This document shows, one piece after another, positions 1-64,000 of a stretch of DNA of 64,000 nucleotides. The notes under the pieces are model-generated. The model was not told the origin of the DNA and did not search any database. It was given only the letters and a program-made list of their open reading frames with translations. How positions within the stretch are numbered: the stretch's first letter is position 1; each line of letters starts with the position of its first letter. The DNA is from Paenibacillus ihbetae (lineage in GTDB: Bacteria; Bacillota; Bacilli; Paenibacillales; Paenibacillaceae), in assembly GCF_002741055.1 (NCBI RefSeq), contig NZ_CP016809.1, positions 1,054,001 to 1,118,000 on the forward strand, given 5' to 3'. A program made the translations under genes and the position numbers.

Positions 1-1
1 T

Positions 2-538
2 ACGGTCGACGTGCATGACGAGGAAAGGAGCTTTCGCAGCGTAGAGGTGTATTTCGGACGGTACCTGACGTTTCTTACCATCGCGCTTTTGCAGGCGTTG
101 TTCGTCACGATTGGTGATCTGTATTTACTGAAAACCTACGTATCCGATCCGGACTGGTTCATCGTATTCGCGCTCCTGGCCAGCGCTGTATTCATGCTGA
201 TCGTCTATACGCTGGTTTCGGTGTTCGGGAATGTCGGCAAGGCGCTGGCGATCGTGCTGCTCGTTCTGCAGCTGGCCGGCGCGGGGGGCACGTTCCCCAT
301 CCAGATGACGCCGCCCTTCTTCCAGGCGCTGCACCCTTATCTGCCGTTCACCTACGCCATCAGCATGATGCGTGAAGCCGTCGGCGGCATCCTATGGGAT
401 ATCGTCTACCGGGATTTGCTGATGCTGCTAATTTTCGCTGTTATTGCCCTTGTCATCGGCATCGTCCTTAAAAAGCCGATCAACCGGGCAAGCAGCGGAC
501 TGGTCCGCAAAGCCAGGGAGTCCAAATTGATACATTAA
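2..538 (+). CDS. YhgE/Pip-type membrane protein, C-terminal part (5' truncated)
   Basis: The reading frame is already open at the window edge, so only the last ~178 residues are seen and the true start lies upstream. The visible part has about four to five hydrophobic segments, including one ending in GVLKKPINRASS-like basic tail, and a PFTYAISMMREAVGG stretch of the kind found at the C-terminus of YhgE/Pip (phage infection protein) and ABC-2-like membrane proteins. In that family a large extracellular domain is flanked by membrane helices; members are linked to phage receptor function or to ESX-like secretion. A hairpin with a T-rich tail follows about 80 bp downstream. Family assignment is from memory of the C-terminal pattern. 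Confidence 0.7.
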   Translation, partial: TVDVHDEERSFRSVEVYFGRYLTFLTIALLQALFVTIGDLYLLKTYVSDPDWFIVFALLASAVFMLIVYTLVSVFGNVGKALAIVLLVLQLAGAGGTFPIQMTPPFFQALHPYLPFTYAISMMREAVGGILWDIVYRDLLMLLIFAVIALVIGIVLKKPINRASSGLVRKARESKLIH

Positions 539-620
539 TCCTCGATGGCATTCCGCGCGGGTGCCGCAATAGTCTCCACTATACAGCATGCGTTACATTT
601 TACTCCTTATCCAAGACAAA

Positions 621-668
621 AGATGGCGGCGCCCGGGATGTTATCCGCGCACCACCATCTCTTTATTT
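621..668 (+). terminator. Rho-independent terminator after the YhgE/Pip gene
   Basis: AGATGG pairs with CCATCT, extended inward by imperfect G/C pairs, followed by CTTTATTTTT. It lies 82 bp after the stop codon of the upstream plus-strand gene. Confidence 0.6.
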
Positions 669-782
669 TTGAATAATGATCGATTACCACTATTTATAGC
701 AATTTATCGACGGATTATAGTTACCAAAATTCCGTTTTAACCGCATTTTATTTAGCTGAGGGGGCTCCGGTTGCTCCGGTTG

Positions 783-990
783 CTCCACAAGTTTCTTAAA
801 GGGACTTGCTCCAGTGCTTGCCAGCTACCTTGGCTCCACAAGTCCCTAGAAGGGACTTGTTCCGACGCTTACCTGCCACTTTGGCTCCACAAGTCCTCAA
901 AAGGGACTTGCACCGGTGCTTACCTGCCACTTTGGCTCCCAACAAGCCCCTAGAAGGAACTTGTTCCGACGCTTACCAGCTACTTTTAGC
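783..990. repeat. Tandem array A1 of the 51-bp hairpin repeat (about 4 copies)
   Basis: Three exact-length 51-bp units (783-833, 834-884, 885-935) and a diverged fourth (936 to about 990). Each begins CTCCACAAGT and carries GGACTTG in the middle. The second unit contains a perfect hairpin at 838-860: arms ACAAGTCCCT and AGGGACTTGT with a 3-nt loop. The array sits between convergent genes. The same unit length and the same CTCCACA...GGGACTTG core recur in the large array at 37852-38768. Confidence 0.85.
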
Positions 991-1001
991 TCCTTCACCA
1001 A

Positions 1002-2066
1002 TCAACTGCCCGCTTCCTCCCTCAACCGCTTCAGCGTATCCGGCACGAGCTCACCCAGACGCCATATGGCGATATCCGAAATGCCGGCGTTCATCGCCGT
1101 TGCCATCCAGCCTGCAAGCGTCGTCCCGTCCGCATACCAAACGGTATGACGGACCCCCGCATCATCCGTATACTCGAAGTGCAGAGCGCCGCTATCGGCA
1201 TCCCTCTGGGGAGCGGCGGAGCTTGAATCCGCCAGCTCGGCCGCCCGCTTCTCGGTCAACGAGGCGACCTTGCCGCCATCCGGCCAATCGAAGCCTCCCA
1301 CCGACAGCGCCAAGGAGGTGTTCCCGGGAAAACTGCGCAGCTTGTCGGCCAAATTCCGGATCATCCGGTGGTCGGCCTTCGGTCCCGGGCCGCTGTGGCC
1401 ACCGTACAGATTATAGGCCATCATGACATAAGAAGGACCCTCCGGAAAATCCAGTCCTTCCGTCTTCAAGCCGGGCTCAATCACAATGCGAAGGCTCAAT
1501 CCCTCTGCCTGGAGGCGTTCATACAGCTCGCCATAGAACAAAGTCAGCTTGCGAAGATCACGTTTATGAACCTTTTCGTAGTCAATCTCAACCCCGTCGA
1601 ATCCGGAGTCCTTCACCGTGTCGACGATCTGGTTGATATGCTTCTCCCGGGACGTGTCCGTAGCCACAAGCCTCGACACCAGGTCCGGATCCTTCTGAAC
1701 CGCCGTTCCATCCTCGCCAAACCTGTCATTAACGATGGTCAGCAGCATGCGCTCCACACCGGCTGCTGTCGCAGCCTCTCGGACTTCAGGCAGCGCCTCT
1801 CCGTACTGTTCCGTAAAATGAAGCTCATCCCTGTGATTAAAATAAGCCGCGAACATGCTGAGCCCCTTAACGCTTCCGCCAAGCTGCTCCAGATCTAGCA
1901 CCCCGGGCTTCCACTGCCAATCCGCGATCCAGGCAGACAGGCGAATCCCGGATGACGGCGGTGGCGGCAGTTCATCCGCGCCGCTTCTCCATTCGCGCCA
2001 TAGAAAAAACGCCGCAGCGAGAATAGTGACGGCCGCCGCCCAGATCCATTTTTTGTTGAGGCTCAT
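1002..2066 (-). CDS. Membrane-anchored GH18-like glycosidase
   Basis: This 354-residue protein has a basic N-terminus and one hydrophobic segment (about residues 7-23), suggesting a signal anchor and an extracellular domain. Residues 157-164 read DGVEIDYE, the DxxDxDxE-type strand-4 signature of glycoside hydrolase family 18, with E164 as the expected acid. A TIM-barrel fold is implied by the LSVGG and WRLGE-type segments near the end. The start is set at the ATG at 2066 because AGAAGGTGG lies 8 nt upstream; a GTG 12 nt earlier has no such site. It is the last gene of the minus-strand exopolysaccharide block and may trim or process the polymer. Substrate is unknown; spore-cortex type SleL/YaaH relatives are an alternative. 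Confidence 0.75.
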   Translation of the reverse strand: MSLNKKWIWAAAVTILAAAFFLWREWRSGADELPPPPSSGIRLSAWIADWQWKPGVLDLEQLGGSVKGLSMFAAYFNHRDELHFTEQYGEALPEVREAATAAGVERMLLTIVNDRFGEDGTAVQKDPDLVSRLVATDTSREKHINQIVDTVKDSGFDGVEIDYEKVHKRDLRKLTLFYGELYERLQAEGLSLRIVIEPGLKTEGLDFPEGPSYVMMAYNLYGGHSGPGPKADHRMIRNLADKLRSFPGNTSLALSVGGFDWPDGGKVASLTEKRAAELADSSSAAPQRDADSGALHFEYTDDAGVRHTVWYADGTTLAGWMATAMNAGISDIAIWRLGELVPDTLKRLREEAGS

Positions 2067-2090
2067 ATTTACCGCCACCTTCTCATATAG

Positions 2091-2310
2091 TCTCGTCCAT
2101 TTATGGTCTCACCCAGGGTGTCCCGACCGCCTGATCTCACCTAGCTGTCTCGTCCATCTATGATCATCTTGGATGTCCCGTCCATCTGACTCTCACCTAG
2201 AATGTCCTGACCGCCTAGACTTCACCTGGGGTGTCGCTACCGCCTGGATCTCACTTAAGAAGATTTCGACGGCTCGATCCCATTTAGAATGTTTCGACCG
2301 CCCAATTCAC
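2091..2310. repeat. Degenerate tandem array A2, about 8 units of 27-30 bp
   Basis: Units follow the pattern TCCCGACCGCC-TGA-TCTCACCTAG-AATG with considerable drift. The array fills the gap between the GH18-like gene and the deacetylase-like gene and runs into the latter: the final codons and stop of that gene (around 2284-2310) lie within the outermost unit. Confidence 0.75.
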
Positions 2311-4041
2311 AGCTGTATCGAATGTGCGGCGAACGCGCCAGACGGCGCCTTCCAAGCCTGAGGGCTTGTTCGTATACCGTACGTCCTTGCCCCCATTCGG
2401 ATCAATAGCAGATACCGTAACGTTCTCGAAGATCCCGTCGTAGATGTCGTCCTTTTGGTTCTGCTCATGGTACATCGATCCCAGGGCGACGCCGCCTCCC
2501 CGGATTGCGCTGTCCACCGGCTGACCGCCAAGGATCACCTGGCCGTCAACGCTAATCTTAAGCGTATCGCCGATTGCCGTCAGCTCCAGCTTCCTGTTGC
2601 CAAGGATATTGATCGGATATTCTTCATCATCGTCCCGATCCCCCGATAAAGTCTGCTCTTTCGTGTATACGGATGCTTTATCGAACCTCAGGTCCTCTTC
2701 GCCCCATTGCACGTCTGGCAGCGTCTGCTCGAACAGCTCTTTCGGCTCTTGGCCCGGTGCTTTTTGCTCTACCCGCAGCACGTTATTTTCAAGAACGAGC
2801 CGCAGGAACGAATCCCCCTTCTCGTCCACACGAACATAGATCGATTGCCGCCCGACCACGTTGCCGAGCAGGTTGGCCGTTACGGTCATATCAGCGCCGG
2901 GATCCTGGCGAAGACGAATACGTCCCTCGCCGGACGGAGGAGAGGTTACGATGATGCGACTGCCGTCGAATTCGGCCGCTCCGCCCTCCACTGCCCATCG
3001 GGCAGCCTCTTTATCGTCGCCCGTCACAAACGTCATATCCTGCCCAGAATCCTTGCGCAGCTTCATGCTCAAATGGTTGGTAGACCAGTAGGGCGCAGGC
3101 TGGACGCGCGTCAGGTTGTACAAATCTCCCTGCTTGTCGTTCATCGCCGTCCCCTCGCGGCTGAAATTCATCTTGAACGTTTGCCGGATCTGCTCAGTAT
3201 TCGCCTTGTCGACCAGCTCATTCATCCCTTCGCCAAGGGCGTTCGCATGCATGATCATATAGGCTCCCGGCACGTAACCGAGCTTATTGCTGTACACATC
3301 GCGCATCGCCGCATAATCGGCGCCGATCCGTGCTTCCATCTCCGCTCGGTCCTCGATCGGAATCATATTCTCGTCGCGGATAAAGTCCATCAGATAATGG
3401 TTGTAATATTCAACGTTCGATTTGTCGGTCAAATCCTTTTCGTCCTTGACGCCCATGTAGCGGCCGTCCTCATCAAAAATATTAATATAGGTCAAGCGGT
3501 AACCGTTCGTCCCAAGCTCCCAATAGCCGGTCCGGGTCATCTTCAGCATATCCTTGGGCTGCAGGAATTTTCGTTCGCTGTTGCCCATTTTGTCCGCATA
3601 CGACAGGAAGGTTGCTTTGAAGTTGTACTTCTCCAAAATCGGCTGCGCGAACAGCGCGGAATCGTTCCGCCCGTCTTCAAACGACAGGAACAGGGCTTTA
3701 TCCGGCAGCGGCGCGCCCTTCTCGTAATAATCGATCACGTCCTGCTGCGAAATCGTCTCGTAGCCTTGATCATACAGTGCTTTGAGCTGGGCGTCCAGCT
3801 GATCCTGCGACACCAGCTTGGACGTCCCGCTCCGTCCGACTCCGAAGTAGGACAAGGCGATGAAGCCTTCGTCCTGACGCCATTTTGACTTGTCCGGCTC
3901 CTGGTAGGTTTGAAGGTCGAAGACCGCGTTGATCAAAACGACGGCCGCCACCGCCAGGAGTATGATTTGGCCGATGACCTTTATGACTTTCCTGCGATTT
4001 TTCCTCTTAACGTTGAGGGCAGGGTTACGCTTCTTACTCAT
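2284..4041 (-). CDS. Polysaccharide-deacetylase-like membrane-anchored protein, probably catalytically impaired
   Basis: The protein has 585 residues: a very basic N-terminus, one membrane segment (about residues 19-42), a NodB-like domain (about 55-330) and a C-terminal beta-rich region (about 340-560) resembling a concanavalin-type carbohydrate-binding sandwich. The metal-site motif usually read as TFDDG is SFEDG at 120-124, and the usual HxxxH segment is replaced by WELGTNG, so at least one Asp and the His ligands are missing. An extracellular role in modifying or binding the polymer is inferred, perhaps without deacetylase activity. It lies 36 bp downstream of the PilZ-glycosyltransferase gene, consistent with one transcript. 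B. subtilis YdaL is a possible functional parallel, not a proven homologue. Confidence 0.65.
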   Translation of the reverse strand: MSKKRNPALNVKRKNRRKVIKVIGQIILLAVAAVVLINAVFDLQTYQEPDKSKWRQDEGFIALSYFGVGRSGTSKLVSQDQLDAQLKALYDQGYETISQQDVIDYYEKGAPLPDKALFLSFEDGRNDSALFAQPILEKYNFKATFLSYADKMGNSERKFLQPKDMLKMTRTGYWELGTNGYRLTYINIFDEDGRYMGVKDEKDLTDKSNVEYYNHYLMDFIRDENMIPIEDRAEMEARIGADYAAMRDVYSNKLGYVPGAYMIMHANALGEGMNELVDKANTEQIRQTFKMNFSREGTAMNDKQGDLYNLTRVQPAPYWSTNHLSMKLRKDSGQDMTFVTGDDKEAARWAVEGGAAEFDGSRIIVTSPPSGEGRIRLRQDPGADMTVTANLLGNVVGRQSIYVRVDEKGDSFLRLVLENNVLRVEQKAPGQEPKELFEQTLPDVQWGEEDLRFDKASVYTKEQTLSGDRDDDEEYPINILGNRKLELTAIGDTLKISVDGQVILGGQPVDSAIRGGGVALGSMYHEQNQKDDIYDGIFENVTVSAIDPNGGKDVRYTNKPSGLEGAVWRVRRTFDTAVNWAVETF

Positions 4042-4077
4042 TTTTGCGCCATCCTCATTTCAACATCGGCAGCTGCC

Positions 4078-5946
4078 TTACTGCGGCAGTCCGAATTTTT
4101 TGCCTTTGCGCCTGCGCGCTTCCTTCTTCAGCTTCGCCTCGACGTCCTGCGGCGTTTCCCGCGTGCCCCAGGTCGATTTCCAGAACGTGAACCAGGCGAC
4201 CGGCATTTGCCACAACAGCACGAACTCATAGAACAAGCAGAACACGAAGCCAAATACCCACAATCTGCTCTTCCGGAGCAGCAGATGCGCGAGGCTCATG
4301 AGCAGAGCCATCATCAGGAGTCCCATCAGGAAGGTCCCCGGGAAAATCCCGTGAACGATCGGAACGTACATCAGGTTATACACGACGACGACCGGCGCAG
4401 CTATCGGCACGATCAAGCCGATATAAAAGAACAGGGCCATAAACGGCTCTTTGCGCCAAATGAATCCTCCGGCCCGCAGCGATTCCCGCAGCCAGGAACG
4501 CTTCCAGCGCATTTGCTGCTTCAAGAACACCTTCGTCTGGGAAGGCACGATCGTCGAGCAAATCGCCGAATCCTGGTAGGTCGTGCGATGCGTCTTCAAA
4601 ATAAAGTTCGTCATGCTCCGATCATCCCCGAACGTAGCCGGCCGCCCCAGAAACTTCTGGTTAAGCCACGCGTCCGCATGCTGGAGAATCAGCTCTTTCC
4701 GGTAACAAGACAGCGGTCCGGACAAGCAGGTTACGCTGTCAAACCACGACTCTGCAGCCTTCATAATCCGAAAAGCAATATAGTAGCGGACGGTTTGCAG
4801 CTTCGTGATCGCATTCGTGTATTTGTTCTCGACATCGGTCCGGCCGGCAACGCCGCCCATCTTCGGATCCTGAAACGGCTGCACGAGGTGGCGAATGGCC
4901 GTCGGATCGAGGAAACTGTCCGAATCGACGAACACGACCAAATCATGCTTGGCCATTTCCACGCCCTTCACCAGCGCGACCCGCTTGCCTGCATTTTCAG
5001 GCAGAACCGTGTACGTGAGCCGGTCCCGGGTAGAATACCGCTCCGCTTCGCTATGGATGAGCTGGATCATCTCTTCAATTTGCTCCACGGACTGGTCCGT
5101 TGACCGGTCATCGACGACAATGACCTCCAGCTTATCGACCGGGTAATCCTGATTCATGCAGCTGAGGATCGTCCGCTTGATCCATTCCGCCTCGTTAAAG
5201 CACGGGATAATGATCGACACGCCGGGCGTATATTCCGGATTGATCGGCACATCCCGGTAAAGCGCTCCGAACAGATACCGGGTTAGAAGAAACAGCGCCG
5301 CAATCAAGCTGTACAAATACAGGACCATATTATATTTGAAATAGATGATGCTCTCGGCCCGCATGAGCATGATGAAGAGCACGGCTCCGAACAGCAGCGC
5401 GCTGGCCGAATATACGGAGTAGCCCCAGCGCTTGCGCCTCATGTATTCCGTCAGGGGCTTATCAAATTCAATGGCCAGCATATGGACCTGGGTGCCGCCG
5501 GTCGCGTCTACGAAAGCACGGACAACGGTTGCGTCAATATGAACGCGCGATTCAAACCCTTCAGGCATGGCGCCGGGCGGAATTTTGAATTTCGCCCGAA
5601 CTTTGTCCCCGACTTTAATGCCTGGATTAGCTGCAGGCAGCTTCAACAGCATGCCCGTGGCCGATATGTCCGAAGAGGTCCCTTGAAGGGCTGCTTTACG
5701 CCCTTGTCCGCCAGGAAGAATCCGCACGTCGAACTCAGCGACATAGCGCAGGCTGAGGGTTCGAAGCTGGTTCAAGTAGTCCGGATCGGCTCCGTTGTCT
5801 CCATTCTTCATCGCATGCTTGCCTCTTCGGTCGGCGGTTACCCGGATCTGTTCAGGATCCGGCACGTAGGACAGGGTACGGCGGTCGGCTCGGGGTTCCG
5901 TCAGAACCTCCTTGATCCTCTTGTCTTTTTTTCTAAACTTCAACAT
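4078..5946 (-). CDS. PilZ-domain processive glycosyltransferase family 2 (exopolysaccharide synthase)
   Basis: This 622-residue inner-membrane synthase has an N-terminal PilZ-like domain (about 60-165) with the second c-di-GMP motif DISATG at 93-98. The first motif (RxxxR) is not clean; R62 and R67 are candidates. Two membrane helices follow (about 175-195 and 205-227), then a GT-A domain with PCFNEAE (248-254), VVDD (277-280), DSD (341-343), FGDD (439-442) and the processive QxxRW motif QQMRW (477-481). Three more helices lie at about 503-525, 535-557 and 562-585. It would polymerise a UDP-sugar while exporting the chain, with c-di-GMP control through PilZ. Unlike BcsA, PilZ is N-terminal. 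The ATG has GGGAGAG 4 nt upstream. The dehydrogenase gene upstream is 19 bp away. Confidence 0.85.
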   Translation of the reverse strand: MLKFRKKDKRIKEVLTEPRADRRTLSYVPDPEQIRVTADRRGKHAMKNGDNGADPDYLNQLRTLSLRYVAEFDVRILPGGQGRKAALQGTSSDISATGMLLKLPAANPGIKVGDKVRAKFKIPPGAMPEGFESRVHIDATVVRAFVDATGGTQVHMLAIEFDKPLTEYMRRKRWGYSVYSASALLFGAVLFIMLMRAESIIYFKYNMVLYLYSLIAALFLLTRYLFGALYRDVPINPEYTPGVSIIIPCFNEAEWIKRTILSCMNQDYPVDKLEVIVVDDRSTDQSVEQIEEMIQLIHSEAERYSTRDRLTYTVLPENAGKRVALVKGVEMAKHDLVVFVDSDSFLDPTAIRHLVQPFQDPKMGGVAGRTDVENKYTNAITKLQTVRYYIAFRIMKAAESWFDSVTCLSGPLSCYRKELILQHADAWLNQKFLGRPATFGDDRSMTNFILKTHRTTYQDSAICSTIVPSQTKVFLKQQMRWKRSWLRESLRAGGFIWRKEPFMALFFYIGLIVPIAAPVVVVYNLMYVPIVHGIFPGTFLMGLLMMALLMSLAHLLLRKSRLWVFGFVFCLFYEFVLLWQMPVAWFTFWKSTWGTRETPQDVEAKLKKEARRRKGKKFGLPQ

Positions 5947-5965
5947 TGAGCTCTCCCATCCATCG

Positions 5966-7276
5966 TTACAGGCTCCAGTAATGGAAGCCGTTATTCTCGA
6001 ATAAACTTCTCGGATAAATGCCCTTTACGTCGATCATGATGTTCGCTTGGCCGGAGCCGAACATCTCGGTGTATTCCGTAATTCCAAGCTGTTTGAACTC
6101 GCTGTGCGCAACCGCTACGATCGCAACCTGAATGTCCTGCAGCTCCTCCAAAGCGGTCAGTTCAATCCCGTACTCCTTATAGGCCTGCTTGCCGTCGGCG
6201 CAAGGGTCCACGACCAGCGGCTGCACGCCGTAATCCTGCAGCTCCCGGATAATATCGATCACCTTGGAGTTGCGGATATCGCGGCAATCCTCTTTAAAGG
6301 TAAGCCCCAGCACAGCCACCTTGGCGTGGCTGATGTCCAGCCCTTTCTGGACGGCCAGCTTGATGACCTGCTGCGCGATGTATTTGCCCATGCCGTCGTT
6401 AATATGTCTTCCGGCCAGTATGATTTTTGAATGATACCCGCTATCCTCTGCTTTGTAAGTCAGGTAGTACGGATCGATTCCGATACAGTGCCCGCCGACC
6501 AGACCGGGCCGGAACGGCAGGAAATTCCACTTTGTCCCGGCTGCCCGCAGTACGGCATTCGTATCGATATCCATCTCGTTGAACAGCATGGACAGCTCGT
6601 TCATGAAGGCGATGTTGATATCCCGCTGGGCATTCTCGATCACCTTGGCCGCCTCAGCGACTTTGATGCTCTCGGCCCGGTGCACGCCCGCCTCGATAAT
6701 GAGCTCATAGAGCCGCGCTACCGTCTCCAGCGCTTCCGGATCGCTGCCCGAGACGATCTTTACGATATTCTCCAGCCGATGCACCCGATCCCCCGGATTG
6801 ATGCGTTCCGGAGAATACCCGACCTTGAAATCCGTTCCGAAGGCAAGCCCCGACTCCTCTTCCAGGATCGGGATGCACACATCCTCGGTGACCCCAGGGT
6901 ATACGGTCGATTCATACACAACGATCGATCCCGGTGCAAGCACGCGGCCGATCAAACGGCTCGCATCGCGCACGAATTTCAGATCGGGCACGTTCCCGCT
7001 CTTGACCGGCGTCGGGACCGCTACGATGAAACAGCGGGCCTCCTTCAGTTTTTCCGGATCGGATGTAAACTCCGCCGTGCATCCGGCCAGCTCAAGCTCC
7101 AGCTCCCCTGTCGCGTCGATGCCGTTTCGGTACTGCATGACCTTCTCCGAATTCAGATCGAAGCCGATAACATCAACCTTCTTGGCAAAGGCCACGGCCA
7201 GCGGAAGCCCGACGTATCCGAGCCCCACCACCGCCAATTTATCAACACGGTCCGCGATGTTTTGATAAGTATCCAT
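5966..7276 (-). CDS. Nucleotide-sugar (UDP-type) 6-dehydrogenase, TviB/CapL-like
   Basis: The enzyme oxidises C6 of a UDP-sugar to the uronic acid with 2 NAD+, supplying an acidic precursor. Over 436 residues it shows the Rossmann signature VVGLGYVGLPLA (16-27), ESTVYPGVTED (122-132), the helix around K206-K211, and the catalytic cysteine in GGHCIGIDPYY (C264). The C-terminal UDP-binding domain carries LGLTFKED. The sequence pattern is nearest to UDP-GlcNAc/ManNAc dehydrogenases of the TviB/WbpA type rather than to plain UDP-glucose dehydrogenase, though the substrate cannot be fixed by eye. It lies between the deacetylase lipoprotein (28 bp) and the PilZ synthase (20 bp), so it likely feeds that synthase. 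Confidence 0.85.
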   Translation of the reverse strand: MDTYQNIADRVDKLAVVGLGYVGLPLAVAFAKKVDVIGFDLNSEKVMQYRNGIDATGELELELAGCTAEFTSDPEKLKEARCFIVAVPTPVKSGNVPDLKFVRDASRLIGRVLAPGSIVVYESTVYPGVTEDVCIPILEEESGLAFGTDFKVGYSPERINPGDRVHRLENIVKIVSGSDPEALETVARLYELIIEAGVHRAESIKVAEAAKVIENAQRDINIAFMNELSMLFNEMDIDTNAVLRAAGTKWNFLPFRPGLVGGHCIGIDPYYLTYKAEDSGYHSKIILAGRHINDGMGKYIAQQVIKLAVQKGLDISHAKVAVLGLTFKEDCRDIRNSKVIDIIRELQDYGVQPLVVDPCADGKQAYKEYGIELTALEELQDIQVAIVAVAHSEFKQLGITEYTEMFGSGQANIMIDVKGIYPRSLFENNGFHYWSL

Positions 7277-7303
7277 TTTATTCCATCCCCAATATGCAAA
7301 TTG

Positions 7304-8758
7304 TTATTCCTGTTCCTGAATCAGGTCCGCCATCTTTACAAACGTATAGCCTTTCGCCTTGAGACCTTCGAGCACCCTTGGCAGTGCTTCAATCGTATGG
7401 ATGTCATCAAGCATATGGAGCAGGATGACGCTTCCCGGCTCCGTCTTCGTCATGACTCCGTGAACGATATCGTCCGCGCTGTTGCTCACGTCCCAATCGA
7501 GCGTCGTGACATCGTACATGGCGATGACCGGGTATCCGGTTGCCGCCAGCGCCTTGGCGCGAATATCGTCGACGACGCCCGTCGGCGGCCGGAATAGCAT
7601 GACGGGCTGCTCCTGAATGGCTTCCGTAATGACTTGGTGGGCTTTTACGACATCCTCTTGCAATGCCTCCGGCGTAAGGGTGGTTACAACAGGATGGCTG
7701 TAGGAATGGTTGGCTACATCATGTCCGCCCTCCACCATGGCCCGGGCCAGGTTCGGGTTGGACTCGACGCCCTTGGCCCGGAGGAAGAAGGTTGCTTTGA
7801 CATCATGCTCCTCCAGGATGTCCAGAATCTTGGTCACCGTCTTGTCGCTGCCAAAGTCGTCAAACGTCAGCGCCACCTCTTTGCGGTTCGTGTCAGCTTT
7901 GTAGACCAGCTCGTACTTCGAATTTTTATAGTCTGGATTGATCTTGGCCGCGTCGTAACCCGGAATTTGCTCCAGGGGCTTCCGCACGCCGCCGTTGTTC
8001 ACCAGCTCGTCCAGTGTTACAAGCGAATACCCGATGTCGCCGGCAGCCTCCGCAATATATTTCACGGAACCGACCACTTCCGGATTGATGTCCGTGTTCA
8101 GTGAAATAATCCCGCCCCTGGACATATACCTTGCGATATACTCGCCAAGCTCCTGAGCGCTCTGCATGTTGCGGTCCTTCGGGTTAATGTTGTAGCTTAC
8201 GACAGCCTTCATTCCCAGATGTGCGGCCGCCAGCGGGACATCTTCGGGATAGTCGCCGGACCGGGTCCGAACATACTTCGGCTGAACGCCTGTCTCGCGC
8301 TGGATGACATCGTTCGCAAGACGAATTTCCTTATACACCCCGTCATAATCGAGCTTGCTCAAATCGAGCGCATTGAGCGTGTTATTCTCGATCTCATGTC
8401 CGCGGGCCAAAATCTCCTTGGCAATGTCAGGCTCCTCCGCGACTCTCATCCCGGGCAGAAAAAAGGTAGCCTTGATGTTGTATGTATCAAGCTCGTTCAG
8501 CAGTGCCTGCATCGTCTGCTTGTCCCCCATGCCGTTAAAGGTCAAGGACAGCTCTTTTCGTGCCGTATACACGAAATCGATCTCCCGGCTTTTCTCGCCG
8601 GTGAACCGTTCGACTTTGGCTGCAGGCTCGACCGCGCCGGTCTCCTCCTTGGTTGCAGCTGATCCTCCGAAAAGGCTGCAAGCAGACAGCATCGACAGCA
8701 TGACGACGATCATGATACTGCGTAATGCGGCCTGTGATTTCGTGGTTAATCCATTCAT
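7304..8758 (-). CDS. Lipoprotein with two NodB polysaccharide-deacetylase domains
   Basis: This 484-residue exported lipoprotein has lipobox LSAC (C27). Domain 1 (about 68-250) has a degenerate site: TFNGMG in place of TFDDG, and HEIENN in place of HEIGNH. Domain 2 (about 290-480) keeps the full set: TFDD (298-301), HSYSH (351-355), RPP (390-392) and LLH (446-448). Deacetylation of N-acetyl groups on a nascent amino-sugar polymer is expected from domain 2 on the outer face of the membrane. The start at 8758 is favoured because AGAAGGAG lies 7 nt upstream; an upstream ATG at 8779 lacks a site. It is the first gene after a 630-bp gap and probably heads a sub-operon with the dehydrogenase and PilZ synthase. 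Confidence 0.85.
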   Translation of the reverse strand: MNGLTTKSQAALRSIMIVVMLSMLSACSLFGGSAATKEETGAVEPAAKVERFTGEKSREIDFVYTARKELSLTFNGMGDKQTMQALLNELDTYNIKATFFLPGMRVAEEPDIAKEILARGHEIENNTLNALDLSKLDYDGVYKEIRLANDVIQRETGVQPKYVRTRSGDYPEDVPLAAAHLGMKAVVSYNINPKDRNMQSAQELGEYIARYMSRGGIISLNTDINPEVVGSVKYIAEAAGDIGYSLVTLDELVNNGGVRKPLEQIPGYDAAKINPDYKNSKYELVYKADTNRKEVALTFDDFGSDKTVTKILDILEEHDVKATFFLRAKGVESNPNLARAMVEGGHDVANHSYSHPVVTTLTPEALQEDVVKAHQVITEAIQEQPVMLFRPPTGVVDDIRAKALAATGYPVIAMYDVTTLDWDVSNSADDIVHGVMTKTEPGSVILLHMLDDIHTIEALPRVLEGLKAKGYTFVKMADLIQEQE

Positions 8759-9389
8759 ATTTATACTCCTTCTATTCATTGCGGGACCTTAGTCTCCCTT
8801 CTAATTTCCTATTTAGAATATAGATTATTTTTTCTGATTCCGACAGCTTTTCTTTCTTGTTTTCATATGATTACTTTCATTTTCAAAGAATCCCGACATG
8901 AAATCCCGCTTCAGCTGATCCTTTGCGAGCGATAGATAAACTTTATCGGCCGCATGCCATGGATCAGTATATAGAGACACTCTAAATAAAATCTGAATAA
9001 GTCGGAGCATGCAGAAGGCCGCCGCTCGTCAAAGGAAGGACGCAATCGCCCTGTAATCCGTGTCTCCAGCCGCTTTTATCCTTCAAAAAAAATTTTTTCA
9101 AATAATTTTGACAGCGGCTCAAATCACCCTGATTTTATCGTGGAGTTTCCATTTTAACGGCATTGGCAGCTTATATATAGAAACAAAAAATTACAGAAGC
9201 AAAAAATTGCAGAAACAAAAAACACCTTCGCCCGTCTATGAAGACGTTGAAAGGTGTCTTTGTGAATTTTTTACGCAGTCTTTATGATTACAGCTTCCGG
9301 TTTTGATATAAGTGCTGCATGCACCCAAGAATACATGGCCTATTCGTCATGGATCGGAGCAAGGGATGAACGTCCGGACAGGTGCCTCT
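8759..9389. other. 630-bp AT-rich intergenic region inside the exopolysaccharide block
   Basis: No convincing gene is seen. A short minus-strand frame at 8825-9010 lacks a ribosome site and domain features. The stretch 9080-9210 is very A/T-rich with homopolymer runs. A hairpin at 9222-9257 lies close to the end of the upstream glycosidase-like gene, and a promoter for the downstream genes is expected here but was not pinned down. I looked for the conserved core of c-di-GMP-I riboswitches and did not find it. Confidence 0.5.
9222..9257 (-). terminator. Possible terminator hairpin after the glycosidase-like gene
   Basis: Outer arms ACACCTT/AAGGTGT enclose an inner stem CGTCT/AGACG with a 4-nt loop and a symmetric internal loop. 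On the minus strand the stem is followed by GTTTTTTGTTTC. It lies about 130 bp beyond the upstream stop codon. Confidence 0.45.
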
Positions 9390-10298
9390 CTACTGCTCAT
9401 CCTTAGCCATCGCCATGTTCTTGTGCACCCACGCCTGATAATGATGGACCGCGATGCCGGCAAATGACGGATGCCCGCTCCCGAGCGAGGCCGCCCGTTC
9501 GGCTTCGTCCTCCATTTCTCCCCGGCTTTTGGCATAGAAGGTGAGATGCTCTCCTTCATCCGTATGGGCAAGCTCCATTCCGATCCAGACCGATTTGCCG
9601 AGCTCATCCGCCTGCTCCAGCTCTTCCTTGGACAGCTCGTACATCTGCTCGCCGCTGTCGCGGTAAGCCATGATTGCGATCGAATCCGTACGCTCGATCA
9701 TCCATCGGCTGAAGGAGCCATCTGGATTGCCTTCCGGCCCCGGCACGGAATCCAGCCAGAAAGGAACCGCCGCGCTAAGGGGAAGGGCGATGCGCTCGGC
9801 CTCCTGTACCCAGGCTTCCATGTTCGCGCTCCACTCCTTCACCACCTGCGCCTGCTCGCGATCCCATCGCTTCAGCACGTAAGGCTCCACATCCAGCTGC
9901 ACACCCTGAAACCGCTCCTCAGGCGAGGCTACCTGATTGTAAGCCTCAAGCCAGGACAACAGCTTAAGCCCTTCCTCGCGGCCGTTCTCATAAGCCCATT
10001 CCGGGTGGCCGTCCAGCGCGTGGACCTGGATGCCCTCACGCGATGCCGCCGATATAAAGCGGCGATACTCCTCCTCCTGCACGTCCTGCTGGATCTGCAG
10101 AAAGATCGTCGTAATTCCGTGATTCACGCTAAACGTGACAATTTCCTCCGGCTCGCTCCGAATCAGACTTGCATCCCACAGCCAGGTCGCTTTGTTCTGA
10201 TTCACCTTCTCGGAATGGGGAAGAAAGAGGATCAGCAGCAAAAGACCGATGAGGACCGCAAGGATGCCGTACTTTGCTTTTGCGTGGTTCAACCTCAT
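9390..10298 (-). CDS. Membrane-anchored glycosidase-like TIM-barrel protein
   Basis: This 302-residue protein has an N-terminal membrane segment (about 10-27) and then an extracellular domain. Features such as TTIFLQIQ, IQVHALDG, GVQLDVEP (132-139, with D136 and E138) and SIAIMAY recall TIM-barrel strands of glycoside hydrolases with a paired D/E active site. I cannot name the family; DUF4434-like or GH18-like folds are possible. The gene starts with ATG behind GAAAGGAGAGG and lies 19 bp after the second nucleotide-sugar dehydrogenase, indicating co-transcription. A role in processing or remodelling the exopolysaccharide is inferred from context only. Confidence 0.65.
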   Translation of the reverse strand: MRLNHAKAKYGILAVLIGLLLLILFLPHSEKVNQNKATWLWDASLIRSEPEEIVTFSVNHGITTIFLQIQQDVQEEEYRRFISAASREGIQVHALDGHPEWAYENGREEGLKLLSWLEAYNQVASPEERFQGVQLDVEPYVLKRWDREQAQVVKEWSANMEAWVQEAERIALPLSAAVPFWLDSVPGPEGNPDGSFSRWMIERTDSIAIMAYRDSGEQMYELSKEELEQADELGKSVWIGMELAHTDEGEHLTFYAKSRGEMEDEAERAASLGSGHPSFAGIAVHHYQAWVHKNMAMAKDEQ

Positions 10299-10317
10299 TC
10301 CTCTCCTTTCGATGTCC

Positions 10318-11685
10318 TTAGATCAGAACCGCTTCGTCCGGCTCGGTCACATGCTGCACGGAATGGCCGATCTTGTAGATATGCGGGCGCGCGTAGTCCT
10401 TAAACGCATTTCGCGTATCCAGAATCGGAACACCAAGGGATGCGATGGTGCCGTAGTCCAGCTTGCTGTGGTTCGTGATCAGCACGATGCAATCGTAGCT
10501 GCGGAATTTGGCCAGATCGTATTCCACGCTGCGGATGGTCTCCCCGTTCTTGTCGACAAAGCTGACGGCGTACGGATCGTAGTACTCCACCTTGGCTCCG
10601 TTTTCCTTGAACAGCTCATATACTTCAAGCCCCGGAGACTCCCGGAGGTCGCTGATGTCCGGTTTGTAGGCCATGCCCAGCAGCAAAATGTTGGAGCGCT
10701 TGACCGATTTCGCATATTCGTTCAGTATCGTTGCCGTCTTGTTGATGACGTAGTACGGCATATTGTCGTTGGTCGATTGGGCCAGCTCGATGAATTTGCT
10801 GTAGAAGCGGAAGCCCTTCGCCTTCCAGGACAGATACATCGGATCAAGCGGAATGCAGTGTCCGCCGATGCCCGGCCCCGGATAGAACGGCATGAACCCG
10901 AACGGCTTCGTAGCGGCGGCATTGATGACTTCCCAGACATCGATCCCCATCCGGTCGCACATCATCGCCATCTCGTTCACGAAGGCAATGTTCACGCTGC
11001 GGAACGTGTTCTCCAGCAGCTTCGACATTTCGGCTACTTTCGGATTGCTGACCGGCACCACCGTCTCGACATACTGACGGTAAAGCGCAACGCCCAGCTT
11101 AAGGCAAGCTTCGGTCGTGCCGCCGATTACCTTCGGCGTATTCCGCGTATTGAACTTGCTGTTGGAGGGATCCACCCGCTCCGGCGAGAAGCACAGGTAG
11201 AAGTCCTTGCCGACCTTGAACCCGAGCTTCTCGATCTCATGCTGGATCAGTTCCTCCGTCGTTCCCGGATAGGTCGTGCTCTCCAGCGTAATGAGCAGAT
11301 TAGGCTTCATGAATCGCTTGATTTGATCGACCACCATCGTAATGTAAGACGTATCCGGGTCCTGGTTTTCGCTGAGCGGAGTCGGTACGCAGATGCTGAC
11401 TGCGTCGATCACCGCAATCATGCTGTAGTCCGTCGTCGGCTTGAAGCGTCCGGTCTCCATGCATGCGGCCAGCTCCTCGGACGAAATGTCGGTAATATAC
11501 GAATCGCCGCGATAAATCCGTTCAATCTTGTTCGGATCAAGATCGATCCCGACAACCGTAAAGCCCTGCTTGACCATTTCTACAGCCAGCGGCAATCCTA
11601 CATAGCCCAGTCCCACAACACCTAATACCGCCTTTTTATTCTCAATGGCGTTCAATAAAGTTTCGTATTCTTCGTTCACAAGCAT
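10318..11685 (-). CDS. Nucleotide-sugar (UDP-type) dehydrogenase, WbpA/UDP-GlcNAc-dehydrogenase-like
   Basis: The 455-residue enzyme has VVGLGYVGLPLA (23-34), ESTTYPGTTEE (135-145), CFSPERVDP (165-173) and the catalytic cysteine in GGHCIPLDP (C277), the typical pattern of UDP-N-acetylglucosamine or N-acetylmannosamine 6-dehydrogenases. It is clearly diverged from the second dehydrogenase at 5966-7276 (GGHCIGIDPYY there), so the locus has two non-identical enzymes rather than a recent duplication. They may serve two different UDP-sugars or two synthases. GGAGG lies 4 nt before the ATG; a GTG two codons later is an alternative. It is followed 19 bp later by the glycosidase-like gene. Confidence 0.85.
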   Translation of the reverse strand: MLVNEEYETLLNAIENKKAVLGVVGLGYVGLPLAVEMVKQGFTVVGIDLDPNKIERIYRGDSYITDISSEELAACMETGRFKPTTDYSMIAVIDAVSICVPTPLSENQDPDTSYITMVVDQIKRFMKPNLLITLESTTYPGTTEELIQHEIEKLGFKVGKDFYLCFSPERVDPSNSKFNTRNTPKVIGGTTEACLKLGVALYRQYVETVVPVSNPKVAEMSKLLENTFRSVNIAFVNEMAMMCDRMGIDVWEVINAAATKPFGFMPFYPGPGIGGHCIPLDPMYLSWKAKGFRFYSKFIELAQSTNDNMPYYVINKTATILNEYAKSVKRSNILLLGMAYKPDISDLRESPGLEVYELFKENGAKVEYYDPYAVSFVDKNGETIRSVEYDLAKFRSYDCIVLITNHSKLDYGTIASLGVPILDTRNAFKDYARPHIYKIGHSVQHVTEPDEAVLI

Positions 11686-11745
11686 TCAACCTCCATCGGA
11701 TGTATAGTCTGTTCGGTCTGCCTGAGCCCTTCTTTTAAAAGGATC

Positions 11746-11835
11746 TCAACATTGTGCAGCAGGTCTCTCTTTTTCGGGAGGCACCGGGATGATACGGTTT
11801 GGATCCTTGAAAAAGCTCAGTTTTCCCGCTCCCAT
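11746..11835 (-). CDS. Possible small ORF, 29 codons, perhaps frameshifted
   Basis: In the 200-bp gap between the receiver-like gene and the dehydrogenase, an ATG at 11835 (or 11841) preceded by ACAGGAAAC opens a 29-codon frame that reads MGAGKLSFFKDPNRIIPVPP before stopping. In the +1 frame the text continues without a stop as an amphipathic run (LLHNVEILLKEGLRQTEQTI) down to a stop at 11676, just past the start of the dehydrogenase gene. Together these look like a ~50-residue protein interrupted by a one-base shift near 11765-11775. Function unknown; it may equally be chance. Confidence 0.3.
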   Translation of the reverse strand: MGAGKLSFFKDPNRIIPVPPEKERPAAQC

Positions 11836-11886
11836 GAACATGTTTCCTGTGCGAGTAAAGTCGTTTAAGTCCACCCGCCCCCCGCT

Positions 11887-12681
11887 TTAGTGAAGGCAGC
11901 GCCGGATGCGGGCATCCAGCTCCACCGGCGAGAAGGGCTTCGTCACATAATCATCCACTCCGCTCTGGAAGCATTGACTAATCGTTTGTTCCACGCGCTT
12001 CTCCGTCAGCACGACAATTTTGGGTGGATGTTTCATATCCAGCTGCTGGATATGATGGATGAACGGAAGGCCGTCAATCCCATACAGGTTCAGCTCGGTC
12101 AGCACCAGATCCGGCTCCCATTTCGGAATGAGCTCCAGTGCTTCCAGACCGTCCACGGCCTCCAGCGTTTCATAACCCTGCATCGTAAGCCGAATTTGCA
12201 GAAACTCCCTGACCGCTTTGTCCTGATCAACGATCAGGATACGGCTTTGAGCGCTGCCTGTATCCTCTTCCGTGAATATATGAATGTCGGAGGATGTGCT
12301 GAGACGCGCCGTCTCGGCCATCTGCTTCATCGTTTGCATGGACGGCGCCTCCTGTACGGCCGCCAGCGTAATCCGCGGATCCGCCTGCTGAAGCCGGCTT
12401 TGCAATTGCTGTTTCAGCAGAAGCGCCTGGTAGTGGGCCGCATCCAGCGTGAATCCCGGCATGACGACGGCGAGCACGCCCGTGCTCTCGTCCCGCAGCA
12501 CCTCCGTCTCCACGCCCGGCAGCTGATCCACGAACTGCTGAACGCAGGACTCCGTTCCGGGCTGGTCTTCGCAGTACAGAAACAGCAAGGCTGCGCCGCT
12601 TTGGTGTTCTCTCACTTTCTCCTCCAGGCGGCCGTAAAAATCAACCGCCTGTCCACGTTGCAATGTTACGGATTGAGACAT
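11887..12681 (-). CDS. Degenerate GGDEF-like plus pseudo-receiver regulatory protein
   Basis: The 264-residue cytoplasmic protein has a C-terminal receiver domain (about 146-264) with VDQD (151-154), the conserved T226 and K248 (YVTKPF). The expected phospho-acceptor Asp is Glu: the segment is DLVLTELNLYGIDG with E196 at that site, and one acidic-pair residue is Q153. The N-terminal half (about 15-130), with GVLAVVMPG, a long helix and RITLAAV, resembles the core of a GGDEF domain without its GGDEF motif; that resemblance is inference. A constitutive or phosphorylation-independent regulator of the neighbouring synthases is plausible. The ATG at 12681 follows AGAGGTGGG with 10-nt spacing. It lies 68 bp after the second glycosyltransferase. 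Confidence 0.7.
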   Translation of the reverse strand: MSQSVTLQRGQAVDFYGRLEEKVREHQSGAALLFLYCEDQPGTESCVQQFVDQLPGVETEVLRDESTGVLAVVMPGFTLDAAHYQALLLKQQLQSRLQQADPRITLAAVQEAPSMQTMKQMAETARLSTSSDIHIFTEEDTGSAQSRILIVDQDKAVREFLQIRLTMQGYETLEAVDGLEALELIPKWEPDLVLTELNLYGIDGLPFIHHIQQLDMKHPPKIVVLTEKRVEQTISQCFQSGVDDYVTKPFSPVELDARIRRCLH

Positions 12682-12749
12682 AACTGCTAGTCCCACCTCT
12701 CTTTATTGTTTTTGGTACGGCAATCATGCTGTGAACTTTGGGCCAGATG

Positions 12750-14135
12750 TCATGCCGCTTCCTTCTTATCTTTCCAGCTCTGCCGCGTCATGGTCCCCCA
12801 TGAATTGTTGTTTTGCAGGTATTGGATGTGGCCCTGTACTCTCCACAGCACGCCCAGTTGATGGTAGCCGACGAATTTCAGCGCCGAGAACAGAAGCATT
12901 TTCACCAGGTCGGACAGCTTCGTGTAGCGGCGGAAGGCGATCTCCTCGAGAAGGAGTGCGCCGATGCTGAGCAGATAACCGCTCAGGAAATTCACCAATC
13001 CGAATACCAGCAGAACCTGCCAATTGGTCATATCCGTCATGACATATCCAAGCAGAGCCAGAAGGCCCGTAATTCTGAAGTAAGGGTTTAACGCTTCAAA
13101 AATAACGTTGTAGGGCATCGTCAGGAGCCCCATGACTTTGTACTTCGGATTGAAAACCATATCCCGGTTCTCAATCATATTCTTCAGGTTACCGCGTCCC
13201 CAGCGCTTGCGCTGGTTGGACAGGATGTTGTACGTGTCCGGCGCCTGCGTCCAGCACACCGCTTCGGGACAAAACGCGACGCGGTAGCGGATTTTATTTT
13301 CAAGCATATAGCGGTGCAGCTTGATGATAATGTTCATATCCTCGCCCGGATAGCCGCCCCGGTAGCCACCAACGGCGATCACGTAGTCCTTACGGAACAT
13401 GCCGAAGGCGCCGGAGACGATAATCAGGCCGTTGATCTGGCTCCAGCCGATCCGTCCGCCCAGAAAGGCTTTCATATATTCGATCGATTGGAACATCGGC
13501 CACATTTTACGCGGCAGGGATACGTTCTTGACCGCTCCGTTCTCGATCACGCAGCCGTTCGCGATCCGAACATCGCCGCCGATGGCCACGGTCTCCTCCG
13601 GATTCTCCATGTACATCCGAGCCATACGGATCAATGCATCCTTCTCCAGCAGGGAATCCGCATCGATCGAGGAAATAAGCGGATAACGCGAAAGATTGAT
13701 GCCCGCATTCAAGGAGTCGGCCTTGCCGCCGTTCTCCTTGTCGATGACGTACAGATGCGGATATTGCGGGTTGTAATAGATCCCGCGTACTTGTTTGGTC
13801 TCGAGTCTTCCGCGAACTTCCGGATTAGGCAGCAGCGTCAGCTCGTATTCCTCAATCAGCACATCGAGCGTCCGGTCCGACGAACCGTCGTTGATCACGA
13901 TTACCTCATAGGTCGGATAATTGAGCGTCATGAGGCAGCGGACGTTCTCCGTGATGGTCAACTCCTCGTTATATGCAGGAACCAACAGCGAGACCGACGG
14001 GACGAGCTCCGATCCGGAGAGCGTATTATATTTGGAATAGGACGCCCGTCTGTAAATATTCCAGATGTTTCTGAAAGAAAGCATAATAATTACAAAATAA
14101 AGCGCGCTGACGGCCATGACGTAATAAATCGCCAC
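12750..14135 (-). CDS. Processive glycosyltransferase family 2, IcaA/hyaluronan-synthase-like
   Basis: From the GTG at 14135 the protein has 461 residues: one N-terminal membrane helix, a GT-A domain with VPAYNEE (52-58), INDGSSD (81-87), GGKADSLN (136-143), DAD (158-160), GED (264-266) and the processive motif QRKRW (308-312), and then about three C-terminal helices. It should polymerise an N-acetylhexosamine or similar UDP-sugar and extrude the chain. The GTG has no ribosome site; GGAGGGG lies at 14175-14181 and the same frame is open back to it, so translation may start at a CTG (14168) or ATT (14174) that overlaps the end of the HEAT-repeat gene, adding about 11 residues to the first helix. 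Confidence 0.85.
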   Translation of the reverse strand: MAIYYVMAVSALYFVIIMLSFRNIWNIYRRASYSKYNTLSGSELVPSVSLLVPAYNEELTITENVRCLMTLNYPTYEVIVINDGSSDRTLDVLIEEYELTLLPNPEVRGRLETKQVRGIYYNPQYPHLYVIDKENGGKADSLNAGINLSRYPLISSIDADSLLEKDALIRMARMYMENPEETVAIGGDVRIANGCVIENGAVKNVSLPRKMWPMFQSIEYMKAFLGGRIGWSQINGLIIVSGAFGMFRKDYVIAVGGYRGGYPGEDMNIIIKLHRYMLENKIRYRVAFCPEAVCWTQAPDTYNILSNQRKRWGRGNLKNMIENRDMVFNPKYKVMGLLTMPYNVIFEALNPYFRITGLLALLGYVMTDMTNWQVLLVFGLVNFLSGYLLSIGALLLEEIAFRRYTKLSDLVKMLLFSALKFVGYHQLGVLWRVQGHIQYLQNNNSWGTMTRQSWKDKKEAA

Positions 14136-14160
14136 CGTGCCGTAAGTGAGCAGGATATCC

Positions 14161-15354
14161 CTAAGCAGTGTAATCCCCTCCTACTCCTGCAACTGTTCCG
14201 ATCCGTTTACTTGGTTGAACGCCGAAGTAACGGTCATAAACAAGCTTTTTCTTATTGAAGGCCACCATTTGCTCGACCTCTTCATGGTCGCCTTCCTTCG
14301 CCATGATCCGTTCAATCCGGTACAGCGCCGTCTCTCTCGCAGGACCTGTGCCCGTCAAAGCCGCTTGACACAGCGTTTCGAAACCCTGCTCGCCCAGCAT
14401 CGCCAAGCTTTCCGCACTATGATTGCGCACATGCCAGTTCTCGTCCTTCAGCGCTTCGGCAAGCAGCGGAATACTGCCGGCCGCATGGAGCCTCCCGAGC
14501 GCTTTGGCTGCCGCTGCCCGTACCTCCCAGGCATGATCGTGCATGAGCGCAGCAATCGTATCGTCTTTAAGCGCCGGATTCGAGCCCAGATACAGCTTAA
14601 CCGCCTCAGCCCGCACATCCTTCTCCTCGGAGCCGACCAGCCGGTTCAAAGTAGGAACGGCCGCCGGAACAGCCTGTCCCCACATCGCAACGAGCGCCAC
14701 CTTGACGAGTCCCGGGTCCTGATCATCCAGCAGCTTGCGCATCAAGCTCGGGGCATCCAGCCGCGTCTCAAGCAAAATGTCGGCAGCCATATGATGAATG
14801 GCCTTGCCGTACGACAGCAAACGCGACAGCATTTCGCGGATTTGCCGCTGTTCATTCGCGCTCTTGGCGATCGCTCTGGCCAGGATGATGGTCACCGGCC
14901 CGTAACGGGTCCGGTTCATCAGCTGCTGAAGCTGCGGTACCGCTTCTTCGGCACGCATGCCCCCGAGCCGGTACGCCGCTTCAATGCGCCGCCCCTTGCG
15001 CGGGCTGGACAACGCCCGCAGATCCTCTTCCACGAAGCCCGCTTCCCTGCACAGGTGAAGGAGCTTCTCCCTCGCTTCTCCCTTGAACTGCTCGATCCAT
15101 TCGATAAATTTCGCCTGGATGACCCTGCGCTCGGCACGGGTCAGCTTCCCTGGCGGCAGCTCAAGCTTGATATCATCATGCAGATGGGCCTGAACATAAA
15201 CAAAGTAATCGTGATGCTTGGCAGCATAGTGCTCCATTTCCCGCTGCTCGGCATTATGCTTGATTTTCATGCAGAACAGCATTATGATCCCGGCAGCAAT
15301 CAGGCCAAGGCAAACATAGATAAATCCGTAGGCCAAGGCTAAATTTGAAAACAT
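14161..15354 (-). CDS. Membrane-anchored HEAT-repeat protein
   Basis: This 397-residue protein has one N-terminal membrane helix (about 6-28) followed by a cytoplasmic domain with several HEAT-type helical pairs between about 115 and 360 (for example KDVRAEAVKLY, AWEVRAAAAKALGRL, ENWHVRNHSAESLAMLG). HEAT arrays are protein-protein scaffolds, so it may hold the synthase to its regulators. The ATG at 15354 is chosen because AGAGGAGG lies 9 nt upstream; an earlier ATG is unsupported. It overlaps the likely start region of the following glycosyltransferase, suggesting translational coupling and a stoichiometric partner. No enzymatic motif is visible. Confidence 0.75.
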   Translation of the reverse strand: MFSNLALAYGFIYVCLGLIAAGIIMLFCMKIKHNAEQREMEHYAAKHHDYFVYVQAHLHDDIKLELPPGKLTRAERRVIQAKFIEWIEQFKGEAREKLLHLCREAGFVEEDLRALSSPRKGRRIEAAYRLGGMRAEEAVPQLQQLMNRTRYGPVTIILARAIAKSANEQRQIREMLSRLLSYGKAIHHMAADILLETRLDAPSLMRKLLDDQDPGLVKVALVAMWGQAVPAAVPTLNRLVGSEEKDVRAEAVKLYLGSNPALKDDTIAALMHDHAWEVRAAAAKALGRLHAAGSIPLLAEALKDENWHVRNHSAESLAMLGEQGFETLCQAALTGTGPARETALYRIERIMAKEGDHEEVEQMVAFNKKKLVYDRYFGVQPSKRIGTVAGVGGDYTA

Positions 15355-15402
15355 ATTCGAGTGCCTCCTCTTTGTATTTAGCATCTGGCCGCCCTCCCGG
15401 AC

Positions 15403-17637
15403 TTAAGGCAGACGCGTGAATATCTCCTGCATATCGTAATAGCTTTGCTTCAAGCGTTCACTGTACACGGGCGTTTCCCACAGCTCCCAGGTGTATGGCC
15501 GAATCCCCTCAAGATCGATCTCCATTGTCTTCGCCGCGGATTCGGCCGACCCGTCGAGCTCCGACCGCTTCGCGATCCACGGAGCAAGCCTGATTCCTTC
15601 GGTTGTGACGGTCGTGAACTCCCGTTTATTTTTGAGCGGGCTGTAATCGACCACCTGAAGAGAGCTAGGGTCTCCGAAGCCCAGCAGCATCCAAGGAATG
15701 CGCATCTCCACGAATCGGCCCTTGGACTGCCATGCGGTGAGAGAGTTGAAATCCGGAGATTCCGGATCAGTGCTGCCCCGCTTGAGCATGCCTACCGTCT
15801 CATCGATAAACGGGTGCGCAAACCGCGTGTCCGGCGGATTCATCATCAGGCTGATCGCGAGCTTCCAGGCATGGAACGTGCCGCCAGGGACGAGCGGATC
15901 ATCCTTGCTCCCGGCTTTCGGTTTCTCCGGCAGCATCCAATAACCGTCCGGGCCGTACAAACGGCTGTGGAAATCATAGGACGGCGCGATGCTTACCTGG
16001 GACTCTTCATCCTGGCCGAGCTGGATCAGCGTCTCCAGTTCGCCCCCGGCAAGTGTTCTGCCGGCAAGCTCCTTCTTCGGAATATCCCCGCCGGGAATCG
16101 TATCGACTCCGATGAACAGCTTGGATTCTTCCGGATCGAAGGCTTCCTCAAGCTCCATCCCGATATACAGGTATGCTTCATCGTGCGCAAGCTTCATTCC
16201 CTTAACGCCCGGGGCCGTTCCTTCCCACTGCTTGACCTCTCCCTCAGGAAGGTTGTCCCAATCGGCCAAATCGCCGTCAATGGAAATCTGCCCCGCTTTG
16301 CCCGGTTCCATGGCGAGCACCCCGAACATCTTCTCGTTGGTCAGGACATTCAACCAGAAGGCCCGTCGGTCTGCCGGTATTTCAAAAGGCATCGTATTCC
16401 ATGTTTTCTTAAACCATTCGTCCTGCCACATGAACAATATCGCCCCGGAGTAGCCTTCATCGAATATCTCCTGGGTCAGTGAAGCGTTAATATTGCCCTG
16501 CTCGGCTTCATCATGCCCCCCTTGATCCCGACCCCCGGGTCCGTGGTGCGACACGCCGATCGATGATGGAACGCCGTATTCGGTAACCATGATCGGCATA
16601 TCGTCATACTCCGCTTTCAGCTTGCGGAGGTAGGCCTTATAGGTGTTATATCCGCCATTCCCGTCCGGAATCGTCCGCAAGGTTTTGTCGGTACGGAAGA
16701 AATCCGGATAGTAAGGATACACGTGATAGGCCGCAAAGTATCCGGCATCCCAGTTAACCGGTTCAATATGCCGGGCATCGACGGACACCAGATCCTCCTC
16801 AAACAGAGGCTCGCCCGGATGCTCCAGGACATCGGTCGTGACCCAATTCGTAAAGGTCATCGGATGCTGCCAGCCGTACTTTTGCTCTTGCTGTGCCGTG
16901 TAATCCAGTAATGAGGCCAGCCAATTCTCGAACGGGCTCGCGTCCTTCGTGCCGGAGAAGAATGTCCCGTCGTATCTTGGCGCATCCTTATGTACCCTGT
17001 TCGTGTTGTCGACCATGGACGGATCCCATTCGGTTCCCAAATGCCAGGCCATCAAATATTTGCCCGCATTCGTCTTATACTCGCCGCTAGATTGTCCATG
17101 CTTCGGCTCTACGGTGATATCCCCGTATACAGCCGCTACCGCTTTGGAAATCTCGGCTTTAAACATCTGCACAATCTCTTCGTCGTATGCGTCCCGACGC
17201 TCGATCAGCTGCTCTTCCGGAGACCATATCCCCTGCATGAAGTACAGAGGATCCTCCCCCTTGTTCCGGTTGTACTTTACCAGAGCCGAGTAGAAGACCG
17301 GGTTGTGCACGGTGTAGACCCTGATGATGTTCGCTCCCATTTCATCAATCTGTTTGAACCAACGCAAGTAGTCCTCTTCGGTTGCCGGCAGCGCGCCCGG
17401 AAAATGCCCCGGAACAGTCGCGCCGAGATTGACGCCCTTGGCGAATACCTCACGCCAGCTCTCATCTTCCCCGTACACAAGGAAAGAAGTGCCTTCCGTT
17501 TTGAATTTCATCTTCACACCGTCCGCTCCCGCATACGTCGTTATGACCGGACGGAAGTTTCCGAGTATTACAGCGGCACCGCTTAGAAGCACTATAGTGC
17601 ACAGTGCTGCGATCACCCACCATTTTCGTCTGCTCAT
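15403..17637 (-). CDS. Membrane-anchored GH-A clan glycosidase-like protein with C-terminal DOMON/CBM9-like domain
   Basis: The 744-residue protein has a signal anchor (about 6-26), then a TIM-barrel-like domain (about 60-435). The acid/base site is probably E203 (AWHLGTEWDP) and the nucleophile E353 (VTEYGVP), as in clan GH-A. From about 448 (ISIDGDLADW) the sequence looks like a CBM9/DOMON-type beta-sandwich reaching to the end. It would act outside the cell on a glycan. Being the first gene of the minus-strand block, 48 bp before the HEAT gene, it ties extracellular glycan processing to the synthase. ATG at 17637 is preceded by GAGGA at 6 nt. The exact GH family is not assigned. Confidence 0.7.
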   Translation of the reverse strand: MSRRKWWVIAALCTIVLLSGAAVILGNFRPVITTYAGADGVKMKFKTEGTSFLVYGEDESWREVFAKGVNLGATVPGHFPGALPATEEDYLRWFKQIDEMGANIIRVYTVHNPVFYSALVKYNRNKGEDPLYFMQGIWSPEEQLIERRDAYDEEIVQMFKAEISKAVAAVYGDITVEPKHGQSSGEYKTNAGKYLMAWHLGTEWDPSMVDNTNRVHKDAPRYDGTFFSGTKDASPFENWLASLLDYTAQQEQKYGWQHPMTFTNWVTTDVLEHPGEPLFEEDLVSVDARHIEPVNWDAGYFAAYHVYPYYPDFFRTDKTLRTIPDGNGGYNTYKAYLRKLKAEYDDMPIMVTEYGVPSSIGVSHHGPGGRDQGGHDEAEQGNINASLTQEIFDEGYSGAILFMWQDEWFKKTWNTMPFEIPADRRAFWLNVLTNEKMFGVLAMEPGKAGQISIDGDLADWDNLPEGEVKQWEGTAPGVKGMKLAHDEAYLYIGMELEEAFDPEESKLFIGVDTIPGGDIPKKELAGRTLAGGELETLIQLGQDEESQVSIAPSYDFHSRLYGPDGYWMLPEKPKAGSKDDPLVPGGTFHAWKLAISLMMNPPDTRFAHPFIDETVGMLKRGSTDPESPDFNSLTAWQSKGRFVEMRIPWMLLGFGDPSSLQVVDYSPLKNKREFTTVTTEGIRLAPWIAKRSELDGSAESAAKTMEIDLEGIRPYTWELWETPVYSERLKQSYYDMQEIFTRLP

Positions 17638-18415
17638 CGTCTTCCTCGTTCACCTGCCCTTTCAATCCCTAATGATTGTGTACCGGCTTGTTTCGTGAAG
17701 ACGGAGCTGCTGCTACTCGTCATTCTACGGCCGATACACGCCCGATACCATATTTCTTCTTTACTAACTTTTCCGATTGGAATAGTAGTCATAAAGAAGC
17801 AAACCTTTAATCATTCGCGGATCTCCCCCAAAGCATGCTTCGCTCTAATCTCAGCCGTGCTGTTTGACAAGGTTGCATCCGAATGTTAGCTCGCTGCGTG
17901 TCTGAAAATTGGACGCTGTTTAACCCGAAGAATCCCTATACAGCAGTACACGAGATGAGTTCAGCGTGATCACGATGGTTTTCTGAAAATTTTCGTGAAT
18001 CGTTAATATAAACGCAGAAAAATTGCTAAAGTTCCGGTCATTTTTACATCATTATCCATAGTTATTACAAAATTGATACCTTAGTCTTATAAAAAAACGG
18101 CTGAGATCCGCATTCCATCAAGGTTTGTAAATATTATCCATATCTACAAAATAAGAATAGAGTCCCGTACCGGGTTTGGGTTATATTCTATAGTTTTACA
18201 ACTCAGGTGCAAGTGGTAATCGTATCCTATTTTTCCGGGATGCTGTTTCGAAGTCCTTTTTTTATGGTATATCTATTAGTTACAAATCCTTAATAATTGC
18301 CGGCGCAACAAAGAGAGGATCAATTCCCGGCCGTGCATTTCCATGGAACTGATCCTCCAATATGAAGATATTTATTACCTATGCATCCATTAATTTAACA
18401 AAGCAAAATAAGGGT
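17638..18415. other. 778-bp intergenic region upstream of the exopolysaccharide block
   Basis: No gene is supported here. The stretch 17950-18300 is AT-rich and should hold the promoter of the minus-strand exopolysaccharide genes, but no clear -35/-10 pair was fixed. A hairpin lies at 18314-18356 (see separate entry). No c-di-GMP riboswitch core was recognised. Confidence 0.5.
18314..18356 (-). terminator. Hairpin downstream of the HPP gene
   Basis: GAGGATCA-x-TTCC pairs with GGAA-x-TGATCCTC around a ~17-nt loop; on the minus strand it is followed by TCTTTGTT. It lies about 60 bp beyond the HPP stop codon and fits a weak rho-independent terminator. Confidence 0.5.
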
Positions 18416-18952
18416 TTACCACCAGAAAGTCGGATATCTCCGTTCCTTTACCGCATTATTGACCAGCAGGGCAACCAGCACAATGATGACGGATCCGGCC
18501 AGCACCGGAGTCAGCAAAAATGACCAGCCGCTTCCGGCCATCATGACGACCAGCGGGTCGGCGCCTGCCGGAGGATGGGTCGTACGAGTCAGTGCCATGA
18601 GACTGATTGCTGCGCCCACGCCAATTGCCATCGCAATTACCCCGTCTCCTAAAAGTTCATGGACCGTAAGTCCTGCCAATGTGGACACCAGATGGCCGCC
18701 AACGATGTTTCTTGGCTGTGACAGCGGCGCATCCCATACGGCAAAAGCAAGGACGCAGCTTGCCCCGAACGGCGCCATAATCCATACGCTGTCCCCAACC
18801 GAAGTCAAGAGAGCCAAGAGTCCAATGGAAATTACGCCACCGATAAAGCCGACGATGATATTGAGCGGCCGAACGGTTAAGGGGCTTCTTGTCCCCCCCT
18901 TCATCTTCTGCAGGTACAGCTTCGTCTGTTGTTTCATCTGCTCACTCCTCAT
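18416..18952 (-). CDS. HPP family integral membrane protein
   Basis: This 178-residue protein has four to five membrane helices and the family-defining segments APFGASCVLAF and HPPAGADPL. HPP proteins are small transporter-like membrane proteins; some are linked to nitrite transport, but the substrate here is not known. It is divergent from a GntR regulator 135 bp away, and both are likely controlled together. A sigma-A type promoter is readable on the minus strand (see 18985-19013). It has ATG with GAGG-like sequence close upstream. Confidence 0.8.
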   Translation of the reverse strand: MRSEQMKQQTKLYLQKMKGGTRSPLTVRPLNIIVGFIGGVISIGLLALLTSVGDSVWIMAPFGASCVLAFAVWDAPLSQPRNIVGGHLVSTLAGLTVHELLGDGVIAMAIGVGAAISLMALTRTTHPPAGADPLVVMMAGSGWSFLLTPVLAGSVIIVLVALLVNNAVKERRYPTFWW

Positions 18953-18961
18953 ATTACTATT

Positions 18962-18971
18962 TAACTAGTTA
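18962..18971. promoter_or_regulatory. Candidate operator TAACTAGTTA in the HPP leader
   Basis: A perfect 10-bp palindrome lies just downstream of the predicted HPP transcription start. A related sequence, CTAATTGACTAG (19058-19069), overlaps the predicted start of the divergent GntR gene. Shared control by the GntR protein is inferred. Confidence 0.35.
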
Positions 18972-18984
18972 TTTGGTTATGATT

Positions 18985-19013
18985 AACTTACAGCTTCCCA
19001 CCGTTTCTGTCAA
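18985..19013 (-). promoter_or_regulatory. Promoter for the HPP gene
   Basis: On the minus strand TTGACA (19013-19008), a 17-bp spacer and TAAGTT (18990-18985). Confidence 0.55.
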
Positions 19014-19021
19014 CGCTTTTG

Positions 19022-19050
19022 TTGCCAAATCGTGTGCACTTGGGTACATT
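19022..19050 (+). promoter_or_regulatory. Promoter for the GntR gene
   Basis: TTGCCA (19022-19027), a 17-bp spacer and TACATT (19045-19050). The CTAATTGACTAG element lies at the expected transcription start. Confidence 0.5.
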
Positions 19051-19087
19051 TAAATTACTAATTGACTAGGGAAGGAGTTTAAATCGG

Positions 19088-20050
19088 ATGAACCAGATGC
19101 CAGTCCTCCGAATTGATCCGCATGTTACCTTTACCGTAAGCACTCAGGTCAAGGAACAGTTGAAATGGCTAATCGGCATCGGAATGATGAAGCCAGGCGA
19201 TATGCTGCCTTCTGCAGGAGCGCTTGCCGATCTTCTCGGGGTGAACCGCAATACCGTGAATCTGGTCTATAACCAGCTCAAGGACGAAGGCCTCGTGTCC
19301 ATGCATAAAGGCAGAGGTACGACGGTCCTCGATAATGCTCAGGTGGAGGAGCTCCGTACGAGCCGAACGTTGATGCACACGCTGGCCGAACGCACAATTG
19401 AGGAGGCACGGGCGCTCAACCTTCCGGTGGCTGAATTTTTTGCCGCCTCGCTGGCCTACACGATGCTCCGGGAGCCCGTGTTGAGCGATGGTCTGCGCAT
19501 ACTGCTGGTGGAATGCCGGGAGCATGACCACCCTTTTTACAGGAAAGCTATCGAGGATATTACAAAGGCTTCCGTGAAGACCGTATTTCTGGAGGATCTT
19601 CGCAGCAGCGAAGCCGCCATAAGCGAGGCGCTGGAGTACTCTTCCGTCATGGTCACAACGCTGAATCACGATGCCGAAGTGAAGCAGCTGTTCGCCAAAT
19701 ATGATAAAAAAACATTCGTGATCGGGGCGTCAGCAGAAGCATCGCTGCTGCTAGAGATCGCCCTTCTTGCTCCAGGCAGCGATATCAGCTTTGTCTGTTT
19801 AGGGAAGGCGGGGGCCCAGTGGATGGCCCGGAGAGTCCAAGAGGCTGGTATTGATGGCATCATCGCCCGCACAGCAAGCCTCGATAACCGGGAGGATCTG
19901 CTCCGCCAGCTCAACACATCCGAACGGATCTACGCCTCCGATGCCGCCTATGATGAAGTAGAGGCTCTCTCTCCTGGAAAGGTTAAGCGATTTCCCATGA
20001 AGCTGGAGAGAAGCAGTGAGCGTCTGCTCATGGATCTAGCAGGCCAATGA
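19088..20050 (+). CDS. GntR family transcriptional regulator
   Basis: This 320-residue protein has an N-terminal winged helix (about 12-80) with the GntR signature MLPSAGALADLLGVNRNTVNLVYNQLKDEGL split around residues 38-70. The C-terminal part (about 100-320) is a non-FadR effector domain with alternating strands and helices that I cannot assign. It is divergent from the HPP gene and probably regulates both it and itself. AAGGAG precedes the ATG by about 11 nt. A terminator hairpin follows. Confidence 0.8.
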   Translation: MNQMPVLRIDPHVTFTVSTQVKEQLKWLIGIGMMKPGDMLPSAGALADLLGVNRNTVNLVYNQLKDEGLVSMHKGRGTTVLDNAQVEELRTSRTLMHTLAERTIEEARALNLPVAEFFAASLAYTMLREPVLSDGLRILLVECREHDHPFYRKAIEDITKASVKTVFLEDLRSSEAAISEALEYSSVMVTTLNHDAEVKQLFAKYDKKTFVIGASAEASLLLEIALLAPGSDISFVCLGKAGAQWMARRVQEAGIDGIIARTASLDNREDLLRQLNTSERIYASDAAYDEVEALSPGKVKRFPMKLERSSERLLMDLAGQ

Positions 20051-20081
20051 CGTCCTATTCATCCCGCCAATGGACCTAAAA

Positions 20082-20122
20082 AAGCCCCCGCCCGCAAGAT
20101 TGCCATCTTGAGAGCGAGGGCT
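20082..20122 (-). terminator. Shared terminator between GntR and the K+ channel operon
   Basis: Outer stem AAGCCC/GGGCTT with inner stem CAAGAT/ATCTTG and TGCC loop. On the minus strand it is followed by a run of six T, so it mainly serves the channel operon. Confidence 0.7.
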
Positions 20123-20165
20123 TGAGATCCTCTAACCTCTATCCACTATCCTATTCTTTTAGCCT

Positions 20166-21185
20166 TTATCCTTTATCTACGATTCTCCGATACGTCGCCT
20201 CATCCGAAACAATATAGAGCCGTGCATCCCCAGGAATCGGCTGTCCCAGCTTGCGGTTGATTCCCAGATCGCTCCGGTCGGCGATCAGCGTTGCGCCCTG
20301 ACGAAGCAAATCCTGGAATGCATCGCCGTAGGTCTTCCAGACGCTGCTTACCGGAATCTCGTAAATGTCATCGCCAAACGAACGGCTCAGCAGCTGCATC
20401 AACACATCCGAGTTGCCTTCCTGCAGCGCGGCCCGGACCGCTAACCGGGAAATGGCATCATGCGCCAGCACGAACTCGTTCACATTAATGTGGCGGAAGT
20501 TCTGAACATTCTGCTCCTGCACGATCTCAACCGTCGTATGCACTTTAGGCGCAATCCGTTCGATGCTCGAGGCGATGAGAAGCGACTTCCCATCGATCAG
20601 CGAAGCCTCGTCAATCCGCGAATCGGCGAAGATGATCGCCGCTTTTGCCTCATGAATATTGGCTCTTGATAGCGTATCATCAGATGCCGGGTCACCGCTA
20701 ACAAAATGCACCTGCTCGAGATGCTCGACCGGATGACGACCGGATTCGTCGATAACGACGATGCCCGGTGCGGAATCATAGGACAATATTTCATCGATGG
20801 CGGACTGCGCCTTTTTGCTCCAATTAATAATGATGACATGATCTTTGCCGCGATAATTCAATCTCCCCGCTCCTCTCTGTCGCTGGACGCTGCCGAAAGC
20901 TTCTACGATCTTCCCGATCACCAGGCTGAGGAGCCCGATTCCGAAAATATACAAAAATATCGTCAGCACTTTGCCCGGTACCGTGACGGCATAGTAATCG
21001 CCATAGCCTACCGTTGCCATCGTGGTCAGCACCCAGTACAGCGCATTGAACCACGTCTTATAGGTATCAGGCTCCAGCAAATAGGCAGCGGTTGCGCTCA
21101 ATGCGACAAACAGCACCACGATGCAGGTGATGGTCGTTTTGCGCAGACGCATCATTTTTAAGGACCATTTCAGAAAAAAATGCAC
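20166..21185 (-). CDS. Two-TM potassium channel with RCK (TrkA-N/C) domain
   Basis: The 339-residue protein has two membrane helices flanking a pore loop with the K+ selectivity filter TVGYGD (residues about 57-62), followed by a cytoplasmic Rossmann-like RCK/TrkA-N domain (about 115-240) and a TrkA-C-like tail. It resembles B. subtilis YugO. It would conduct K+ under ligand or nucleotide control. GTG at 21185 follows GAGGAG at 9 nt. It is the last gene of a compact minus operon, 38 bp after the DUF350 gene, linking K+ flux with the ATP-grasp and DUF proteins. Confidence 0.85.
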   Translation of the reverse strand: MHFFLKWSLKMMRLRKTTITCIVVLFVALSATAAYLLEPDTYKTWFNALYWVLTTMATVGYGDYYAVTVPGKVLTIFLYIFGIGLLSLVIGKIVEAFGSVQRQRGAGRLNYRGKDHVIIINWSKKAQSAIDEILSYDSAPGIVVIDESGRHPVEHLEQVHFVSGDPASDDTLSRANIHEAKAAIIFADSRIDEASLIDGKSLLIASSIERIAPKVHTTVEIVQEQNVQNFRHINVNEFVLAHDAISRLAVRAALQEGNSDVLMQLLSRSFGDDIYEIPVSSVWKTYGDAFQDLLRQGATLIADRSDLGINRKLGQPIPGDARLYIVSDEATYRRIVDKG

Positions 21186-21223
21186 CCACTACTGCTCCTC
21201 TCCCGCATAAGCTGTACGAACCA

Positions 21224-21616
21224 TCAGATGATCAGGCTGCTTACAGCAAAAGCCGTGCCGATAAACACCATCGCCAGCAAAATGCCGATGGCCATATTCC
21301 CCTTCTGGAGATGCTCGGAAATATTCAGGCCCGGCGTTACAAGCTCAAACACCCAATAGACGACGATCAGGCACACATACCCGACGGCAAACCACAGCAT
21401 CATGTGCCAGATCGATGAATTTGTATAGGCAGAGACGCCTAAGATAATCGCCGTTCCCATAAACTTGCCGCCGAAGGCCAGCCCCACGGCCGCGTTTCCC
21501 TTCTTCAGCTCTGCCATGTCGTTAAACCGGGTCATCCAGCTGAATACTACCATCCCCAGCAATTGAAGCAAAATCATGCATACCACGCTAACCGCGATAT
21601 TGATAACAACCGTCAC
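21224..21616 (-). CDS. DUF350 family membrane protein
   Basis: The 130-residue protein has four membrane helices arranged as two repeats, each with a KGNxAVG/KGNMAIG motif (MAELKKGNAAVGLA and ISEHLQKGNMAIGI), typical of DUF350 (YjfL/YshE-like). The function of the family is not settled. The GTG at 21616 overlaps the stop of the upstream lipoprotein gene as GTGA, indicating translational coupling. It is part of the six-gene operon ending in the K+ channel. Confidence 0.75.
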   Translation of the reverse strand: MTVVINIAVSVVCMILLQLLGMVVFSWMTRFNDMAELKKGNAAVGLAFGGKFMGTAIILGVSAYTNSSIWHMMLWFAVGYVCLIVVYWVFELVTPGLNISEHLQKGNMAIGILLAMVFIGTAFAVSSLII

Positions 21617-22290
21617 TCCGCCCACCCCCGAAATTTTGCATAGGCCAAGTCGTAATCGGCGAAGTCATGCACTTCCTCCAATACAACGTCAACCGTCTTC
21701 TCTTTTTCCATTGCCGCATAACGCTTCTCGTCGATCGGCTGCTTGATCCGGTTCCCCGTCGGCAGCTCGATTACGGCGAAGCGTCTCGTTTCGTTTTTAT
21801 GCGTGGTTGCGTACACGCCTACCAGTTCCACATCCGTTTTGACGATGACTTTGAGGTTGGTTAAATCCTCTTGCGCCGATTTCTCATCCTTGTAGGATTT
21901 GATCGTCTGCCAGGAGGATAAGCGGATATTATTCCGCTGGTTCTCGTCGGTCGTCAGCTCGGCGTCCATGAACTGCAGTGTCCAGATCTTGTCTCCGGTC
22001 GCATAGTTGCCGTCGTTGGGCAGCAGCTCATTATCCGGCAGCACGGTCATATCCCCGCCGATCAGATCGCCCACAGTGCCTTCAACGATCCGGTAATCCC
22101 AGGGAACTCTTGCCGTTGAAATGGATTCCTCCCCTGAGCTTCCGGTATGAAACACCGTCTGGCTGCTGGAGCACGCGCCCAGCACGAACAGCAGCATCAG
22201 GCTGGCCGCCACCCATCCGTACGCGGCAAGCGAGGATCTGCGTTTCCTCCGAGGCGCTGCTTGGCGCTCCCTTCCTTCATTCCAATCCAT
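21613..22290 (-). CDS. DUF4247-like lipoprotein
   Basis: This 225-residue protein has a basic N-terminus, a hydrophobic stretch (about 25-38) and a lipobox LGAC near residue 40, so it is a predicted lipoprotein. The C-terminal part contains LVGVYATTHKNETRRFAVIELPTG split over about 160-185, which I recall as a DUF4247 hallmark; the assignment is from memory. The ATG directly abuts the stop of the ATP-grasp gene (TAAATG). The product probably works at the cell surface together with the DUF350 protein and channel. Confidence 0.6.
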   Translation of the reverse strand: MDWNEGRERQAAPRRKRRSSLAAYGWVAASLMLLFVLGACSSSQTVFHTGSSGEESISTARVPWDYRIVEGTVGDLIGGDMTVLPDNELLPNDGNYATGDKIWTLQFMDAELTTDENQRNNIRLSSWQTIKSYKDEKSAQEDLTNLKVIVKTDVELVGVYATTHKNETRRFAVIELPTGNRIKQPIDEKRYAAMEKEKTVDVVLEEVHDFADYDLAYAKFRGWAE

Positions 22291-23490
22291 TTACTTCACT
22301 CCTATTGCGATAAAGTGGCTCGTATTTCCCGTAATCAGACCGCCCGCCCGTCCCAGCAGCCCGCAGGGCGTGCCGTTCAGGATGAACAAGCCTGTCAATA
22401 GATGAAACTCGCCCTCCGCTGTGCGGATCCGGGCCAGCTCGGCTCGCTGCTGATAGACCGTCGGGAACATTACGCTGGTGTCGAAGCCGTCCTGGTCCTC
22501 CACTTCAAGCTGCCCCGCGTTGTCGTACAGCTTTACCGAACCGCCTTCCCTGCCAAACATCGACTTGGAGACGAAATTGCCGGAGAATACCGGCTTGTTA
22601 TAGGTCGGGAGCATGTATTTCTCAATGACCTCCCGTTCTTCCGGACCGAACAGCAGTCCCAGCTCGAACATGCCCCAGATTGCGGCGAGCAGGCCTTTGG
22701 ATTGCATCAGAATGCTGTGCGGCGGATTAAACATCGCAAGGTTGCCGGTCTCAATCGCATAGGCGAGCGCATCGCCGCCTTCGTCAACGGACATCCATTC
22801 CTTGGGATATAGGGCAAACATCCTGCGGATTTCGCGATTTTCGCCGTCCTTCAGAACGCCTTCGTCCACCCATAAATCCAGGCAGTCCACCAATCGGACA
22901 TCCAATCCGCTGTGCCGGACCAAAGCCTCGATCGTACCGGAATCCTCCAGATGCTCGCCATAGCCGATGCAAGCCGCCGTATCCGGCCGCTCGATTCCCC
23001 AAGCCTCTGCAACCAGTCCGGCCATCCGGTCATTCACGGATCGGATGCCTGCCTGACGGCACAGCCATGGGGTTGCGATGGAGGCCTCCACATATCCCGT
23101 CGGCGTGTCGGCATTCAGCTCGAGCAGCTTGATCGCACCGTCATGCGCAACGGCAAAATCGAAGCGGGCATAGCGGCTGATCAGCCCTTCCTCCGGGATG
23201 GGGCATCGATCGAGCATTTCCCATAGAATTTCGGGGATGCCGATCAGATGGTAAATATGATGATTGCCGTGAATATAGCGAACGGTCTTGTCCACGATCC
23301 GCCACAGCATGGAAGCTGCAGCCTCGAGCTCGGCGTAAACGTCTTCATTCATTATCACGATCTGGTCGATCCAATACGGCTCCTCTTCCAGATCGGCCCA
23401 TGTGAATCCAAGCTCCGCGAGCTGCTTCACGCGCTCGCTCCGGTTATGGGCCGGCTGTCCCGCGACTTCAAACACGCTCGAATCGGTCAT
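22291..23490 (-). CDS. Glutathionylspermidine-synthase-like ATP-grasp protein
   Basis: The 399-residue protein has features of the Gsp_synth C-terminal amidase-ligase family: LLELNADTPTGY (about 117-128), the segment SGNFVSKSMFGREGG (about 304-318) and SVMFPTVYQ. This family ligates an amine to a peptide or amino acid carboxylate through an acyl phosphate. Firmicutes usually lack glutathione, so the real substrate here is unknown and may be a surface peptide or polyamine conjugate. The ATG overlaps the stop of the upstream Gly/Ser-rich gene (ATGA). Confidence 0.75.
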   Translation of the reverse strand: MTDSSVFEVAGQPAHNRSERVKQLAELGFTWADLEEEPYWIDQIVIMNEDVYAELEAAASMLWRIVDKTVRYIHGNHHIYHLIGIPEILWEMLDRCPIPEEGLISRYARFDFAVAHDGAIKLLELNADTPTGYVEASIATPWLCRQAGIRSVNDRMAGLVAEAWGIERPDTAACIGYGEHLEDSGTIEALVRHSGLDVRLVDCLDLWVDEGVLKDGENREIRRMFALYPKEWMSVDEGGDALAYAIETGNLAMFNPPHSILMQSKGLLAAIWGMFELGLLFGPEEREVIEKYMLPTYNKPVFSGNFVSKSMFGREGGSVKLYDNAGQLEVEDQDGFDTSVMFPTVYQQRAELARIRTAEGEFHLLTGLFILNGTPCGLLGRAGGLITGNTSHFIAIGVK

Positions 23491-24167
23491 CCGCCGAATC
23501 CGCCCGATCTTGAGCTCGATTTCGAGCTGGACGATGAGCTGAAGCCGCTGGACTTGCCCCCGATTCCACCGGATTTGGAAGAGGTGGAGCGCCGAACGAT
23601 CGTCCCGGTAGACGATGTCGAGGTCTTAGGACGCACGTTGGAGTTGACTACCGGCTTGTTCTGAAAGGCTCCGCTTGTGTACGTGCGCGGCTTGTAAGGC
23701 TTGCCGGTATTCGCATAATAGCCGCGGTGATTATCGTACCAGCCTCTCGATGAGTAATAGGACCCGTTGTTAAACAGCATATGATAGAGCAGCAGATCGT
23801 CCCAGCCGAAGCCGGCATTGTATCCGCTGTAGTTGTTGATAACCGTCGTGCCGCCGGAGCCCGACCCGGCCTCTGCCTCTTGGAAATCCTCTTCTTTAGG
23901 GAACGGGATGTTCCAGTCGGTATGCTTATCGAAGTATTTCTTCACTTCCTCCGTCGACCATGAGACCAGCTTCGGCTCGTCGGCCGATGTAACGGCTTCC
24001 GAGGCCAGCTCGTTCGGGGTGCCGGCGGCAGCGGCCCCGGATACCAGAAAAGCATTGGCGAGCAGCGCGATGCCGAGCGAGCTCGACAGGACGCGGATCG
24101 GCTTGCCTTCCGGCGTCAGCCATTTGGATGCCGGCGATTCCTGTTTGTCTTTTTCATTACTCAACAT
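23487..24167 (-). CDS. Exported Gly/Ser-rich protein of unknown function
   Basis: The 226-residue protein has a hydrophobic segment (about 29-50) ending in AAAAG, suggesting a signal peptide or anchor, then an acidic linker, an aromatic Tyr/Gly/Asn-rich centre (about 108-155), and a low-complexity C-terminus rich in Ser, Gly and Lys ending in RSGGFGG. The C-terminus resembles tails of some phage-shock or TPM-type membrane proteins but no domain is recognised. ATG at 24167 is supported by GAAAGGAG at 4-5 nt. Its location directly before the ATP-grasp ligase raises the possibility that it is the ligase's protein substrate; that is speculative. Confidence 0.65.
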   Translation of the reverse strand: MLSNEKDKQESPASKWLTPEGKPIRVLSSSLGIALLANAFLVSGAAAAGTPNELASEAVTSADEPKLVSWSTEEVKKYFDKHTDWNIPFPKEEDFQEAEAGSGSGGTTVINNYSGYNAGFGWDDLLLYHMLFNNGSYYSSRGWYDNHRGYYANTGKPYKPRTYTSGAFQNKPVVNSNVRPKTSTSSTGTIVRRSTSSKSGGIGGKSSGFSSSSSSKSSSRSGGFGG

Positions 24168-24189
24168 GATTTCTCCTTTCGGACAAGTG

Positions 24190-24408
24190 TCACACATTCC
24201 GCATCGGAACGAGCAGCAGCTCCAATTTCCCGGAATCTACATTCAGCCTGCCTTCAATCGTCTCATACTCCTGGCCGCCCGCTACGATATAATTCACGTG
24301 CTCGAGCGCCGTTACCATGTTCATCGTCCATGTCCGCTCTTCAATCTGCCGGAGCTCTCCGTCAGGCTTCTTCTCGAACAAAATGACATTCATGCCGTTA
24401 TCCAACAT
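24190..24408 (-). CDS. Small hypothetical protein, 72 aa
   Basis: The protein reads as a compact alpha/beta domain with no membrane segment (starts MLDNGMNVILFEKKPDG, ends LLLVPMRNV). No family is recognised. It has a strong ribosome site (GAAGGAGGGAG, 4 nt before ATG) and heads the six-gene operon, 22 bp before the Gly/Ser-rich gene. The promoter should lie in 24409-24480. Confidence 0.65.
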   Translation of the reverse strand: MLDNGMNVILFEKKPDGELRQIEERTWTMNMVTALEHVNYIVAGGQEYETIEGRLNVDSGKLELLLVPMRNV

Positions 24409-24648
24409 AATCTCCCTCCTTCAAAGCTTGGTGAATATTGATACGTGACATATTTCCGATCGTTTCATGATTCGTCATTCGAATCTATGATCAATCGCCG
24501 TTTTCCTAAGAAACACACAAACCATATAATAACACCCTTACTGATTTTTGACACCCGTGAAATTGGATCAGAATTCGTAAAAATTTCCCGGCTTCATGCA
24601 CGAAAGCGGCCGTTCCCGCCGCCTCAGCGCCTACTTCCACAAAAAAAC

Positions 24649-24675
24649 GCGGCGACCCTTATAGGATCGCCTGCG
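24649..24675 (-). terminator. Terminator after the glutaredoxin gene
   Basis: GGCGA-C-CC pairs with GG-A-TCGCC around TTATA; the minus strand continues into a run of seven T. It is 26 bp beyond the glutaredoxin stop codon. Confidence 0.75.
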
Positions 24676-24700
24676 CTTCTTTACGGTCGGAACGCATATT

Positions 24701-24940
24701 TTATGGAATCAGCTTGCGAATTTCATCCAGGTTGTCAGCAAAGCCGACAAACACTTGGTCATTGATCACGATCGTCGGAACGATCGATTTTCCGGTCAGC
24801 TCCCTTACTTCCTCGGCATATGCCGGGTTTTCCTCACAGTTGTATTCCGTATATGGAACGTTCCGTTCCTTCAAATAACGTTTGGCAAAATGGCAGTCGC
24901 TGCACGTTGGGATCGTATATATTTTCACCGCTTCGGACAT
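24701..24940 (-). CDS. Glutaredoxin family protein
   Basis: The 79-residue thioredoxin-fold protein has the redox motif CSDC near residue 13 (TIPTCSDCHFAKRYL), the cis-Pro segment VPTIVIND, and GFADNLDEI. It resembles NrdH/YruB-type glutaredoxins that reduce disulfides with small thiols or thioredoxin reductase. The start is the ATG at 24940, 8 nt after AAGGAG; a GTG three codons earlier overlaps the ribosome site. It follows the His-rich lipoprotein gene by 17 bp, so the two are likely co-transcribed, which suggests a metal or redox stress context. Confidence 0.8.
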   Translation of the reverse strand: MSEAVKIYTIPTCSDCHFAKRYLKERNVPYTEYNCEENPAYAEEVRELTGKSIVPTIVINDQVFVGFADNLDEIRKLIP

Positions 24941-24957
24941 ATCGATCACTCCTTGAT

Positions 24958-25893
24958 TTATTGAATTTCTACCACAAACGCAGTGGTGATGACCTTGTTC
25001 TTATGCTGAAATTGTCCCCAGATTTTGTAAATGCCGCTCTTCGGAAAGGATGTGGCGAACTCCGCTCTCGGTCCGGTTCCGCCTTCATCCACCGGATGCA
25101 CGTGAAGGTATTGCTCCGCATCGGCCGACAAAATAACGACATGGCCGACAGCGCCCAGATAAGGCTCCAGATTATCGATCCCTTGCTTGGTGGCCGCATC
25201 CTGAAATTCGAAAGTGAGCACAGCCTCCTCATTCGACAACGTATTGCTGAGCGATAGCTCGACTCGCTTGCCGTCCACCTGCTGCACGAGGTTTGTATCC
25301 GGCTTGACCGGTGTCTGCGGATGTTCTTCTCCCGGGATCGTTACCCACTCACTGAGGGTTGCTCCGAAAGCTCCCTTGGGGACGAAATCCGCGAACAGCT
25401 TATACTTCCCGCCTGCAGGAAATATTGTGTTCACGGTAAAGCTGCCATTCTCGAGATAATCAGGATGAATATGCTCAAAGTACGACAGATCGTCATTGAC
25501 GATGATCAGATGCATCAGCTTCTCATGGTTAACATCAAATTGCTGCACCGGCTGACCCCGGTCGGTAATGTGAATGGTCAGGTCCGCCTCGCTGCCAGCC
25601 TTCACCGCCCCGTCGAATTGGAAAACCGCCTTGTACTCATTCGACGATGTTCCATGCCCGGTCCCATGCTCTGCATGAGCTCCATGTGTTCCATGTTCTG
25701 CATGTGCCCCATGTGCTGCATGAGCCCCATGCTCGCCTTGCCCCTCAGCCTGCCCTTCACCGCCGGCCTTATCCTGCGGGGATCGCTGGTTTCCGGAATT
25801 GGAGTCTCCCCCCGGATTCGGATCATCACATCCCGTGAAGAAACCGAAAGCAAGCAGGGTCGTTAATGTCAGCAGGGCCATTTTCTTACTCAT
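24958..25893 (-). CDS. His-rich lipoprotein with two extracellular beta-domains
   Basis: This 311-residue protein has signal peptide and lipobox FTGC (C near residue 22), then a Gly/Gln linker and a stretch (about 53-85) of near-tandem HGAHAEHG-type repeats, a likely metal-binding segment. The rest holds two similar domains with HLIIVNDDLSYFEHIHP and HVVILSADAEQYLHVHP, the latter with clustered His. YtkA-like or copper-handling surface proteins are the nearest idea. The motif pair suggests binding of Cu or Zn outside the cell. It is followed directly by glutaredoxin. Confidence 0.7.
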   Translation of the reverse strand: MSKKMALLTLTTLLAFGFFTGCDDPNPGGDSNSGNQRSPQDKAGGEGQAEGQGEHGAHAAHGAHAEHGTHGAHAEHGTGHGTSSNEYKAVFQFDGAVKAGSEADLTIHITDRGQPVQQFDVNHEKLMHLIIVNDDLSYFEHIHPDYLENGSFTVNTIFPAGGKYKLFADFVPKGAFGATLSEWVTIPGEEHPQTPVKPDTNLVQQVDGKRVELSLSNTLSNEEAVLTFEFQDAATKQGIDNLEPYLGAVGHVVILSADAEQYLHVHPVDEGGTGPRAEFATSFPKSGIYKIWGQFQHKNKVITTAFVVEIQ

Positions 25894-26027
25894 CCGCGAT
25901 CACTCCAATCTTGTAGTTGTATACTTTCATGCATGTATCTTTTCTTGTTATTAGTATACCCCCCTATCCTATATTTAATCAAGGTTGGAGTTCACTTGGG
26001 GGCAAGCCAATAAAAAAACGACGCAAA

Positions 26028-26054
26028 ATAACACCATGCAGTCTGCATGGTGCT
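26028..26054 (-). terminator. Terminator after cobyric acid synthase
   Basis: ACACCATGCA/TGCATGGTG stem with GTC-type 3-nt loop; on the minus strand followed by TTATTTTG and then TTTTTTT. About 40 bp beyond the stop codon. Confidence 0.65.
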
Positions 26055-26093
26055 ATTCCAACTATTACTTGGTATTCCCGTTCAAATATCCAT

Positions 26094-27821
26094 TTATTCC
26101 CGATTGGCGCGCTGCCTTAATCCGGCTATCGCATAAATTTTGTCCATGTCCAGATGACTTCTTACGATGTCGGCCACCCGGTTAAATTCCTGCAGCTTGC
26201 GGCTGCGCGCATTGAAGGTTTCCCCGATCGGGGCCAGCCCTTTCTTCTCGCGGATGCCGTTCAGCCATGCCCTGCGCAGCTCGTCATTGTCAAACAGGCC
26301 GTGTAAATAACTGCCCCATACCGAACCGTCCGTCGTGCCCAGTCCCTCCGAGTGCCCTTCCTCCGGATAAGTCCCATCGGGTCCGGATCCCATGATGAAC
26401 AGCGGAGCATACGCTCCGTCCTCGATCGACCCGTTCGACTCGCTGATCCCCATATGGATCTCATACGCTTCTAAGGGCATATCGGCGGCGGGAGCCGAAG
26501 TCCCCAGCGCTAAAGGATGCCCCTGCGCCAGCTTCCCCCGGACCCGAACGGTTCTCTTCTCCTTCCGGAAGATCGTCGTCAGCGGCAGCAGCCCGAGCCC
26601 CTCCGCTTCACGTGCGCTTCCTTCCACCGCATCCGGGTCGGACAGACGCTTGCCCAGCATCTGATAGCCGCCGCAAATGCCGACAATCTGCACGTTTCTC
26701 CCAGGCGCCAAGTCCAGAATGCACCGCGCCAAGCCTTGCTCTCTCAAAAACTCCAGATCGCCGATCGTATCCTTTGAGCCCGGCAGGAGGATGACATCCG
26801 GCTCACCCAAATCCTCCGCCATGCTCACAAAGCGGACTTGCACGTCCGGTTCACCGGCCAATGCATCCACATCGGTAAAGTTCGAGATCCGCGGATACCG
26901 GATGACCGCGATATCGAGCTCTTTCCGCGGCCCTGAACGAGCAGCCGGCTTCTCCAGCACGACAGAATCCTCCGCCTCGATGCGCATGTCCGGAATGTAG
27001 GGCAGGACCCCCAGCACAGGAATGCCTGTCCGCTCTTCGAGCCAGTCCAGGCCCGGCTTCAGCAGGGCAACATCCCCTCGGAATTTGTTGATGATGAAGC
27101 CCTTCACCCGGGCTGCCTCATGGGGCTCGAGCAGCTCGAGCGTCCCGACAATAGAGGCAAACACGCCTCCGCGGTCGATGTCCGCAACGAGGATGACCGG
27201 GGCATCGGCCCATCCCGCTAAATTCATATTGACGATGTCCCGATCCTTCAGATTGATCTCCGCCGGACTGCCCGCTCCCTCCATCACCACGATGTCATGC
27301 TGCCGGCGCAAGCGTTCAAGAGCCTCGAGCACTATGTCCTTCGCTTTTGGCAGGAACCGGTTCCTGTAATCCATCGCGCTCATCTGCATTTCAGGCACCC
27401 CATGGATGACGATCTGGGACGTCATGTCCTTCACCGGCTTGATCAAAATCGGATTCATGTCGGTCGTCGCAGCAATGCCGCAGGCTTCAGCCTGAACGCC
27501 CTGTGCCCGGCCAATCTCTTTTCCGTCTGGCGTCACATACGAATTAAGCGCCATGTTTTGCGATTTGTATGGAGCCGGCCGGTAGCCGTCCTGGAGAAAA
27601 ATGCGGCATAGTGCCGTCGTGACAATACTCTTTCCGACATCCGAGGCTGTCCCCTGCAGCATAAGCACGGCTCCCTGCTCCTCACGCCGCTCCACGGGCA
27701 TTTCCGTGATATCCGTTAGGTATTTGAGCTCGCCGCTCTCTTGCTGTGTCCCGGGATGATCGTAGATACGGCGAGTCTTGTCCTCGTACGGTCGGGATCC
27801 TCCCTCATGGCTTTGTTTCAT
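26094..27821 (-). CDS. cbiP: Cobyric acid synthase (CbiP/CobQ)
   Basis: The enzyme amidates four side-chain carboxylates of the corrin ring using glutamine and ATP. After an unusual N-terminal extension of about 50 residues, MLQGTASDVGKS starts the P-loop-like amidotransferase domain, with PYKSQNMALNS and QAEACG. The C-terminal class-I glutamine amidotransferase has VGICGGYQMLG (nucleophile Cys) and GSYLHGLFD (His). Length is about 575 against roughly 500 for the family. No other cobalamin gene and no cobalamin riboswitch were seen nearby, so this is an isolated copy, perhaps used in salvage. Start uncertain: GTG at 27830, ATG at 27821 or internal ATGs all lack a strong ribosome site. Confidence 0.85.
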   Translation of the reverse strand: MKQSHEGGSRPYEDKTRRIYDHPGTQQESGELKYLTDITEMPVERREEQGAVLMLQGTASDVGKSIVTTALCRIFLQDGYRPAPYKSQNMALNSYVTPDGKEIGRAQGVQAEACGIAATTDMNPILIKPVKDMTSQIVIHGVPEMQMSAMDYRNRFLPKAKDIVLEALERLRRQHDIVVMEGAGSPAEINLKDRDIVNMNLAGWADAPVILVADIDRGGVFASIVGTLELLEPHEAARVKGFIINKFRGDVALLKPGLDWLEERTGIPVLGVLPYIPDMRIEAEDSVVLEKPAARSGPRKELDIAVIRYPRISNFTDVDALAGEPDVQVRFVSMAEDLGEPDVILLPGSKDTIGDLEFLREQGLARCILDLAPGRNVQIVGICGGYQMLGKRLSDPDAVEGSAREAEGLGLLPLTTIFRKEKRTVRVRGKLAQGHPLALGTSAPAADMPLEAYEIHMGISESNGSIEDGAYAPLFIMGSGPDGTYPEEGHSEGLGTTDGSVWGSYLHGLFDNDELRRAWLNGIREKKGLAPIGETFNARSRKLQEFNRVADIVRSHLDMDKIYAIAGLRQRANRE

Positions 27822-27970
27822 CTGCGTCACTCTTTTCCGTTATTCGACTTAGGTTATGACCATTATAGCAGAACGGCGGCGAGGATCGCTCCATCTTTAC
27901 TCGCATCGGCTGAATGATAGGTTTGGTCGTCCTTAAGTTCTTTAAGGGATAAATTTTTAACAAGGAGGGA

Positions 27971-27989
27971 TATATTCGTCCAGAATATA
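27971..27989. promoter_or_regulatory. Inverted repeat TATATTC-N5-GAATATA
   Basis: Perfect 7-bp arms with spacer GTCCA, 67 bp before the DoxX-like gene in an AT-rich region. Could be an operator; a chance AT palindrome is possible. Confidence 0.3.
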
Positions 27990-28055
27990 CTTTTTAAGTT
28001 AATTTTGTATTATCTTGGATAGGTGATTAGCGCGGTTAAGGGAGGAATATAGTGA

Positions 28056-29030
28056 ATGGTAATGCATTTCTCCAAGGTTAGCAACTTCTATGTACACGTA
28101 AAATGGTTTACGGAAAGCTTCGAATGGGACCCTCTGCCTTTCTCCCGCATCGTCACCCCGTCCTTCCTGTTCTGGCTAGGGTTTACCGTCCTGATGCTCT
28201 GGCTCGCCTGTGCCGTTTCCGGGCCGATCGGCCGCGCGCGTCCGATCCTGCGGATTCATGCGTGGCTGTGCCGAATGAAGCAGCACACCCAGCTCATCCT
28301 GCGCACCGGCCTTGGCATCGGGCTCCTTCTGCAGCTATTTAGCGGGTCTTACCTTGCCCCCGAGTTCACCATCAAATCCATGTGGATCGTCCTTGGGCTG
28401 TTCACTGCCGCCGCCTGCCTGGCCAATACGAAAACGTTAAAAGTGAGCGGCGCCATTCTGTTCCTGCTGTATGTCCAAGCTTCGCTGGAATACGGAGTTT
28501 TTCACGCCTTGGATTATTTGATGTATGTCGGGATCGTTTACTGCCTGTTCGTTAATGGCACGCCGTTAATGCGAACCGCTCCCGCTGTCCTGTATCTGTG
28601 TATGGGGTTCTCGCTCTCCTGGCTCGCCATGGAAAAGCTGACCATGCCTGCCCTTGCCTGCTCCGTCATGGGCAGCTACGGGCTTCCCACCTTCGGTTTT
28701 ACCCTCGAGCAATTTGTATTGATCAGCGCCTTCGTCGAGATCGGCTTGGCATGGGCCTTTATGATGGGAATTATGAACCGCTTCACGGCACTGCTCGTAA
28801 CCGGAATCTTCTTCATGACGAGCCTTGTATTCGGCCACAAAGAGGTGATCGGCCATACGATTATCCACACGCTGCTGATCCTGTTCGTGATCGAGGGTAC
28901 CGGAGGTTTACGCACACCTGTGGATCTCCACCGTAAGCCCATGCTCAGATCCCTTTTTGTAACCGTTAACTTCTGCCTGTTCCTGTTTATTTTAATGCCG
29001 CTGTATATCTGGATGGGGAAAGCAATGTGA
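28056..29030 (+). CDS. DoxX-like integral membrane protein
   Basis: The 324-residue protein has about eight hydrophobic helices, with soluble loops that are short. The overall arrangement, and a C-terminal part with LVFGHKEVIGHTIIHTLLILFVIEG broken over several helices (about 258-285), recall DoxX/DUF-type quinone-related membrane proteins. The clustered His residues near the membrane might bind a metal or cofactor. No neighbour gives a functional clue: it stands alone, divergent from cbiP and convergent with the Gfo/Idh gene. Start ATG at 28056 follows GGGAGG at about 10 nt. Confidence 0.55.
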   Translation: MVMHFSKVSNFYVHVKWFTESFEWDPLPFSRIVTPSFLFWLGFTVLMLWLACAVSGPIGRARPILRIHAWLCRMKQHTQLILRTGLGIGLLLQLFSGSYLAPEFTIKSMWIVLGLFTAAACLANTKTLKVSGAILFLLYVQASLEYGVFHALDYLMYVGIVYCLFVNGTPLMRTAPAVLYLCMGFSLSWLAMEKLTMPALACSVMGSYGLPTFGFTLEQFVLISAFVEIGLAWAFMMGIMNRFTALLVTGIFFMTSLVFGHKEVIGHTIIHTLLILFVIEGTGGLRTPVDLHRKPMLRSLFVTVNFCLFLFILMPLYIWMGKAM

Positions 29031-29090
29031 ACGGCCATCTGGTGTTTCAGTGCACGACAAGTCACAAACGCTTAAGCGATCCGGATGCGC

Positions 29091-30149
29091 TCAGTCCGCT
29101 GTAAGCCGCACGGCAGACTTGGATTCGCTTGCTCTTACGACGGCATCCAGCACCTCCTGGTTCCGGTACCCGTCCATAAAGCCGGGCACGCCGTCTGCCG
29201 GGGTCCCTCTTAAAACGGCGGCAAAATCGGCATACTGCGCAACCTTGCAATGCGCCGGCACCTCGACGAGTGCTCTCGCCAGCTGTCCGCCCTCTTCCTC
29301 ACGAATCCACACGATGTGGTCCGGGTCCAGCGTTCCCGCATGAAGCGTCCCCATATCGCCGTAGATCGTGATTTCATGCTGGTTCCCCGAGCCGAATGCA
29401 TTGCGCGACGTCTGGAACACGCCCATAACGTCCCCTGACATCCGGGCCTGAAAGCTTGCGAAGTCATCGACCTCGATCTTTGCCATCGCGCCCGTGACCG
29501 GGTCGCGGCGTTCCGGAACGATCGTCTGCAGCTGGGCGGTCAGCTCCTCGAACTCTCCGAAGAGAAAGCGAGCCATATCGATCATATGCGAGCCGAGATC
29601 GCCTAAAGCGCCCGTACCGGTGATAGCCTTGTTATACCTCCACATATACGGGATTTGTTGGTGCGGAACACCAAAGCCCTGGAGATATTGGAGAGAGAAG
29701 TGCCGGACCGTGCCCAGTTTCCCGGAACGCACGATCTCCCGGGCATAACGGAATGCGGGCGTATAACGATACGTAAAGCCGATCATGACGGGGACCGGAC
29801 GTTTCTCATACATTTCGAGCAGCGGCACAGCCTCCTCGAAGACGCGCGTAAACGGCTTTTCCGCCAGAAAAGGCTTTCCCGCCTGAAGGCACGCACTCAT
29901 GATGTCGGCATGCACGTTATTCGGCGTCACGGAGACCACCGCATCCACCTCCGGGTCCTCGATCAGTCCCTTATAATTCACGTAGCGCTTGCCGCCTTCG
30001 ATGCCTAGTTGATCGCCGACTCTCGCCATCGCCTCCCCGTTCACATCGCTTACGGCAACAAACTCATACACATGCTCTGCTTTCATCCAGCGGATATGCT
30101 CTTGCGCCATACCGCCGAGCCCAATCAAACCGATCCGAAACTTGTTCAT
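29091..30149 (-). CDS. Gfo/Idh/MocA family oxidoreductase
   Basis: The 352-residue NAD(P)-dependent sugar or polyol dehydrogenase-like protein has an N-terminal Rossmann fold (GLIGLGGMAQEH, about 7-18), the conserved EKPFT (about 97-101) in place of the usual EKP catalytic Lys motif, and a C-terminal alpha/beta domain with GTGALGDLGSHMID (about 184-197). It lies 104 bp after the sugar-binding protein gene of an ABC importer on the same strand and is likely part of the same regulon, oxidising the imported sugar or derivative. The exact substrate is unknown. Confidence 0.85.
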   Translation of the reverse strand: MNKFRIGLIGLGGMAQEHIRWMKAEHVYEFVAVSDVNGEAMARVGDQLGIEGGKRYVNYKGLIEDPEVDAVVSVTPNNVHADIMSACLQAGKPFLAEKPFTRVFEEAVPLLEMYEKRPVPVMIGFTYRYTPAFRYAREIVRSGKLGTVRHFSLQYLQGFGVPHQQIPYMWRYNKAITGTGALGDLGSHMIDMARFLFGEFEELTAQLQTIVPERRDPVTGAMAKIEVDDFASFQARMSGDVMGVFQTSRNAFGSGNQHEITIYGDMGTLHAGTLDPDHIVWIREEEGGQLARALVEVPAHCKVAQYADFAAVLRGTPADGVPGFMDGYRNQEVLDAVVRASESKSAVRLTAD

Positions 30150-30253
30150 GCCTAACGCTCTCCTCTTGTTCGTGAAATGTAGGTTGCCCCGTGAAAACGG
30201 CGGCGGCCCTGCCTATTCCCATTCGCAGGACCGCATCCGCCTCTATACTGGCA

Positions 30254-31867
30254 TCACTTTGCGCTGGTATACCGTTTATAAGCATCCTTGCGAATCTGGA
30301 GCAGCCGCTCCAGTCCCATTTCGTTCAGCTTATTCACATAAGCGTCCCATTCCTGATCGATGTTGCCCTCCGTAATCCATTTTGCCCGGGTTGTGCTGAC
30401 ATAACCGTCGATATCGGTCGTCAGCGTAGGCAGCTCCTGGAATTCCTCCGCGCTGTACATAACGTTCGGGAACGGGGTGGTCACATAATCGCTGCCCAGC
30501 TTATCGATGACCAGCTTCAGGCCGTCCCCTGTCGTTTCGTCCAGAATGATATTGCGCTCAAAGCTCGGACTGACGTATTTCGGTCCAAAATCGCGAACCG
30601 ACTGCTCCCAATACCATGCATCCGCGCTCGTGCCCTCCGGCGGATTCATCAGCGTGTACGTGCCGTCATCGTTTTTCTTAATAACGGTGCCGATCGCGCC
30701 CCAGAAATTCTGGATGCTGGCTTCATTGGTATAGAACTGGTCCGCCCAGCGCGCCGATACTTCCGGATGCTCGTTGGAGGTCGTGATGAGAAGCTGGTTC
30801 CGCCGCAGGCTCAAGCCGCCCGGCTCTCCGCCCTGGTAGCGTTTTCCGTCCGGGCCGGCGATCGGTGGAATGGCGATGTATTGATCCTTCCACTTCCCGA
30901 ACACGGCATCGGGTACCCATTGATTGGAGAAGCCGACCAGCGGAACGTCGGGATTCTGCTGCTTGGCCGTCAGCATGGTGTTGTCCTGGGTGAACACCTC
31001 CTGGTCGATCAGACCTTCGGCGTACAACTGATGCGCCCATTTTATTGCTTCTTTATAATTTTCCGTAATCGGATAGAACACGGGCTCCCCGTCCACCACC
31101 ATCATGCTGTTGGCGTTGAGGTCGGTGATGCCGAACGGATTGTATAAATCCACGCTGATATCCCCGGAACCGCTGACCGGAATTTCATCGGCTTTTCCGT
31201 TCCCGTTCGGATCCTGCTCTTTGAACGCTTTGAACACCTGATACAGCTCCTCTGTGTTGTCCGGGACATCCAATCCAACCTTGTCAAGCCAGGTTTTGTT
31301 GATGATCGGCTGGATCGACGACTCGGGTCTCGACGGCAGACGTGCCGGAAGAGAGTAAATCTTTCCGTCCGGGAAGGTGCTCATCTGCTTCATCTCCGGC
31401 GTTTCTTCCATTGCTGCTTTTAAATTCGGCATATACTGGTCGATGTATTCGTCCAGCGGACGGAAGTAGGACAGATTGTTGACGATGTCGGAATCGCTGA
31501 ACACAATGTCCCCGAATATGATATCCGGGAGCGTCCCGCTTGCCAGCATGATCGATTTCTGTTCGCCCCAATCGTTCGAGGACATAATCTGCCAGTTGAT
31601 CTTCACGTTGGTTTGCTTCTCCAGATCTTTCAGCCATTGATTCTGAAGAAACGTATCCCCCATATTCCCCCATCGAACGGTCAGCACGTCCAGCGTGACA
31701 GGTTCGTTCACGATCGGCAGCCCTTCTTTATTAAAAGCCGCATCCGACTCCGCAGCCGGTTCCTTGCCGCCGCTGCACCCCGCCAGGTTAAACACCAGCA
31801 GCGCAGCCAGCAGCAGCGAAACCGCCGTCTTGACCGGAAATGCCTTAAGCTTCAAGCCCTTTACCAT
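30254..31867 (-). CDS. Sugar ABC transporter substrate-binding lipoprotein (LipO/YtcQ-like)
   Basis: The 537-residue lipoprotein has signal peptide and lipobox LAGC (about residues 27-30). The long form (over 500 residues) with DVLTVRWGNMG, NDWGEQKSIMLASGTLPDIIFGD-type segments and a C-terminal EEFQELPTLTTDIDGYV-type region matches the LplA/LipO group of oligosaccharide- or uronate-binding proteins. It captures the sugar outside the cell and delivers it to the two permeases upstream on the transcript (31919-33782). Note that no ATPase gene is present; such systems usually share an MsmX-type ATPase encoded elsewhere. Confidence 0.85.
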   Translation of the reverse strand: MVKGLKLKAFPVKTAVSLLLAALLVFNLAGCSGGKEPAAESDAAFNKEGLPIVNEPVTLDVLTVRWGNMGDTFLQNQWLKDLEKQTNVKINWQIMSSNDWGEQKSIMLASGTLPDIIFGDIVFSDSDIVNNLSYFRPLDEYIDQYMPNLKAAMEETPEMKQMSTFPDGKIYSLPARLPSRPESSIQPIINKTWLDKVGLDVPDNTEELYQVFKAFKEQDPNGNGKADEIPVSGSGDISVDLYNPFGITDLNANSMMVVDGEPVFYPITENYKEAIKWAHQLYAEGLIDQEVFTQDNTMLTAKQQNPDVPLVGFSNQWVPDAVFGKWKDQYIAIPPIAGPDGKRYQGGEPGGLSLRRNQLLITTSNEHPEVSARWADQFYTNEASIQNFWGAIGTVIKKNDDGTYTLMNPPEGTSADAWYWEQSVRDFGPKYVSPSFERNIILDETTGDGLKLVIDKLGSDYVTTPFPNVMYSAEEFQELPTLTTDIDGYVSTTRAKWITEGNIDQEWDAYVNKLNEMGLERLLQIRKDAYKRYTSAK

Positions 31868-31918
31868 TCCTTAATCCCCCCAAGCTTTTTGATGATAGGA
31901 CATGCATCGAATCAAACA

Positions 31919-32839
31919 TTATTGCTTCACGGCTCCGATCATCACCCCCTGGTTGAAATATTTCTGCACAAACGGGTAAATGCACATGATCGGAACCGTA
32001 GCGACAATGATGACCGCATACCGCATCAGGTTTGCCAAGCGCAGCGCGACGGCCGCGGCTTCCCCCGTTCCGAGAGCCGATTGCATCTGATTCGTCACCA
32101 GAATGTTTCGCAGGATAAGCTGCAGCGGATACAGATTCGAATCCTTCAAATAAATCAGCGCGTTGAAGTATGAATTCCAATGGCCGACGGCCGTCCACAA
32201 GGCGATGACCGAGATTACCGCTTTCGAGAGCGGGATGACGATCTGGACAAAATACCTCAGATTCCCGCATCCGTCGATCTGGGCCGCCTCCCATAAATCC
32301 TCTGGGATGCTCGTCTTGAAGAACGTCCGCGCTACGATGATGTTGAATACCGCTACCGAGAACGGCAGCACCATGACGAGAAACGTATCGTACAGCTGGA
32401 AATCCCGGATCGTCATGAAGGTAGGGATCAGGCCGCCGTTAAAGAACATCGTGAATATAAAAAGCAGGGAAATGTACTTGCCGCCGACCAGATCCCGTCT
32501 GGACAGCGCGTAGGCTGCCGAAATGTTGACCGCCAGGCCGATCGCCGTTCCCACGATGGTATACAGGATCGTATTACGGTACCCCACCCATATATTAGAA
32601 TGCTTCAGCAATTCCCGATAGCCTGCCAGCGTAAAATCTTTCGGAAACAGCCACACCTGCCCGTTCGCAACGGCCGCTGGATCGCTGAATGAGGCAATGA
32701 CGATAAAATAGATCGGATAGATCAGCACGATCAACAAGAGGACGGCGAAGATGTACATGGCGATCTCCAGGATGCGGTCAGAGGAACGGACATAGACGGC
32801 GTGCGCCCCTTTTTTCGTTCTTGCTTCCATTCCGCTCAT
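31919..32839 (-). CDS. Sugar ABC transporter permease (LplC/YtcP-like)
   Basis: The 306-residue protein has six membrane helices and the binding-protein-dependent permease signature EAAQIDGCGNLRYFVQIVIPLSKA split around 200-225, with the EAA loop contacting the ATPase. The length and the N-terminal RSSDRILEIAMYIF pattern match LplC-type permeases. ATG at 32839 follows GAGGAGGG at 5 nt. It lies 16 bp after the LplB-like permease gene and 51 bp before the binding protein gene. Confidence 0.88.
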   Translation of the reverse strand: MSGMEARTKKGAHAVYVRSSDRILEIAMYIFAVLLLIVLIYPIYFIVIASFSDPAAVANGQVWLFPKDFTLAGYRELLKHSNIWVGYRNTILYTIVGTAIGLAVNISAAYALSRRDLVGGKYISLLFIFTMFFNGGLIPTFMTIRDFQLYDTFLVMVLPFSVAVFNIIVARTFFKTSIPEDLWEAAQIDGCGNLRYFVQIVIPLSKAVISVIALWTAVGHWNSYFNALIYLKDSNLYPLQLILRNILVTNQMQSALGTGEAAAVALRLANLMRYAVIIVATVPIMCIYPFVQKYFNQGVMIGAVKQ

Positions 32840-32855
32840 TGAAACCCTCCTCTCT

Positions 32856-33782
32856 TTACCATAAGCTGTTCTCGCTGTACTTCTTGGAAATGTAGTTGAC
32901 CATGATCAGGAGCACGAAATTAATGACCGTGTTAAACAGGTTGATGGCCGAGGAAAAGCTGTACTGGCTGCTCAGCATCCCGATTTTGTACACGTAGGTC
33001 GCGATCACCTCGCTGGACGTGATATTCAGATTGTTTTGCATCAGATACACCTTCTCGAAGCCGACGCCGAGCAGATTTCCGATTCGCAGGATCAGCAGCG
33101 TAATCATGGTCGGCATGAGCATCGGGATATCGATGTAGCGGATCTTCTGCCACCGGCTCGCGCCATCCATCGTCGCCGCCTCGTACAGGCTGGGATTGAC
33201 GGCCGACAGCGCCGCGATATAAATGATGCTGTCCCAGCCCATGTGCTGCCACACGTCGGACCACACATAGACGCTGCTGAACCACCCGGCCGAGCCCATC
33301 AGATTCGGCGCCTCGGCTCCGAAAAGACGGAACAGGTTGCCGATCAAGCCCGTGCTGGGCGAGAACAGGATGAGCATCAGGCCGACCATGACCACCGTCG
33401 ATATGAAATGCGGCATGTAGGTCACCGTCTGGAAAAACCGCTTGAACCGGTTGGGACGCATCTGGTTGACCATCAATGCGAGCATGATCGGAATCGGAAA
33501 CGTAGCCACGCTGTACAGACTGATAACGACCGTGTTTTTGATCGTGGTCTCAAATTGATAGGAACGGAAAAATTTCCCAAAGTATTTGAGCCCTGCCCAC
33601 GGGCTGTCCATAATGCCTGCCGCAGGACTGTAATCCTTAAAGGCGATCAGGATGCCGTACATCGGCACGTAGGAAAACAACAGGACCAGCACCACCGCGG
33701 GCAGCAGCAGCAGGTACAGCCCCCAATTTTTCTTGATCCGCGAAAAAAGCTGCCGGGAGTCATTCAGTTGGCCTGCTTTCAA
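32856..33782 (-). CDS. Sugar ABC transporter permease (LplB/YtcP partner)
   Basis: The 308-residue protein has six membrane helices and an EAA loop (YEAATMDGASRWQKIRYIDIP in part, near 210-230). It pairs with the downstream LplC-like permease to form the channel. The start is a TTG at 33782 with AAAGGGGG 7 nt upstream. It is the first gene of the importer operon and is divergent from the histidine kinase/response regulator pair, which is the usual arrangement for YesM/YesN-controlled sugar uptake systems. Confidence 0.88.
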   Translation of the reverse strand: MKAGQLNDSRQLFSRIKKNWGLYLLLLPAVVLVLLFSYVPMYGILIAFKDYSPAAGIMDSPWAGLKYFGKFFRSYQFETTIKNTVVISLYSVATFPIPIMLALMVNQMRPNRFKRFFQTVTYMPHFISTVVMVGLMLILFSPSTGLIGNLFRLFGAEAPNLMGSAGWFSSVYVWSDVWQHMGWDSIIYIAALSAVNPSLYEAATMDGASRWQKIRYIDIPMLMPTMITLLILRIGNLLGVGFEKVYLMQNNLNITSSEVIATYVYKIGMLSSQYSFSSAINLFNTVINFVLLIMVNYISKKYSENSLW

Positions 33783-34099
33783 TGGAATCCCCCTTTCTCT
33801 CCCGCCGCTTCCAAAGCGTTAGGTTGTATCGAACAGCTTCAGTATACTCCGGCGGAGCAGCATTAACCGGACCTTCTGGAACGCTAATCGGACCTTTCCT
33901 TTACCCGAGCCAAGTCTTTAGCCCCCGTCCCGGCAATGTCCTGCCGTTATCCGGACTTAAACCGGCAATATCCGGACTTTATCGCGGGAAGCGTCCTGGA
34001 GCGCCATGTTTTTTTTGCACCTTTCGTTTTATAATAGCTTTACTATCCTTAAAAACGCTTTCATTTCAGGGCGTTCGCGAAAGGAACTGGAGAATTCCG
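33783..34099. other. Divergent regulatory region between the sugar importer and the two-component system
   Basis: Should contain both promoters and binding sites for the AraC-type regulator. The stretch 33865-33990 has loose repeats of CCGGAC(C/T)T(T/A) spaced about 20-30 bp (for example around 33869, 33888, 33954 and 33972), either a decayed tandem repeat or regulator half-sites. No exact promoter was assigned. Confidence 0.4.
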
Positions 34100-35848
34100 A
34101 TGGTCAAGTCGCTTTATAACAAGCCCTACCCGATCCGGCATTATGTCAAAATCATGCTCTTTATCTCGATCTTCGCCCTTGTCGTCGATCTCGTGATCAG
34201 CTTCGCTTCGATCTTCATCGTGAAGCAGCAGTCCACGCGGTATTTGCAGGATACGGCCAACCTGTACATCCAGCAGATCAATCATGATTTCGCTTATATC
34301 AATCATTACATGGGATGGACGCTGGCTAACGACGAAAGCGTGAAGATGCTGGATGCGAAGGATACCGAATACGTCGATTTCATTGAAGCAAGCGAGCGCG
34401 TTCATAAACGGTTTAACGAGCTGCAAAAAAATTACGGCCAGGGCTACAACTTCTTTTTTTATCTGAAGGAGCAGGACTTCTTCCAAAACTACGCCCCGAT
34501 GTCCGTGACGTATTCGGAGTTTCTGGAGATCAAGGAGCAGATCGTCTCCTTAACCGATACGAAAAACGTTTATGAGACCTTTTACTCCAATTGGAAGCCG
34601 ATCCGAGTTCGGGATACCCACTACATCGTGAATATCGTGCCCTACCATAACCGCTACTTGATCTGCCTCATTTCCGCAGACGATCTGATCCGGCCCCTGC
34701 GCGAGCTGAACCTGGGCGAGGAAGGCTACGTTTCCTTGATCGGACCCGGCGGAGAAGCCATTTCGGGCCCGGCAGCGGGCGACGACCCGCAAGCCCCCGT
34801 CAGCGCCGCAGCGGCTTCCTTGCTGAGGTTCCCGCCCTCAACAACCACCGTGACCAAAGAGTTCTCCAATGCATCCTTTCATGTGCAGCTGGTGATCCAA
34901 TTCGGCATGTTCGAGAAAATCATGATCGCCCAGCTGCTCATCATGCTGCTGTTCGTTGTGCTGACCTGCACGCTCAGCGTCGTCATGCTGTATTTCAAGA
35001 AAAAGGTGCTGAAGCCCATTCAGAATTTTTCGGAAAATCTGAGGCGCATTCACGAGGACAGCGAAAGCTTGGATTTCCGAAGCAGCGAGATCACCGAGCT
35101 GGAGCAGGTCAATTCCCAGTTCAAGCACCTGATCGAGCAGATCAAGAAATTCAAGATCGAGATGTACGAGCAAGAGCTCGAGAAGCAGCGGATCCAGCTG
35201 AACTATATGAAGCTGCAGATCAACCCTCATTTTTTCCTGAATTGCTTGACGAATATTTACAGTATGGCGCAAATGCAGATGTATAAGGAAATCGAGTACA
35301 TGTCCTTGTCCACATCAAAATACTTCCGCTATATCTTTCAAAGCGGCGACGACTTGGTCAGGCTGGGCGACGAAATTGAGCATGTCCGCATTTATTTGGA
35401 AATCCAAAAGCACCGTTACCAGGGCGCGTTCATGTACCGGATTGCCGGAATGACCGATGATTTGAGCGGGCTGAAAATCCCGCCGCTGCTGCTTCAGACC
35501 TTCATTGAGAATGCCGTTAAATACGCCGTATCCCGTACGCAGACGCTGCTGATTACACTTGATGTCGCTCTGCAAACCGAGGAAGAGCATACCCGGCTCC
35601 GCATCGAAATTTCCGATACCGGGCCCGGATTCCCGCCGGACATCCTCGAGCACCTTCAGAACGGACGGCCGCTTATGCAATCCGGCGGCAAACGCATCGG
35701 CATCATGAACACCCTGCAGCGGCTGGAGCTTATCTACCAGCACCGGGCCCGGGCGTTTTTCGAAAACCGTGAGGATGGCGGCGCCCGGATCACCCTGGAG
35801 CTGCCGCTGCTGCTATCCGACGCTACCCTGAAAGGAGCCGAACGATGA
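34100..35848 (+). CDS. YesM-like sensor histidine kinase
   Basis: The 582-residue kinase has an N-terminal helix (about 12-38), an extracellular dCache-like sensor (about 40-275), a second helix (about 278-305), HAMP (about 305-360) and a His_kinase domain with INPHFFLNCLTN, whose His is the phosphorylation site. The ATPase domain has ENAVKYAVS and DTGPGFP. The start is set at 34100, 5-6 nt after CTGGAG; the frame is open further upstream through the repeat-like region but that part looks non-coding. Its stop overlaps the start of the response regulator. It likely senses the sugar imported by the divergent ABC system. Confidence 0.88.
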   Translation: MVKSLYNKPYPIRHYVKIMLFISIFALVVDLVISFASIFIVKQQSTRYLQDTANLYIQQINHDFAYINHYMGWTLANDESVKMLDAKDTEYVDFIEASERVHKRFNELQKNYGQGYNFFFYLKEQDFFQNYAPMSVTYSEFLEIKEQIVSLTDTKNVYETFYSNWKPIRVRDTHYIVNIVPYHNRYLICLISADDLIRPLRELNLGEEGYVSLIGPGGEAISGPAAGDDPQAPVSAAAASLLRFPPSTTTVTKEFSNASFHVQLVIQFGMFEKIMIAQLLIMLLFVVLTCTLSVVMLYFKKKVLKPIQNFSENLRRIHEDSESLDFRSSEITELEQVNSQFKHLIEQIKKFKIEMYEQELEKQRIQLNYMKLQINPHFFLNCLTNIYSMAQMQMYKEIEYMSLSTSKYFRYIFQSGDDLVRLGDEIEHVRIYLEIQKHRYQGAFMYRIAGMTDDLSGLKIPPLLLQTFIENAVKYAVSRTQTLLITLDVALQTEEEHTRLRIEISDTGPGFPPDILEHLQNGRPLMQSGGKRIGIMNTLQRLELIYQHRARAFFENREDGGARITLELPLLLSDATLKGAER

Positions 35849-37455
35849 ACGTATTGCTTGTCGATGATGATGTTTTTGTCGTAGCCGCCCTGCAGCAGAA
35901 GATCGATTGGAACGCGCTCTCGATTGAGGGAGTGTTTACCGCTTATAATGTCGCCCAGGCCCGGGAGATCCTGCAGCAGCATGCCGTGCAAATCCTTATC
36001 TGCGATATCGAAATGCCGCAGGGCAGCGGCCTTGAGCTGTTAGCCTGGATCCGGGAGGAGCGTTACGCCGTGCAGACCATCTTCCTGACCAATTACGCGG
36101 ACTTCAACTACGCGCAGAAGGCGATCGAGCTGCAAAGCTTCGATTATTTTCTGAAGCCGATCGAGTTCGATAAGCTCGCCTTGATCATCTCCAAGGCGGC
36201 ATACAAGGCGAAGGAGCAGCAAAGCTATCAGGAGGCGCTGAAGGAAGGGCAGCTGTGGAAAAAAAATCAGCGTAAGCTGCAGGAGCAATTCTGGCGCAAA
36301 TGGATTCACGAAAAAAGGCCGCCCGCGGATGCTGCCGCCATTGCGGAATCGGCCGCCGAGCATGATGTGTCTTATCGCGCGTCGGATCGGTTTACCCCGG
36401 TCCACCTGACCATTTTCCCTTACGACCGGAGCCTCGGGAAGGAGGACAAGGATCTGTTCGACTACGCACTGCTCAATGTCCTTAGCGAGCTGCTGGAGGA
36501 TCCGCGCTTCTCGGTGGAGACGGTCCAGGAATTCAAGGATTATAATTGGATCCTCGTGCTGAAATGGAGCCAGGCTCCGGACCCGGCGGCGATCGAGTCG
36601 GCGTTCCTCTCGTTCATTCAGCAAGCCAACAAATTCCTCAAGAGCGATGCCTGCTGCTGCGTCGCCGATACCGCAGAGCTCGGACGCGTTCCGGGCTTGA
36701 TCCGGGAGCTGCTGCAGATGAACGAGGATCTGATCAAGAAGCGCAATCAAATCATGTTCCTGGCGCATCATCCGCTGGAGGAAACCGCTTATTCTCCGCC
36801 CGATTCGGCTTCATGGGAGGCACTCCTGCACCAGAATGACCCGGCGGCGTTTCTGGAAAAGATCCGCGGTTATTTGCGCAATCTTGCCCGCCAAGGCGTC
36901 TGCAATGCTTCCGTGCTGAGGCAGCTCCGGATTGATATCGTGCAGCTGGTGTACGCCTATCTGAAGAGCCGGGAAATCCAGGCGCACAAGCTGTACAGCG
37001 GCAAGACGCATGACCAGCTGTTCCTGCAATCGCTGAACTCGATCGAGGATATGGAGAACTATATTGCGTATTTGGTGCAGACGGCGGCGGATTACCACTT
37101 TTTCGGCGACCCCTCTCCTACGGTCGTTGAGGAAATCCGACAGTACATCCACCGCCATTACGGGGACGATCTGACCCGGGCCAGCTTGGCGGAAATCGTC
37201 TATCTGAACCCGGATTACTTGGCCCGCGTATTCAAGAAGGAAACCGGCGTATCGCTCGGGACCTACATCATTCAGGTCCGCATCAGAGCGGCCCGGCAGC
37301 TGCTGGAGACGACCTCGCTCTCGGTCTATCAGATCGCGGCGAAGGTCGGGTACTCGAATTATTCTTATTTCTCGAAGCTGTTCAAGCAGGATACCGGCTG
37401 GTCGCCGAGCGACTACCGGCGGGCGGTGGCCGAGGGGCAGCGCGTGTTGGGGTGA
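35845..37455 (+). CDS. YesN-like AraC family response regulator
   Basis: The 536-residue protein has an N-terminal receiver domain (1-120) with LVDDD (5-9), phospho-acceptor D54 (LICDIEMP) and LKP, a long linker (about 135-410), and two AraC helix-turn-helix motifs near the C-terminus (TRASLAEIVYLNPDYLARVFKKETG and SVYQIAAKVGYSNYSYFSKLFK in segments). It overlaps the kinase gene by 4 bp (ATGA). Expected role: activate the divergent importer genes. Two distinct tandem repeat arrays follow its stop. Confidence 0.88.
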   Translation: MNVLLVDDDVFVVAALQQKIDWNALSIEGVFTAYNVAQAREILQQHAVQILICDIEMPQGSGLELLAWIREERYAVQTIFLTNYADFNYAQKAIELQSFDYFLKPIEFDKLALIISKAAYKAKEQQSYQEALKEGQLWKKNQRKLQEQFWRKWIHEKRPPADAAAIAESAAEHDVSYRASDRFTPVHLTIFPYDRSLGKEDKDLFDYALLNVLSELLEDPRFSVETVQEFKDYNWILVLKWSQAPDPAAIESAFLSFIQQANKFLKSDACCCVADTAELGRVPGLIRELLQMNEDLIKKRNQIMFLAHHPLEETAYSPPDSASWEALLHQNDPAAFLEKIRGYLRNLARQGVCNASVLRQLRIDIVQLVYAYLKSREIQAHKLYSGKTHDQLFLQSLNSIEDMENYIAYLVQTAADYHFFGDPSPTVVEEIRQYIHRHYGDDLTRASLAEIVYLNPDYLARVFKKETGVSLGTYIIQVRIRAARQLLETTSLSVYQIAAKVGYSNYSYFSKLFKQDTGWSPSDYRRAVAEGQRVLG

Positions 37456-37487
37456 GCCGTTTTTTACGGCCGGTACCCGGACCCCCG

Positions 37488-37680
37488 TTTGCCATCACTC
37501 CGCATGCGGATCATGCCTCCTTCTGTTTGCCATCACTCCGCATGCGGATCATGCTGCCTTCAGTGTGCCATCACTCCGCATGCGGATCATGCCGCCTTCT
37601 GTGTGCCATCACTCCGCATGCGGATCATGCCGCCTTCTGTGTGCCATCACTCCGCATGCGGATCATGCCTCCAATCTCTG
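37488..37680. repeat. Tandem array A3, five copies of a 38-bp unit with a 12-bp palindrome
   Basis: Five nearly identical 38-bp units, each containing the perfect palindrome TCCGCATGCGGA flanked by CAT/ATG. Differences are confined to a few positions outside the palindrome (CCTCC, CTGCC, CCGCC). The array starts 33 bp after the response regulator stop. Such low divergence suggests recent expansion. Confidence 0.9.
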
Positions 37681-37812
37681 TTGTCCTCTAATTTTCTGGA
37701 ATGGTCTTATCTATCGTTAAAATTAGAGGACAAAGGAGAACGCTCCGCTTTTCCGGCATGATTCCGCCTGCTCCGTTGAAGCCTTTTTGCGGGATCGATG
37801 GATTAGGGGACT

Positions 37813-38802
37813 TCATGGCAGCTCAGATACGCTGCCAGCACGCAGCTCATACGTCCCTTTTCGGGACTTGCTCGCCCTTCTCGCGCTCCTTGGCGCTCCA
37901 CACGTACCTTTTCGGGACTTGTTCGCCTTTCTTGCGCTCGTTTTCGCTCCACAGGTTCCTTTTCGGGACTTGCTCGCCCTTCTCGCGCTCGGTTGCGCTC
38001 CACAAGTACTTTCTCGGGACTTGCTCCCCCTTCTTGCGCTCGTTTTCGCTCCACACGTCCCTTTTCGGGACTTGTTTGCCCTTCTCAGGCTCGGTTTCGC
38101 TCCACACGTACTTCTCGGGAATTGCTCGCCCCTCTTATGCTCGGTTGCGCTCCACAAGTACTTTCTCGGGACTTGTTCGCCTTTCCCGGGCTCGTTTGAG
38201 CTCCACACGTACCTTTTCGGGATTTGCTCGCCCTTCTCGCGCTCGTTTGCACTCCACAAGTACTTTCTCGGGAATTGCTCGCCCCTCTTACGCTCGTTTG
38301 CGCTCCACAAGTACTTTCTCGGGACTTGTTCGCCCTTCTTGCGCTCGTTTTCGCTCCACACGTCCCTTTTTGGGACTTGCTCGCCCTTCTCGCGCTCGGT
38401 TGAGCTCCATACGTCCCTTTTCGGGACTTGCTCCCTCTTCTCACGCTCTTTTCCGCTCCACACGTCCCTTTTCGGGACTTGCTCGCCCTTCTCGCGCTCG
38501 GTTGCGCTCCACAAGTACTTTCTCGGGACTTGTTCGCCTTTCCCGGGCTCGTTTGAGCTCCACACGTACCTTTTCGGGATTTGCTCGCCCTTCTCGCGCT
38601 CGTTTGAGCTCCACAAGTACCTTTTCGGGACTTGCTCGCCCTTCTCGCGCTCGGTTGCGCTCCATACGTCCCTTTTCGGGACTTGCTTGCCCTTCTCAGG
38701 CTCGTTTGAGCTCCACAAGTACCTTTTCGGGACTTGTTCGCCTTTCCCGGGCTCGTTTGAGCTCCACTCAGACTCGTTTCTCGCCCCCGCCGCGGCATTC
38801 AT
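37813..38802 (-). CDS. Candidate repeat ORF (17-residue repeats) across array A4; coding status doubtful
   Basis: An ATG at 38802 with GGGAGG 10 nt upstream opens a 329-codon frame whose first two-thirds consists of 17-residue repeats of the form xWSSNEREKGEQVPKRx. After a 50-bp unit near 38104-38153 the frame shifts to a different repeat (xCGAxxSARRxSKSRKGT). Because the unit is 51 bp and lacks stops, several frames on both strands stay open over hundreds of codons, so openness is not evidence. The ribosome site is the only positive sign. A hydrophilic, charged product would result if translated. Confidence 0.2.
   Translation of the reverse strand: MNAAAGARNESEWSSNEPGKGEQVPKRYLWSSNEPEKGKQVPKRDVWSATEREKGEQVPKRYLWSSNEREKGEQIPKRYVWSSNEPGKGEQVPRKYLWSATEREKGEQVPKRDVWSGKEREKREQVPKRDVWSSTEREKGEQVPKRDVWSENERKKGEQVPRKYLWSANERKRGEQFPRKYLWSANEREKGEQIPKRYVWSSNEPGKGEQVPRKYLWSATEHKRGEQFPRSTCGAKPSLRRANKSRKGTCGAKTSARRGSKSRESTCGAQPSARRASKSRKGTCGAKTSARKANKSRKGTCGAPRSARRASKSRKGTYELRAGSVSELP
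37852..38768. repeat. Tandem array A4 of the 51-bp hairpin repeat (18 copies)
   Basis: Seventeen 51-bp units and one 50-bp unit (the sixth, missing a base) run head to tail. Each ends in GCTCCACA and has a core close to TTTTCGGGACTTG. Complementary segments flank a short spacer (for example GTCCC-TTTTC-GGGAC, or ACAAGT...ACTTGT), so each unit can form a hairpin. Higher-order similarity (units 7-8 resemble 14-15) points to block duplication. The array lies between convergent genes, like the related array at 783-990. There are no unique spacers, so it is not CRISPR. Confidence 0.92.
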
Positions 38803-38870
38803 AGTCAATTAGCCTCCCTAACTGCCACCAAAAGATCCGCTTCAGGAAGCCCTTTCTGGAAAAAGGCCAT

Positions 38871-38908
38871 AAAAAAACGCAGCTCCCGGCTTTTCAACCG
38901 GGACTGCG
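38871..38908 (-). terminator. Terminator of the ribose operon
   Basis: GCAG-C-TCCCGG pairs with CCGGGA-CTGC around CTTTTCAA; the minus strand continues into TTTTTTT. It lies about 110 bp after the rbsB stop codon. Confidence 0.75.
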
Positions 38909-39019
38909 CTAATCTATATTTCTTCACACCCATTTGAGCTGGCCATGCTTCTTCTAATCCTTCAGCAAGGCGGCATTATACGCACATCAAGCTGCAAGCA
39001 AGCCGAGCGCATTGCTCTA

Positions 39020-39937
39020 TTACTCCTTCACGACCATCTTCAGCGGAGCGGCGATGTTTTTCTCCACCTCTTTGCCTTGCAGCACATCCTTCGCCGCTTG
39101 TACCGCAAGCTGACCGATCAGCTCCGGCTGCTGCGCGACCGTTGCCGTCATATTGCCGGCCTCGATCGACTTCAATGCATCCTCGTTACCGTCAAAGCCG
39201 ATGACCATAATATCCTTGCCGGAGCTTTGGATCGCTTCGATTGCGCCGAGCGCCATCTCGTCGTTATGGGCGAAAATCGCTTTTGCATCCGGATTGCCCT
39301 GCAGCAGGTTTTCGGTTACGGTCAGACCCTTCGTCCGGTCGAAATCAGCCGCCTGCTTCGCAACTACGTTCAGCTGCTCATCCGCGATGTCGTGGAAGCC
39401 TTTGCCGCGCTCCCGCGTTGCGGATGCACCCGGAACGCCTTCCAGCTCAATGACTTTGGCGTCCTTGCCCAGCTGCTCCACGATAAATTCCGCAGCCATC
39501 TGACCGCCCTTCACGTTATCGGATGCGACCAGCGCCGCTACCTCGCCTTTATCCGCAGAGCGGTCCAGCGTTACAACCGGTATATCAAGGCTGTTCGCCG
39601 TCTGCACCACCGTGGAGATGGCGGAAGAATCCGTCGGATTGATGAGCAGTGCGTCGACCCCTTGCTGAATCAGATCGTCCACGTCGTTACTCTGCTTGGC
39701 AGAGTCGTTCTGCGCATCCACGACAACAACCTCGATTCCCTGCTTGGCCGCTTCTTCCACGACCCCGTCCTTCAACGATACGAAGAACGGATTGTTCAAC
39801 GTGGAGATCGACAGGCCGATCTTCATATCTTCAATGTTTCCACTCCGCTTCGGCTTCGCCCATTCCGGCGGCTCCAAGGAACAGCCGGTGATGAAGACCA
39901 GCATGAGCGACATGAGCAATAGCGTTATTTTTTTCAT
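39020..39937 (-). CDS. rbsB: D-ribose ABC transporter substrate-binding protein
   Basis: The 305-residue lipoprotein has signal peptide with lipobox ITGC, then the periplasmic-binding-protein type I fold: KIGLSISTLNNPFFVSLKDG, ALLINPTDSSAI, VVTLDRSADKG, IFAHNDEMALGAIEAI in order. It binds ribose outside the cell and delivers it to RbsC. The start at 39937 is favoured because GGGAGAGAGA lies 4-5 nt upstream; an in-frame upstream ATG extends into the spacer after rbsC. Last gene of the operon. Confidence 0.92.
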   Translation of the reverse strand: MKKITLLLMSLMLVFITGCSLEPPEWAKPKRSGNIEDMKIGLSISTLNNPFFVSLKDGVVEEAAKQGIEVVVVDAQNDSAKQSNDVDDLIQQGVDALLINPTDSSAISTVVQTANSLDIPVVTLDRSADKGEVAALVASDNVKGGQMAAEFIVEQLGKDAKVIELEGVPGASATRERGKGFHDIADEQLNVVAKQAADFDRTKGLTVTENLLQGNPDAKAIFAHNDEMALGAIEAIQSSGKDIMVIGFDGNEDALKSIEAGNMTATVAQQPELIGQLAVQAAKDVLQGKEVEKNIAAPLKMVVKE

Positions 39938-39950
39938 AGTTCTCTCTCCC

Positions 39951-40919
39951 TTAAGCCGATTTCTTCCGGTCGAGCAGAACGGCAATCGCAATGACGACGC
40001 CCTTTACGACCATCTGATAGAAGGAATTGACACCGAGCAAGTTGAGTCCGTTATTCAGGATACCGATGATCAGCACACCGATCAGGGTGCCGACGATCCG
40101 TCCCCGTCCGCCGGTCAGGCTCGTACCGCCAAGCACAACAGCGGCGATGGCATCAAGCTCGTACGATGTTCCTGCCGTCGGCTGGGCGGAGTTCAGACGG
40201 GACGTTAGAATCGCGCCCGCCAGCGCGGACAGCATGCCTGCCAGGGAATATATCATAATTTTTACGCGTGAAACCTTAATACCGGATACCAGCGAAGCCT
40301 TTTCGTTGCCGCCAATTGCATAGGTCTTGCGACCGAACGACGTCTTATGCAAAACTACCCACAATGCCGCAAAGGTAATGATCATGGTAATCGCCGGCAC
40401 CGGAATGCCCAACAAATAACCGCGGCCGAACAGCTGGAACGCCAGGCTGTCGCCTAGACCCGTGATCGGATTTCCGTTGGTATAGACGAGCGTCAGCCCC
40501 CGGAATATCGTCATGGTCGCCAATGTTGCAATAAATGGAGCCATTTTTCCTTTCGTGATCATGAGGCCGTTAATCATCCCCATGACACCGCCGAGTGCTA
40601 CCCCGATAATAATCGACAGAATCGGGTCGAAGCCCGCCACCATCATATTGGCGACAAATGCGCTGGACAGTGCCAGAATGGAGCCGACCGACAAGTCGAT
40701 GCCTCCCGTTAGAATGACGAACGTCATCCCGAACGCGATCAGGGCGTTAATGGAAACCTGGCGCAGCAGGTTCAGAATGTTGAGCGGTTCCAAAAAACTC
40801 GGATTCAGAACCGAAACGATGACGATGAGAATAATCAGTCCGAGCAGCGGCCCGAGCTTTTGCGTGAAGCCTGCGACATTAAAGCCTTTTCCCGCCTTCG
40901 CATCATGAATGGTTGTCAT
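39951..40919 (-). CDS. rbsC: Ribose ABC transporter permease
   Basis: The 322-residue membrane protein has about eight to ten helices of the BPD_transp_2 family, with NALIAFGMTFVILTGGIDLSVGSILALS split near 50-78 and AVVLGGTSLTGGRGRIVGT near 255-275, both RbsC hallmarks. It forms the membrane channel for ribose. It directly follows rbsA (1 bp apart) and precedes rbsB by 13 bp. Confidence 0.93.
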   Translation of the reverse strand: MTTIHDAKAGKGFNVAGFTQKLGPLLGLIILIVIVSVLNPSFLEPLNILNLLRQVSINALIAFGMTFVILTGGIDLSVGSILALSSAFVANMMVAGFDPILSIIIGVALGGVMGMINGLMITKGKMAPFIATLATMTIFRGLTLVYTNGNPITGLGDSLAFQLFGRGYLLGIPVPAITMIITFAALWVVLHKTSFGRKTYAIGGNEKASLVSGIKVSRVKIMIYSLAGMLSALAGAILTSRLNSAQPTAGTSYELDAIAAVVLGGTSLTGGRGRIVGTLIGVLIIGILNNGLNLLGVNSFYQMVVKGVVIAIAVLLDRKKSA

Positions 40920-40920
40920 A

Positions 40921-42402
40921 TTATTGTCCTCCTGTAGCTAGAGTCATGATCTGTTCCTGCGTTGCATTCTCCCCGCTCACTTCTCCGGAAATCCGGCCCT
41001 CGTGAACGACAAGAATCCGATCGCTCATGCCGAGCACCTCCGGCAGCTCTGAAGAAACCATCAGGATGGCCACGCCGCGTTCGGTCAACTCATTCATCAG
41101 CTGGTATATTTCCCGCTTGGCTCCGACATCCACTCCCCGCGTCGGCTCGTCCAGGATGAGCAGGCTCGGACCAATGCCGATCCACTTGGCGATGACGACC
41201 TTCTGTTGATTGCCCCCCGACAGATTCCGGGCAGGCGTCTCGGTCGTATGGGTCTTGATCTGCAGACGCTTGGTCAGCGTGTCCACAAAATCCAGCTCTT
41301 TCTTCGCCGATATGAACCCCTTGGACGAGAAGCTGAACAGATTCGTCAGCGCCATATTTTCGCGGACGGAGAAGTCGAGCACAAGGCCTTCATCCTTCCG
41401 GTCCTCCGTAATAAAACCGATGCCGTGCTTAACCGCGTCATCCGGTTTGCGGATATTGACTTTCTTGCCGCGCACCCAGATCTCGCCGCTACCCAGCGGA
41501 TCCAGCCCAAAGATGGCCCGCATCATTTCGGTGCGTCCTGCGCCCATCAGCCCCGACATTCCGACGATTTCGCCGGCTCTTACCGAGAAGCTTACGTTCT
41601 CGAATTTACCTTTGCTGCTGATGTTTTTCACTTCCAGCACCACATCGCCTGGAACGGGATGCCGGGCCGGATAGCGCTCGGTCAGCTCCCGTCCGACCAT
41701 CTTGCGGACAACCTCGTCGAAGTTCGTATCCGGAATCGGCTTCGTATCGACGGATTTGCCGTCGCGCATGACCGTAATCCGGTCGCATATCGTAAAGATC
41801 TCTTCCATCCGGTGCGAGATATAGACGATGGAGACGCCTTCCTTCTTGAGCGAACGGATGACCTCGAACAGCTTCTCGATTTCCCGTTCCGTTAGCGCCG
41901 CCGTCGGTTCGTCCATGATAATGACTTTTGCCTTGGTCATCAGCGCTTTGGCGATCTCGATCATTTGCTGCTGGCCGACGGAGCATTCACCGGCCTCCTG
42001 GGTCAGCGGAATCGTCACGGACAATTTGCCGAACTGCTCCTTCGCAAGCGCCTTCATTTGCTTCATGTTCAAAAAACCAAGACCCGACGTCGGCTCCTTG
42101 CCGATAAACAGATTGTCCAGCACCGTCATCTCGGGCCAAATGTTCAGCTCTTGATGAATGAAGGCAATGCCTTTCTCTTCCGCTTCCTTCGGGCTGCTGA
42201 AGTACGTCTCCTGACCGTCGATCACGATCGTGCCTTCGTCCCGGCTGTGCAGCCCGGTCAGGATGTTCATAAGCGTCGATTTGCCCGCACCATTCTCTCC
42301 CATCAGGGCATGGACTTCTCCTTCCCGGAGATCAAAGTCCACGCCTGCCAGCACCCGGTTTGTCCCGAAGGACTTATGAATATTCTTCATCTCAATGTTC
42401 AT
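40921..42402 (-). CDS. rbsA: Ribose ABC transporter ATP-binding protein (two ABC domains)
   Basis: The 493-residue protein has tandem nucleotide-binding domains. The first has Walker [10 protein letters not shown] (about 34-42), signature VGQQQM and Walker B VIIMDEPT. The second lacks a classical Walker A (GLMGAGRTE) but has NLSGGNQQK and [14 protein letters not shown], typical of RbsA/AraG/XylG, where one site is degenerate. It energises ribose uptake. It starts 15 bp after the rbsD stop. Confidence 0.93.
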
Positions 42403-42417
42403 GGTGCAACCTCCTTA

Positions 42418-42816
42418 TTAACCGAAATGAACCCCCGCCTGTAAAATGCAATTCGCATACGGCTTCGCTTCACCCGTCCGGATGACCGCCTTTGCGTCCC
42501 CCATCAGCTGCTTGAACCGCTCATGCGGGCAAGCTTCAATCTCGCAATCCCGGAATGTATCATTTATATACTGCAGTGTTTCCTTATTTTCAGCCTTCAT
42601 CTCTTCGGCGATCACTACCTTCTCGATGACCATGTCCTCCGCGATGGCATCCACGACTTCCTTAAAGCCCGGGGTGCCTAGACGCAAGGCCAGATCGATC
42701 TTCGGAACTCCCGGCGGCACCGGAAGCCCGACATCGCCGATAACGATTCGGTCCGTATGTCCCAGATCGGCCAGCACCTTCGCAATATGACTGTTCAGCA
42801 TACCGTTCTTCTTCAT
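42418..42816 (-). CDS. rbsD: D-ribose pyranase
   Basis: The 132-residue protein interconverts beta-pyranose and beta-furanose forms of ribose for RbsK. Family features are MKKNGMLNSHIAKVLADLGHTD at the start (His20-region catalytic), GDVGLPVPPGVPKIDLALRLGTP in segments, and the C-terminal RTGEAKPYANCILQAGVHF. Length matches the family. Its start overlaps the rbsK stop by four bases, giving coupled translation. Confidence 0.92.
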   Translation of the reverse strand: MKKNGMLNSHIAKVLADLGHTDRIVIGDVGLPVPPGVPKIDLALRLGTPGFKEVVDAIAEDMVIEKVVIAEEMKAENKETLQYINDTFRDCEIEACPHERFKQLMGDAKAVIRTGEAKPYANCILQAGVHFG

Positions 42817-43697
42817 TGGAAGCTGCCCCCTTCCACTTCGCGGCGGGTCGGCATGCCGCCCTGTGCCCCGAACTTCATTACGGATAAGGCAGCCGCCCGA
42901 TTGGCAAAATCCAGGCTGTCCGAAAGAATCATGCCTTCGGCAAGGGCCACCGCGAATGCTCCGTTAAACGTATCGCCTGCTCCCGTCGTGTCGACTGCTT
43001 CGACCTTGTAGCCGGGAACAACAACCTCCTGAGAGCCGTCGTAATAGCGTACGCCCTTCTTCCCTTCGGTCACGATCAGCTTGTTCGGATAACGCTTCAG
43101 CACCTCGCCAAGAGGCTCTTCGCCAAACAGAACGGCAGCTTCGTGCTCGTTCGGCGTAATATAAGCTGCTTTCTCGATGACCGATTGCGGCACCGGCCGG
43201 GCTGGCGCGGGATTAAGGATAAGCGGTACGCCGTATTTCGCACACAGATCGCTTACATGCACGACCGTTTCCTCCGGAATTTCCTGCTGGATCAGCACGA
43301 TATCCGATCCTTGAATAACCTCGGCGGCCCGGTCAACATAGTCCGGCGTTACCAAGTCATTCGCTGCCTTCACAAAAACGATGCTGTTATCCCCTTCGGC
43401 CAAAATAATGTGAGCCGTTCCGCTCTCCATATCTGTAACCGGTTCCACATAGTCGGCAACAATGCCGTTACCTTTCAAATTGTTCAAAATGACCTGGCCG
43501 AACGAATCGTCGCCTACGCGTCCGATCATGGTCACCTCGGCGCCAAGCCTTGCCGCAGCAACCGCTTGATTCGCTCCCTTTCCGCCGGGGACCGTTTTGA
43601 AACTGTCCCCGAGCACGGTTTCGCCTGCTCCCGGACGCGTGGCGGACGTTACCACCAGGTCCATGGATGCGCTTCCGATTACCGTTATTTTAGCCAT
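42813..43697 (-). CDS. rbsK: Ribokinase
   Basis: The 294-residue PfkB-family kinase phosphorylates ribose at O5. It carries the N-terminal GGKGANQAVAAARLGA signature (38-53) and the C-terminal DTTGAGDTFNGAFAVAL (about 238-254), where the Asp is the catalytic base. Its ATG overlaps the rbsR stop (TAATG). Together with RbsD it commits imported ribose to the pentose phosphate pathway. Confidence 0.93.
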   Translation of the reverse strand: MAKITVIGSASMDLVVTSATRPGAGETVLGDSFKTVPGGKGANQAVAAARLGAEVTMIGRVGDDSFGQVILNNLKGNGIVADYVEPVTDMESGTAHIILAEGDNSIVFVKAANDLVTPDYVDRAAEVIQGSDIVLIQQEIPEETVVHVSDLCAKYGVPLILNPAPARPVPQSVIEKAAYITPNEHEAAVLFGEEPLGEVLKRYPNKLIVTEGKKGVRYYDGSQEVVVPGYKVEAVDTTGAGDTFNGAFAVALAEGMILSDSLDFANRAAALSVMKFGAQGGMPTRREVEGGSFQ

Positions 43698-44680
43698 TAT
43701 GATTCCACCTTTCTCGTTGTCTGGCGCTCGATAAATGTGACGGAAAACTCGACGCTGCTTCGCTCCATCCGTTCTCCCTCAATCAGTCCGATCAGCAGCT
43801 TGGCCGCCTCCCTGCCCATTTCATAAGCAGGCTGATGAATGGTCGACAGCGAAGGGTACAGCAGGCTGCTGAGCAAAATATCGTCAAAGCCGATGATCTG
43901 CACGTCCTCCGGTACTCTCTTTCCCAGCCGGTGCGCTTCCTTTAATACGGCGGATGCCAGGATATCATTACTTGCAATGACGCCGTCCGTATCGGGATAC
44001 CGCCGGAACACTTCCTGGGCAAAGCCTTCGGCGCGGGATAACGAAAAGGATGTCGTCTTCAGCACTTGAAACGACGCGCCTTGCTCCGCCAATGCTTCGG
44101 CTGCCCCCTCAAAGCGTTCCTGCGCCGGCCGCACGTTCGCCGGACCTTGCATCAAGGTGATAGCCTTGCTGCCGCGGCGCACGATTTCCCTTGCCGCGAT
44201 CCGTCCGCCCTCACGTCCATCGGCATATACCGACGGCCGGTCATTGGATGTCCGGTCCAAAAATACGACCGGAATGTTCAAATCCTGATACATGTCGGCT
44301 TCAGGATCGTTGGTTGAAGAAATGACCCCCACCACGTTGTTCTGGATAAAGGTCTGGATGTACTCCATTTCCTTCTTCTTGCTCTCGTCGCTGTTTCCGA
44401 AAATCAACCGGTAGTCGTTCTCCTGCATCTCATCCTCAACTCCGCGGGCGAGCTGCGGGAAATACGGGTTCATAATATCGGGAAGCAGCAATCCGATTAG
44501 TTTCGACTTTCGCTTATATAAAGACCTTGCCACCTCATTGGGCGTATAATTCAATTCGCGGATCGCCTGCTCCACCTTGGAGCGGGTATCCTCATGAACG
44601 TAACCGTTTCCATTTAAAACCCGTGAAACGGTAGCGACCGAAACACCAGCGTGCTTGGCCACATCTCGAATGGTCGTCAT
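43697..44680 (-). CDS. rbsR: LacI family repressor of the ribose operon
   Basis: The 327-residue repressor has the LacI helix-turn-helix TTIRDVAKHAGVSVATVSRVLN at its start, the hinge SLYKRKSKLIG and a ribose-binding type I periplasmic fold. The ATG at 44680 gives the usual LacI N-terminus and lies 9 nt after GAGGTG; upstream in-frame ATGs at 44689 and 44701 are less likely. It is the first gene of rbsRKDACB and presumably binds the palindrome at 44713-44726 to repress its own operon. Confidence 0.9.
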   Translation of the reverse strand: MTTIRDVAKHAGVSVATVSRVLNGNGYVHEDTRSKVEQAIRELNYTPNEVARSLYKRKSKLIGLLLPDIMNPYFPQLARGVEDEMQENDYRLIFGNSDESKKKEMEYIQTFIQNNVVGVISSTNDPEADMYQDLNIPVVFLDRTSNDRPSVYADGREGGRIAAREIVRRGSKAITLMQGPANVRPAQERFEGAAEALAEQGASFQVLKTTSFSLSRAEGFAQEVFRRYPDTDGVIASNDILASAVLKEAHRLGKRVPEDVQIIGFDDILLSSLLYPSLSTIHQPAYEMGREAAKLLIGLIEGERMERSSVEFSVTFIERQTTRKVES

Positions 44681-44712
44681 CTGCGTCATCACCTCATCCA
44701 TGTAAACCGGTG

Positions 44713-44726
44713 TGTAACCGGTTACA
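44713..44726. promoter_or_regulatory. Probable RbsR operator TGTAACCGGTTACA
   Basis: A perfect 14-bp palindrome with a central CCGG, as expected for LacI-family operators, beginning about 5 bp downstream of the rbs -10 box. Confidence 0.6.
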
Positions 44727-44731
44727 GGTAT

Positions 44732-44760
44732 AGATTATCACAAACGCTTTCATGACGCAA
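44732..44760 (-). promoter_or_regulatory. Promoter of the rbs operon with cre-like element in the spacer
   Basis: On the minus strand TTGCGT (44760-44755), 17-bp spacer, TAATCT (44737-44732). The spacer contains a sequence matching 11 of 14 positions of the CcpA cre consensus on the plus strand (CACAAACGCTTTCA, 44739-44752). Confidence 0.6.
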
Positions 44761-45352
44761 GCATTTTAACTTCGGGATTTTTTTACAGCGACTTCAGTCT
44801 ATTGGAGATGTACTATTCGCATTGCTTCACTCACCGTTGTTTATTTGCAATCATCTCTCGTCCTGCTTCCACTATCGCCTATCCTGCAATCATTTTCGCA
44901 GTGCTGGCTACCCCACCGAGCCTATCAGTGATGTCGTAATTCCGATGATGAACAAGGCTGCCGCCTTATTTGTCCTTTCGCCTACCCAACCGCCCAAGCC
45001 ATACGGCTAGGCCAAAGCATATGATGCATGACAGGCAGCATTCCATCCCGCTCATACATCGCCGCCCGTTGTGACTGCTCGTCTGCACGCATGTTCCGCT
45101 TTACTCATTTTTCAGATTCATTTCGAGCCGGCCGGATCCGGATGACCAAATCAAACGACGCAGGGGGCGCTTAAAGTTCTGCTGCGGGATACGGGCTTAG
45201 CGCAGCATCCATATGCTACACAGACAATGGGCCGCAGCATGCCGCTGCCAAGGCTGGTCATCGCGCGGTGCAAACAGCGATCAATGCGTCTTGACCCTCA
45301 GAACCAGCCAAAACCAAAAACCGTATCACTGATGACGGGAGGTGAGCATTGA
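44761..45352. other. Intergenic region between rbsR and arginase
   Basis: About 590 bp with no gene supported. Short open frames exist but show no ribosome site or domain. The promoter of the arginase gene should lie in its right half. I looked for a -24/-12 sigma-54 type site, as used by Bacillus roc genes, and did not find a convincing GG-N10-GC. Confidence 0.4.
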
Positions 45353-46261
45353 ATGACAAATCATCGATTCTCCCAAGTATCCGTCTTTTCCGTTCCATTC
45401 GACCGGGGTGCCGCACGCAGGGGCGCCGCCCAGGGACCGGAGGCCCTGTTTCGGGCAGGCCTGGCGCGCAAGCTTGAGGCGCTTGGCGTCCAATATACCG
45501 CCGAACGGCTTGCTCCGCCGCCGCATGCCAAAGGCACGGCACGTGACGGCCGGCTAAAAAATCTGCCCGAGGTCATCGGCGTGAACGAAGCGCTGGCCGC
45601 CAGAGTCCACGCTGCAGCGGAAGCCGGCCACTTCCCCCTTGTTCTCGGCGGCGACCACAGCCTCGCAATCGGCACCCTTGCCGGATTAACCCGGCACTAT
45701 CGTCGGATGGGCGTCATCTGGGTGGATGCGCATTCCGATTTGAATACGCCGGACACAACGCCTTCAGGCAATATTCACGGCATGTCGCTGGCCGTCGGCC
45801 TTGGGAAAGGCGACGCCCGGCTGACCGCCATCAGCTGCGACGGCTCTTCTATATCGCCTGAGCATGTTGTGCTTATCGGAGCCCGGTCTCTTGACCAGGG
45901 CGAGCGGGAGCTGATCCGCCGTGAAGGCATCACCTGTTACACGATGCAGGACATCGACCGTCTGGGCATGTTCCGTGTCATGGAGGAAGCGATTCGCATC
46001 GCATCTTCCGGAACGGACGGCGTTCATCTCTCTTTTGACATTGACAGCGTCGACCCATCGATCGCTCCGGGCACGGGGACGCCGGTGCCGGGCGGCCTAA
46101 GCTACCGGGAGGCGCATCTTGCGCTGGAAACGCTGCATGAAGCAGGAATTCTCAGCTCGGCCGAGTTCGTGGAGAACAATCCGCTCCTGGATTCCGGCCA
46201 GCGTACGTCCCGGCTCCTGGTTGGACTCATCTCCTCCTTGTTAGGAGAACGAATTCTATAA
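45353..46261 (+). CDS. rocF: Arginase
   Basis: The 302-residue ureohydrolase splits arginine to ornithine and urea. Metal-binding motifs are GGDHSLAIG (about 99-107), DAHSDLNTP (about 124-132) and SFDIDSVDPSIAPGTGTPVPGG (in segments, about 226-250). GGGAGGTGAG precedes the ATG by 7 nt. The ornithine aminotransferase gene follows 95 bp later on the same strand, so the two make up the start of an arginine catabolic route to glutamate. No arginine transporter or RocR is seen next to them. Confidence 0.93.
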   Translation: MTNHRFSQVSVFSVPFDRGAARRGAAQGPEALFRAGLARKLEALGVQYTAERLAPPPHAKGTARDGRLKNLPEVIGVNEALAARVHAAAEAGHFPLVLGGDHSLAIGTLAGLTRHYRRMGVIWVDAHSDLNTPDTTPSGNIHGMSLAVGLGKGDARLTAISCDGSSISPEHVVLIGARSLDQGERELIRREGITCYTMQDIDRLGMFRVMEEAIRIASSGTDGVHLSFDIDSVDPSIAPGTGTPVPGGLSYREAHLALETLHEAGILSSAEFVENNPLLDSGQRTSRLLVGLISSLLGERIL

Positions 46262-46355
46262 GCTGTACGGCCTTATGAAACAGGAGAAGTACATGTATGC
46301 AGGCCGGCACTGACCGTCTGCATGCTCTTTATGGCCCGAAGGAGGACGAAAAAGC

Positions 46356-47558
46356 ATGCACCGCAATTTATCCCATATCGAGCGGTCCGAAAGGTTCGGC
46401 GCCAGGAACTACCACCCGCTTCCTGTCGTCGTTGCGAAAGCGGAAGGTGTTCTCGTCACCGATACCGAAGGCAATACCTATATCGATATGCTCAGCGCAT
46501 ACTCCGCCCTAAATGCCGGCCACCGCCATCCCCGGATTATTCAGGCGCTTAAGGACCAAGCGGACAAAGTGACTCTGACCTCTCGCGCATTTTACAATGA
46601 TCAGCTCGGCTTCTTCTATGAACGGCTGTCTAACTATACCGGCAAAGACTTGATTCTTCCGATGAATACGGGAGCGGAAGCGGTGGAAACGGCCCTCAAG
46701 GCAGCCCGCCGTTACGCGTACCGGAACAAGGGCATCCCTGAGAATCAGGCCGAGATCATCGTCTGTGAAGGCAATTTCCACGGCCGGACGATCACAATCA
46801 CCTCCTTCTCCTCGTCGGAGGAATACCGGAACGGGTTCGGTCCCTTTACGCCGGGGTTCAGGCAGGTCCCTTATGGCGACCTGAATGCTTTGGAGCAGGC
46901 CATCACGCCGAATACCGCCGCATTTCTGGTTGAACCGATCCAGGGCGAATCCGGCATCGTCATCCCGCCGGACGGCTACTTAAGGGAAGCGCGGGAGCTT
47001 TGCAGCCGCCATCGCGTCCTCCTGCTCGCCGACGAGATCCAGACCGGCTTCGGCCGGACGGGCAAGCGGTTTGCCTGCGACTGGGAGCAGGTGGAGCCGG
47101 ATCTCTACATCTTGGGCAAAGCGTTAGGCGGCGGCGTGTTCCCCATCTCTGCCGTTGCAGCGGATAAAGACGTACTTGGCGTCTTCGAGCCGGGCTCCCA
47201 TGGCTCAACCTTCGGCGGCAATCCGCTGGGCTGCGCCGTTGCGATCGCTGCGCTGGATGTCCTTGAAGAGGAAGAGCTCGCGGAAAGGTCCCGGGAGCTT
47301 GGCGAATATTTTGCCGGCAGGCTCCGCACAATCCAGCATCCCGATTTGAAGGAAGTACGGGGCAGAGGATTATTCATCGGCATGGAGCTTAACGTTCCTG
47401 CGCGGCCCTATTGCGAGAGGCTCATGAAGCTTGGCATTCTGTGCAAGGAAACCCATGAGCATACCATCCGCTTCGCTCCCCCGCTCGTCATACGAAAGTC
47501 CGAGCTGGATCAGGCGTTTGAATGCATCAGGCAGGCCTTTCAGGATACGACCCCATAA
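46356..47558 (+). CDS. rocD: Ornithine aminotransferase
   Basis: The 400-residue PLP enzyme moves the delta-amino group of ornithine to 2-oxoglutarate. Hallmarks are [13 protein letters not shown] at the start, [35 protein letters not shown] (Asp of the PLP site) and ILGKALGGG with the Schiff-base Lys. Length fits the family. GAAGGAGG lies 10 nt before the ATG. It acts directly after arginase. Confidence 0.93.
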
Positions 47559-47601
47559 TTTGAAGGCGAACCGCCAAGCTTTGCCGTTAGCGCATCACGC
47601 C

Positions 47602-47636
47602 TTTGCCTTTTGCCTCTTGCCTTTTGCCTTTGCAAA
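47602..47636. repeat. Short low-complexity repeat (TTTTGCC-like)
   Basis: Five to six imperfect copies of a 6-7-bp unit close to CCTTTTG, just downstream of rocD. Likely a slippage-prone microsatellite. Confidence 0.6.
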
Positions 47637-47768
47637 ATGCTGCCCGTTCGCAAGCAGCCTCGCTGACCTAACAGGCTGGCGGACGGGCCTGCCGCGGTTG
47701 ATTGAAGCCCCGCCGTCCTCTATGATGAAATCAGATCAATACGGGTCAGATGAAGGAGGCGAATATTC

Positions 47769-48689
47769 ATGCGTTATGCAATATGCGGAGGCACCGGCTT
47801 TATCGGGCAGGCGTTATCCAGGCGGTGGTTAAACGAAGGACATGAGGTTATTATCGTTACGAGATCGCTCCCTGATGATGGACGCCAGCTCCAGGTTCAG
47901 CACAGCCAAGGGCAATTATCTTATGCCACCTGGGATGATATGAAGGACAGCCCGGAGCGGTTCGAGCATCTGGATGCGCTGGTCAATCTGGCCGGAGCAT
48001 CGCTCAGCCAGCGCTGGACGGAACGCGGGAAGCAGCGGATCATGGATTCCCGGCAGCAGACCGTTTTGGCTGTGGCTGAACTTTTGCACCGCCTGAAGCA
48101 TAAGCCTCCTGTCGTTGTCCAAGCCTCGGCCATGGCCATTTACGGCACGTCCGAAACGTTGACGTTCGATGAGACCAGCCCTGCTGCCGTCCAGGATTTC
48201 CCGTCTCGTGTCGTCCAGCAATGGGAGGCGGCGGCAGACCGCATTCCTGCCGGGCGCTTGATCAAGCTTCGCATCAGCGTCGTTCTCGGCAATGAAGGCG
48301 GCGCTTATCCGAAGATGCTGCTTCCCTATAAGCTCGGGGCGGGCGGCAAAATCGGAAGCGGCAGGCAGTGGTTCTCCTGGATCCATATTGACGACATGGT
48401 TGGCTTGATAGATTACTGCATCTGCCATGGCGATATATCAGGCCCGGTTAATGCCGCCTCGCCGTATGCCGTCACGAACGACCAGTTCGGGCGAACGGTC
48501 GCCAGCGTGTACCGCCGGCCGCACTGGTTTCCGCTTCCAGCCGTTCTGCTTAAAGGCGTCCTCGGCGAAATGTCGCTCATTTTGCTCAAGGGCCAACACA
48601 TCGTCCCGGCAAAAGCGCTGGCCCACGGCTTCCGGTTCCGATATCCCGAGCTTACAGCGGCCCTGACGCAGTTAAAGGAGCAGAAATAG
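47769..48689 (+). CDS. TIGR01777 family NAD-dependent epimerase-like protein (YfhF/YfcH)
   Basis: The 306-residue extended-SDR protein has the nucleotide motif GGTGFIG (7-13), NLAGASLSQRW (about 73-83), ASAMAIYG (about 117-124), SWIHIDDMVGLIDY (about 203-216), and the C-terminal DUF1731-like HGFRFRYPEL. This matches the B. subtilis YfhF / E. coli YfcH group, whose substrate is unknown. GAAGGAGG precedes the ATG by 9 nt. No operon partner is evident. Confidence 0.85.
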   Translation: MRYAICGGTGFIGQALSRRWLNEGHEVIIVTRSLPDDGRQLQVQHSQGQLSYATWDDMKDSPERFEHLDALVNLAGASLSQRWTERGKQRIMDSRQQTVLAVAELLHRLKHKPPVVVQASAMAIYGTSETLTFDETSPAAVQDFPSRVVQQWEAAADRIPAGRLIKLRISVVLGNEGGAYPKMLLPYKLGAGGKIGSGRQWFSWIHIDDMVGLIDYCICHGDISGPVNAASPYAVTNDQFGRTVASVYRRPHWFPLPAVLLKGVLGEMSLILLKGQHIVPAKALAHGFRFRYPELTAALTQLKEQK

Positions 48690-48857
48690 CTTCCTCCCCG
48701 CTCATTGTCTGACTTACCCCGCGCCACCTATGAGACGGCGACGATATGCAGCAACCTATATGGAATTTGTCATCATTATGTTACATATTGAAAAGCGATG
48801 AGGCTTGCAAAGGATGGTATGATAACAGGAGCGCCGCAACCATCTTCAACCGAAAGG

Positions 48858-50303
48858 ATGAACAATTTGTGGGAACTTGATCGGACCAGCACCAAACCCC
48901 TCTATAAACAAATTGCCGACGAACTGGAGCAAAAAATCGCTTACGGCGAATTCCCGGCCGGCAGCTTGCTCCCATCGGAACGAAAGCTGGCGGACCAGCT
49001 CGGGGTGAACCGCAGCACCGTGGTCTTGGCCTATTCGGAGCTTCGCTCGCTGGGAATTCTGGAGAGCCGTCTGGGCAGCGGCACGTGGGTCAGCGTCACA
49101 AAGTGGGGCGTCACGCCAAAGCATACGCCGAACTGGCACCGTTATGCCGAAGGCGGCAGCTTTCTTCCAAGCCCGCCCTTTTTGCGCAGAATCCGCGAGG
49201 CGCTTGAGCTCGATCCTTCGATGATCGATTTTGCAGGCGGCGAGCTTGCCGCCGAATTGTCGCCGCTCGAGGAGCTTCATACCATCATGAGCGAGAAATT
49301 GCCCTTGATGTATCTTGGATACGACAACCCGCAGGGCTATGAGCCGCTGCGGGATACGCTCGTTTCATTTTTGCGGGAATACCGGGGCATCCATACGGCG
49401 GCATCCTCCATTTTAATTACATCAGGGTCCCAGCAATCGCTGTACCTCATTACGCAATGCTTGCTGTCGCCGGGGGATGCGGTCGCTATCGAAGATCCTT
49501 CGTACTGCTACTCCCTGCCTATGTTCCAATCGGCCGGGCTGCGCCTGTTCCGGCTTCCCGTCGACGAACAGGGCATCCATCCGGATGACCTTTACGAGCT
49601 GTATCATAAACACCGCATCAAAATGATTTTTCTCAATCCCAACTTCCAGAATCCGACGGGGGCCCTGCTCTCTCCGGAACGAAGGGAGCGTCTGCTGCAT
49701 ATTGCAGGCGAGCTCGGGCTGCCGATCGTTGAGGATGATCCGTTTAGCATGACAGCTTATGACGGGACGCCGGCGCCTTCACTGAAATCGGCGGACCGCG
49801 CCGGCTCCGTTCTCTACATCGGCTCCTTCTCCAAAATGGCGGCGTCCGGACTGCGCGTCGGCTGGATGGTGGCCCCCCATTCGATCGTGAAACGGCTGTC
49901 CGATGCAAGGCAGCAGATGGATTTCGGATTAAGCGTCGTTCCCCAACAGGTAGCGGCCCAATTTTTGAACTCCCGCTATTTTCTTCCCCACATCGACCGG
50001 CTGAGGTCCAGATTGCGTCATAAACGCAATTTAACGATCGCCGCACTGGAGCGTGAGCTCCCCGGCATGATTCGTTGGAGGCACCCGGAGGGCGGCCTGC
50101 ATCTGTGGTGCACCATCGCGCCCGAGGTGAATGACGGCAAGCTGCTTGAGGCCTGCATTCAGCGGGGCATGGTTTTCGTTCCGGGCAGCGTCTACGGATC
50201 CGCCTCCGGCCATGTGCGCCTGACATACGGCCGGGCGAATACGGAGGATATCCCGGAGGGCATCTCCCGGTTCGCCGCTGCCTTAAGGTCCGTCTTAAAC
50301 TGA
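48858..50303 (+). CDS. MocR-type regulator (GntR winged helix fused to aminotransferase fold)
   Basis: From 48858 the protein has 481 residues: winged-helix GntR domain (1-75, KPLYKQIADELEQKIAYGEFPAGS in segments; LPSERKLADQLGVNRST), linker and a fold-type I aminotransferase domain (about 110-475) with SGSQQSLYLI, NPNFQNPTG and the PLP-lysine motif SFSKMAASGLRVGW. MocR/GabR/PdxR-type proteins sense PLP or an amino-acid adduct and control vitamin B6 or amino acid genes. The start is uncertain: upstream in-frame ATGs at 48798 and 48819 and a downstream TTG are also possible. Neighbours give no target. Confidence 0.85.
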   Translation: MNNLWELDRTSTKPLYKQIADELEQKIAYGEFPAGSLLPSERKLADQLGVNRSTVVLAYSELRSLGILESRLGSGTWVSVTKWGVTPKHTPNWHRYAEGGSFLPSPPFLRRIREALELDPSMIDFAGGELAAELSPLEELHTIMSEKLPLMYLGYDNPQGYEPLRDTLVSFLREYRGIHTAASSILITSGSQQSLYLITQCLLSPGDAVAIEDPSYCYSLPMFQSAGLRLFRLPVDEQGIHPDDLYELYHKHRIKMIFLNPNFQNPTGALLSPERRERLLHIAGELGLPIVEDDPFSMTAYDGTPAPSLKSADRAGSVLYIGSFSKMAASGLRVGWMVAPHSIVKRLSDARQQMDFGLSVVPQQVAAQFLNSRYFLPHIDRLRSRLRHKRNLTIAALERELPGMIRWRHPEGGLHLWCTIAPEVNDGKLLEACIQRGMVFVPGSVYGSASGHVRLTYGRANTEDIPEGISRFAAALRSVLN

Positions 50304-50325
50304 CATCTCTCCTATTATGCTGACC

Positions 50326-50399
50326 ACGCATTATGGTAACCACGCAATGACGTAACCAACGCAATGACGTAACCAAACTCAATGATGTAACCATACGCA
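50326..50399. repeat. Short tandem array A5, four copies of about 17-18 bp
   Basis: Units of the form AATGACGTAACCAACGC with drift (ATTATGGTAACCACGC, AATGATGTAACCATACGC) run between a regulator gene and a terminator, again between convergent genes. Confidence 0.7.
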
Positions 50400-50428
50400 A
50401 AAGGCTCCCGGTGCTTGACCGGGAGCCT
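50400..50428. terminator. Bidirectional terminator with perfect 11-bp stem
   Basis: AAGGCTCCCGG / CCGGGAGCCTT around TGCTTGA. The minus strand continues into TTTTGCG. It separates the MocR gene from the convergent small membrane protein gene. Confidence 0.8.
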
Positions 50429-50441
50429 TGCGCGCCTATCG

Positions 50442-50630
50442 TCATTTAAAGATCAGCCATATCGCGATGAACGCAATGATGGAAGCCAGATAGATAATGA
50501 GCAGTTTCGTTAGATTTTTTCGGGTTTTGCGCATATAGTTCGGATTTTCTTTCTGGTTTTCCTTGGACAATCCCACCAGCAGTGTGGATACGCCGCCGAT
50601 GATTGCCAGGGCGATCACGATGATGTACAT
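50442..50630 (-). CDS. Small membrane protein, 62 aa
   Basis: The protein has an N-terminal membrane helix (2-21), a basic polar middle with SKENQKENPNYMRKTRKNLTK (in part, 24-43), and a C-terminal helix (44-60). The general layout resembles short proteins annotated as BshB3-type potential contributors to bacillithiol synthesis, but this is only a resemblance. ATG at 50630 follows GGGGATT at about 4 nt; a TTG two codons earlier is possible. It stands alone. Confidence 0.6.
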   Translation of the reverse strand: MYIIVIALAIIGGVSTLLVGLSKENQKENPNYMRKTRKNLTKLLIIYLASIIAFIAIWLIFK

Positions 50631-50961
50631 AACCAATCCCCATACAACCCCATTCGATTATTCATTGTGACCTAACACCCCATGGAGCGGCTCCATGAGT
50701 TGATCCGGCGATTTACTTGCAAGTTTCATTATAATGAACAAACGGGACCCGCACACCATCCAATTGCCAAGCAGTTGCTCCCATCCAATTATGCCCGGCA
50801 TACCGTCCTCGCCGTCCCCATGCATCCAGCGCTCTGCTTTCCTTAGGATTTTCGTTCCGGCCCGCAGCAGATAAATAGCAGCGCCTCAAGAATACATGCT
50901 CAACCCCAAGACATTAAAGAGCCGAGGTCGTCTTTCCATGCCTGGGAGAAGCTGCAAGGGA
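50631..50961. other. Intergenic region, about 330 bp
   Basis: No gene or clear terminator is supported. It lies between the start of the small membrane protein and the end of the dihydroxyacetone kinase gene, both on the minus strand, and should contain the promoter of the former. Confidence 0.4.
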
Positions 50962-52728
50962 CTATTTCCGAAAAGACTCAGAGAGCGCCGTAAATATGAC
51001 GCCAAGCGCATGGGCACCAGCGTCGGGATACCCGATGCTCCGCTCGCCGACCGTGCCGGCCCGTCCCATCCGCGCTGCAAAAGTTTCCGTCCGCTTCGCG
51101 CCTTCCACCGCAGCCCGGGCCGCATTGACGCCGGCTTCGATCAGATCTTCGCCGGAGCCTGCGCTCGCCTTCCAGGACTCCGCATAAGGGATCAGGGCAT
51201 CCATCAGCGTCTTGTCGCCGACGACGGCTCCTCTGCCGAAGGAGCGTTCCCCCGTCTCCTGGATGCCCTTAACGACCGCAGCCAGCATTTCGGCGATTTC
51301 CGGTACGCTCAGCTCCGTACGGCTGCCGGCATATTTGCCTGCGGCGCGGAAGGCGGAGCCCCATATCGGACCGGATGCTCCTCCGCAGTGCTCCATAATG
51401 ACCAGCGAGCATGCCCCGAGGAAGCTCCCCATATCTTTCGCCTGGGATAATAGATCGTCCCATTCGGTCTTGAGCTGCTTGAAGCCTTTGGCCACGCTCA
51501 TGCCGAAGTCGCCGTCGCCTGCATGGGCATCCAGCTCGCAGAACGGAACTTCATTCTCGATAATGATTTCGCTCATTTTATCGATGGCATAAATCAGATT
51601 GTGAAGCGACAATCGGTCTCCCCGAATGACCGCATATGCCTCATCGGTTATCGTCCGGAACGACACCGGCTTCGGGCTGTCCTTCTCCGCCGAATCTCCG
51701 ATGTACCGGACCGGCTGATGATCCCCCTGCTCCCGGACGACGAGGGCCGGCGTGCTGCATTCCGCGCTCAGCCAGCGCTTCCGTTCATCATTTAAGTTCA
51801 TGATGGACAGCGAAGCGCCTGCCATATCAATGCTGGTCATGTAGTTCCCGACAAAGACCCGGTATACCGCCACATTCAGGCGATGCAATTCCCGCATAAC
51901 CGCATGGTTCAGCAAATATAGCTCCTGCACCGGCGTTCCCCCGAATCCGTTGACCAGCACGGCAGCCTCCTTCACGGAAGCGCCGCCGGCCTGCAGGCTT
52001 GCCAGCAGCTCCGCCACCATCCGCTTCGCCAGCTCATCCGCGGACACCATCTTCTCCCGGCGGATTCCCGGCTCGCCATGGATGCCGACTCCATACTCCA
52101 TCTCCTCATCGCCGATGGAGAAGGTCGGTGTGCCTTTGGCCGGCACCGTGCATGAGGTGAGCGCAAAGCCGATGCTTTTGACGTTGTCAATCGCGCTTTG
52201 CGCCGCGGCTTTGACCTCATCCAGAGACAGCCCGGCTTCAGCGGCTGCACCGGCGATTTTATGTACCAGCACCGTCCCTGCGACGCCTCGCCGCCCTACG
52301 GTATACAAACTGTCCTCCACGGCAATGTCGTCATCGACTTTGACATAATCGACCTGAAGGCCGTCCTCGCCGGCCAGGTGGGCGGCATTCTTGAAATTCA
52401 TCATGTCTCCGCTGTAATTTTTAATGATCATAAGCGTTCCCTTGCGGCTGGCCGTTGACTTGAGCGCCTGATATACCTGGATCTGGGATGGCGAAGCAAA
52501 CACGTCGCCGCAGACGGCCGCGTCCAGCATTCCCTTCCCTACAAAGCCGGCATGCGCCGGTTCATGGCCGCTGCCCCCGCCGCTGATCAGGGTGACTTTA
52601 TCCTGATTAAGCTCTCTTTTCTTAATGAACGTATATTTCGGGTCAAACTCCAGCTCCGGATGAGCCATGACAAAACCGCTGCACATTTCCTTGACGAGGT
52701 TCTCCGGTTTGTTCATGATCTTTTTCAT
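50962..52728 (-). CDS. Dihydroxyacetone kinase, fused DhaK-DhaL (ATP-dependent type)
   Basis: The 588-residue protein phosphorylates dihydroxyacetone or similar short ketoses/aldoses. The DhaK part (about 1-330) has SGGGSGHEPAHAG and the substrate-binding His in GVGIHGEPGI. The DhaL part (about 385-588) has the Mg-ATP motif DAHAGDGDFGMSVA and GGASGPIWGSAF. The fused order and absence of a PTS DhaM gene indicate the ATP-dependent eukaryote/Citrobacter-like type. ATG at 52728 follows AAAGGA at 9 nt; an upstream in-frame ATG is not supported. FakA at the window end shares the DhaL fold but is a different family. Confidence 0.9.
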   Translation of the reverse strand: MKKIMNKPENLVKEMCSGFVMAHPELEFDPKYTFIKKRELNQDKVTLISGGGSGHEPAHAGFVGKGMLDAAVCGDVFASPSQIQVYQALKSTASRKGTLMIIKNYSGDMMNFKNAAHLAGEDGLQVDYVKVDDDIAVEDSLYTVGRRGVAGTVLVHKIAGAAAEAGLSLDEVKAAAQSAIDNVKSIGFALTSCTVPAKGTPTFSIGDEEMEYGVGIHGEPGIRREKMVSADELAKRMVAELLASLQAGGASVKEAAVLVNGFGGTPVQELYLLNHAVMRELHRLNVAVYRVFVGNYMTSIDMAGASLSIMNLNDERKRWLSAECSTPALVVREQGDHQPVRYIGDSAEKDSPKPVSFRTITDEAYAVIRGDRLSLHNLIYAIDKMSEIIIENEVPFCELDAHAGDGDFGMSVAKGFKQLKTEWDDLLSQAKDMGSFLGACSLVIMEHCGGASGPIWGSAFRAAGKYAGSRTELSVPEIAEMLAAVVKGIQETGERSFGRGAVVGDKTLMDALIPYAESWKASAGSGEDLIEAGVNAARAAVEGAKRTETFAARMGRAGTVGERSIGYPDAGAHALGVIFTALSESFRK

Positions 52729-52889
52729 TGTATCGCATCCTTTTCTATCGAAATTCAGCTGCTCCAAGCGACATGACCATAATGTCATTATACATAAAGT
52801 ATACCTGAAGTGCGTGCAGGCTCAGGGAACCGTTCACGACTTTGCGTCATTTTCGGATGACGGATTCGAAAACATGCGGGCATTCAACC

Positions 52890-54383
52890 TCATACCCGGA
52901 TATGCGACAGCACGGCTTTCGGCTGGCGGCCTGCAATGAGCTTCCGGCCATCCGTATAGCCCTCTTCGCGCCCTTCCAGCTCCCGAACCAGGACGGATCG
53001 CCAATGATTGATGCGCTCCTGATGCGGTTCATCCTCGATCGCATTGTGAAGCTCCTGCGGGTCATGCTCCAGATCAAAGAACTGCTCCTCGCCGGTTTGG
53101 GAATACCAGATGAACTTCGCCTTCCCGTCCGTGACCCAGTGGCTCGACTGAAGCCCTTGAGCATGCTCGCCATGCAGGTGGCTGCGCCAAGCCACGGCTC
53201 CTTTCTTCCCTCCCTGTTCTGCCGATGCGAGCCCCCAGATGCTCTGTCCTTCCACCGTATCCGGGACAGGCACACCGGCTGCTTCAAGCAGCGATGGCAT
53301 AATATCCCGCAGCTCCACCAGTTGATCCGCCACCAGGCCGCGTTTTAATCCCAGACGGTTCCCCGGATCGTTTACGATAAACGGCACATGGGCGCTTCCT
53401 TCGTACGGCAGAGACTTGCGGAACAAATGGTGGTCCCCGAGCAGCTCGCCATGGTCGGAGGTGAACACAATCACTGTATTGTTCAGCTCCCCATATTCGT
53501 GTAACGCCTGAAGGAAACGGCCGATCTGATGATCCAAATGCGTGATCAGGGCGTAATAGGCCGCCATGGCTTTACGCAGGCGCCTTTTGGGCACGAGTCC
53601 CCGCCCCGTGACCGGGGAAAGCCCCGCCTGAGAGACATCCTCCTTCTCTGCCCAATCTCCAACCGGCGGCTCCGGTATTTCGGCTTCCTCATACAGGTCC
53701 AGATAGGCTTGCGGGGGATCGAATGGCGGATGCGGGCGCACGAAGGACATCCACAGGAAGAACGGCTTCCCGGGGTCCCGGCGCCGGAGGAAATCAATGG
53801 ATTGCGTGACCGTCCAATTGGTCGGATGCAGCATTTCGGGCAGATGCCAAGGCCGGGCGACCGTCGATGCGTTGCAGTCAAGGCCGAGATCGATCAGATC
53901 CGCCCCGGGTACCCGCTCGCGAAGCCACGGAACATAATCGTCGACTTGATCGTAGTGCTCCTGCATCGGAATGCTGTGATTGTTGCGGTTATGGTGCAGA
54001 TACCCGTCATGGAGGACGACGTTATGAAATCCCATCAAGCTGCGCGCAGGATACACATGCATCTTGCCGACGCACTGCGTATGATAACCCGCTTGCGCCA
54101 GCTCTCCCGGCAAGGTTTTCTCGTACTTCCAAGGGACGCGGTCCTGATATCCGACGCGGCCGTGAGTTCGCTGCGATTGTCCGGTAAAGATGGCTGCCCG
54201 TGCAGGCACGCAGGTCGGCGTAGCCGAATAGGCGCGGCTGAACCGTACGCCGGTTCGGGCGAGCTCGTCCAGATTGGGCGTCTCGACGACGGGATGGCCC
54301 GCAATGCTAAGACAATCAAAACGCATCTGATCCACCGTAATCAACAACATGTTAGGCCTTTCTTGGCTTTGGCTAGACTGCAT
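52890..54383 (-). CDS. Sulfatase (Cys-type, CxPxR)
   Basis: The 497-residue alkaline-phosphatase-superfamily protein has N-terminal LLITVDQMRFDCLS with the metal Asp residues, the formylglycine motif CVPAR at 58-62, and GYHTQCVGKMHV, TSDHGELLGDHHLF further on. Substrates of this family are sulfate or phosphonate esters, often on glycans or choline. No signal peptide is seen, so it is probably cytoplasmic. A Cys-type sulfatase needs a maturation enzyme that is not encoded here. The ATG follows GGGAGGAAA. A cre-like site lies upstream (54418-54431). Confidence 0.85.
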   Translation of the reverse strand: MQSSQSQERPNMLLITVDQMRFDCLSIAGHPVVETPNLDELARTGVRFSRAYSATPTCVPARAAIFTGQSQRTHGRVGYQDRVPWKYEKTLPGELAQAGYHTQCVGKMHVYPARSLMGFHNVVLHDGYLHHNRNNHSIPMQEHYDQVDDYVPWLRERVPGADLIDLGLDCNASTVARPWHLPEMLHPTNWTVTQSIDFLRRRDPGKPFFLWMSFVRPHPPFDPPQAYLDLYEEAEIPEPPVGDWAEKEDVSQAGLSPVTGRGLVPKRRLRKAMAAYYALITHLDHQIGRFLQALHEYGELNNTVIVFTSDHGELLGDHHLFRKSLPYEGSAHVPFIVNDPGNRLGLKRGLVADQLVELRDIMPSLLEAAGVPVPDTVEGQSIWGLASAEQGGKKGAVAWRSHLHGEHAQGLQSSHWVTDGKAKFIWYSQTGEEQFFDLEHDPQELHNAIEDEPHQERINHWRSVLVRELEGREEGYTDGRKLIAGRQPKAVLSHIRV

Positions 54384-54417
54384 TCCATTTCCTCCCTGGC
54401 ATATGTACGTCTAAAGC

Positions 54418-54431
54418 GTAAAGCGTTTTCA
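54418..54431. promoter_or_regulatory. cre-like site upstream of the sulfatase gene
   Basis: GTAAAGCGTTTTCA matches the CcpA consensus at all constrained positions except the first two, 35 bp upstream of the sulfatase start. Suggests carbon catabolite control of this gene. Confidence 0.45.
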
Positions 54432-54647
54432 ATTTCTGATTACCTTCATTAAACCTTCGTTTGGATGAAAAGTAAACCTATACTCCGGATTCTGTCGCGG
54501 TGAAGGGGGCTTTCTGATCTTTTTGCGATGCAGCTGTTTGGTTTGGGCACCCTCCTCGTCCGGCGTCTATGTTTCGGGATACCTCCAGGACAACATCGGC
54601 TTTTAGGGTAACGGATTCGGGAGGATGTCTAGCGAGTGAGTAAACGA
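54432..54647. other. Intergenic region between sulfatase and YdhK-like gene
   Basis: Nothing beyond the cre-like element and the terminator at 54648-54679 was recognised. The sulfatase promoter should lie here. Confidence 0.4.
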
Positions 54648-54679
54648 AAAAAACGGACACGCCGCAGCGAGTCCGTTCC
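54648..54679 (-). terminator. Terminator after the YdhK-like gene
   Basis: AACGGAC/GTCCGTT stem around ACGCCGCAGCGA; the minus strand runs into seven T. It is about 145 bp beyond the stop codon. Confidence 0.65.
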
Positions 54680-54824
54680 TAGAGCGTGGGCGTGCAATGA
54701 CTGCAAGTGACTGCAAATGACACCCCATTTGACATGCCCTGAATGAATTGCTTCATTCATGAATACGTGTAACCAAAAAAACCGCTTGCCGGAGCTTTCA
54801 CGTAATGCTTCTATCCATGCCAAA

Positions 54825-55415
54825 TCATGACTGGACCGGCGATAATTCGCTTTCCGTCACCCATTTATGATTCTTCACTTCCTCGCCGCCTGTCGTCGGC
54901 GTGAAATCCACCATGTACACCGTCGTCTGCTGGGCCGAATCGATCTTTGCGGTTGCGCCCTTCATCCCTTCCATGTGGTATGCATTAACGACGACTTCCG
55001 TCCCTGGCTGCAAAGGTGGAGCTCCCGGGTTCTGCAATTCTTCGTGAATGACCCACTTATGATTCTTGACCTCTTCCCCGCCGGTGGTCGGCGTGTAAGA
55101 AATCGTATAAACCGTTGTATCGTAAGCACCCACAATCGTAGCCGTTGCTCCCTTCATGCCCGCCATGTGATCGGAGTCTATGATGGCTTGCGTGCCTATG
55201 CCATAAGTCGGATTCGGGGCCTCCTTCAAGCCTTCGGGCACCTCGCCTGAGCCGGAATGATTCATATTGCTATGGTCCATTTCCCCCGCATGGCCTTGAT
55301 TTCCTGCACCGCCCGTATCGCCGTTCGTATTTGTACTGCCGCAAGCTCCCAGGACCAAGAGCAAGGACGCGGCGATGAGCCATACAGCCATCGGTTTTAA
55401 TCCTTTTTTGAACAT
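54825..55415 (-). CDS. YdhK-like lipoprotein with two DUF1541 repeats
   Basis: The 196-residue lipoprotein has lipobox LGAC (C near residue 25), a short His/Met-containing linker (HAGEMDHSNMNHSG), and two tandem copies of the DUF1541 unit (about 75-125 and 140-190), each with HMxGMKGATA and YTPTTGGEEVKNHKWV-type segments. B. subtilis YdhK is the prototype; function is not settled, though the Met/His-rich linker suggests copper or other metal binding. It is a single-gene unit with its own terminator. Confidence 0.85.
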   Translation of the reverse strand: MFKKGLKPMAVWLIAASLLLVLGACGSTNTNGDTGGAGNQGHAGEMDHSNMNHSGSGEVPEGLKEAPNPTYGIGTQAIIDSDHMAGMKGATATIVGAYDTTVYTISYTPTTGGEEVKNHKWVIHEELQNPGAPPLQPGTEVVVNAYHMEGMKGATAKIDSAQQTTVYMVDFTPTTGGEEVKNHKWVTESELSPVQS

Positions 55416-55533
55416 CGTTCCAAAAACTCCTTTCGATCCGTGATGCTTCCGATCATATCAACCGGTTGTGAAGAACCTGTGTAGCTCGTTCTATTTCATT
55501 TCTGCCCGCTACTATCCTGTTCATACCCAAAAC

Positions 55534-55554
55534 GGCGGCAGGTAATCTGCCGCC
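55534..55554 (-). terminator. Terminator after the YolD-like gene
   Basis: Perfect 8-bp stem GGCGGCAG/CTGCCGCC with GTAAT loop; minus strand continues into TTTT. It ends the polymerase/YolD operon, 17 bp past the stop. Confidence 0.75.
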
Positions 55555-55570
55555 GCCTCAAACCAGCTTA

Positions 55571-55909
55571 TTATTTGACGGATACGATCTCATCGATCTT
55601 TATCCATTCCCACTCCCCGGGTCCGACGGCCAGCTTGATCTCCCGTCTTTGAGTCAGCACGGTCGTAACGACACCGGTTAGCTCGACATCCTCGTATTCA
55701 TCGTAAAGCTGCAACGAAATGGTCCGGCACTCATGAAAAGATTCGGCCAGCATGCGCTCGATCAGCTCCATTTCCTGCGGATCCAGGTTCGGCTTATCCT
55801 TTCTCCCCTCTTCAAGCTGCCGCCGGATAATCGTCGCTTTATGCTCGGGCAGCATCATGCGGCTGGATTCCCACAGCCCGTTGCCTTCCAGCTTTTTTCG
55901 TGTTGTCAT
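55571..55909 (-). CDS. YolD-like protein
   Basis: The 112-residue protein has the YolD-family features WESSRMMLPEHKA and the C-terminal VVTTVLTQRREIKLAVGPGEWEWIKIDEIVSVK in segments. YolD proteins accompany UvrX/YqjW-type Y-family polymerases, as here, and are thought to act with them in SOS mutagenesis. Its start overlaps the polymerase stop (ATGA), so the two are translationally coupled. Last gene of the LexA-boxed operon. Confidence 0.85.
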   Translation of the reverse strand: MTTRKKLEGNGLWESSRMMLPEHKATIIRRQLEEGRKDKPNLDPQEMELIERMLAESFHECRTISLQLYDEYEDVELTGVVTTVLTQRREIKLAVGPGEWEWIKIDEIVSVK

Positions 55910-57177
55910 TTAAAGTGTCCTCCTATCTTAGCTGAACGATCCAACGCTTGGCCGGCCTCGGTTTTGGAGACGGCCCGAATGACGATGCCATCCCCGTACT
56001 TGCGCTTTAAGGCATCGGTCACCCGCTCAAGCGCCATCGATTTCTCGCGCCCCATATCGAAGAGGGACAATTGATATTCCGTATCGGGGGTAAGCTGCGA
56101 TAAACTGACGCCCACCCTGCGGATCGGCAGGCCGTCCCAATATTTCTCCAGCAGCCTGCACGCCCAGCGGTAAACTTGATTCGTAATGTTGGAGGGGTCC
56201 TCCATCTTCATTTGCCGCGAAAATCCCGTAGGGCGGTCAAAATCCGCTCCCATGCAGCCGACGGTTACGACATGGCCCATAAAGCCGAGCCCGCGGCATC
56301 GCTGGCATACGAGCTCCGTCAGCTCCAGCAGCACGACCTTAATTTCCTCCAGCCTGCCGTAATCGCGGGGCAGGGTCATCATATGACCAACCGACTTAGG
56401 ATCGACCTGGTGCGTGCCCGGACGTACGGGGCTATCATCGATCCCGTTGGCAATTCTCCAGTACAGTTCAGCCTGGATATCCGAGTTTTTCCCGAACTTT
56501 CGCCGCATCATCTGCTTGAGCTTAGGGAGGGGGGTCTGGGCGACGCTGCCGATCGTCGGCAGCCCCATGACATTGAAATGCCGGGTCATTCTGCTGCCGG
56601 CCATAAACATATGGTTTACGGGAAGCTTCCACAGCGTTTCGGCAAGATTTTCTTTAGGCAGGGTGTAGATTCCGGATGCGGATTTTTTCGCGTAATTGTC
56701 GCAGGCCGTCTTGGCGAGAATTTTCGTTTCGGAAATTCCGAAGCGTGTATGCACCCCTGTCGCATCCTTAACATGAGCCTGAATCATTCGGGCAAGCTCC
56801 TCCGGCGTGCAGCCGTACAAATGCAAGCTGCCGGTCACGTCAAGGAACTGCTCGTCGATGCTGTACGGCTCCACCAAATCGGTATAGGATTTATAAATCT
56901 CCGTGATCTGCATGGAGACATCGATATACCTCTGCATCCGGGGCTTGATAACGACGACGTCCGGACATTTCGCGAGCGCCTCTCCGAGCCTTTCGGCTGT
57001 CGTTATGCCTTTAGCCTTAGCAATCGGGCATGCCGCCAGCACGATGCCGGACCGTCGTTCCGGATCGCCGGCAACGACTAGAGGGCGGTCTTTATATTCG
57101 GGATGCTCCGCCTTCTCCACGCTGGCGTAAAAAGACTGGCAGTCCGCTAACATGACAACCCGTTTGGCCGGCTTCAT
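55906..57177 (-). CDS. Y-family DNA polymerase (UvrX/YqjW-like)
   Basis: The 423-residue translesion polymerase has the catalytic DCQSFYASVE near residue 12 (metal Asp), SIDEQFLDVT (about 115-124; catalytic D/E pair), followed by the thumb helix-hairpin-helix and little-finger domain. It differs from DinB by the UvrX-style C-terminus. The start at 57177 follows AGGGGTG at about 6 nt and overlaps the stop of the upstream unknown gene. It sits in a three-gene operon under a LexA-boxed promoter. Confidence 0.9.
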   Translation of the reverse strand: MKPAKRVVMLADCQSFYASVEKAEHPEYKDRPLVVAGDPERRSGIVLAACPIAKAKGITTAERLGEALAKCPDVVVIKPRMQRYIDVSMQITEIYKSYTDLVEPYSIDEQFLDVTGSLHLYGCTPEELARMIQAHVKDATGVHTRFGISETKILAKTACDNYAKKSASGIYTLPKENLAETLWKLPVNHMFMAGSRMTRHFNVMGLPTIGSVAQTPLPKLKQMMRRKFGKNSDIQAELYWRIANGIDDSPVRPGTHQVDPKSVGHMMTLPRDYGRLEEIKVVLLELTELVCQRCRGLGFMGHVVTVGCMGADFDRPTGFSRQMKMEDPSNITNQVYRWACRLLEKYWDGLPIRRVGVSLSQLTPDTEYQLSLFDMGREKSMALERVTDALKRKYGDGIVIRAVSKTEAGQALDRSAKIGGHFK

Positions 57178-57557
57178 GACAGACACCCCTTGTCTGCGAT
57201 TTTCAAGCCCAGGTAGCTGTACGACCGCTCCTCGATTTCCGCCTCGATCAGCCCCCACAGCATGGACAGCTTATGGCGATACCCTCTGCACATAAATTCC
57301 ACTTCAATTCCGAGCCTGGTCTTTCGATTGTCGTATACCTTTAAGCCGATCTCTCGCATGTTCCTTCGAGCCGCCGTTAAATCGGCCAATGCCGCCCTCT
57401 GTATGCGCTCGATCATAACCTTGGTCAGCTCTGAGGACTTTAGATCCGACCGGAACAGAATGTCCCGGTCATGTTCCAGCACATCGAGCAATAACGGCAA
57501 TAGAGCGTAGTCCTTTACCAGCTTGGTTTCGTCTGACTTTAGCCCAATACTCAACAT
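57174..57557 (-). CDS. Unknown protein preceding the Y-family polymerase
   Basis: The 127-residue helical, soluble protein has no recognised domain. Segments such as SELTKVMIERIQRAALADLTAARRNMREIGLKVY (about 42-75) suggest long helices; a C-terminal part carries MCRGYRHKLSMLWGLIEAEIEERSYSYLG. It is the first gene of the SOS-type operon and overlaps the polymerase start, suggesting it works with the polymerase or YolD protein. ATG at 57557 follows GAGGTGG at 6 nt. Confidence 0.7.
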   Translation of the reverse strand: MLSIGLKSDETKLVKDYALLPLLLDVLEHDRDILFRSDLKSSELTKVMIERIQRAALADLTAARRNMREIGLKVYDNRKTRLGIEVEFMCRGYRHKLSMLWGLIEAEIEERSYSYLGLKIADKGCLS

Positions 57558-57591
57558 CACTATCCACCTCGTAACGGGAACGTTTGTTTGT

Positions 57592-57621
57592 ATTATATGC
57601 GAACATTCGTTCTTTTATCAA
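57592..57621 (-). promoter_or_regulatory. SOS promoter with LexA box in the spacer
   Basis: On the minus strand TTGATA (57621-57616), an 18-bp spacer, and TATAAT (57597-57592). The spacer carries the DinR/LexA-type box GAAC-ATTC-GTTC (57601-57612), so LexA would block this promoter. Confidence 0.75.
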
Positions 57622-57691
57622 TGTAAATTTAACCCTGTTGTCCCCGGGGCGTCCCTGGGAGTCGGCGGGATCCATTAAACTTTCGCAGCAA

Positions 57692-57728
57692 ACAAGCCCC
57701 TCCGGCACGCAAGGCCGAAGGGGCTTGT
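57692..57728 (-). terminator. Terminator after the purine permease gene
   Basis: ACAAGCCCC-T-C-GGC pairs with GCC-G-A-GGGGCTTGT around a short loop, in the gap between the SOS operon promoter and the permease stop codon. The T-tract is weak. Confidence 0.6.
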
Positions 57729-57773
57729 CAAAACAAACGGATCATCAAGAAGGTGGTCCTGCGGGGCAGAACA

Positions 57774-59075
57774 TCAATGCGGCACAAACACAAGCTGCAG
57801 AACAAACAGCACGGCAAAAATATACATAAGCGGATGAACGGCTTTCCACTTGCCTTTTACGATTTTCATCAGCGGGTACGAAATGAACCCGAACGCAATG
57901 CCGGTCGCAATGCTGGACGTAAGCGGCATCGTCAGAATGACGAGGAAAGCCGGGAACGCCTCGTCAAAGTCCCTCCAATCGATATGGCGGACATTGCTCA
58001 GCATCAGGCATCCGACCACGATCAGCGAAGGCGCCGTAATCGCAGACAAGCCGGCGACGGCGCCGATGAGCGGACTGAAGAAGGCCGCTACCACGAACAG
58101 GAGCGCCACGACCACTGAGGTAAGGCCGGTCCGGCCGCCTGCGCCGACGCCTGCCGCCGATTCAATATAGGCGGTGGTCGGACTGGTGCCGACCATCGAG
58201 CCGGCAACGGTCGCCACGGAGTCCGAGAACATCGCACGCTCGGCCCGGGGCAGCTTGTTATCCTTCATAAAGCCCGCCTGTTCGGCAACGCCGACGACTG
58301 TGCCGGTCGTATCGAACAGCGTCACCAGCAGGAAGGAGAACACGACCGCATACAGGCTGTGGGAAATAACATCGGACGCCGCCGTGATCGGGTTCCATAC
58401 GAGAATTCCTTCAGGGAGCGCAGGCGCCGACACGACACCGTTCGTAAACGACAGCATTTCCGCAAAATAAGCAATGATTCCCGTAATAATCATCCCTATA
58501 AACAAAGCGCCCTTCACATCGCGGGACAACAGGATCAATGTTACGACCAAACCAACCAGTGCGAGCACCACGCTTGGTTGATGCAGGTCACCGAGCGCCA
58601 CCAAATTATCCGGATGCGCTGTAATGATACCGCTCATCCGCAAGCCGAGAAAGGCAATGAACAATCCAATTCCGACGGTTATCGCATGCTTCAGATTCGC
58701 CGGGATCATCTCGATCAGCCTGCGCCGAAGAGTCGTCATGGACAGCAGCAGGAACAGGATACCGGCAATGAACACCGCCGAGAACGCTTCGATGTACCCA
58801 AGTCCCGCATGCCCCTGAACGACAGAATATGTAAAATACGCATTCAGCCCCATCCCGGGCGCAACGGCGATCGGATACCTTGCCACAAGTCCCATCAGCA
58901 GGGTGCCGATCACGGCAGCAATGATCGTCGCCGTGAAGCTCTGCTCAAACGGCACACCGGCCTCGGACAATATGAGCGGGTTCACCACCGTAATATAAGC
59001 CATTGTAAAGAAGGTCGTAATACCGGCAACCACTTCGGTCTTTACCGAGGTGCCGTTAGCTTTTAAATCAAACAC
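57774..59075 (-). CDS. NCS2 family purine permease (PbuG/PbuO-like)
   Basis: The 433-residue protein has about twelve to fourteen membrane helices, with YITVVNPLILSEAG, GMGLNAYFTY and VVGVAEQAGFM as AzgA/PbuG-type hallmarks, which transport hypoxanthine/guanine by proton symport. The start is a GTG at 59075, 5 nt after GGAGGAT. I looked for a purine riboswitch in the short leader and saw none. The SRAP gene is divergent 131 bp away. Confidence 0.88.
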   Translation of the reverse strand: MFDLKANGTSVKTEVVAGITTFFTMAYITVVNPLILSEAGVPFEQSFTATIIAAVIGTLLMGLVARYPIAVAPGMGLNAYFTYSVVQGHAGLGYIEAFSAVFIAGILFLLLSMTTLRRRLIEMIPANLKHAITVGIGLFIAFLGLRMSGIITAHPDNLVALGDLHQPSVVLALVGLVVTLILLSRDVKGALFIGMIITGIIAYFAEMLSFTNGVVSAPALPEGILVWNPITAASDVISHSLYAVVFSFLLVTLFDTTGTVVGVAEQAGFMKDNKLPRAERAMFSDSVATVAGSMVGTSPTTAYIESAAGVGAGGRTGLTSVVVALLFVVAAFFSPLIGAVAGLSAITAPSLIVVGCLMLSNVRHIDWRDFDEAFPAFLVILTMPLTSSIATGIAFGFISYPLMKIVKGKWKAVHPLMYIFAVLFVLQLVFVPH

Positions 59076-59205
59076 AAAATATCCTCCATTTCTAATGCTT
59101 GTAACATGAGAGAAGCCAAGAGCTTCTTGGGGATGCGGTCCCGCGCATGGTATACTTGAAACTAAAAACCGATGATTTCGCTTGTTGAGGAGGCCGAAAA
59201 AACCG

Positions 59206-59916
59206 ATGTGCGGACGTTTTACGCTCACCGTCACCTGGGAAGAGCTGATGATGAGGTATCTGATCGATCCCGAGTCCGTCTCTCCCTTTCACATGCCACG
59301 CTACAATATTGCCCCGACGCAAATGGTAACGGCCATCATCCATGACGGGCGGTCCAACCGGATCGGCCAGCTGCAGTGGGGACTTGTCCCATCGTGGGCG
59401 AAGGACCCCTCCGCCGGCAGCAAGATGATCAATGCGCGAAGTGAAACGCTTGAGGAGAAGCCTGCTTATAGGATGCCCTTTTATCGGAAAAGATGCCTCA
59501 TTCCTGCCGACGGATTTTACGAATGGCAGAAAACCGACGCAGGAAAGCAGCCCCTTCGCATCAGCATGCGCAGCGGACGCATCTTCAGCATGGCCGGACT
59601 CTATGACACGTGGATCACGCCGGACGGGCAGAAATTAAGCACCTGCACCATCATTACAACGGAGCCCAACACGCTGATGGAGCCCATCCATAACCGGATG
59701 CCGGTCATTCTCCGCCCGGAGGACGAAGCGCTATGGCTTGACCGTAGCCCGGCCCTGGAGGGAAGCGATCCGGGCGCATCCTCCGCGCTCGAGCCGCTTC
59801 GCGAGCTCCTGAAGCCCTATCCGGCCGAGGAGATGCAGGCCCATCCCGTCAGCACCATCGTCAACTCCGTCAAGAATGATACGGAGGAATGCATCCGCTC
59901 GATAACAAGCAGCTGA
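59206..59916 (+). CDS. SRAP (YedK/HMCES-like) abasic-site protein
   Basis: The 236-residue protein begins MCGRFTL, so Cys2 becomes N-terminal after Met removal and can crosslink to abasic sites in single-stranded DNA. Family marks are NIAPTQMV, WGLVPSWAKD, INARSET, CLIPADGFYEWQ and HNRMPVIL, with the conserved His. Length fits the family. GAGGAGG lies about 12 nt before the ATG. It joins the nearby SOS operon in a DNA-damage theme. Confidence 0.9.
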   Translation: MCGRFTLTVTWEELMMRYLIDPESVSPFHMPRYNIAPTQMVTAIIHDGRSNRIGQLQWGLVPSWAKDPSAGSKMINARSETLEEKPAYRMPFYRKRCLIPADGFYEWQKTDAGKQPLRISMRSGRIFSMAGLYDTWITPDGQKLSTCTIITTEPNTLMEPIHNRMPVILRPEDEALWLDRSPALEGSDPGASSALEPLRELLKPYPAEEMQAHPVSTIVNSVKNDTEECIRSITSS

Positions 59917-59948
59917 TATCCCCGCAGCGAATGAACCCAAACGCAAGA

Positions 59949-59992
59949 AGCCCCCGGCTGAGGAGGAGACCCTTCCTCCGGGGGGCTTCTTC
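59949..59992. terminator. Bidirectional terminator
   Basis: AAGCCCCCGG pairs with CCGGGGGGCTT around a loop with its own AGGAGG/CCTTCCT pairing; flanked by CTTCTT. It separates convergent SRAP and SpoVIF-like genes. Confidence 0.7.
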
Positions 59993-60025
59993 TTATGCTG
60001 AAATCTCCCGATGCATGCTCAATTT

Positions 60026-60313
60026 TTAACGGAACATCCCCCACAGCTTGATTAAATGAAATGTATTGTTCGGATCGATGCGCTGTGCAAGCACGAATTG
60101 AACGATCTGCTGTTCCTGCACGGAGCTCAGCCTTTCGTTTAAGATGCCGCTGGCGGTTCGCACCAATTGATGGACCTTCACGCTGTTCTGCAGATCCGCC
60201 TTGGTCAAGCCTTGCGTCAGGCCCTTGATTCTTTCTTTGACGAGCGGGTTTTTCATCTTAAGCTTGATGCGTTCCACCAGCTGCGGACTAATCCCGTACT
60301 GCTGATAACTCAA
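60026..60313 (-). CDS. spoVIF: Stage VI sporulation protein F-like
   Basis: The 95-residue helical protein has the features of the SpoVIF (YjcC) family: LTKADLQNSVKVHQLVRTASGI and VQEQQIVQFVLAQRIDP in the middle and end. SpoVIF is needed for spore coat gene expression and germination properties in B. subtilis. Assignment is from the general pattern and length. A terminator region follows. It suggests the host makes endospores. Confidence 0.6.
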   Translation of the reverse strand: MSYQQYGISPQLVERIKLKMKNPLVKERIKGLTQGLTKADLQNSVKVHQLVRTASGILNERLSSVQEQQIVQFVLAQRIDPNNTFHLIKLWGMFR

Positions 60314-60454
60314 TGGTAAGGCACCTCCCGTAATAATTGCTGTCGCCTTTTTTGAGTATATGACGAAGGCCCGTCCATTGTGCCAACGGATTCCCGCATC
60401 CTGCCCGCTCCCGGCTTGAGGCTGCTTCTTCGAAGCTTCTACGCCCCTTGGATT

Positions 60455-62506
60455 TTAATCCATAATATCGCCTTGAAAAATCTTCTCCTGCTGCAAATAA
60501 TCCCGCAGCGGCTCATATTCGGGCGAGGTCCAGAAGGAGCTGTCGCTCACCAGAGCGGCCGCATCATCCCTTGCCTCCTCCACGACTTTGAAATCGGCCA
60601 CCATGTCGGCCAGCCGGAATTCCGGCAGACCGCTTTGCTTCGTCCCGAAGAAATCCCCGGGCCCCCGCAGCTCCAAATCCCGCCGGGACACCTCGAAGCC
60701 GTCCTCCGTTTCGGTCATCACCTGCATCCGCTCCTGCCCAACCTCGGACTTCGGATCGGCGACCAGCACGCAGTACGACGCGTGCTCACCGCGGCCGACC
60801 CGGCCCCGCAGCTGGTGCAGCTGCGACAAGCCGAAACGGTCGGCGTCCATGATGACCATCAGGGTGGCGTTCGGCACATCGACGCCGACCTCCACGACCG
60901 TGGTCGAAATTAACAGCTGCACTTCATTCTCATAGAACTGGCGCATCACTTCATCCTTCTCGGCGGGCGTCATCCGCCCGTGCAGCAAGCCGACCCGATA
61001 GCGCGGGAACGCCTGCTGCATCTGGACATGCAGATCGATCGCATTTTGCACATCCAGCTTATCCGACTCCTCGATCAACGGCGCGATCAGATACGCCTGC
61101 CGGCCCTGATCCACTTCCCTGGAGATAAAGCCAAGCACGCGGTCCATCAGATCATGCTTGACCCAATACGTGGTGATCGGAATGCGCCCCTTCGGACGCT
61201 CCGACAGCGTCGACACATCCATATCGCCGAAGGCGGTGATAGCCAGCGTCCGCGGGATCGGCGTCGCGGTCATCGTAAGCACATCGGGATTGTAGCCTTT
61301 ACGGCGCAGGATGCTCCGCTGGTTGACCCCAAACCGGTGCTGCTCATCGGTGACGACAAGACCCAGCTGCCGGAAAAATACATCATCCTGGATGAGAGCA
61401 TGGGTGCCGACAACGACATCCGTCAATCCCATCTGGAGCGAGGCCAGCAGATCCTTGCGCTTTTTCCCCGTCACGCTTCCGGTAAGCAGGCCTACCGTAA
61501 TGCCGAACGGCTCGAACAGCTTCTGCAGAGAGCGCATATGCTGCTCCGCCAAAATTTCGGTCGGCACCATCAAGGCCCCCTGAAAGCCGGATCGCACGGT
61601 TGTATACAAGGCGATAGCCGCAACGACCGTCTTACCGGAACCGACATCTCCTTGAAGGAGACGGTTCATGCAATAAGGAGAGCGCATGTCATGCAAAATC
61701 TCCAGCTCCACCTTTTTCTGGGCGTCGGTCAGCTCGAACGGCAGGCTGCGCACGAATTCCCGTATGGTGGCATTATCGGCCGTATGAACCACGCCGTCCA
61801 TCCGGCCGCGGTTCAATGCGCGGAACGCCTGCATCTTCAGCTGGAACAGAAACAGCTCCTCATATACCATCCGGCGCCGGCCTTCCTGCCCTTCCTTGGA
61901 GTCGACCGGCTGATGGATCGTCATAATCGCACGCTTGCGAGGCATCAGATCGTACTTCTGCAGCAGCGGTTTCGGCAAAATTTCAGGAATCATCTCCCCG
62001 TACTGCTCCAATGCCTGTCCCATCGTCTTGCGGATCCAGGACTGCGTAATTTTCCCGCCGATGGAATAGACGGGCTGCAGTGTGCCGCTGCGGAACGCCC
62101 CTTTATCGGGAAATTCCGATTCCGAGACGGTCAGCTGCATTCTCCGTTGATCCCACTTGCCGGTCAGCACGATTTCCCGCCCGGCGGTCAGCTGGTCCTT
62201 CAGGAAATGCCGATTGAACCAGGTCGCCGTAAACATCCAGCTCTCGGCCAGCATTTTGCAGGTCAGGCGGGACTTTCGCCCGTAACGCTGCAGAACGGGG
62301 ACGCTGGCGACTTTCGCCTGGATCGTGATTTTATCCCCGTCCTTCACTTCGCTTAAACTCCGTAGCCGGTAATCCTCATACCGGAACGGATAATATTCGA
62401 GCAAATCCTTAACCGTATAGACGCCAAAGGCGTGAAGCTCCCCTTCTTTCAGAGCGCTCACGCCGTTGATCTGTCTGACGGATATGGAATCGAGTTTGAG
62501 ACTCAT
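60455..62506 (-). CDS. recG: ATP-dependent DNA helicase RecG
   Basis: The 683-residue helicase has an N-terminal wedge/OB domain, then superfamily 2 motifs: GDVGSGKT (Walker A), VVTDEQHRFGVNQR (DEQH box) and VGVDVPNATLMVIMDADRFGLSQLHQLRGRVGRG in segments (motif VI). It reverses stalled replication forks and processes recombination intermediates. Start: ATG at 62506 with GAGG 12 nt upstream, or ATG at 62515 which is very close to it. DegV lies 9-18 bp upstream on the same strand, so they are co-transcribed with FakA. Confidence 0.95.
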   Translation of the reverse strand: MSLKLDSISVRQINGVSALKEGELHAFGVYTVKDLLEYYPFRYEDYRLRSLSEVKDGDKITIQAKVASVPVLQRYGRKSRLTCKMLAESWMFTATWFNRHFLKDQLTAGREIVLTGKWDQRRMQLTVSESEFPDKGAFRSGTLQPVYSIGGKITQSWIRKTMGQALEQYGEMIPEILPKPLLQKYDLMPRKRAIMTIHQPVDSKEGQEGRRRMVYEELFLFQLKMQAFRALNRGRMDGVVHTADNATIREFVRSLPFELTDAQKKVELEILHDMRSPYCMNRLLQGDVGSGKTVVAAIALYTTVRSGFQGALMVPTEILAEQHMRSLQKLFEPFGITVGLLTGSVTGKKRKDLLASLQMGLTDVVVGTHALIQDDVFFRQLGLVVTDEQHRFGVNQRSILRRKGYNPDVLTMTATPIPRTLAITAFGDMDVSTLSERPKGRIPITTYWVKHDLMDRVLGFISREVDQGRQAYLIAPLIEESDKLDVQNAIDLHVQMQQAFPRYRVGLLHGRMTPAEKDEVMRQFYENEVQLLISTTVVEVGVDVPNATLMVIMDADRFGLSQLHQLRGRVGRGEHASYCVLVADPKSEVGQERMQVMTETEDGFEVSRRDLELRGPGDFFGTKQSGLPEFRLADMVADFKVVEEARDDAAALVSDSSFWTSPEYEPLRDYLQQEKIFQGDIMD

Positions 62507-62524
62507 ATCTATCATCTACCTCAC

Positions 62525-63382
62525 TTAAGCAGGCCAAATATAAGCTGCAATCGTTCCCGGCCCGACATGCGTGCCGATCACGGGGCCGATTTCGGAATAT
62601 ACGACATCCTCCACCGTGAACACCGCTGACAGCTGCTGCAGGAAATCCTCCACCAGAGACCGGTCAGCCGTATGTCCCACAGCCACCTTGATATGACGAA
62701 CCTCCGGCAGATCCTGCTGAAACAGCTCGATCATGCGGGCGGTCGCTTTCTTGCGTCCCCGAACCTTCTCCACCGGAAAAATAATGCCTTCATCATCAAT
62801 GGACAGGATCGGCTTGATGTTAAGCAGCGTACCGAGCACCGCCGAAGCCTTGCCGATTCTGCCGCCCTTCTGTAAATACTCCAGCGTATCGACCAGGAAA
62901 TACAGTCTCCGTTTGCTGCGAAGCTCCTCCAAGGAGGCGACGATATCCGCAGCAGCCGCTCCTTCTTCGGCAAGCCTTGCTGCATGTACGACAAACAGGC
63001 CGAAGCCGTAGGAGGCGGACTTGGAATCCCATACGGTAATATCCGCATCCCGCTCAATGAGCGAAGTCGCGAGCAGAGCGGACTGGTAGGTGCCGCTCAG
63101 TCCCGATGAAATGTGTATTGATATAATCGAACAGCCCGGATACCGGTCCAGAATGGATTCATACACGGCAACGAAATCCGCCGGCGACGGCTGGGAGGTG
63201 GTCGGCAGCTGCGCTGACTGTATCAGCTTCTTGTAAAATTCCCCCGCCGATATTTCAACACCGTCCAAATAGGTCTCTTCTCCGAACATCAGTCTCAGCG
63301 GCACGATATGAATGTTGTGCTGCTTCACCAGGTCTGCCGGAATATCCGCTGTGCTGTCTGTCACAATCACGGTCTTATTCAC
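62525..63382 (-). CDS. DegV family fatty-acid-binding protein (FakB-like)
   Basis: The 285-residue protein has the two-domain DegV fold with TDSTADIPADL (7-17), TSQPSPADF (about 60-68), ISSGLSGTYQSA (about 87-98) and a C-terminal G-rich loop (GPVIGTHVGPGT). Such proteins bind a fatty acid and present it to FakA for phosphorylation. It follows directly upstream of recG and downstream of the FakA/YloV gene, the common Firmicute arrangement. It starts at an ATG after AGGAGGGG. Confidence 0.88.
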   Translation of the reverse strand: MNKTVIVTDSTADIPADLVKQHNIHIVPLRLMFGEETYLDGVEISAGEFYKKLIQSAQLPTTSQPSPADFVAVYESILDRYPGCSIISIHISSGLSGTYQSALLATSLIERDADITVWDSKSASYGFGLFVVHAARLAEEGAAAADIVASLEELRSKRRLYFLVDTLEYLQKGGRIGKASAVLGTLLNIKPILSIDDEGIIFPVEKVRGRKKATARMIELFQQDLPEVRHIKVAVGHTADRSLVEDFLQQLSAVFTVEDVVYSEIGPVIGTHVGPGTIAAYIWPA

Positions 63383-63431
63383 CGGAACCCCTCCTAAAAA
63401 AATACCTTCAAATGAACACCGGTCCGATCGA

Positions 63432-64000
63432 TCAAGATTCTACAGAGAACAGATAGGCATAGATCGGCTGTCCGCCGTAATGAACCTCGACCTCCGCATC
63501 CGGATACTGCTCTTCAAGCCAATTCGTCAATGCGTTGGTCGATTCCTCGGATGCGTCCGCTCCCGTAAGCAGCGTGACGATCTCGTCTCCGGATTGAAGC
63601 ATCTTGCCGAGCAGCTCCTGGGACGTCGTAATCAGATCAGGAGTCGCTGCCACGATGCTGGAGTTGCGGATTCCGATAAACTGTCCCGCCTTAATCTCCA
63701 AATCGTCGATCGTCGTGTCGCGCACCGCATAAGTCACCTGCCCGGACTGCACCCGGGAGATCGCATCCAGCATGTTGTCCGTATTCACGTCTATGCTCTC
63801 ATCCTCTTGGAAAGCAAACGCGGCCGCAATCCCCTGCGGAATTGTCTTGCTCGGAATAACCGTCACTTGACGCTCGCCTTCCAGCAGTTCTCGGGCCTGC
63901 TGGGCAGCAAGCACGATATTGGAATTGTTCGGCAAAATATAGACTTGCTGCGCCGAAATCGAGGAGATCGCGTTCACGAAGTCCTCCGTGCTCGGATTCA
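63432..64000 (-). CDS. FakA/YloV-type DAK2 domain kinase, C-terminal part (truncated by window edge)
   Basis: Only the last ~189 residues are visible; the frame is open to the window edge. The visible part has VYILPNNSNIVLAAQQA, IPSKTIPQGIAA, and a C-terminal ligand-like domain ending YAYLFSVES, the standard tail of YloV/FakA, the kinase that phosphorylates FakB-bound fatty acids. It is followed 49 bp later by the DegV gene, its likely partner. Confidence 0.85.
   Translation of the reverse strand, partial: NPSTEDFVNAISSISAQQVYILPNNSNIVLAAQQARELLEGERQVTVIPSKTIPQGIAAAFAFQEDESIDVNTDNMLDAISRVQSGQVTYAVRDTTIDDLEIKAGQFIGIRNSSIVAATPDLITTSQELLGKMLQSGDEIVTLLTGADASEESTNALTNWLEEQYPDAEVEVHYGGQPIYAYLFSVES

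Follow-up and report, generated by a model that had tools for sequence, protein, structure and literature searches.

Hyaluronan (has) operons place a single-chain synthase beside a dehydrogenase of the UDP-glucose type. In the cellulose (bcs) and Bacillus subtilis ydaJ-N systems, a family-2 glycosyltransferase (GT2) synthase is under PilZ or degenerate-GGDEF control and has a glycosidase partner. The polymers of Gram-positive biofilms are little known, as an excerpt of PMC7112168 states. Eleven consecutive minus-strand open reading frames were found at 1002-17637 of a 64,000-nucleotide stretch of Paenibacillus ihbetae DNA (the window; contig NZ_CP016809.1, positions 1,054,001 to 1,118,000). 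The original prediction had read them as one exopolysaccharide locus with two co-operating synthases, and the row of eleven genes at these coordinates is real. Pfam and NCBIfam searches also bore out its two family-2 synthases (C and I, both with QxxRW) and its two UDP-sugar dehydrogenases (D and G); the remaining matches were to deacetylase-like proteins (B and E), GH18 (A), HEAT repeats (J, the HEAT protein that had been predicted) and a receiver (H). As judged from related genomes, the eleven genes are two separately conserved cassettes and not one system. The cassettes adjoin in the window and lie apart in most relatives examined. Their predicted gene content is listed below.

17637-9390, minus strand: module 1 (K-J-I-H-G-F), with a single GT2 synthase and a single UDP-sugar dehydrogenase
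15403..17637, minus strand: K, N-terminally anchored, GH-A-type TIM barrel and beta-rich C-terminal part in the structure model; Glu203, Glu353
14161..15384, minus strand: J, N-terminal membrane segment (hydropathy) and HEAT repeats (Pfam HEAT_2, 2.1e-21), adjoining I
12750..14135, minus strand: I, IcaA/PgaC-like processive GT2 synthase, QRKRW (Pfam, NCBIfam, motif)
11887..12696, minus strand: H, receiver domain at the C-terminus, its phospho-acceptor position occupied by Glu201; elements of the N-terminal domain in GGDEF-like order, no signature
10318..11685, minus strand: G, UDP-N-acetylhexosamine-type 6-dehydrogenase, GGHCIPLDPMYL (NCBIfam, motif comparison)
9390..10298, minus strand: F, N-terminally anchored (hydropathy), glycosidase-like, LDVEPY motif (profile A6 against PDB 10yv_A, 6.5e-25)
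9215..9260 (approximate limits), minus strand: intrinsic terminator between the modules (fold energy, conservation)
8779-1002, minus strand: module 2 (E-D-C-B-A), with a single GT2 synthase and a single UDP-sugar dehydrogenase
7304..8779, minus strand: E, two NodB domains (Pfam, NCBIfam), of which the second keeps its catalytic residues and the first is degenerate; lipoprotein probable from LSAC, spotted by eye
5966..7276, minus strand: D, TviB-like UDP-N-acetylhexosamine 6-dehydrogenase, GGHCIGIDPYYL (TviB model, GGHC)
4078..5946, minus strand: C, N-terminal PilZ domain and hyaluronan-synthase/NodC/chitin-synthase-like GT2 core (Pfam, NCBIfam, solved-chain match)
2284..4041, minus strand: B, anchored PgaB/IcaB-like pseudo-deacetylase domain and a C-terminal domain of no recognised family (NCBIfam, motif alignment)
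1002..2078, minus strand: A, GH18-like, DGVEIDYE (Pfam GH18, 5.8e-10)

The gene order around K was compared among its best 80 named loci. J and I were present in all 80, J adjoining I each time, and module 2 came next in three. In the flanking DNA of the other 77, module 2 was not beside module 1; one of these loci carried a module-2 remnant. In 14 of the 80 loci, no G was found in the 5 kb downstream of I. Distant K relatives occur outside the full block, with neither I nor J (L212, L214) or with I and neither J nor H (L053). Of 296 genomes sampled across the order, 149 had relatives of K, the marker of module 1 (paralogues counted), and 22 had synthase C; 19 of these 22 also had a K relative, more than expected under independence (Fisher p 0.00055, phylogeny not corrected for). 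The modules are in tandem in five of these 19 genomes and apart in 14, and in four single-contig genomes of the class the distance between them exceeds 1 Mb. C without a K match was seen in G309, G082 and G250. The tandem was seen in six genomes only: the window, P. lactis (G002), G020, P. glucanolyticus (G267), G308 and L054.

The boundary between the modules carries a signal of its own. A 61-base stretch of the F-E gap folds at -20.8 kcal/mol (z -5.27), and a hairpin followed by a T tract occurs in this gap in all eight tandem loci (six genomes) and in none of the nine other gaps. This predicted terminator separates the two modules. A terminator pattern scan returned 16 matches against 17.5 expected and, at the F-E hairpin, recorded the inner stem alone (9246-9229); a scan for sigma-70-like promoters was uninformative (17 found, 13.1 expected). 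Rfam detected no riboswitch or known RNA over window positions 1-24000, where two sub-threshold snoRNA matches were taken as chance.

If both synthases contributed to one heteropolymer or composite matrix strand, with the eleven genes acting as a unit, the six tandems would be accounted for, as would co-occurrence above chance in both genome samples. We regard this as very improbable, given the 77 K loci without an adjoining module 2, the 14 genomes with separated modules, the distances above 1 Mb, the three genomes with C and no K match, and the terminator. Since co-occurrence exceeds independence, the cassettes may be linked at the level of the matrix. A failure of the two synthases to be conserved together had been named beforehand as counting against a single locus, and this is largely what was found: the HEAT and GH proteins accompany I, not C. 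Synteny and the terminator led us to reject one composite locus.

The dehydrogenases bear on the nature of the polymers. TviB is the best model for D (480 bits, cut-off 592), and neither D nor G reaches any equivalog cut-off. The GGHC signature is found in 25/25 relatives of D and 81/81 relatives of G; among the reference chains listed, GGHC is carried by 3/3 of the N-acetylhexosamine type and GGSC by 2/2 others. Apart from D and G, no protein of the genome gave a strong UDP-sugar dehydrogenase match. UDP-glucose dehydrogenases of the hyaluronan or teichuronic type were rejected because of the GGHC motif and the model scores. The UDP-HexNAc-type signature of both enzymes backs the acidic amino-sugar polymer suggested at the outset, which stands as the best inference; each cassette probably makes a polymer of its own, with an amino-uronic acid.

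The profile of synthase C (A2, 29 sequences in the comparison) matched hyaluronan synthases best among solved chains (8smm_A, 159 bits), the closest NCBIfam-type model is NodC, and 'hyaluronan synthase' is among the public names of its relatives. These matches would suit a neutral or hyaluronan-like module-2 polymer, with the dehydrogenases feeding other wall glycans and not the adjacent synthase. But a dehydrogenase is present in 28/28 module-2 loci examined, even where D is replaced by a non-orthologous GGHC dehydrogenase (L217, L218 and L219; three loci, two genomes), and the signature is GGHC, not GGSC, which makes such a polymer unlikely. In the PilZ domain of C, DxSxxG is kept in 22/22 relatives, and R-x4-R stands in place of RxxxR before the barrel in 18/22 (Arg62 in 18/22, Arg67 in 22/22), with Arg22 and Arg23 farther upstream in 22/22. 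Because DxSxxG is kept but RxxxR is not, binding of c-di-GMP by C is uncertain. The genome has nine GGDEF matches.

Deacetylase-like matches were obtained for both B and E, as predicted. B falls narrowly under the Pfam deacetylase cut-off (22.6 vs 23.1 bits) and the match of E is strong. In 22/22 relatives B has FEDG, and the aligned segment of the motif contains no His; by this alignment B is conserved and deacetylase-like but lacks the catalytic residues. E relatives combine a degenerate first NodB domain with intact catalytic residues in the second (22/22). The expectation of two deacetylases therefore needs correcting, since B and one domain of E lack catalytic residues; two active deacetylases were rejected on this ground. 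In A, Glu164, Asp166 and Glu168 are kept in 20/20 aligned relatives. Against the NCBIfam model of PdaB, a sporulation deacetylase, E also scores above the cut-off (273 vs 237.4 bits), and the named hosts belong to spore-forming genera, so that one or both cassettes might make a spore- or wall-attached glycan and not a released exopolysaccharide. Against this stand the two NodB domains of E, its place within a synthase cassette, and the other ten proteins, which gave no match to a sporulation model in Pfam and NCBIfam (K in Pfam only); we consider a spore or wall glycan quite unlikely.

In module 1, QxxRW is present in 97/97 frames for I. Pfam gave no match for F or K, and the K profile none in a sequence search of solved chains. 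In the structure model K has a GH-A-type barrel and a C-terminal part rich in beta strands; its predicted catalytic pair, Glu203 and Glu353, follows strands 4 and 7, as in glycosidases of clan GH-A. A Pfam GH72 hint was seen in 2/11 K members (best 0.0057), and at 0.0012 in L211, under the cut-off there. The chain matched by the F profile, 10yv_A, is titled 'Putative GH97 from Cellulomonas fimi'. The degenerate regulator of the original prediction is H. Position 201 is Glu in 84/98 and Asp in 14/98 aligned relatives, and H is, on this alignment, a protein with a degenerate receiver. The element order in the predicted model of its N-terminal half fits a GGDEF fold; hhalign against seven GGDEF domains of the same genome gave 10.4% probability (0.2% for the receiver-half control). 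Pfam GGDEF was absent in 9/10 H members scanned, the tenth, the distant relative L049, having a GGDEF domain. The matches listed in a structure comparison cover the receiver half and barely probe the N-terminal half.

These results suggest a tandem of two separate synthase-dependent exopolysaccharide cassettes, and we put the probability of this explanation, module roles included, at about 0.7. Sequence comparison shows the two cassettes with their gene content, the intervening terminator, the signature of the dehydrogenases and the loss of catalytic residues in B; we infer substrates, polymer structure, control by c-di-GMP and scaffold roles. In module 1, G would convert UDP-HexNAc to its uronic acid form, and I would polymerise and export a chain containing HexNAc uronic acid. 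The membrane-anchored HEAT protein J and the degenerate receiver H could provide an inner-face scaffold or allosteric control of I; outside the cell, the anchored glycosidase-like K and F may trim or re-link the chain. In module 2, D would supply a UDP-HexNAc uronic acid (UDP-GlcNAcA by the closest model), which C would polymerise, probably with UDP-GlcNAc and under PilZ control. Lipoprotein E may then take off some N-acetyl groups, and the pseudo-deacetylase B and GH18-like A may bind or trim the chain.

A more specific joint reading is possible but doubtful. The HAS-type enzyme of module 2 would be controlled directly through PilZ and c-di-GMP; its product, a zwitterionic glycan, would combine N-acetylglucosaminuronic acid with partly deacetylated glucosamine, and the dead deacetylase would serve as chain-binding subunit; module 1 would be a second, HEAT-scaffolded machine for an amino-uronic polymer, controlled by a mostly non-phosphorylatable receiver. 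Were it true, both cassettes would represent undescribed matrix machinery in many Paenibacillaceae. Neither cassette was found described in the titles and abstract starts of open-licence literature, a weak negative for that literature only, and no named operon was found for the gene set, in keeping with the unnamed combination claimed earlier. We judge the cassettes to be a previously undescribed variant of synthase-dependent exopolysaccharide systems. Because K relatives occur in 149/296 genomes and synthase C in 22/296, these polymers may be important for many Paenibacillaceae. The PilZ-linked hyaluronan-synthase-like enzyme and the conserved dead deacetylase are open to direct testing, and an acidic amino-sugar polymer, if new, could have practical use.

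Pel, including Gram-positive Pel, shares synthase-dependent export with c-di-GMP control, as far as the excerpt of PMC7112168 goes, but no PelF-type GT4 or PelG match was found by Pfam among the eleven proteins. A GT2 synthase with a glycosidase partner and possible control by PilZ or a degenerate GGDEF domain resembles cellulose and ydaJ-N systems; C (44.3 bits) and I (40.4 bits), however, are far from the cut-off of the CelA model TIGR03030 (699.1). P. ihbetae has a separate degenerate-GGDEF and GT2 pair, which sits elsewhere in the genome. Likeness to PNAG systems (pgaABCD / icaADBC) lies in the distant PgaC/IcaA similarity of C and I, PgaB-like B, deacetylase E and glycosidase-like A. C (127.0 bits) and I (136.6 bits) are nevertheless well below the PgaC/IcaA equivalog cut-off of 422.3. 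B scores 42.6 bits against a PgaB/IcaB cut-off of 321.9 and lacks catalytic residues, and E could be the deacetylase where B falls short; a dehydrogenase and PilZ are present here. The has operons are matched by a HAS-like single-chain GT2 synthase (C) adjoining a UDP-sugar dehydrogenase, but D is predicted from its sequence to be of the UDP-HexNAc and not the UDP-glucose type, and module 2 has PilZ, a deacetylase and a GH18 protein in addition.

The open reading frame listing of the window confirmed the eleven consecutive minus-strand genes at 1002-17637 on which the original prediction was based; most were named by Pfam/NCBIfam models.

Genes of the window at 1002-17637, in reading order
K, minus strand, first: 744-aa protein
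J, minus strand, second: HEAT protein
I, minus strand, third: GT2 synthase
H, minus strand, fourth: receiver protein
G, minus strand, fifth: UDP-sugar dehydrogenase
F, minus strand, sixth: glycosidase-like protein, followed by a 610-base gap
E, minus strand, first after the 610-base gap: protein with two NodB domains
D, minus strand, after E: UDP-sugar dehydrogenase
C, minus strand, after D: PilZ and GT2 synthase
B, minus strand, after C: PgaB-like protein
A, minus strand, last: GH18 protein

The genome around the window is a single contig of 6,593,819 bases. The F-E gap separates module 1 (K to F) from module 2 (E to A) and is 610 bases long, as against 18 to 205 bases for the other nine intergenic gaps. 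It carries a hairpin followed by a T tract, in a 61-base stretch with a folding energy of -20.8 kcal/mol (z -5.27; 0/200 shuffles as good). In a pattern scan, a hairpin and T tract were present in the F-E gap at 8/8 tandem loci, representing six distinct genomes (L034/L092 and L162/L102 are pairs on contigs of identical length), and absent from the other nine gaps of the window, each scanned with 40 bases on either side. The same scan detected a second one downstream of A. The terminator-like hairpin in the F-E gap thus points to separate transcription of the modules. Just downstream of A, at 782-986, lies a 51-bp tandem repeat in four copies, with a small inverted repeat visible by eye in the unit.

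The eleven genes had been viewed as one candidate exopolysaccharide locus with two synthases. The distribution of the genes did not bear this out. In 20 fetched regions the J and C groups were separable: J was accompanied by K, I and H, mostly also by G and F, and C by E, D, B and A. J at E < 1e-40 was absent from the distant K regions L049 and L053 among these. Among 60 relatives, own genome counted, J (E < 1e-40) was strongly matched in 15 and C (E < 1e-200) in 6; both occurred in 5, adjoining in 3. A K profile scan of genome contigs gave at least 577 stretches encoding a relative. The 80 best of these, which come from Paenibacillus, Fontibacillus, Cohnella, Brevibacillus, Ammoniphilus and Aneurinibacillus, were analysed. 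Module 2 followed module 1 in 3/80 of these (L054, L092, L102), the flank being short in a few loci.

In the order, C was found in 22/296 genomes and a K relative in 149/296 (E up to 1e-40; K paralogues included), with both in 19 and C without a K match in three (G309, G082, G250). The tandem was present in five of the 19: the window's own genome, P. lactis (G002), P. glucanolyticus (G267), G020 and G308. In the other 14, neither K nor J lay in the 17-20 kb surrounding C, and the modules were taken to be separate. In the class sample, C was found in 14/299 genomes, a K relative in 77/299 (E up to 1e-60) and both in nine, where the sole adjoining pair was the window's own; of the other eight, four (G486, G511, G543, G567) had C and K on a single contig at a distance above 1 Mb, and four on different contigs. 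Co-occurrence exceeded chance (Fisher p 0.00055 for the order, 0.0021 for the class, kinship ignored), which counts against full independence of the modules. The eleven genes are read here as two synthase-dependent exopolysaccharide cassettes lying side by side, both of which include a HexNAc-type dehydrogenase.

K, J and I were present in 80/80 of the best K loci, a linkage figure for near relatives since these are the best 80 of at least 577, and H in 79/80. G lay just downstream in 66/80 and an F relative at most 9 kb away in 72/80; the order was K-J-I in 67/80 and J-I-H-K in 13/80. The nearest among the best 80 named loci was P. lactis DSM 15596 (K 96% identical), in a search that may omit the genome of the window itself as well as others very close to it. 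Among further loci, K was seen without I or J in L212 and L214. Longer K paralogues (1041-1063 aa) occur in other families of the class (L211, L212, L213), adjoining HEAT and GT2 genes in L211 and L213, not in L212. At L036 3787-8669 (G018), K and likewise I are split over two frames, by sequencing error or decay.

At 23 C loci (window, L034, L037/38, L050, L051, L052 and 17 from order genomes), D and B were present in 23/23, E in 22/23 (absent in L177) and A in 20/23 (absent in L165, L168, L173). Five loci of other families (L217-L221) had C, B, E and a dehydrogenase in 5/5 and A in 4/5. In P. lautus NBRC 15380 (L055, 18642-19942), all that matches after module 1 is the A gene and, of B, a stretch of 207 bases. 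This remnant marks the loss of module 2, which can therefore disappear while module 1 remains.

Neither dehydrogenase reached an equivalog cut-off. Against the TviB model (cut-off 592), D reached 480 bits and G 201; the TuaD scores were 115 for D and 146 for G. Two models of UDP-ManNAc dehydrogenase gave G 262 and 247 bits. In five alignments, GGHC was seen in three N-acetylhexosamine-type chains, among which we count Cap5O; the remaining two, CalS8 and a UDP-glucose dehydrogenase, had GGSC. GGHC was found in 25/25 D and 81/81 G frames (some loci duplicated between collections), in agreement with the acidic amino-sugar polymer predicted originally. The N-terminal dehydrogenase domain had five matches in the genome: G (149 bits), D (128 bits), a 321-aa frame just above cut-off (28 bits) and two under cut-off. 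The order dehydrogenase-E-C-B was seen at three loci of one family, L217 and L218 in genome G371 and L219 in G512, with A in two of three. Their dehydrogenase is nearer the G than the D type. L220 and L221 retain the D type. C is thus paired with a HexNAc-type dehydrogenase exchangeable between subfamilies. This pairing is taken as the best evidence for a putative amino-uronic acid in the polymer. GH2 uronidases among the model matches of K, a predicted GH-A barrel with Glu203 and Glu353 in 97/97, would fit a uronic polymer but indicate the clan alone.

Of the two deacetylase-like proteins proposed, E stood in its second NodB domain (Asp307, Asp308, His358, His362 in 22/22 relatives) and exceeds the PdaB cut-off. 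In its first domain Asn82-Gly83 replaces the Asp pair, and the second motif lacks His (22/22). B has F-E-D-G and W-E-x-G-x-N-G in 22/22 relatives, the latter segment without His in any; because of these features B is probably a pseudo-deacetylase. A has Glu164, Asp166 and Glu168 in 20/20 relatives and a variable position 161 (Asp in 12/20), and F has D[VI]EPY in 98/101 frames. The degenerate regulator H was upheld in part: position 201 is Glu in 84/98 relatives and Asp in 14/98, and the receiver is therefore mostly, not always, without its phospho-acceptor. Its N-terminal half may perhaps be a GGDEF remnant. In a distant module 1 (L049 3964-5607, G031), the protein corresponding to H has an Hpt match, a GGDEF match and two stretches that match receiver domains; by eye, its GGDEF motif looks degenerate and an RxxD inhibitory-site-like motif is retained.

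I is IcaA/PgaC-like (137 bits vs a cut-off of 422), with QxxRW in 97/97 frames. The top model for C was NodC (192 bits vs a cut-off of 550), and among solved chains its profile best matched hyaluronan synthase 8smm_A (159 bits). PilZ on C scored 1.7e-6 in the window and fell under cut-off in L050 and L217. DxSxxG was kept in 22/22 C relatives, the preceding arginines being spaced R-x4-R (Arg62 in 18/22, Arg67 in 22/22); with this spacing, C is a candidate c-di-GMP binder. The genome has nine GGDEF matches. A separate cluster in it (L188 3521-7058; G000:C1 about 3343520-3347057) encodes a 397-aa unknown protein, a weak-GGDEF protein and a GT2, an arrangement which we take to resemble ydaK/ydaM.

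Neither cassette was found described in the literature searched, in keeping with the proposal that known synthase systems share parts of the gene set but not the combination; Paenibacillus does not occur in the main text of the survey PMC7112194. By the tests made for each, both modules differ from the PNAG, cellulose and Pel systems, and by the dehydrogenase test both differ from hyaluronan systems.
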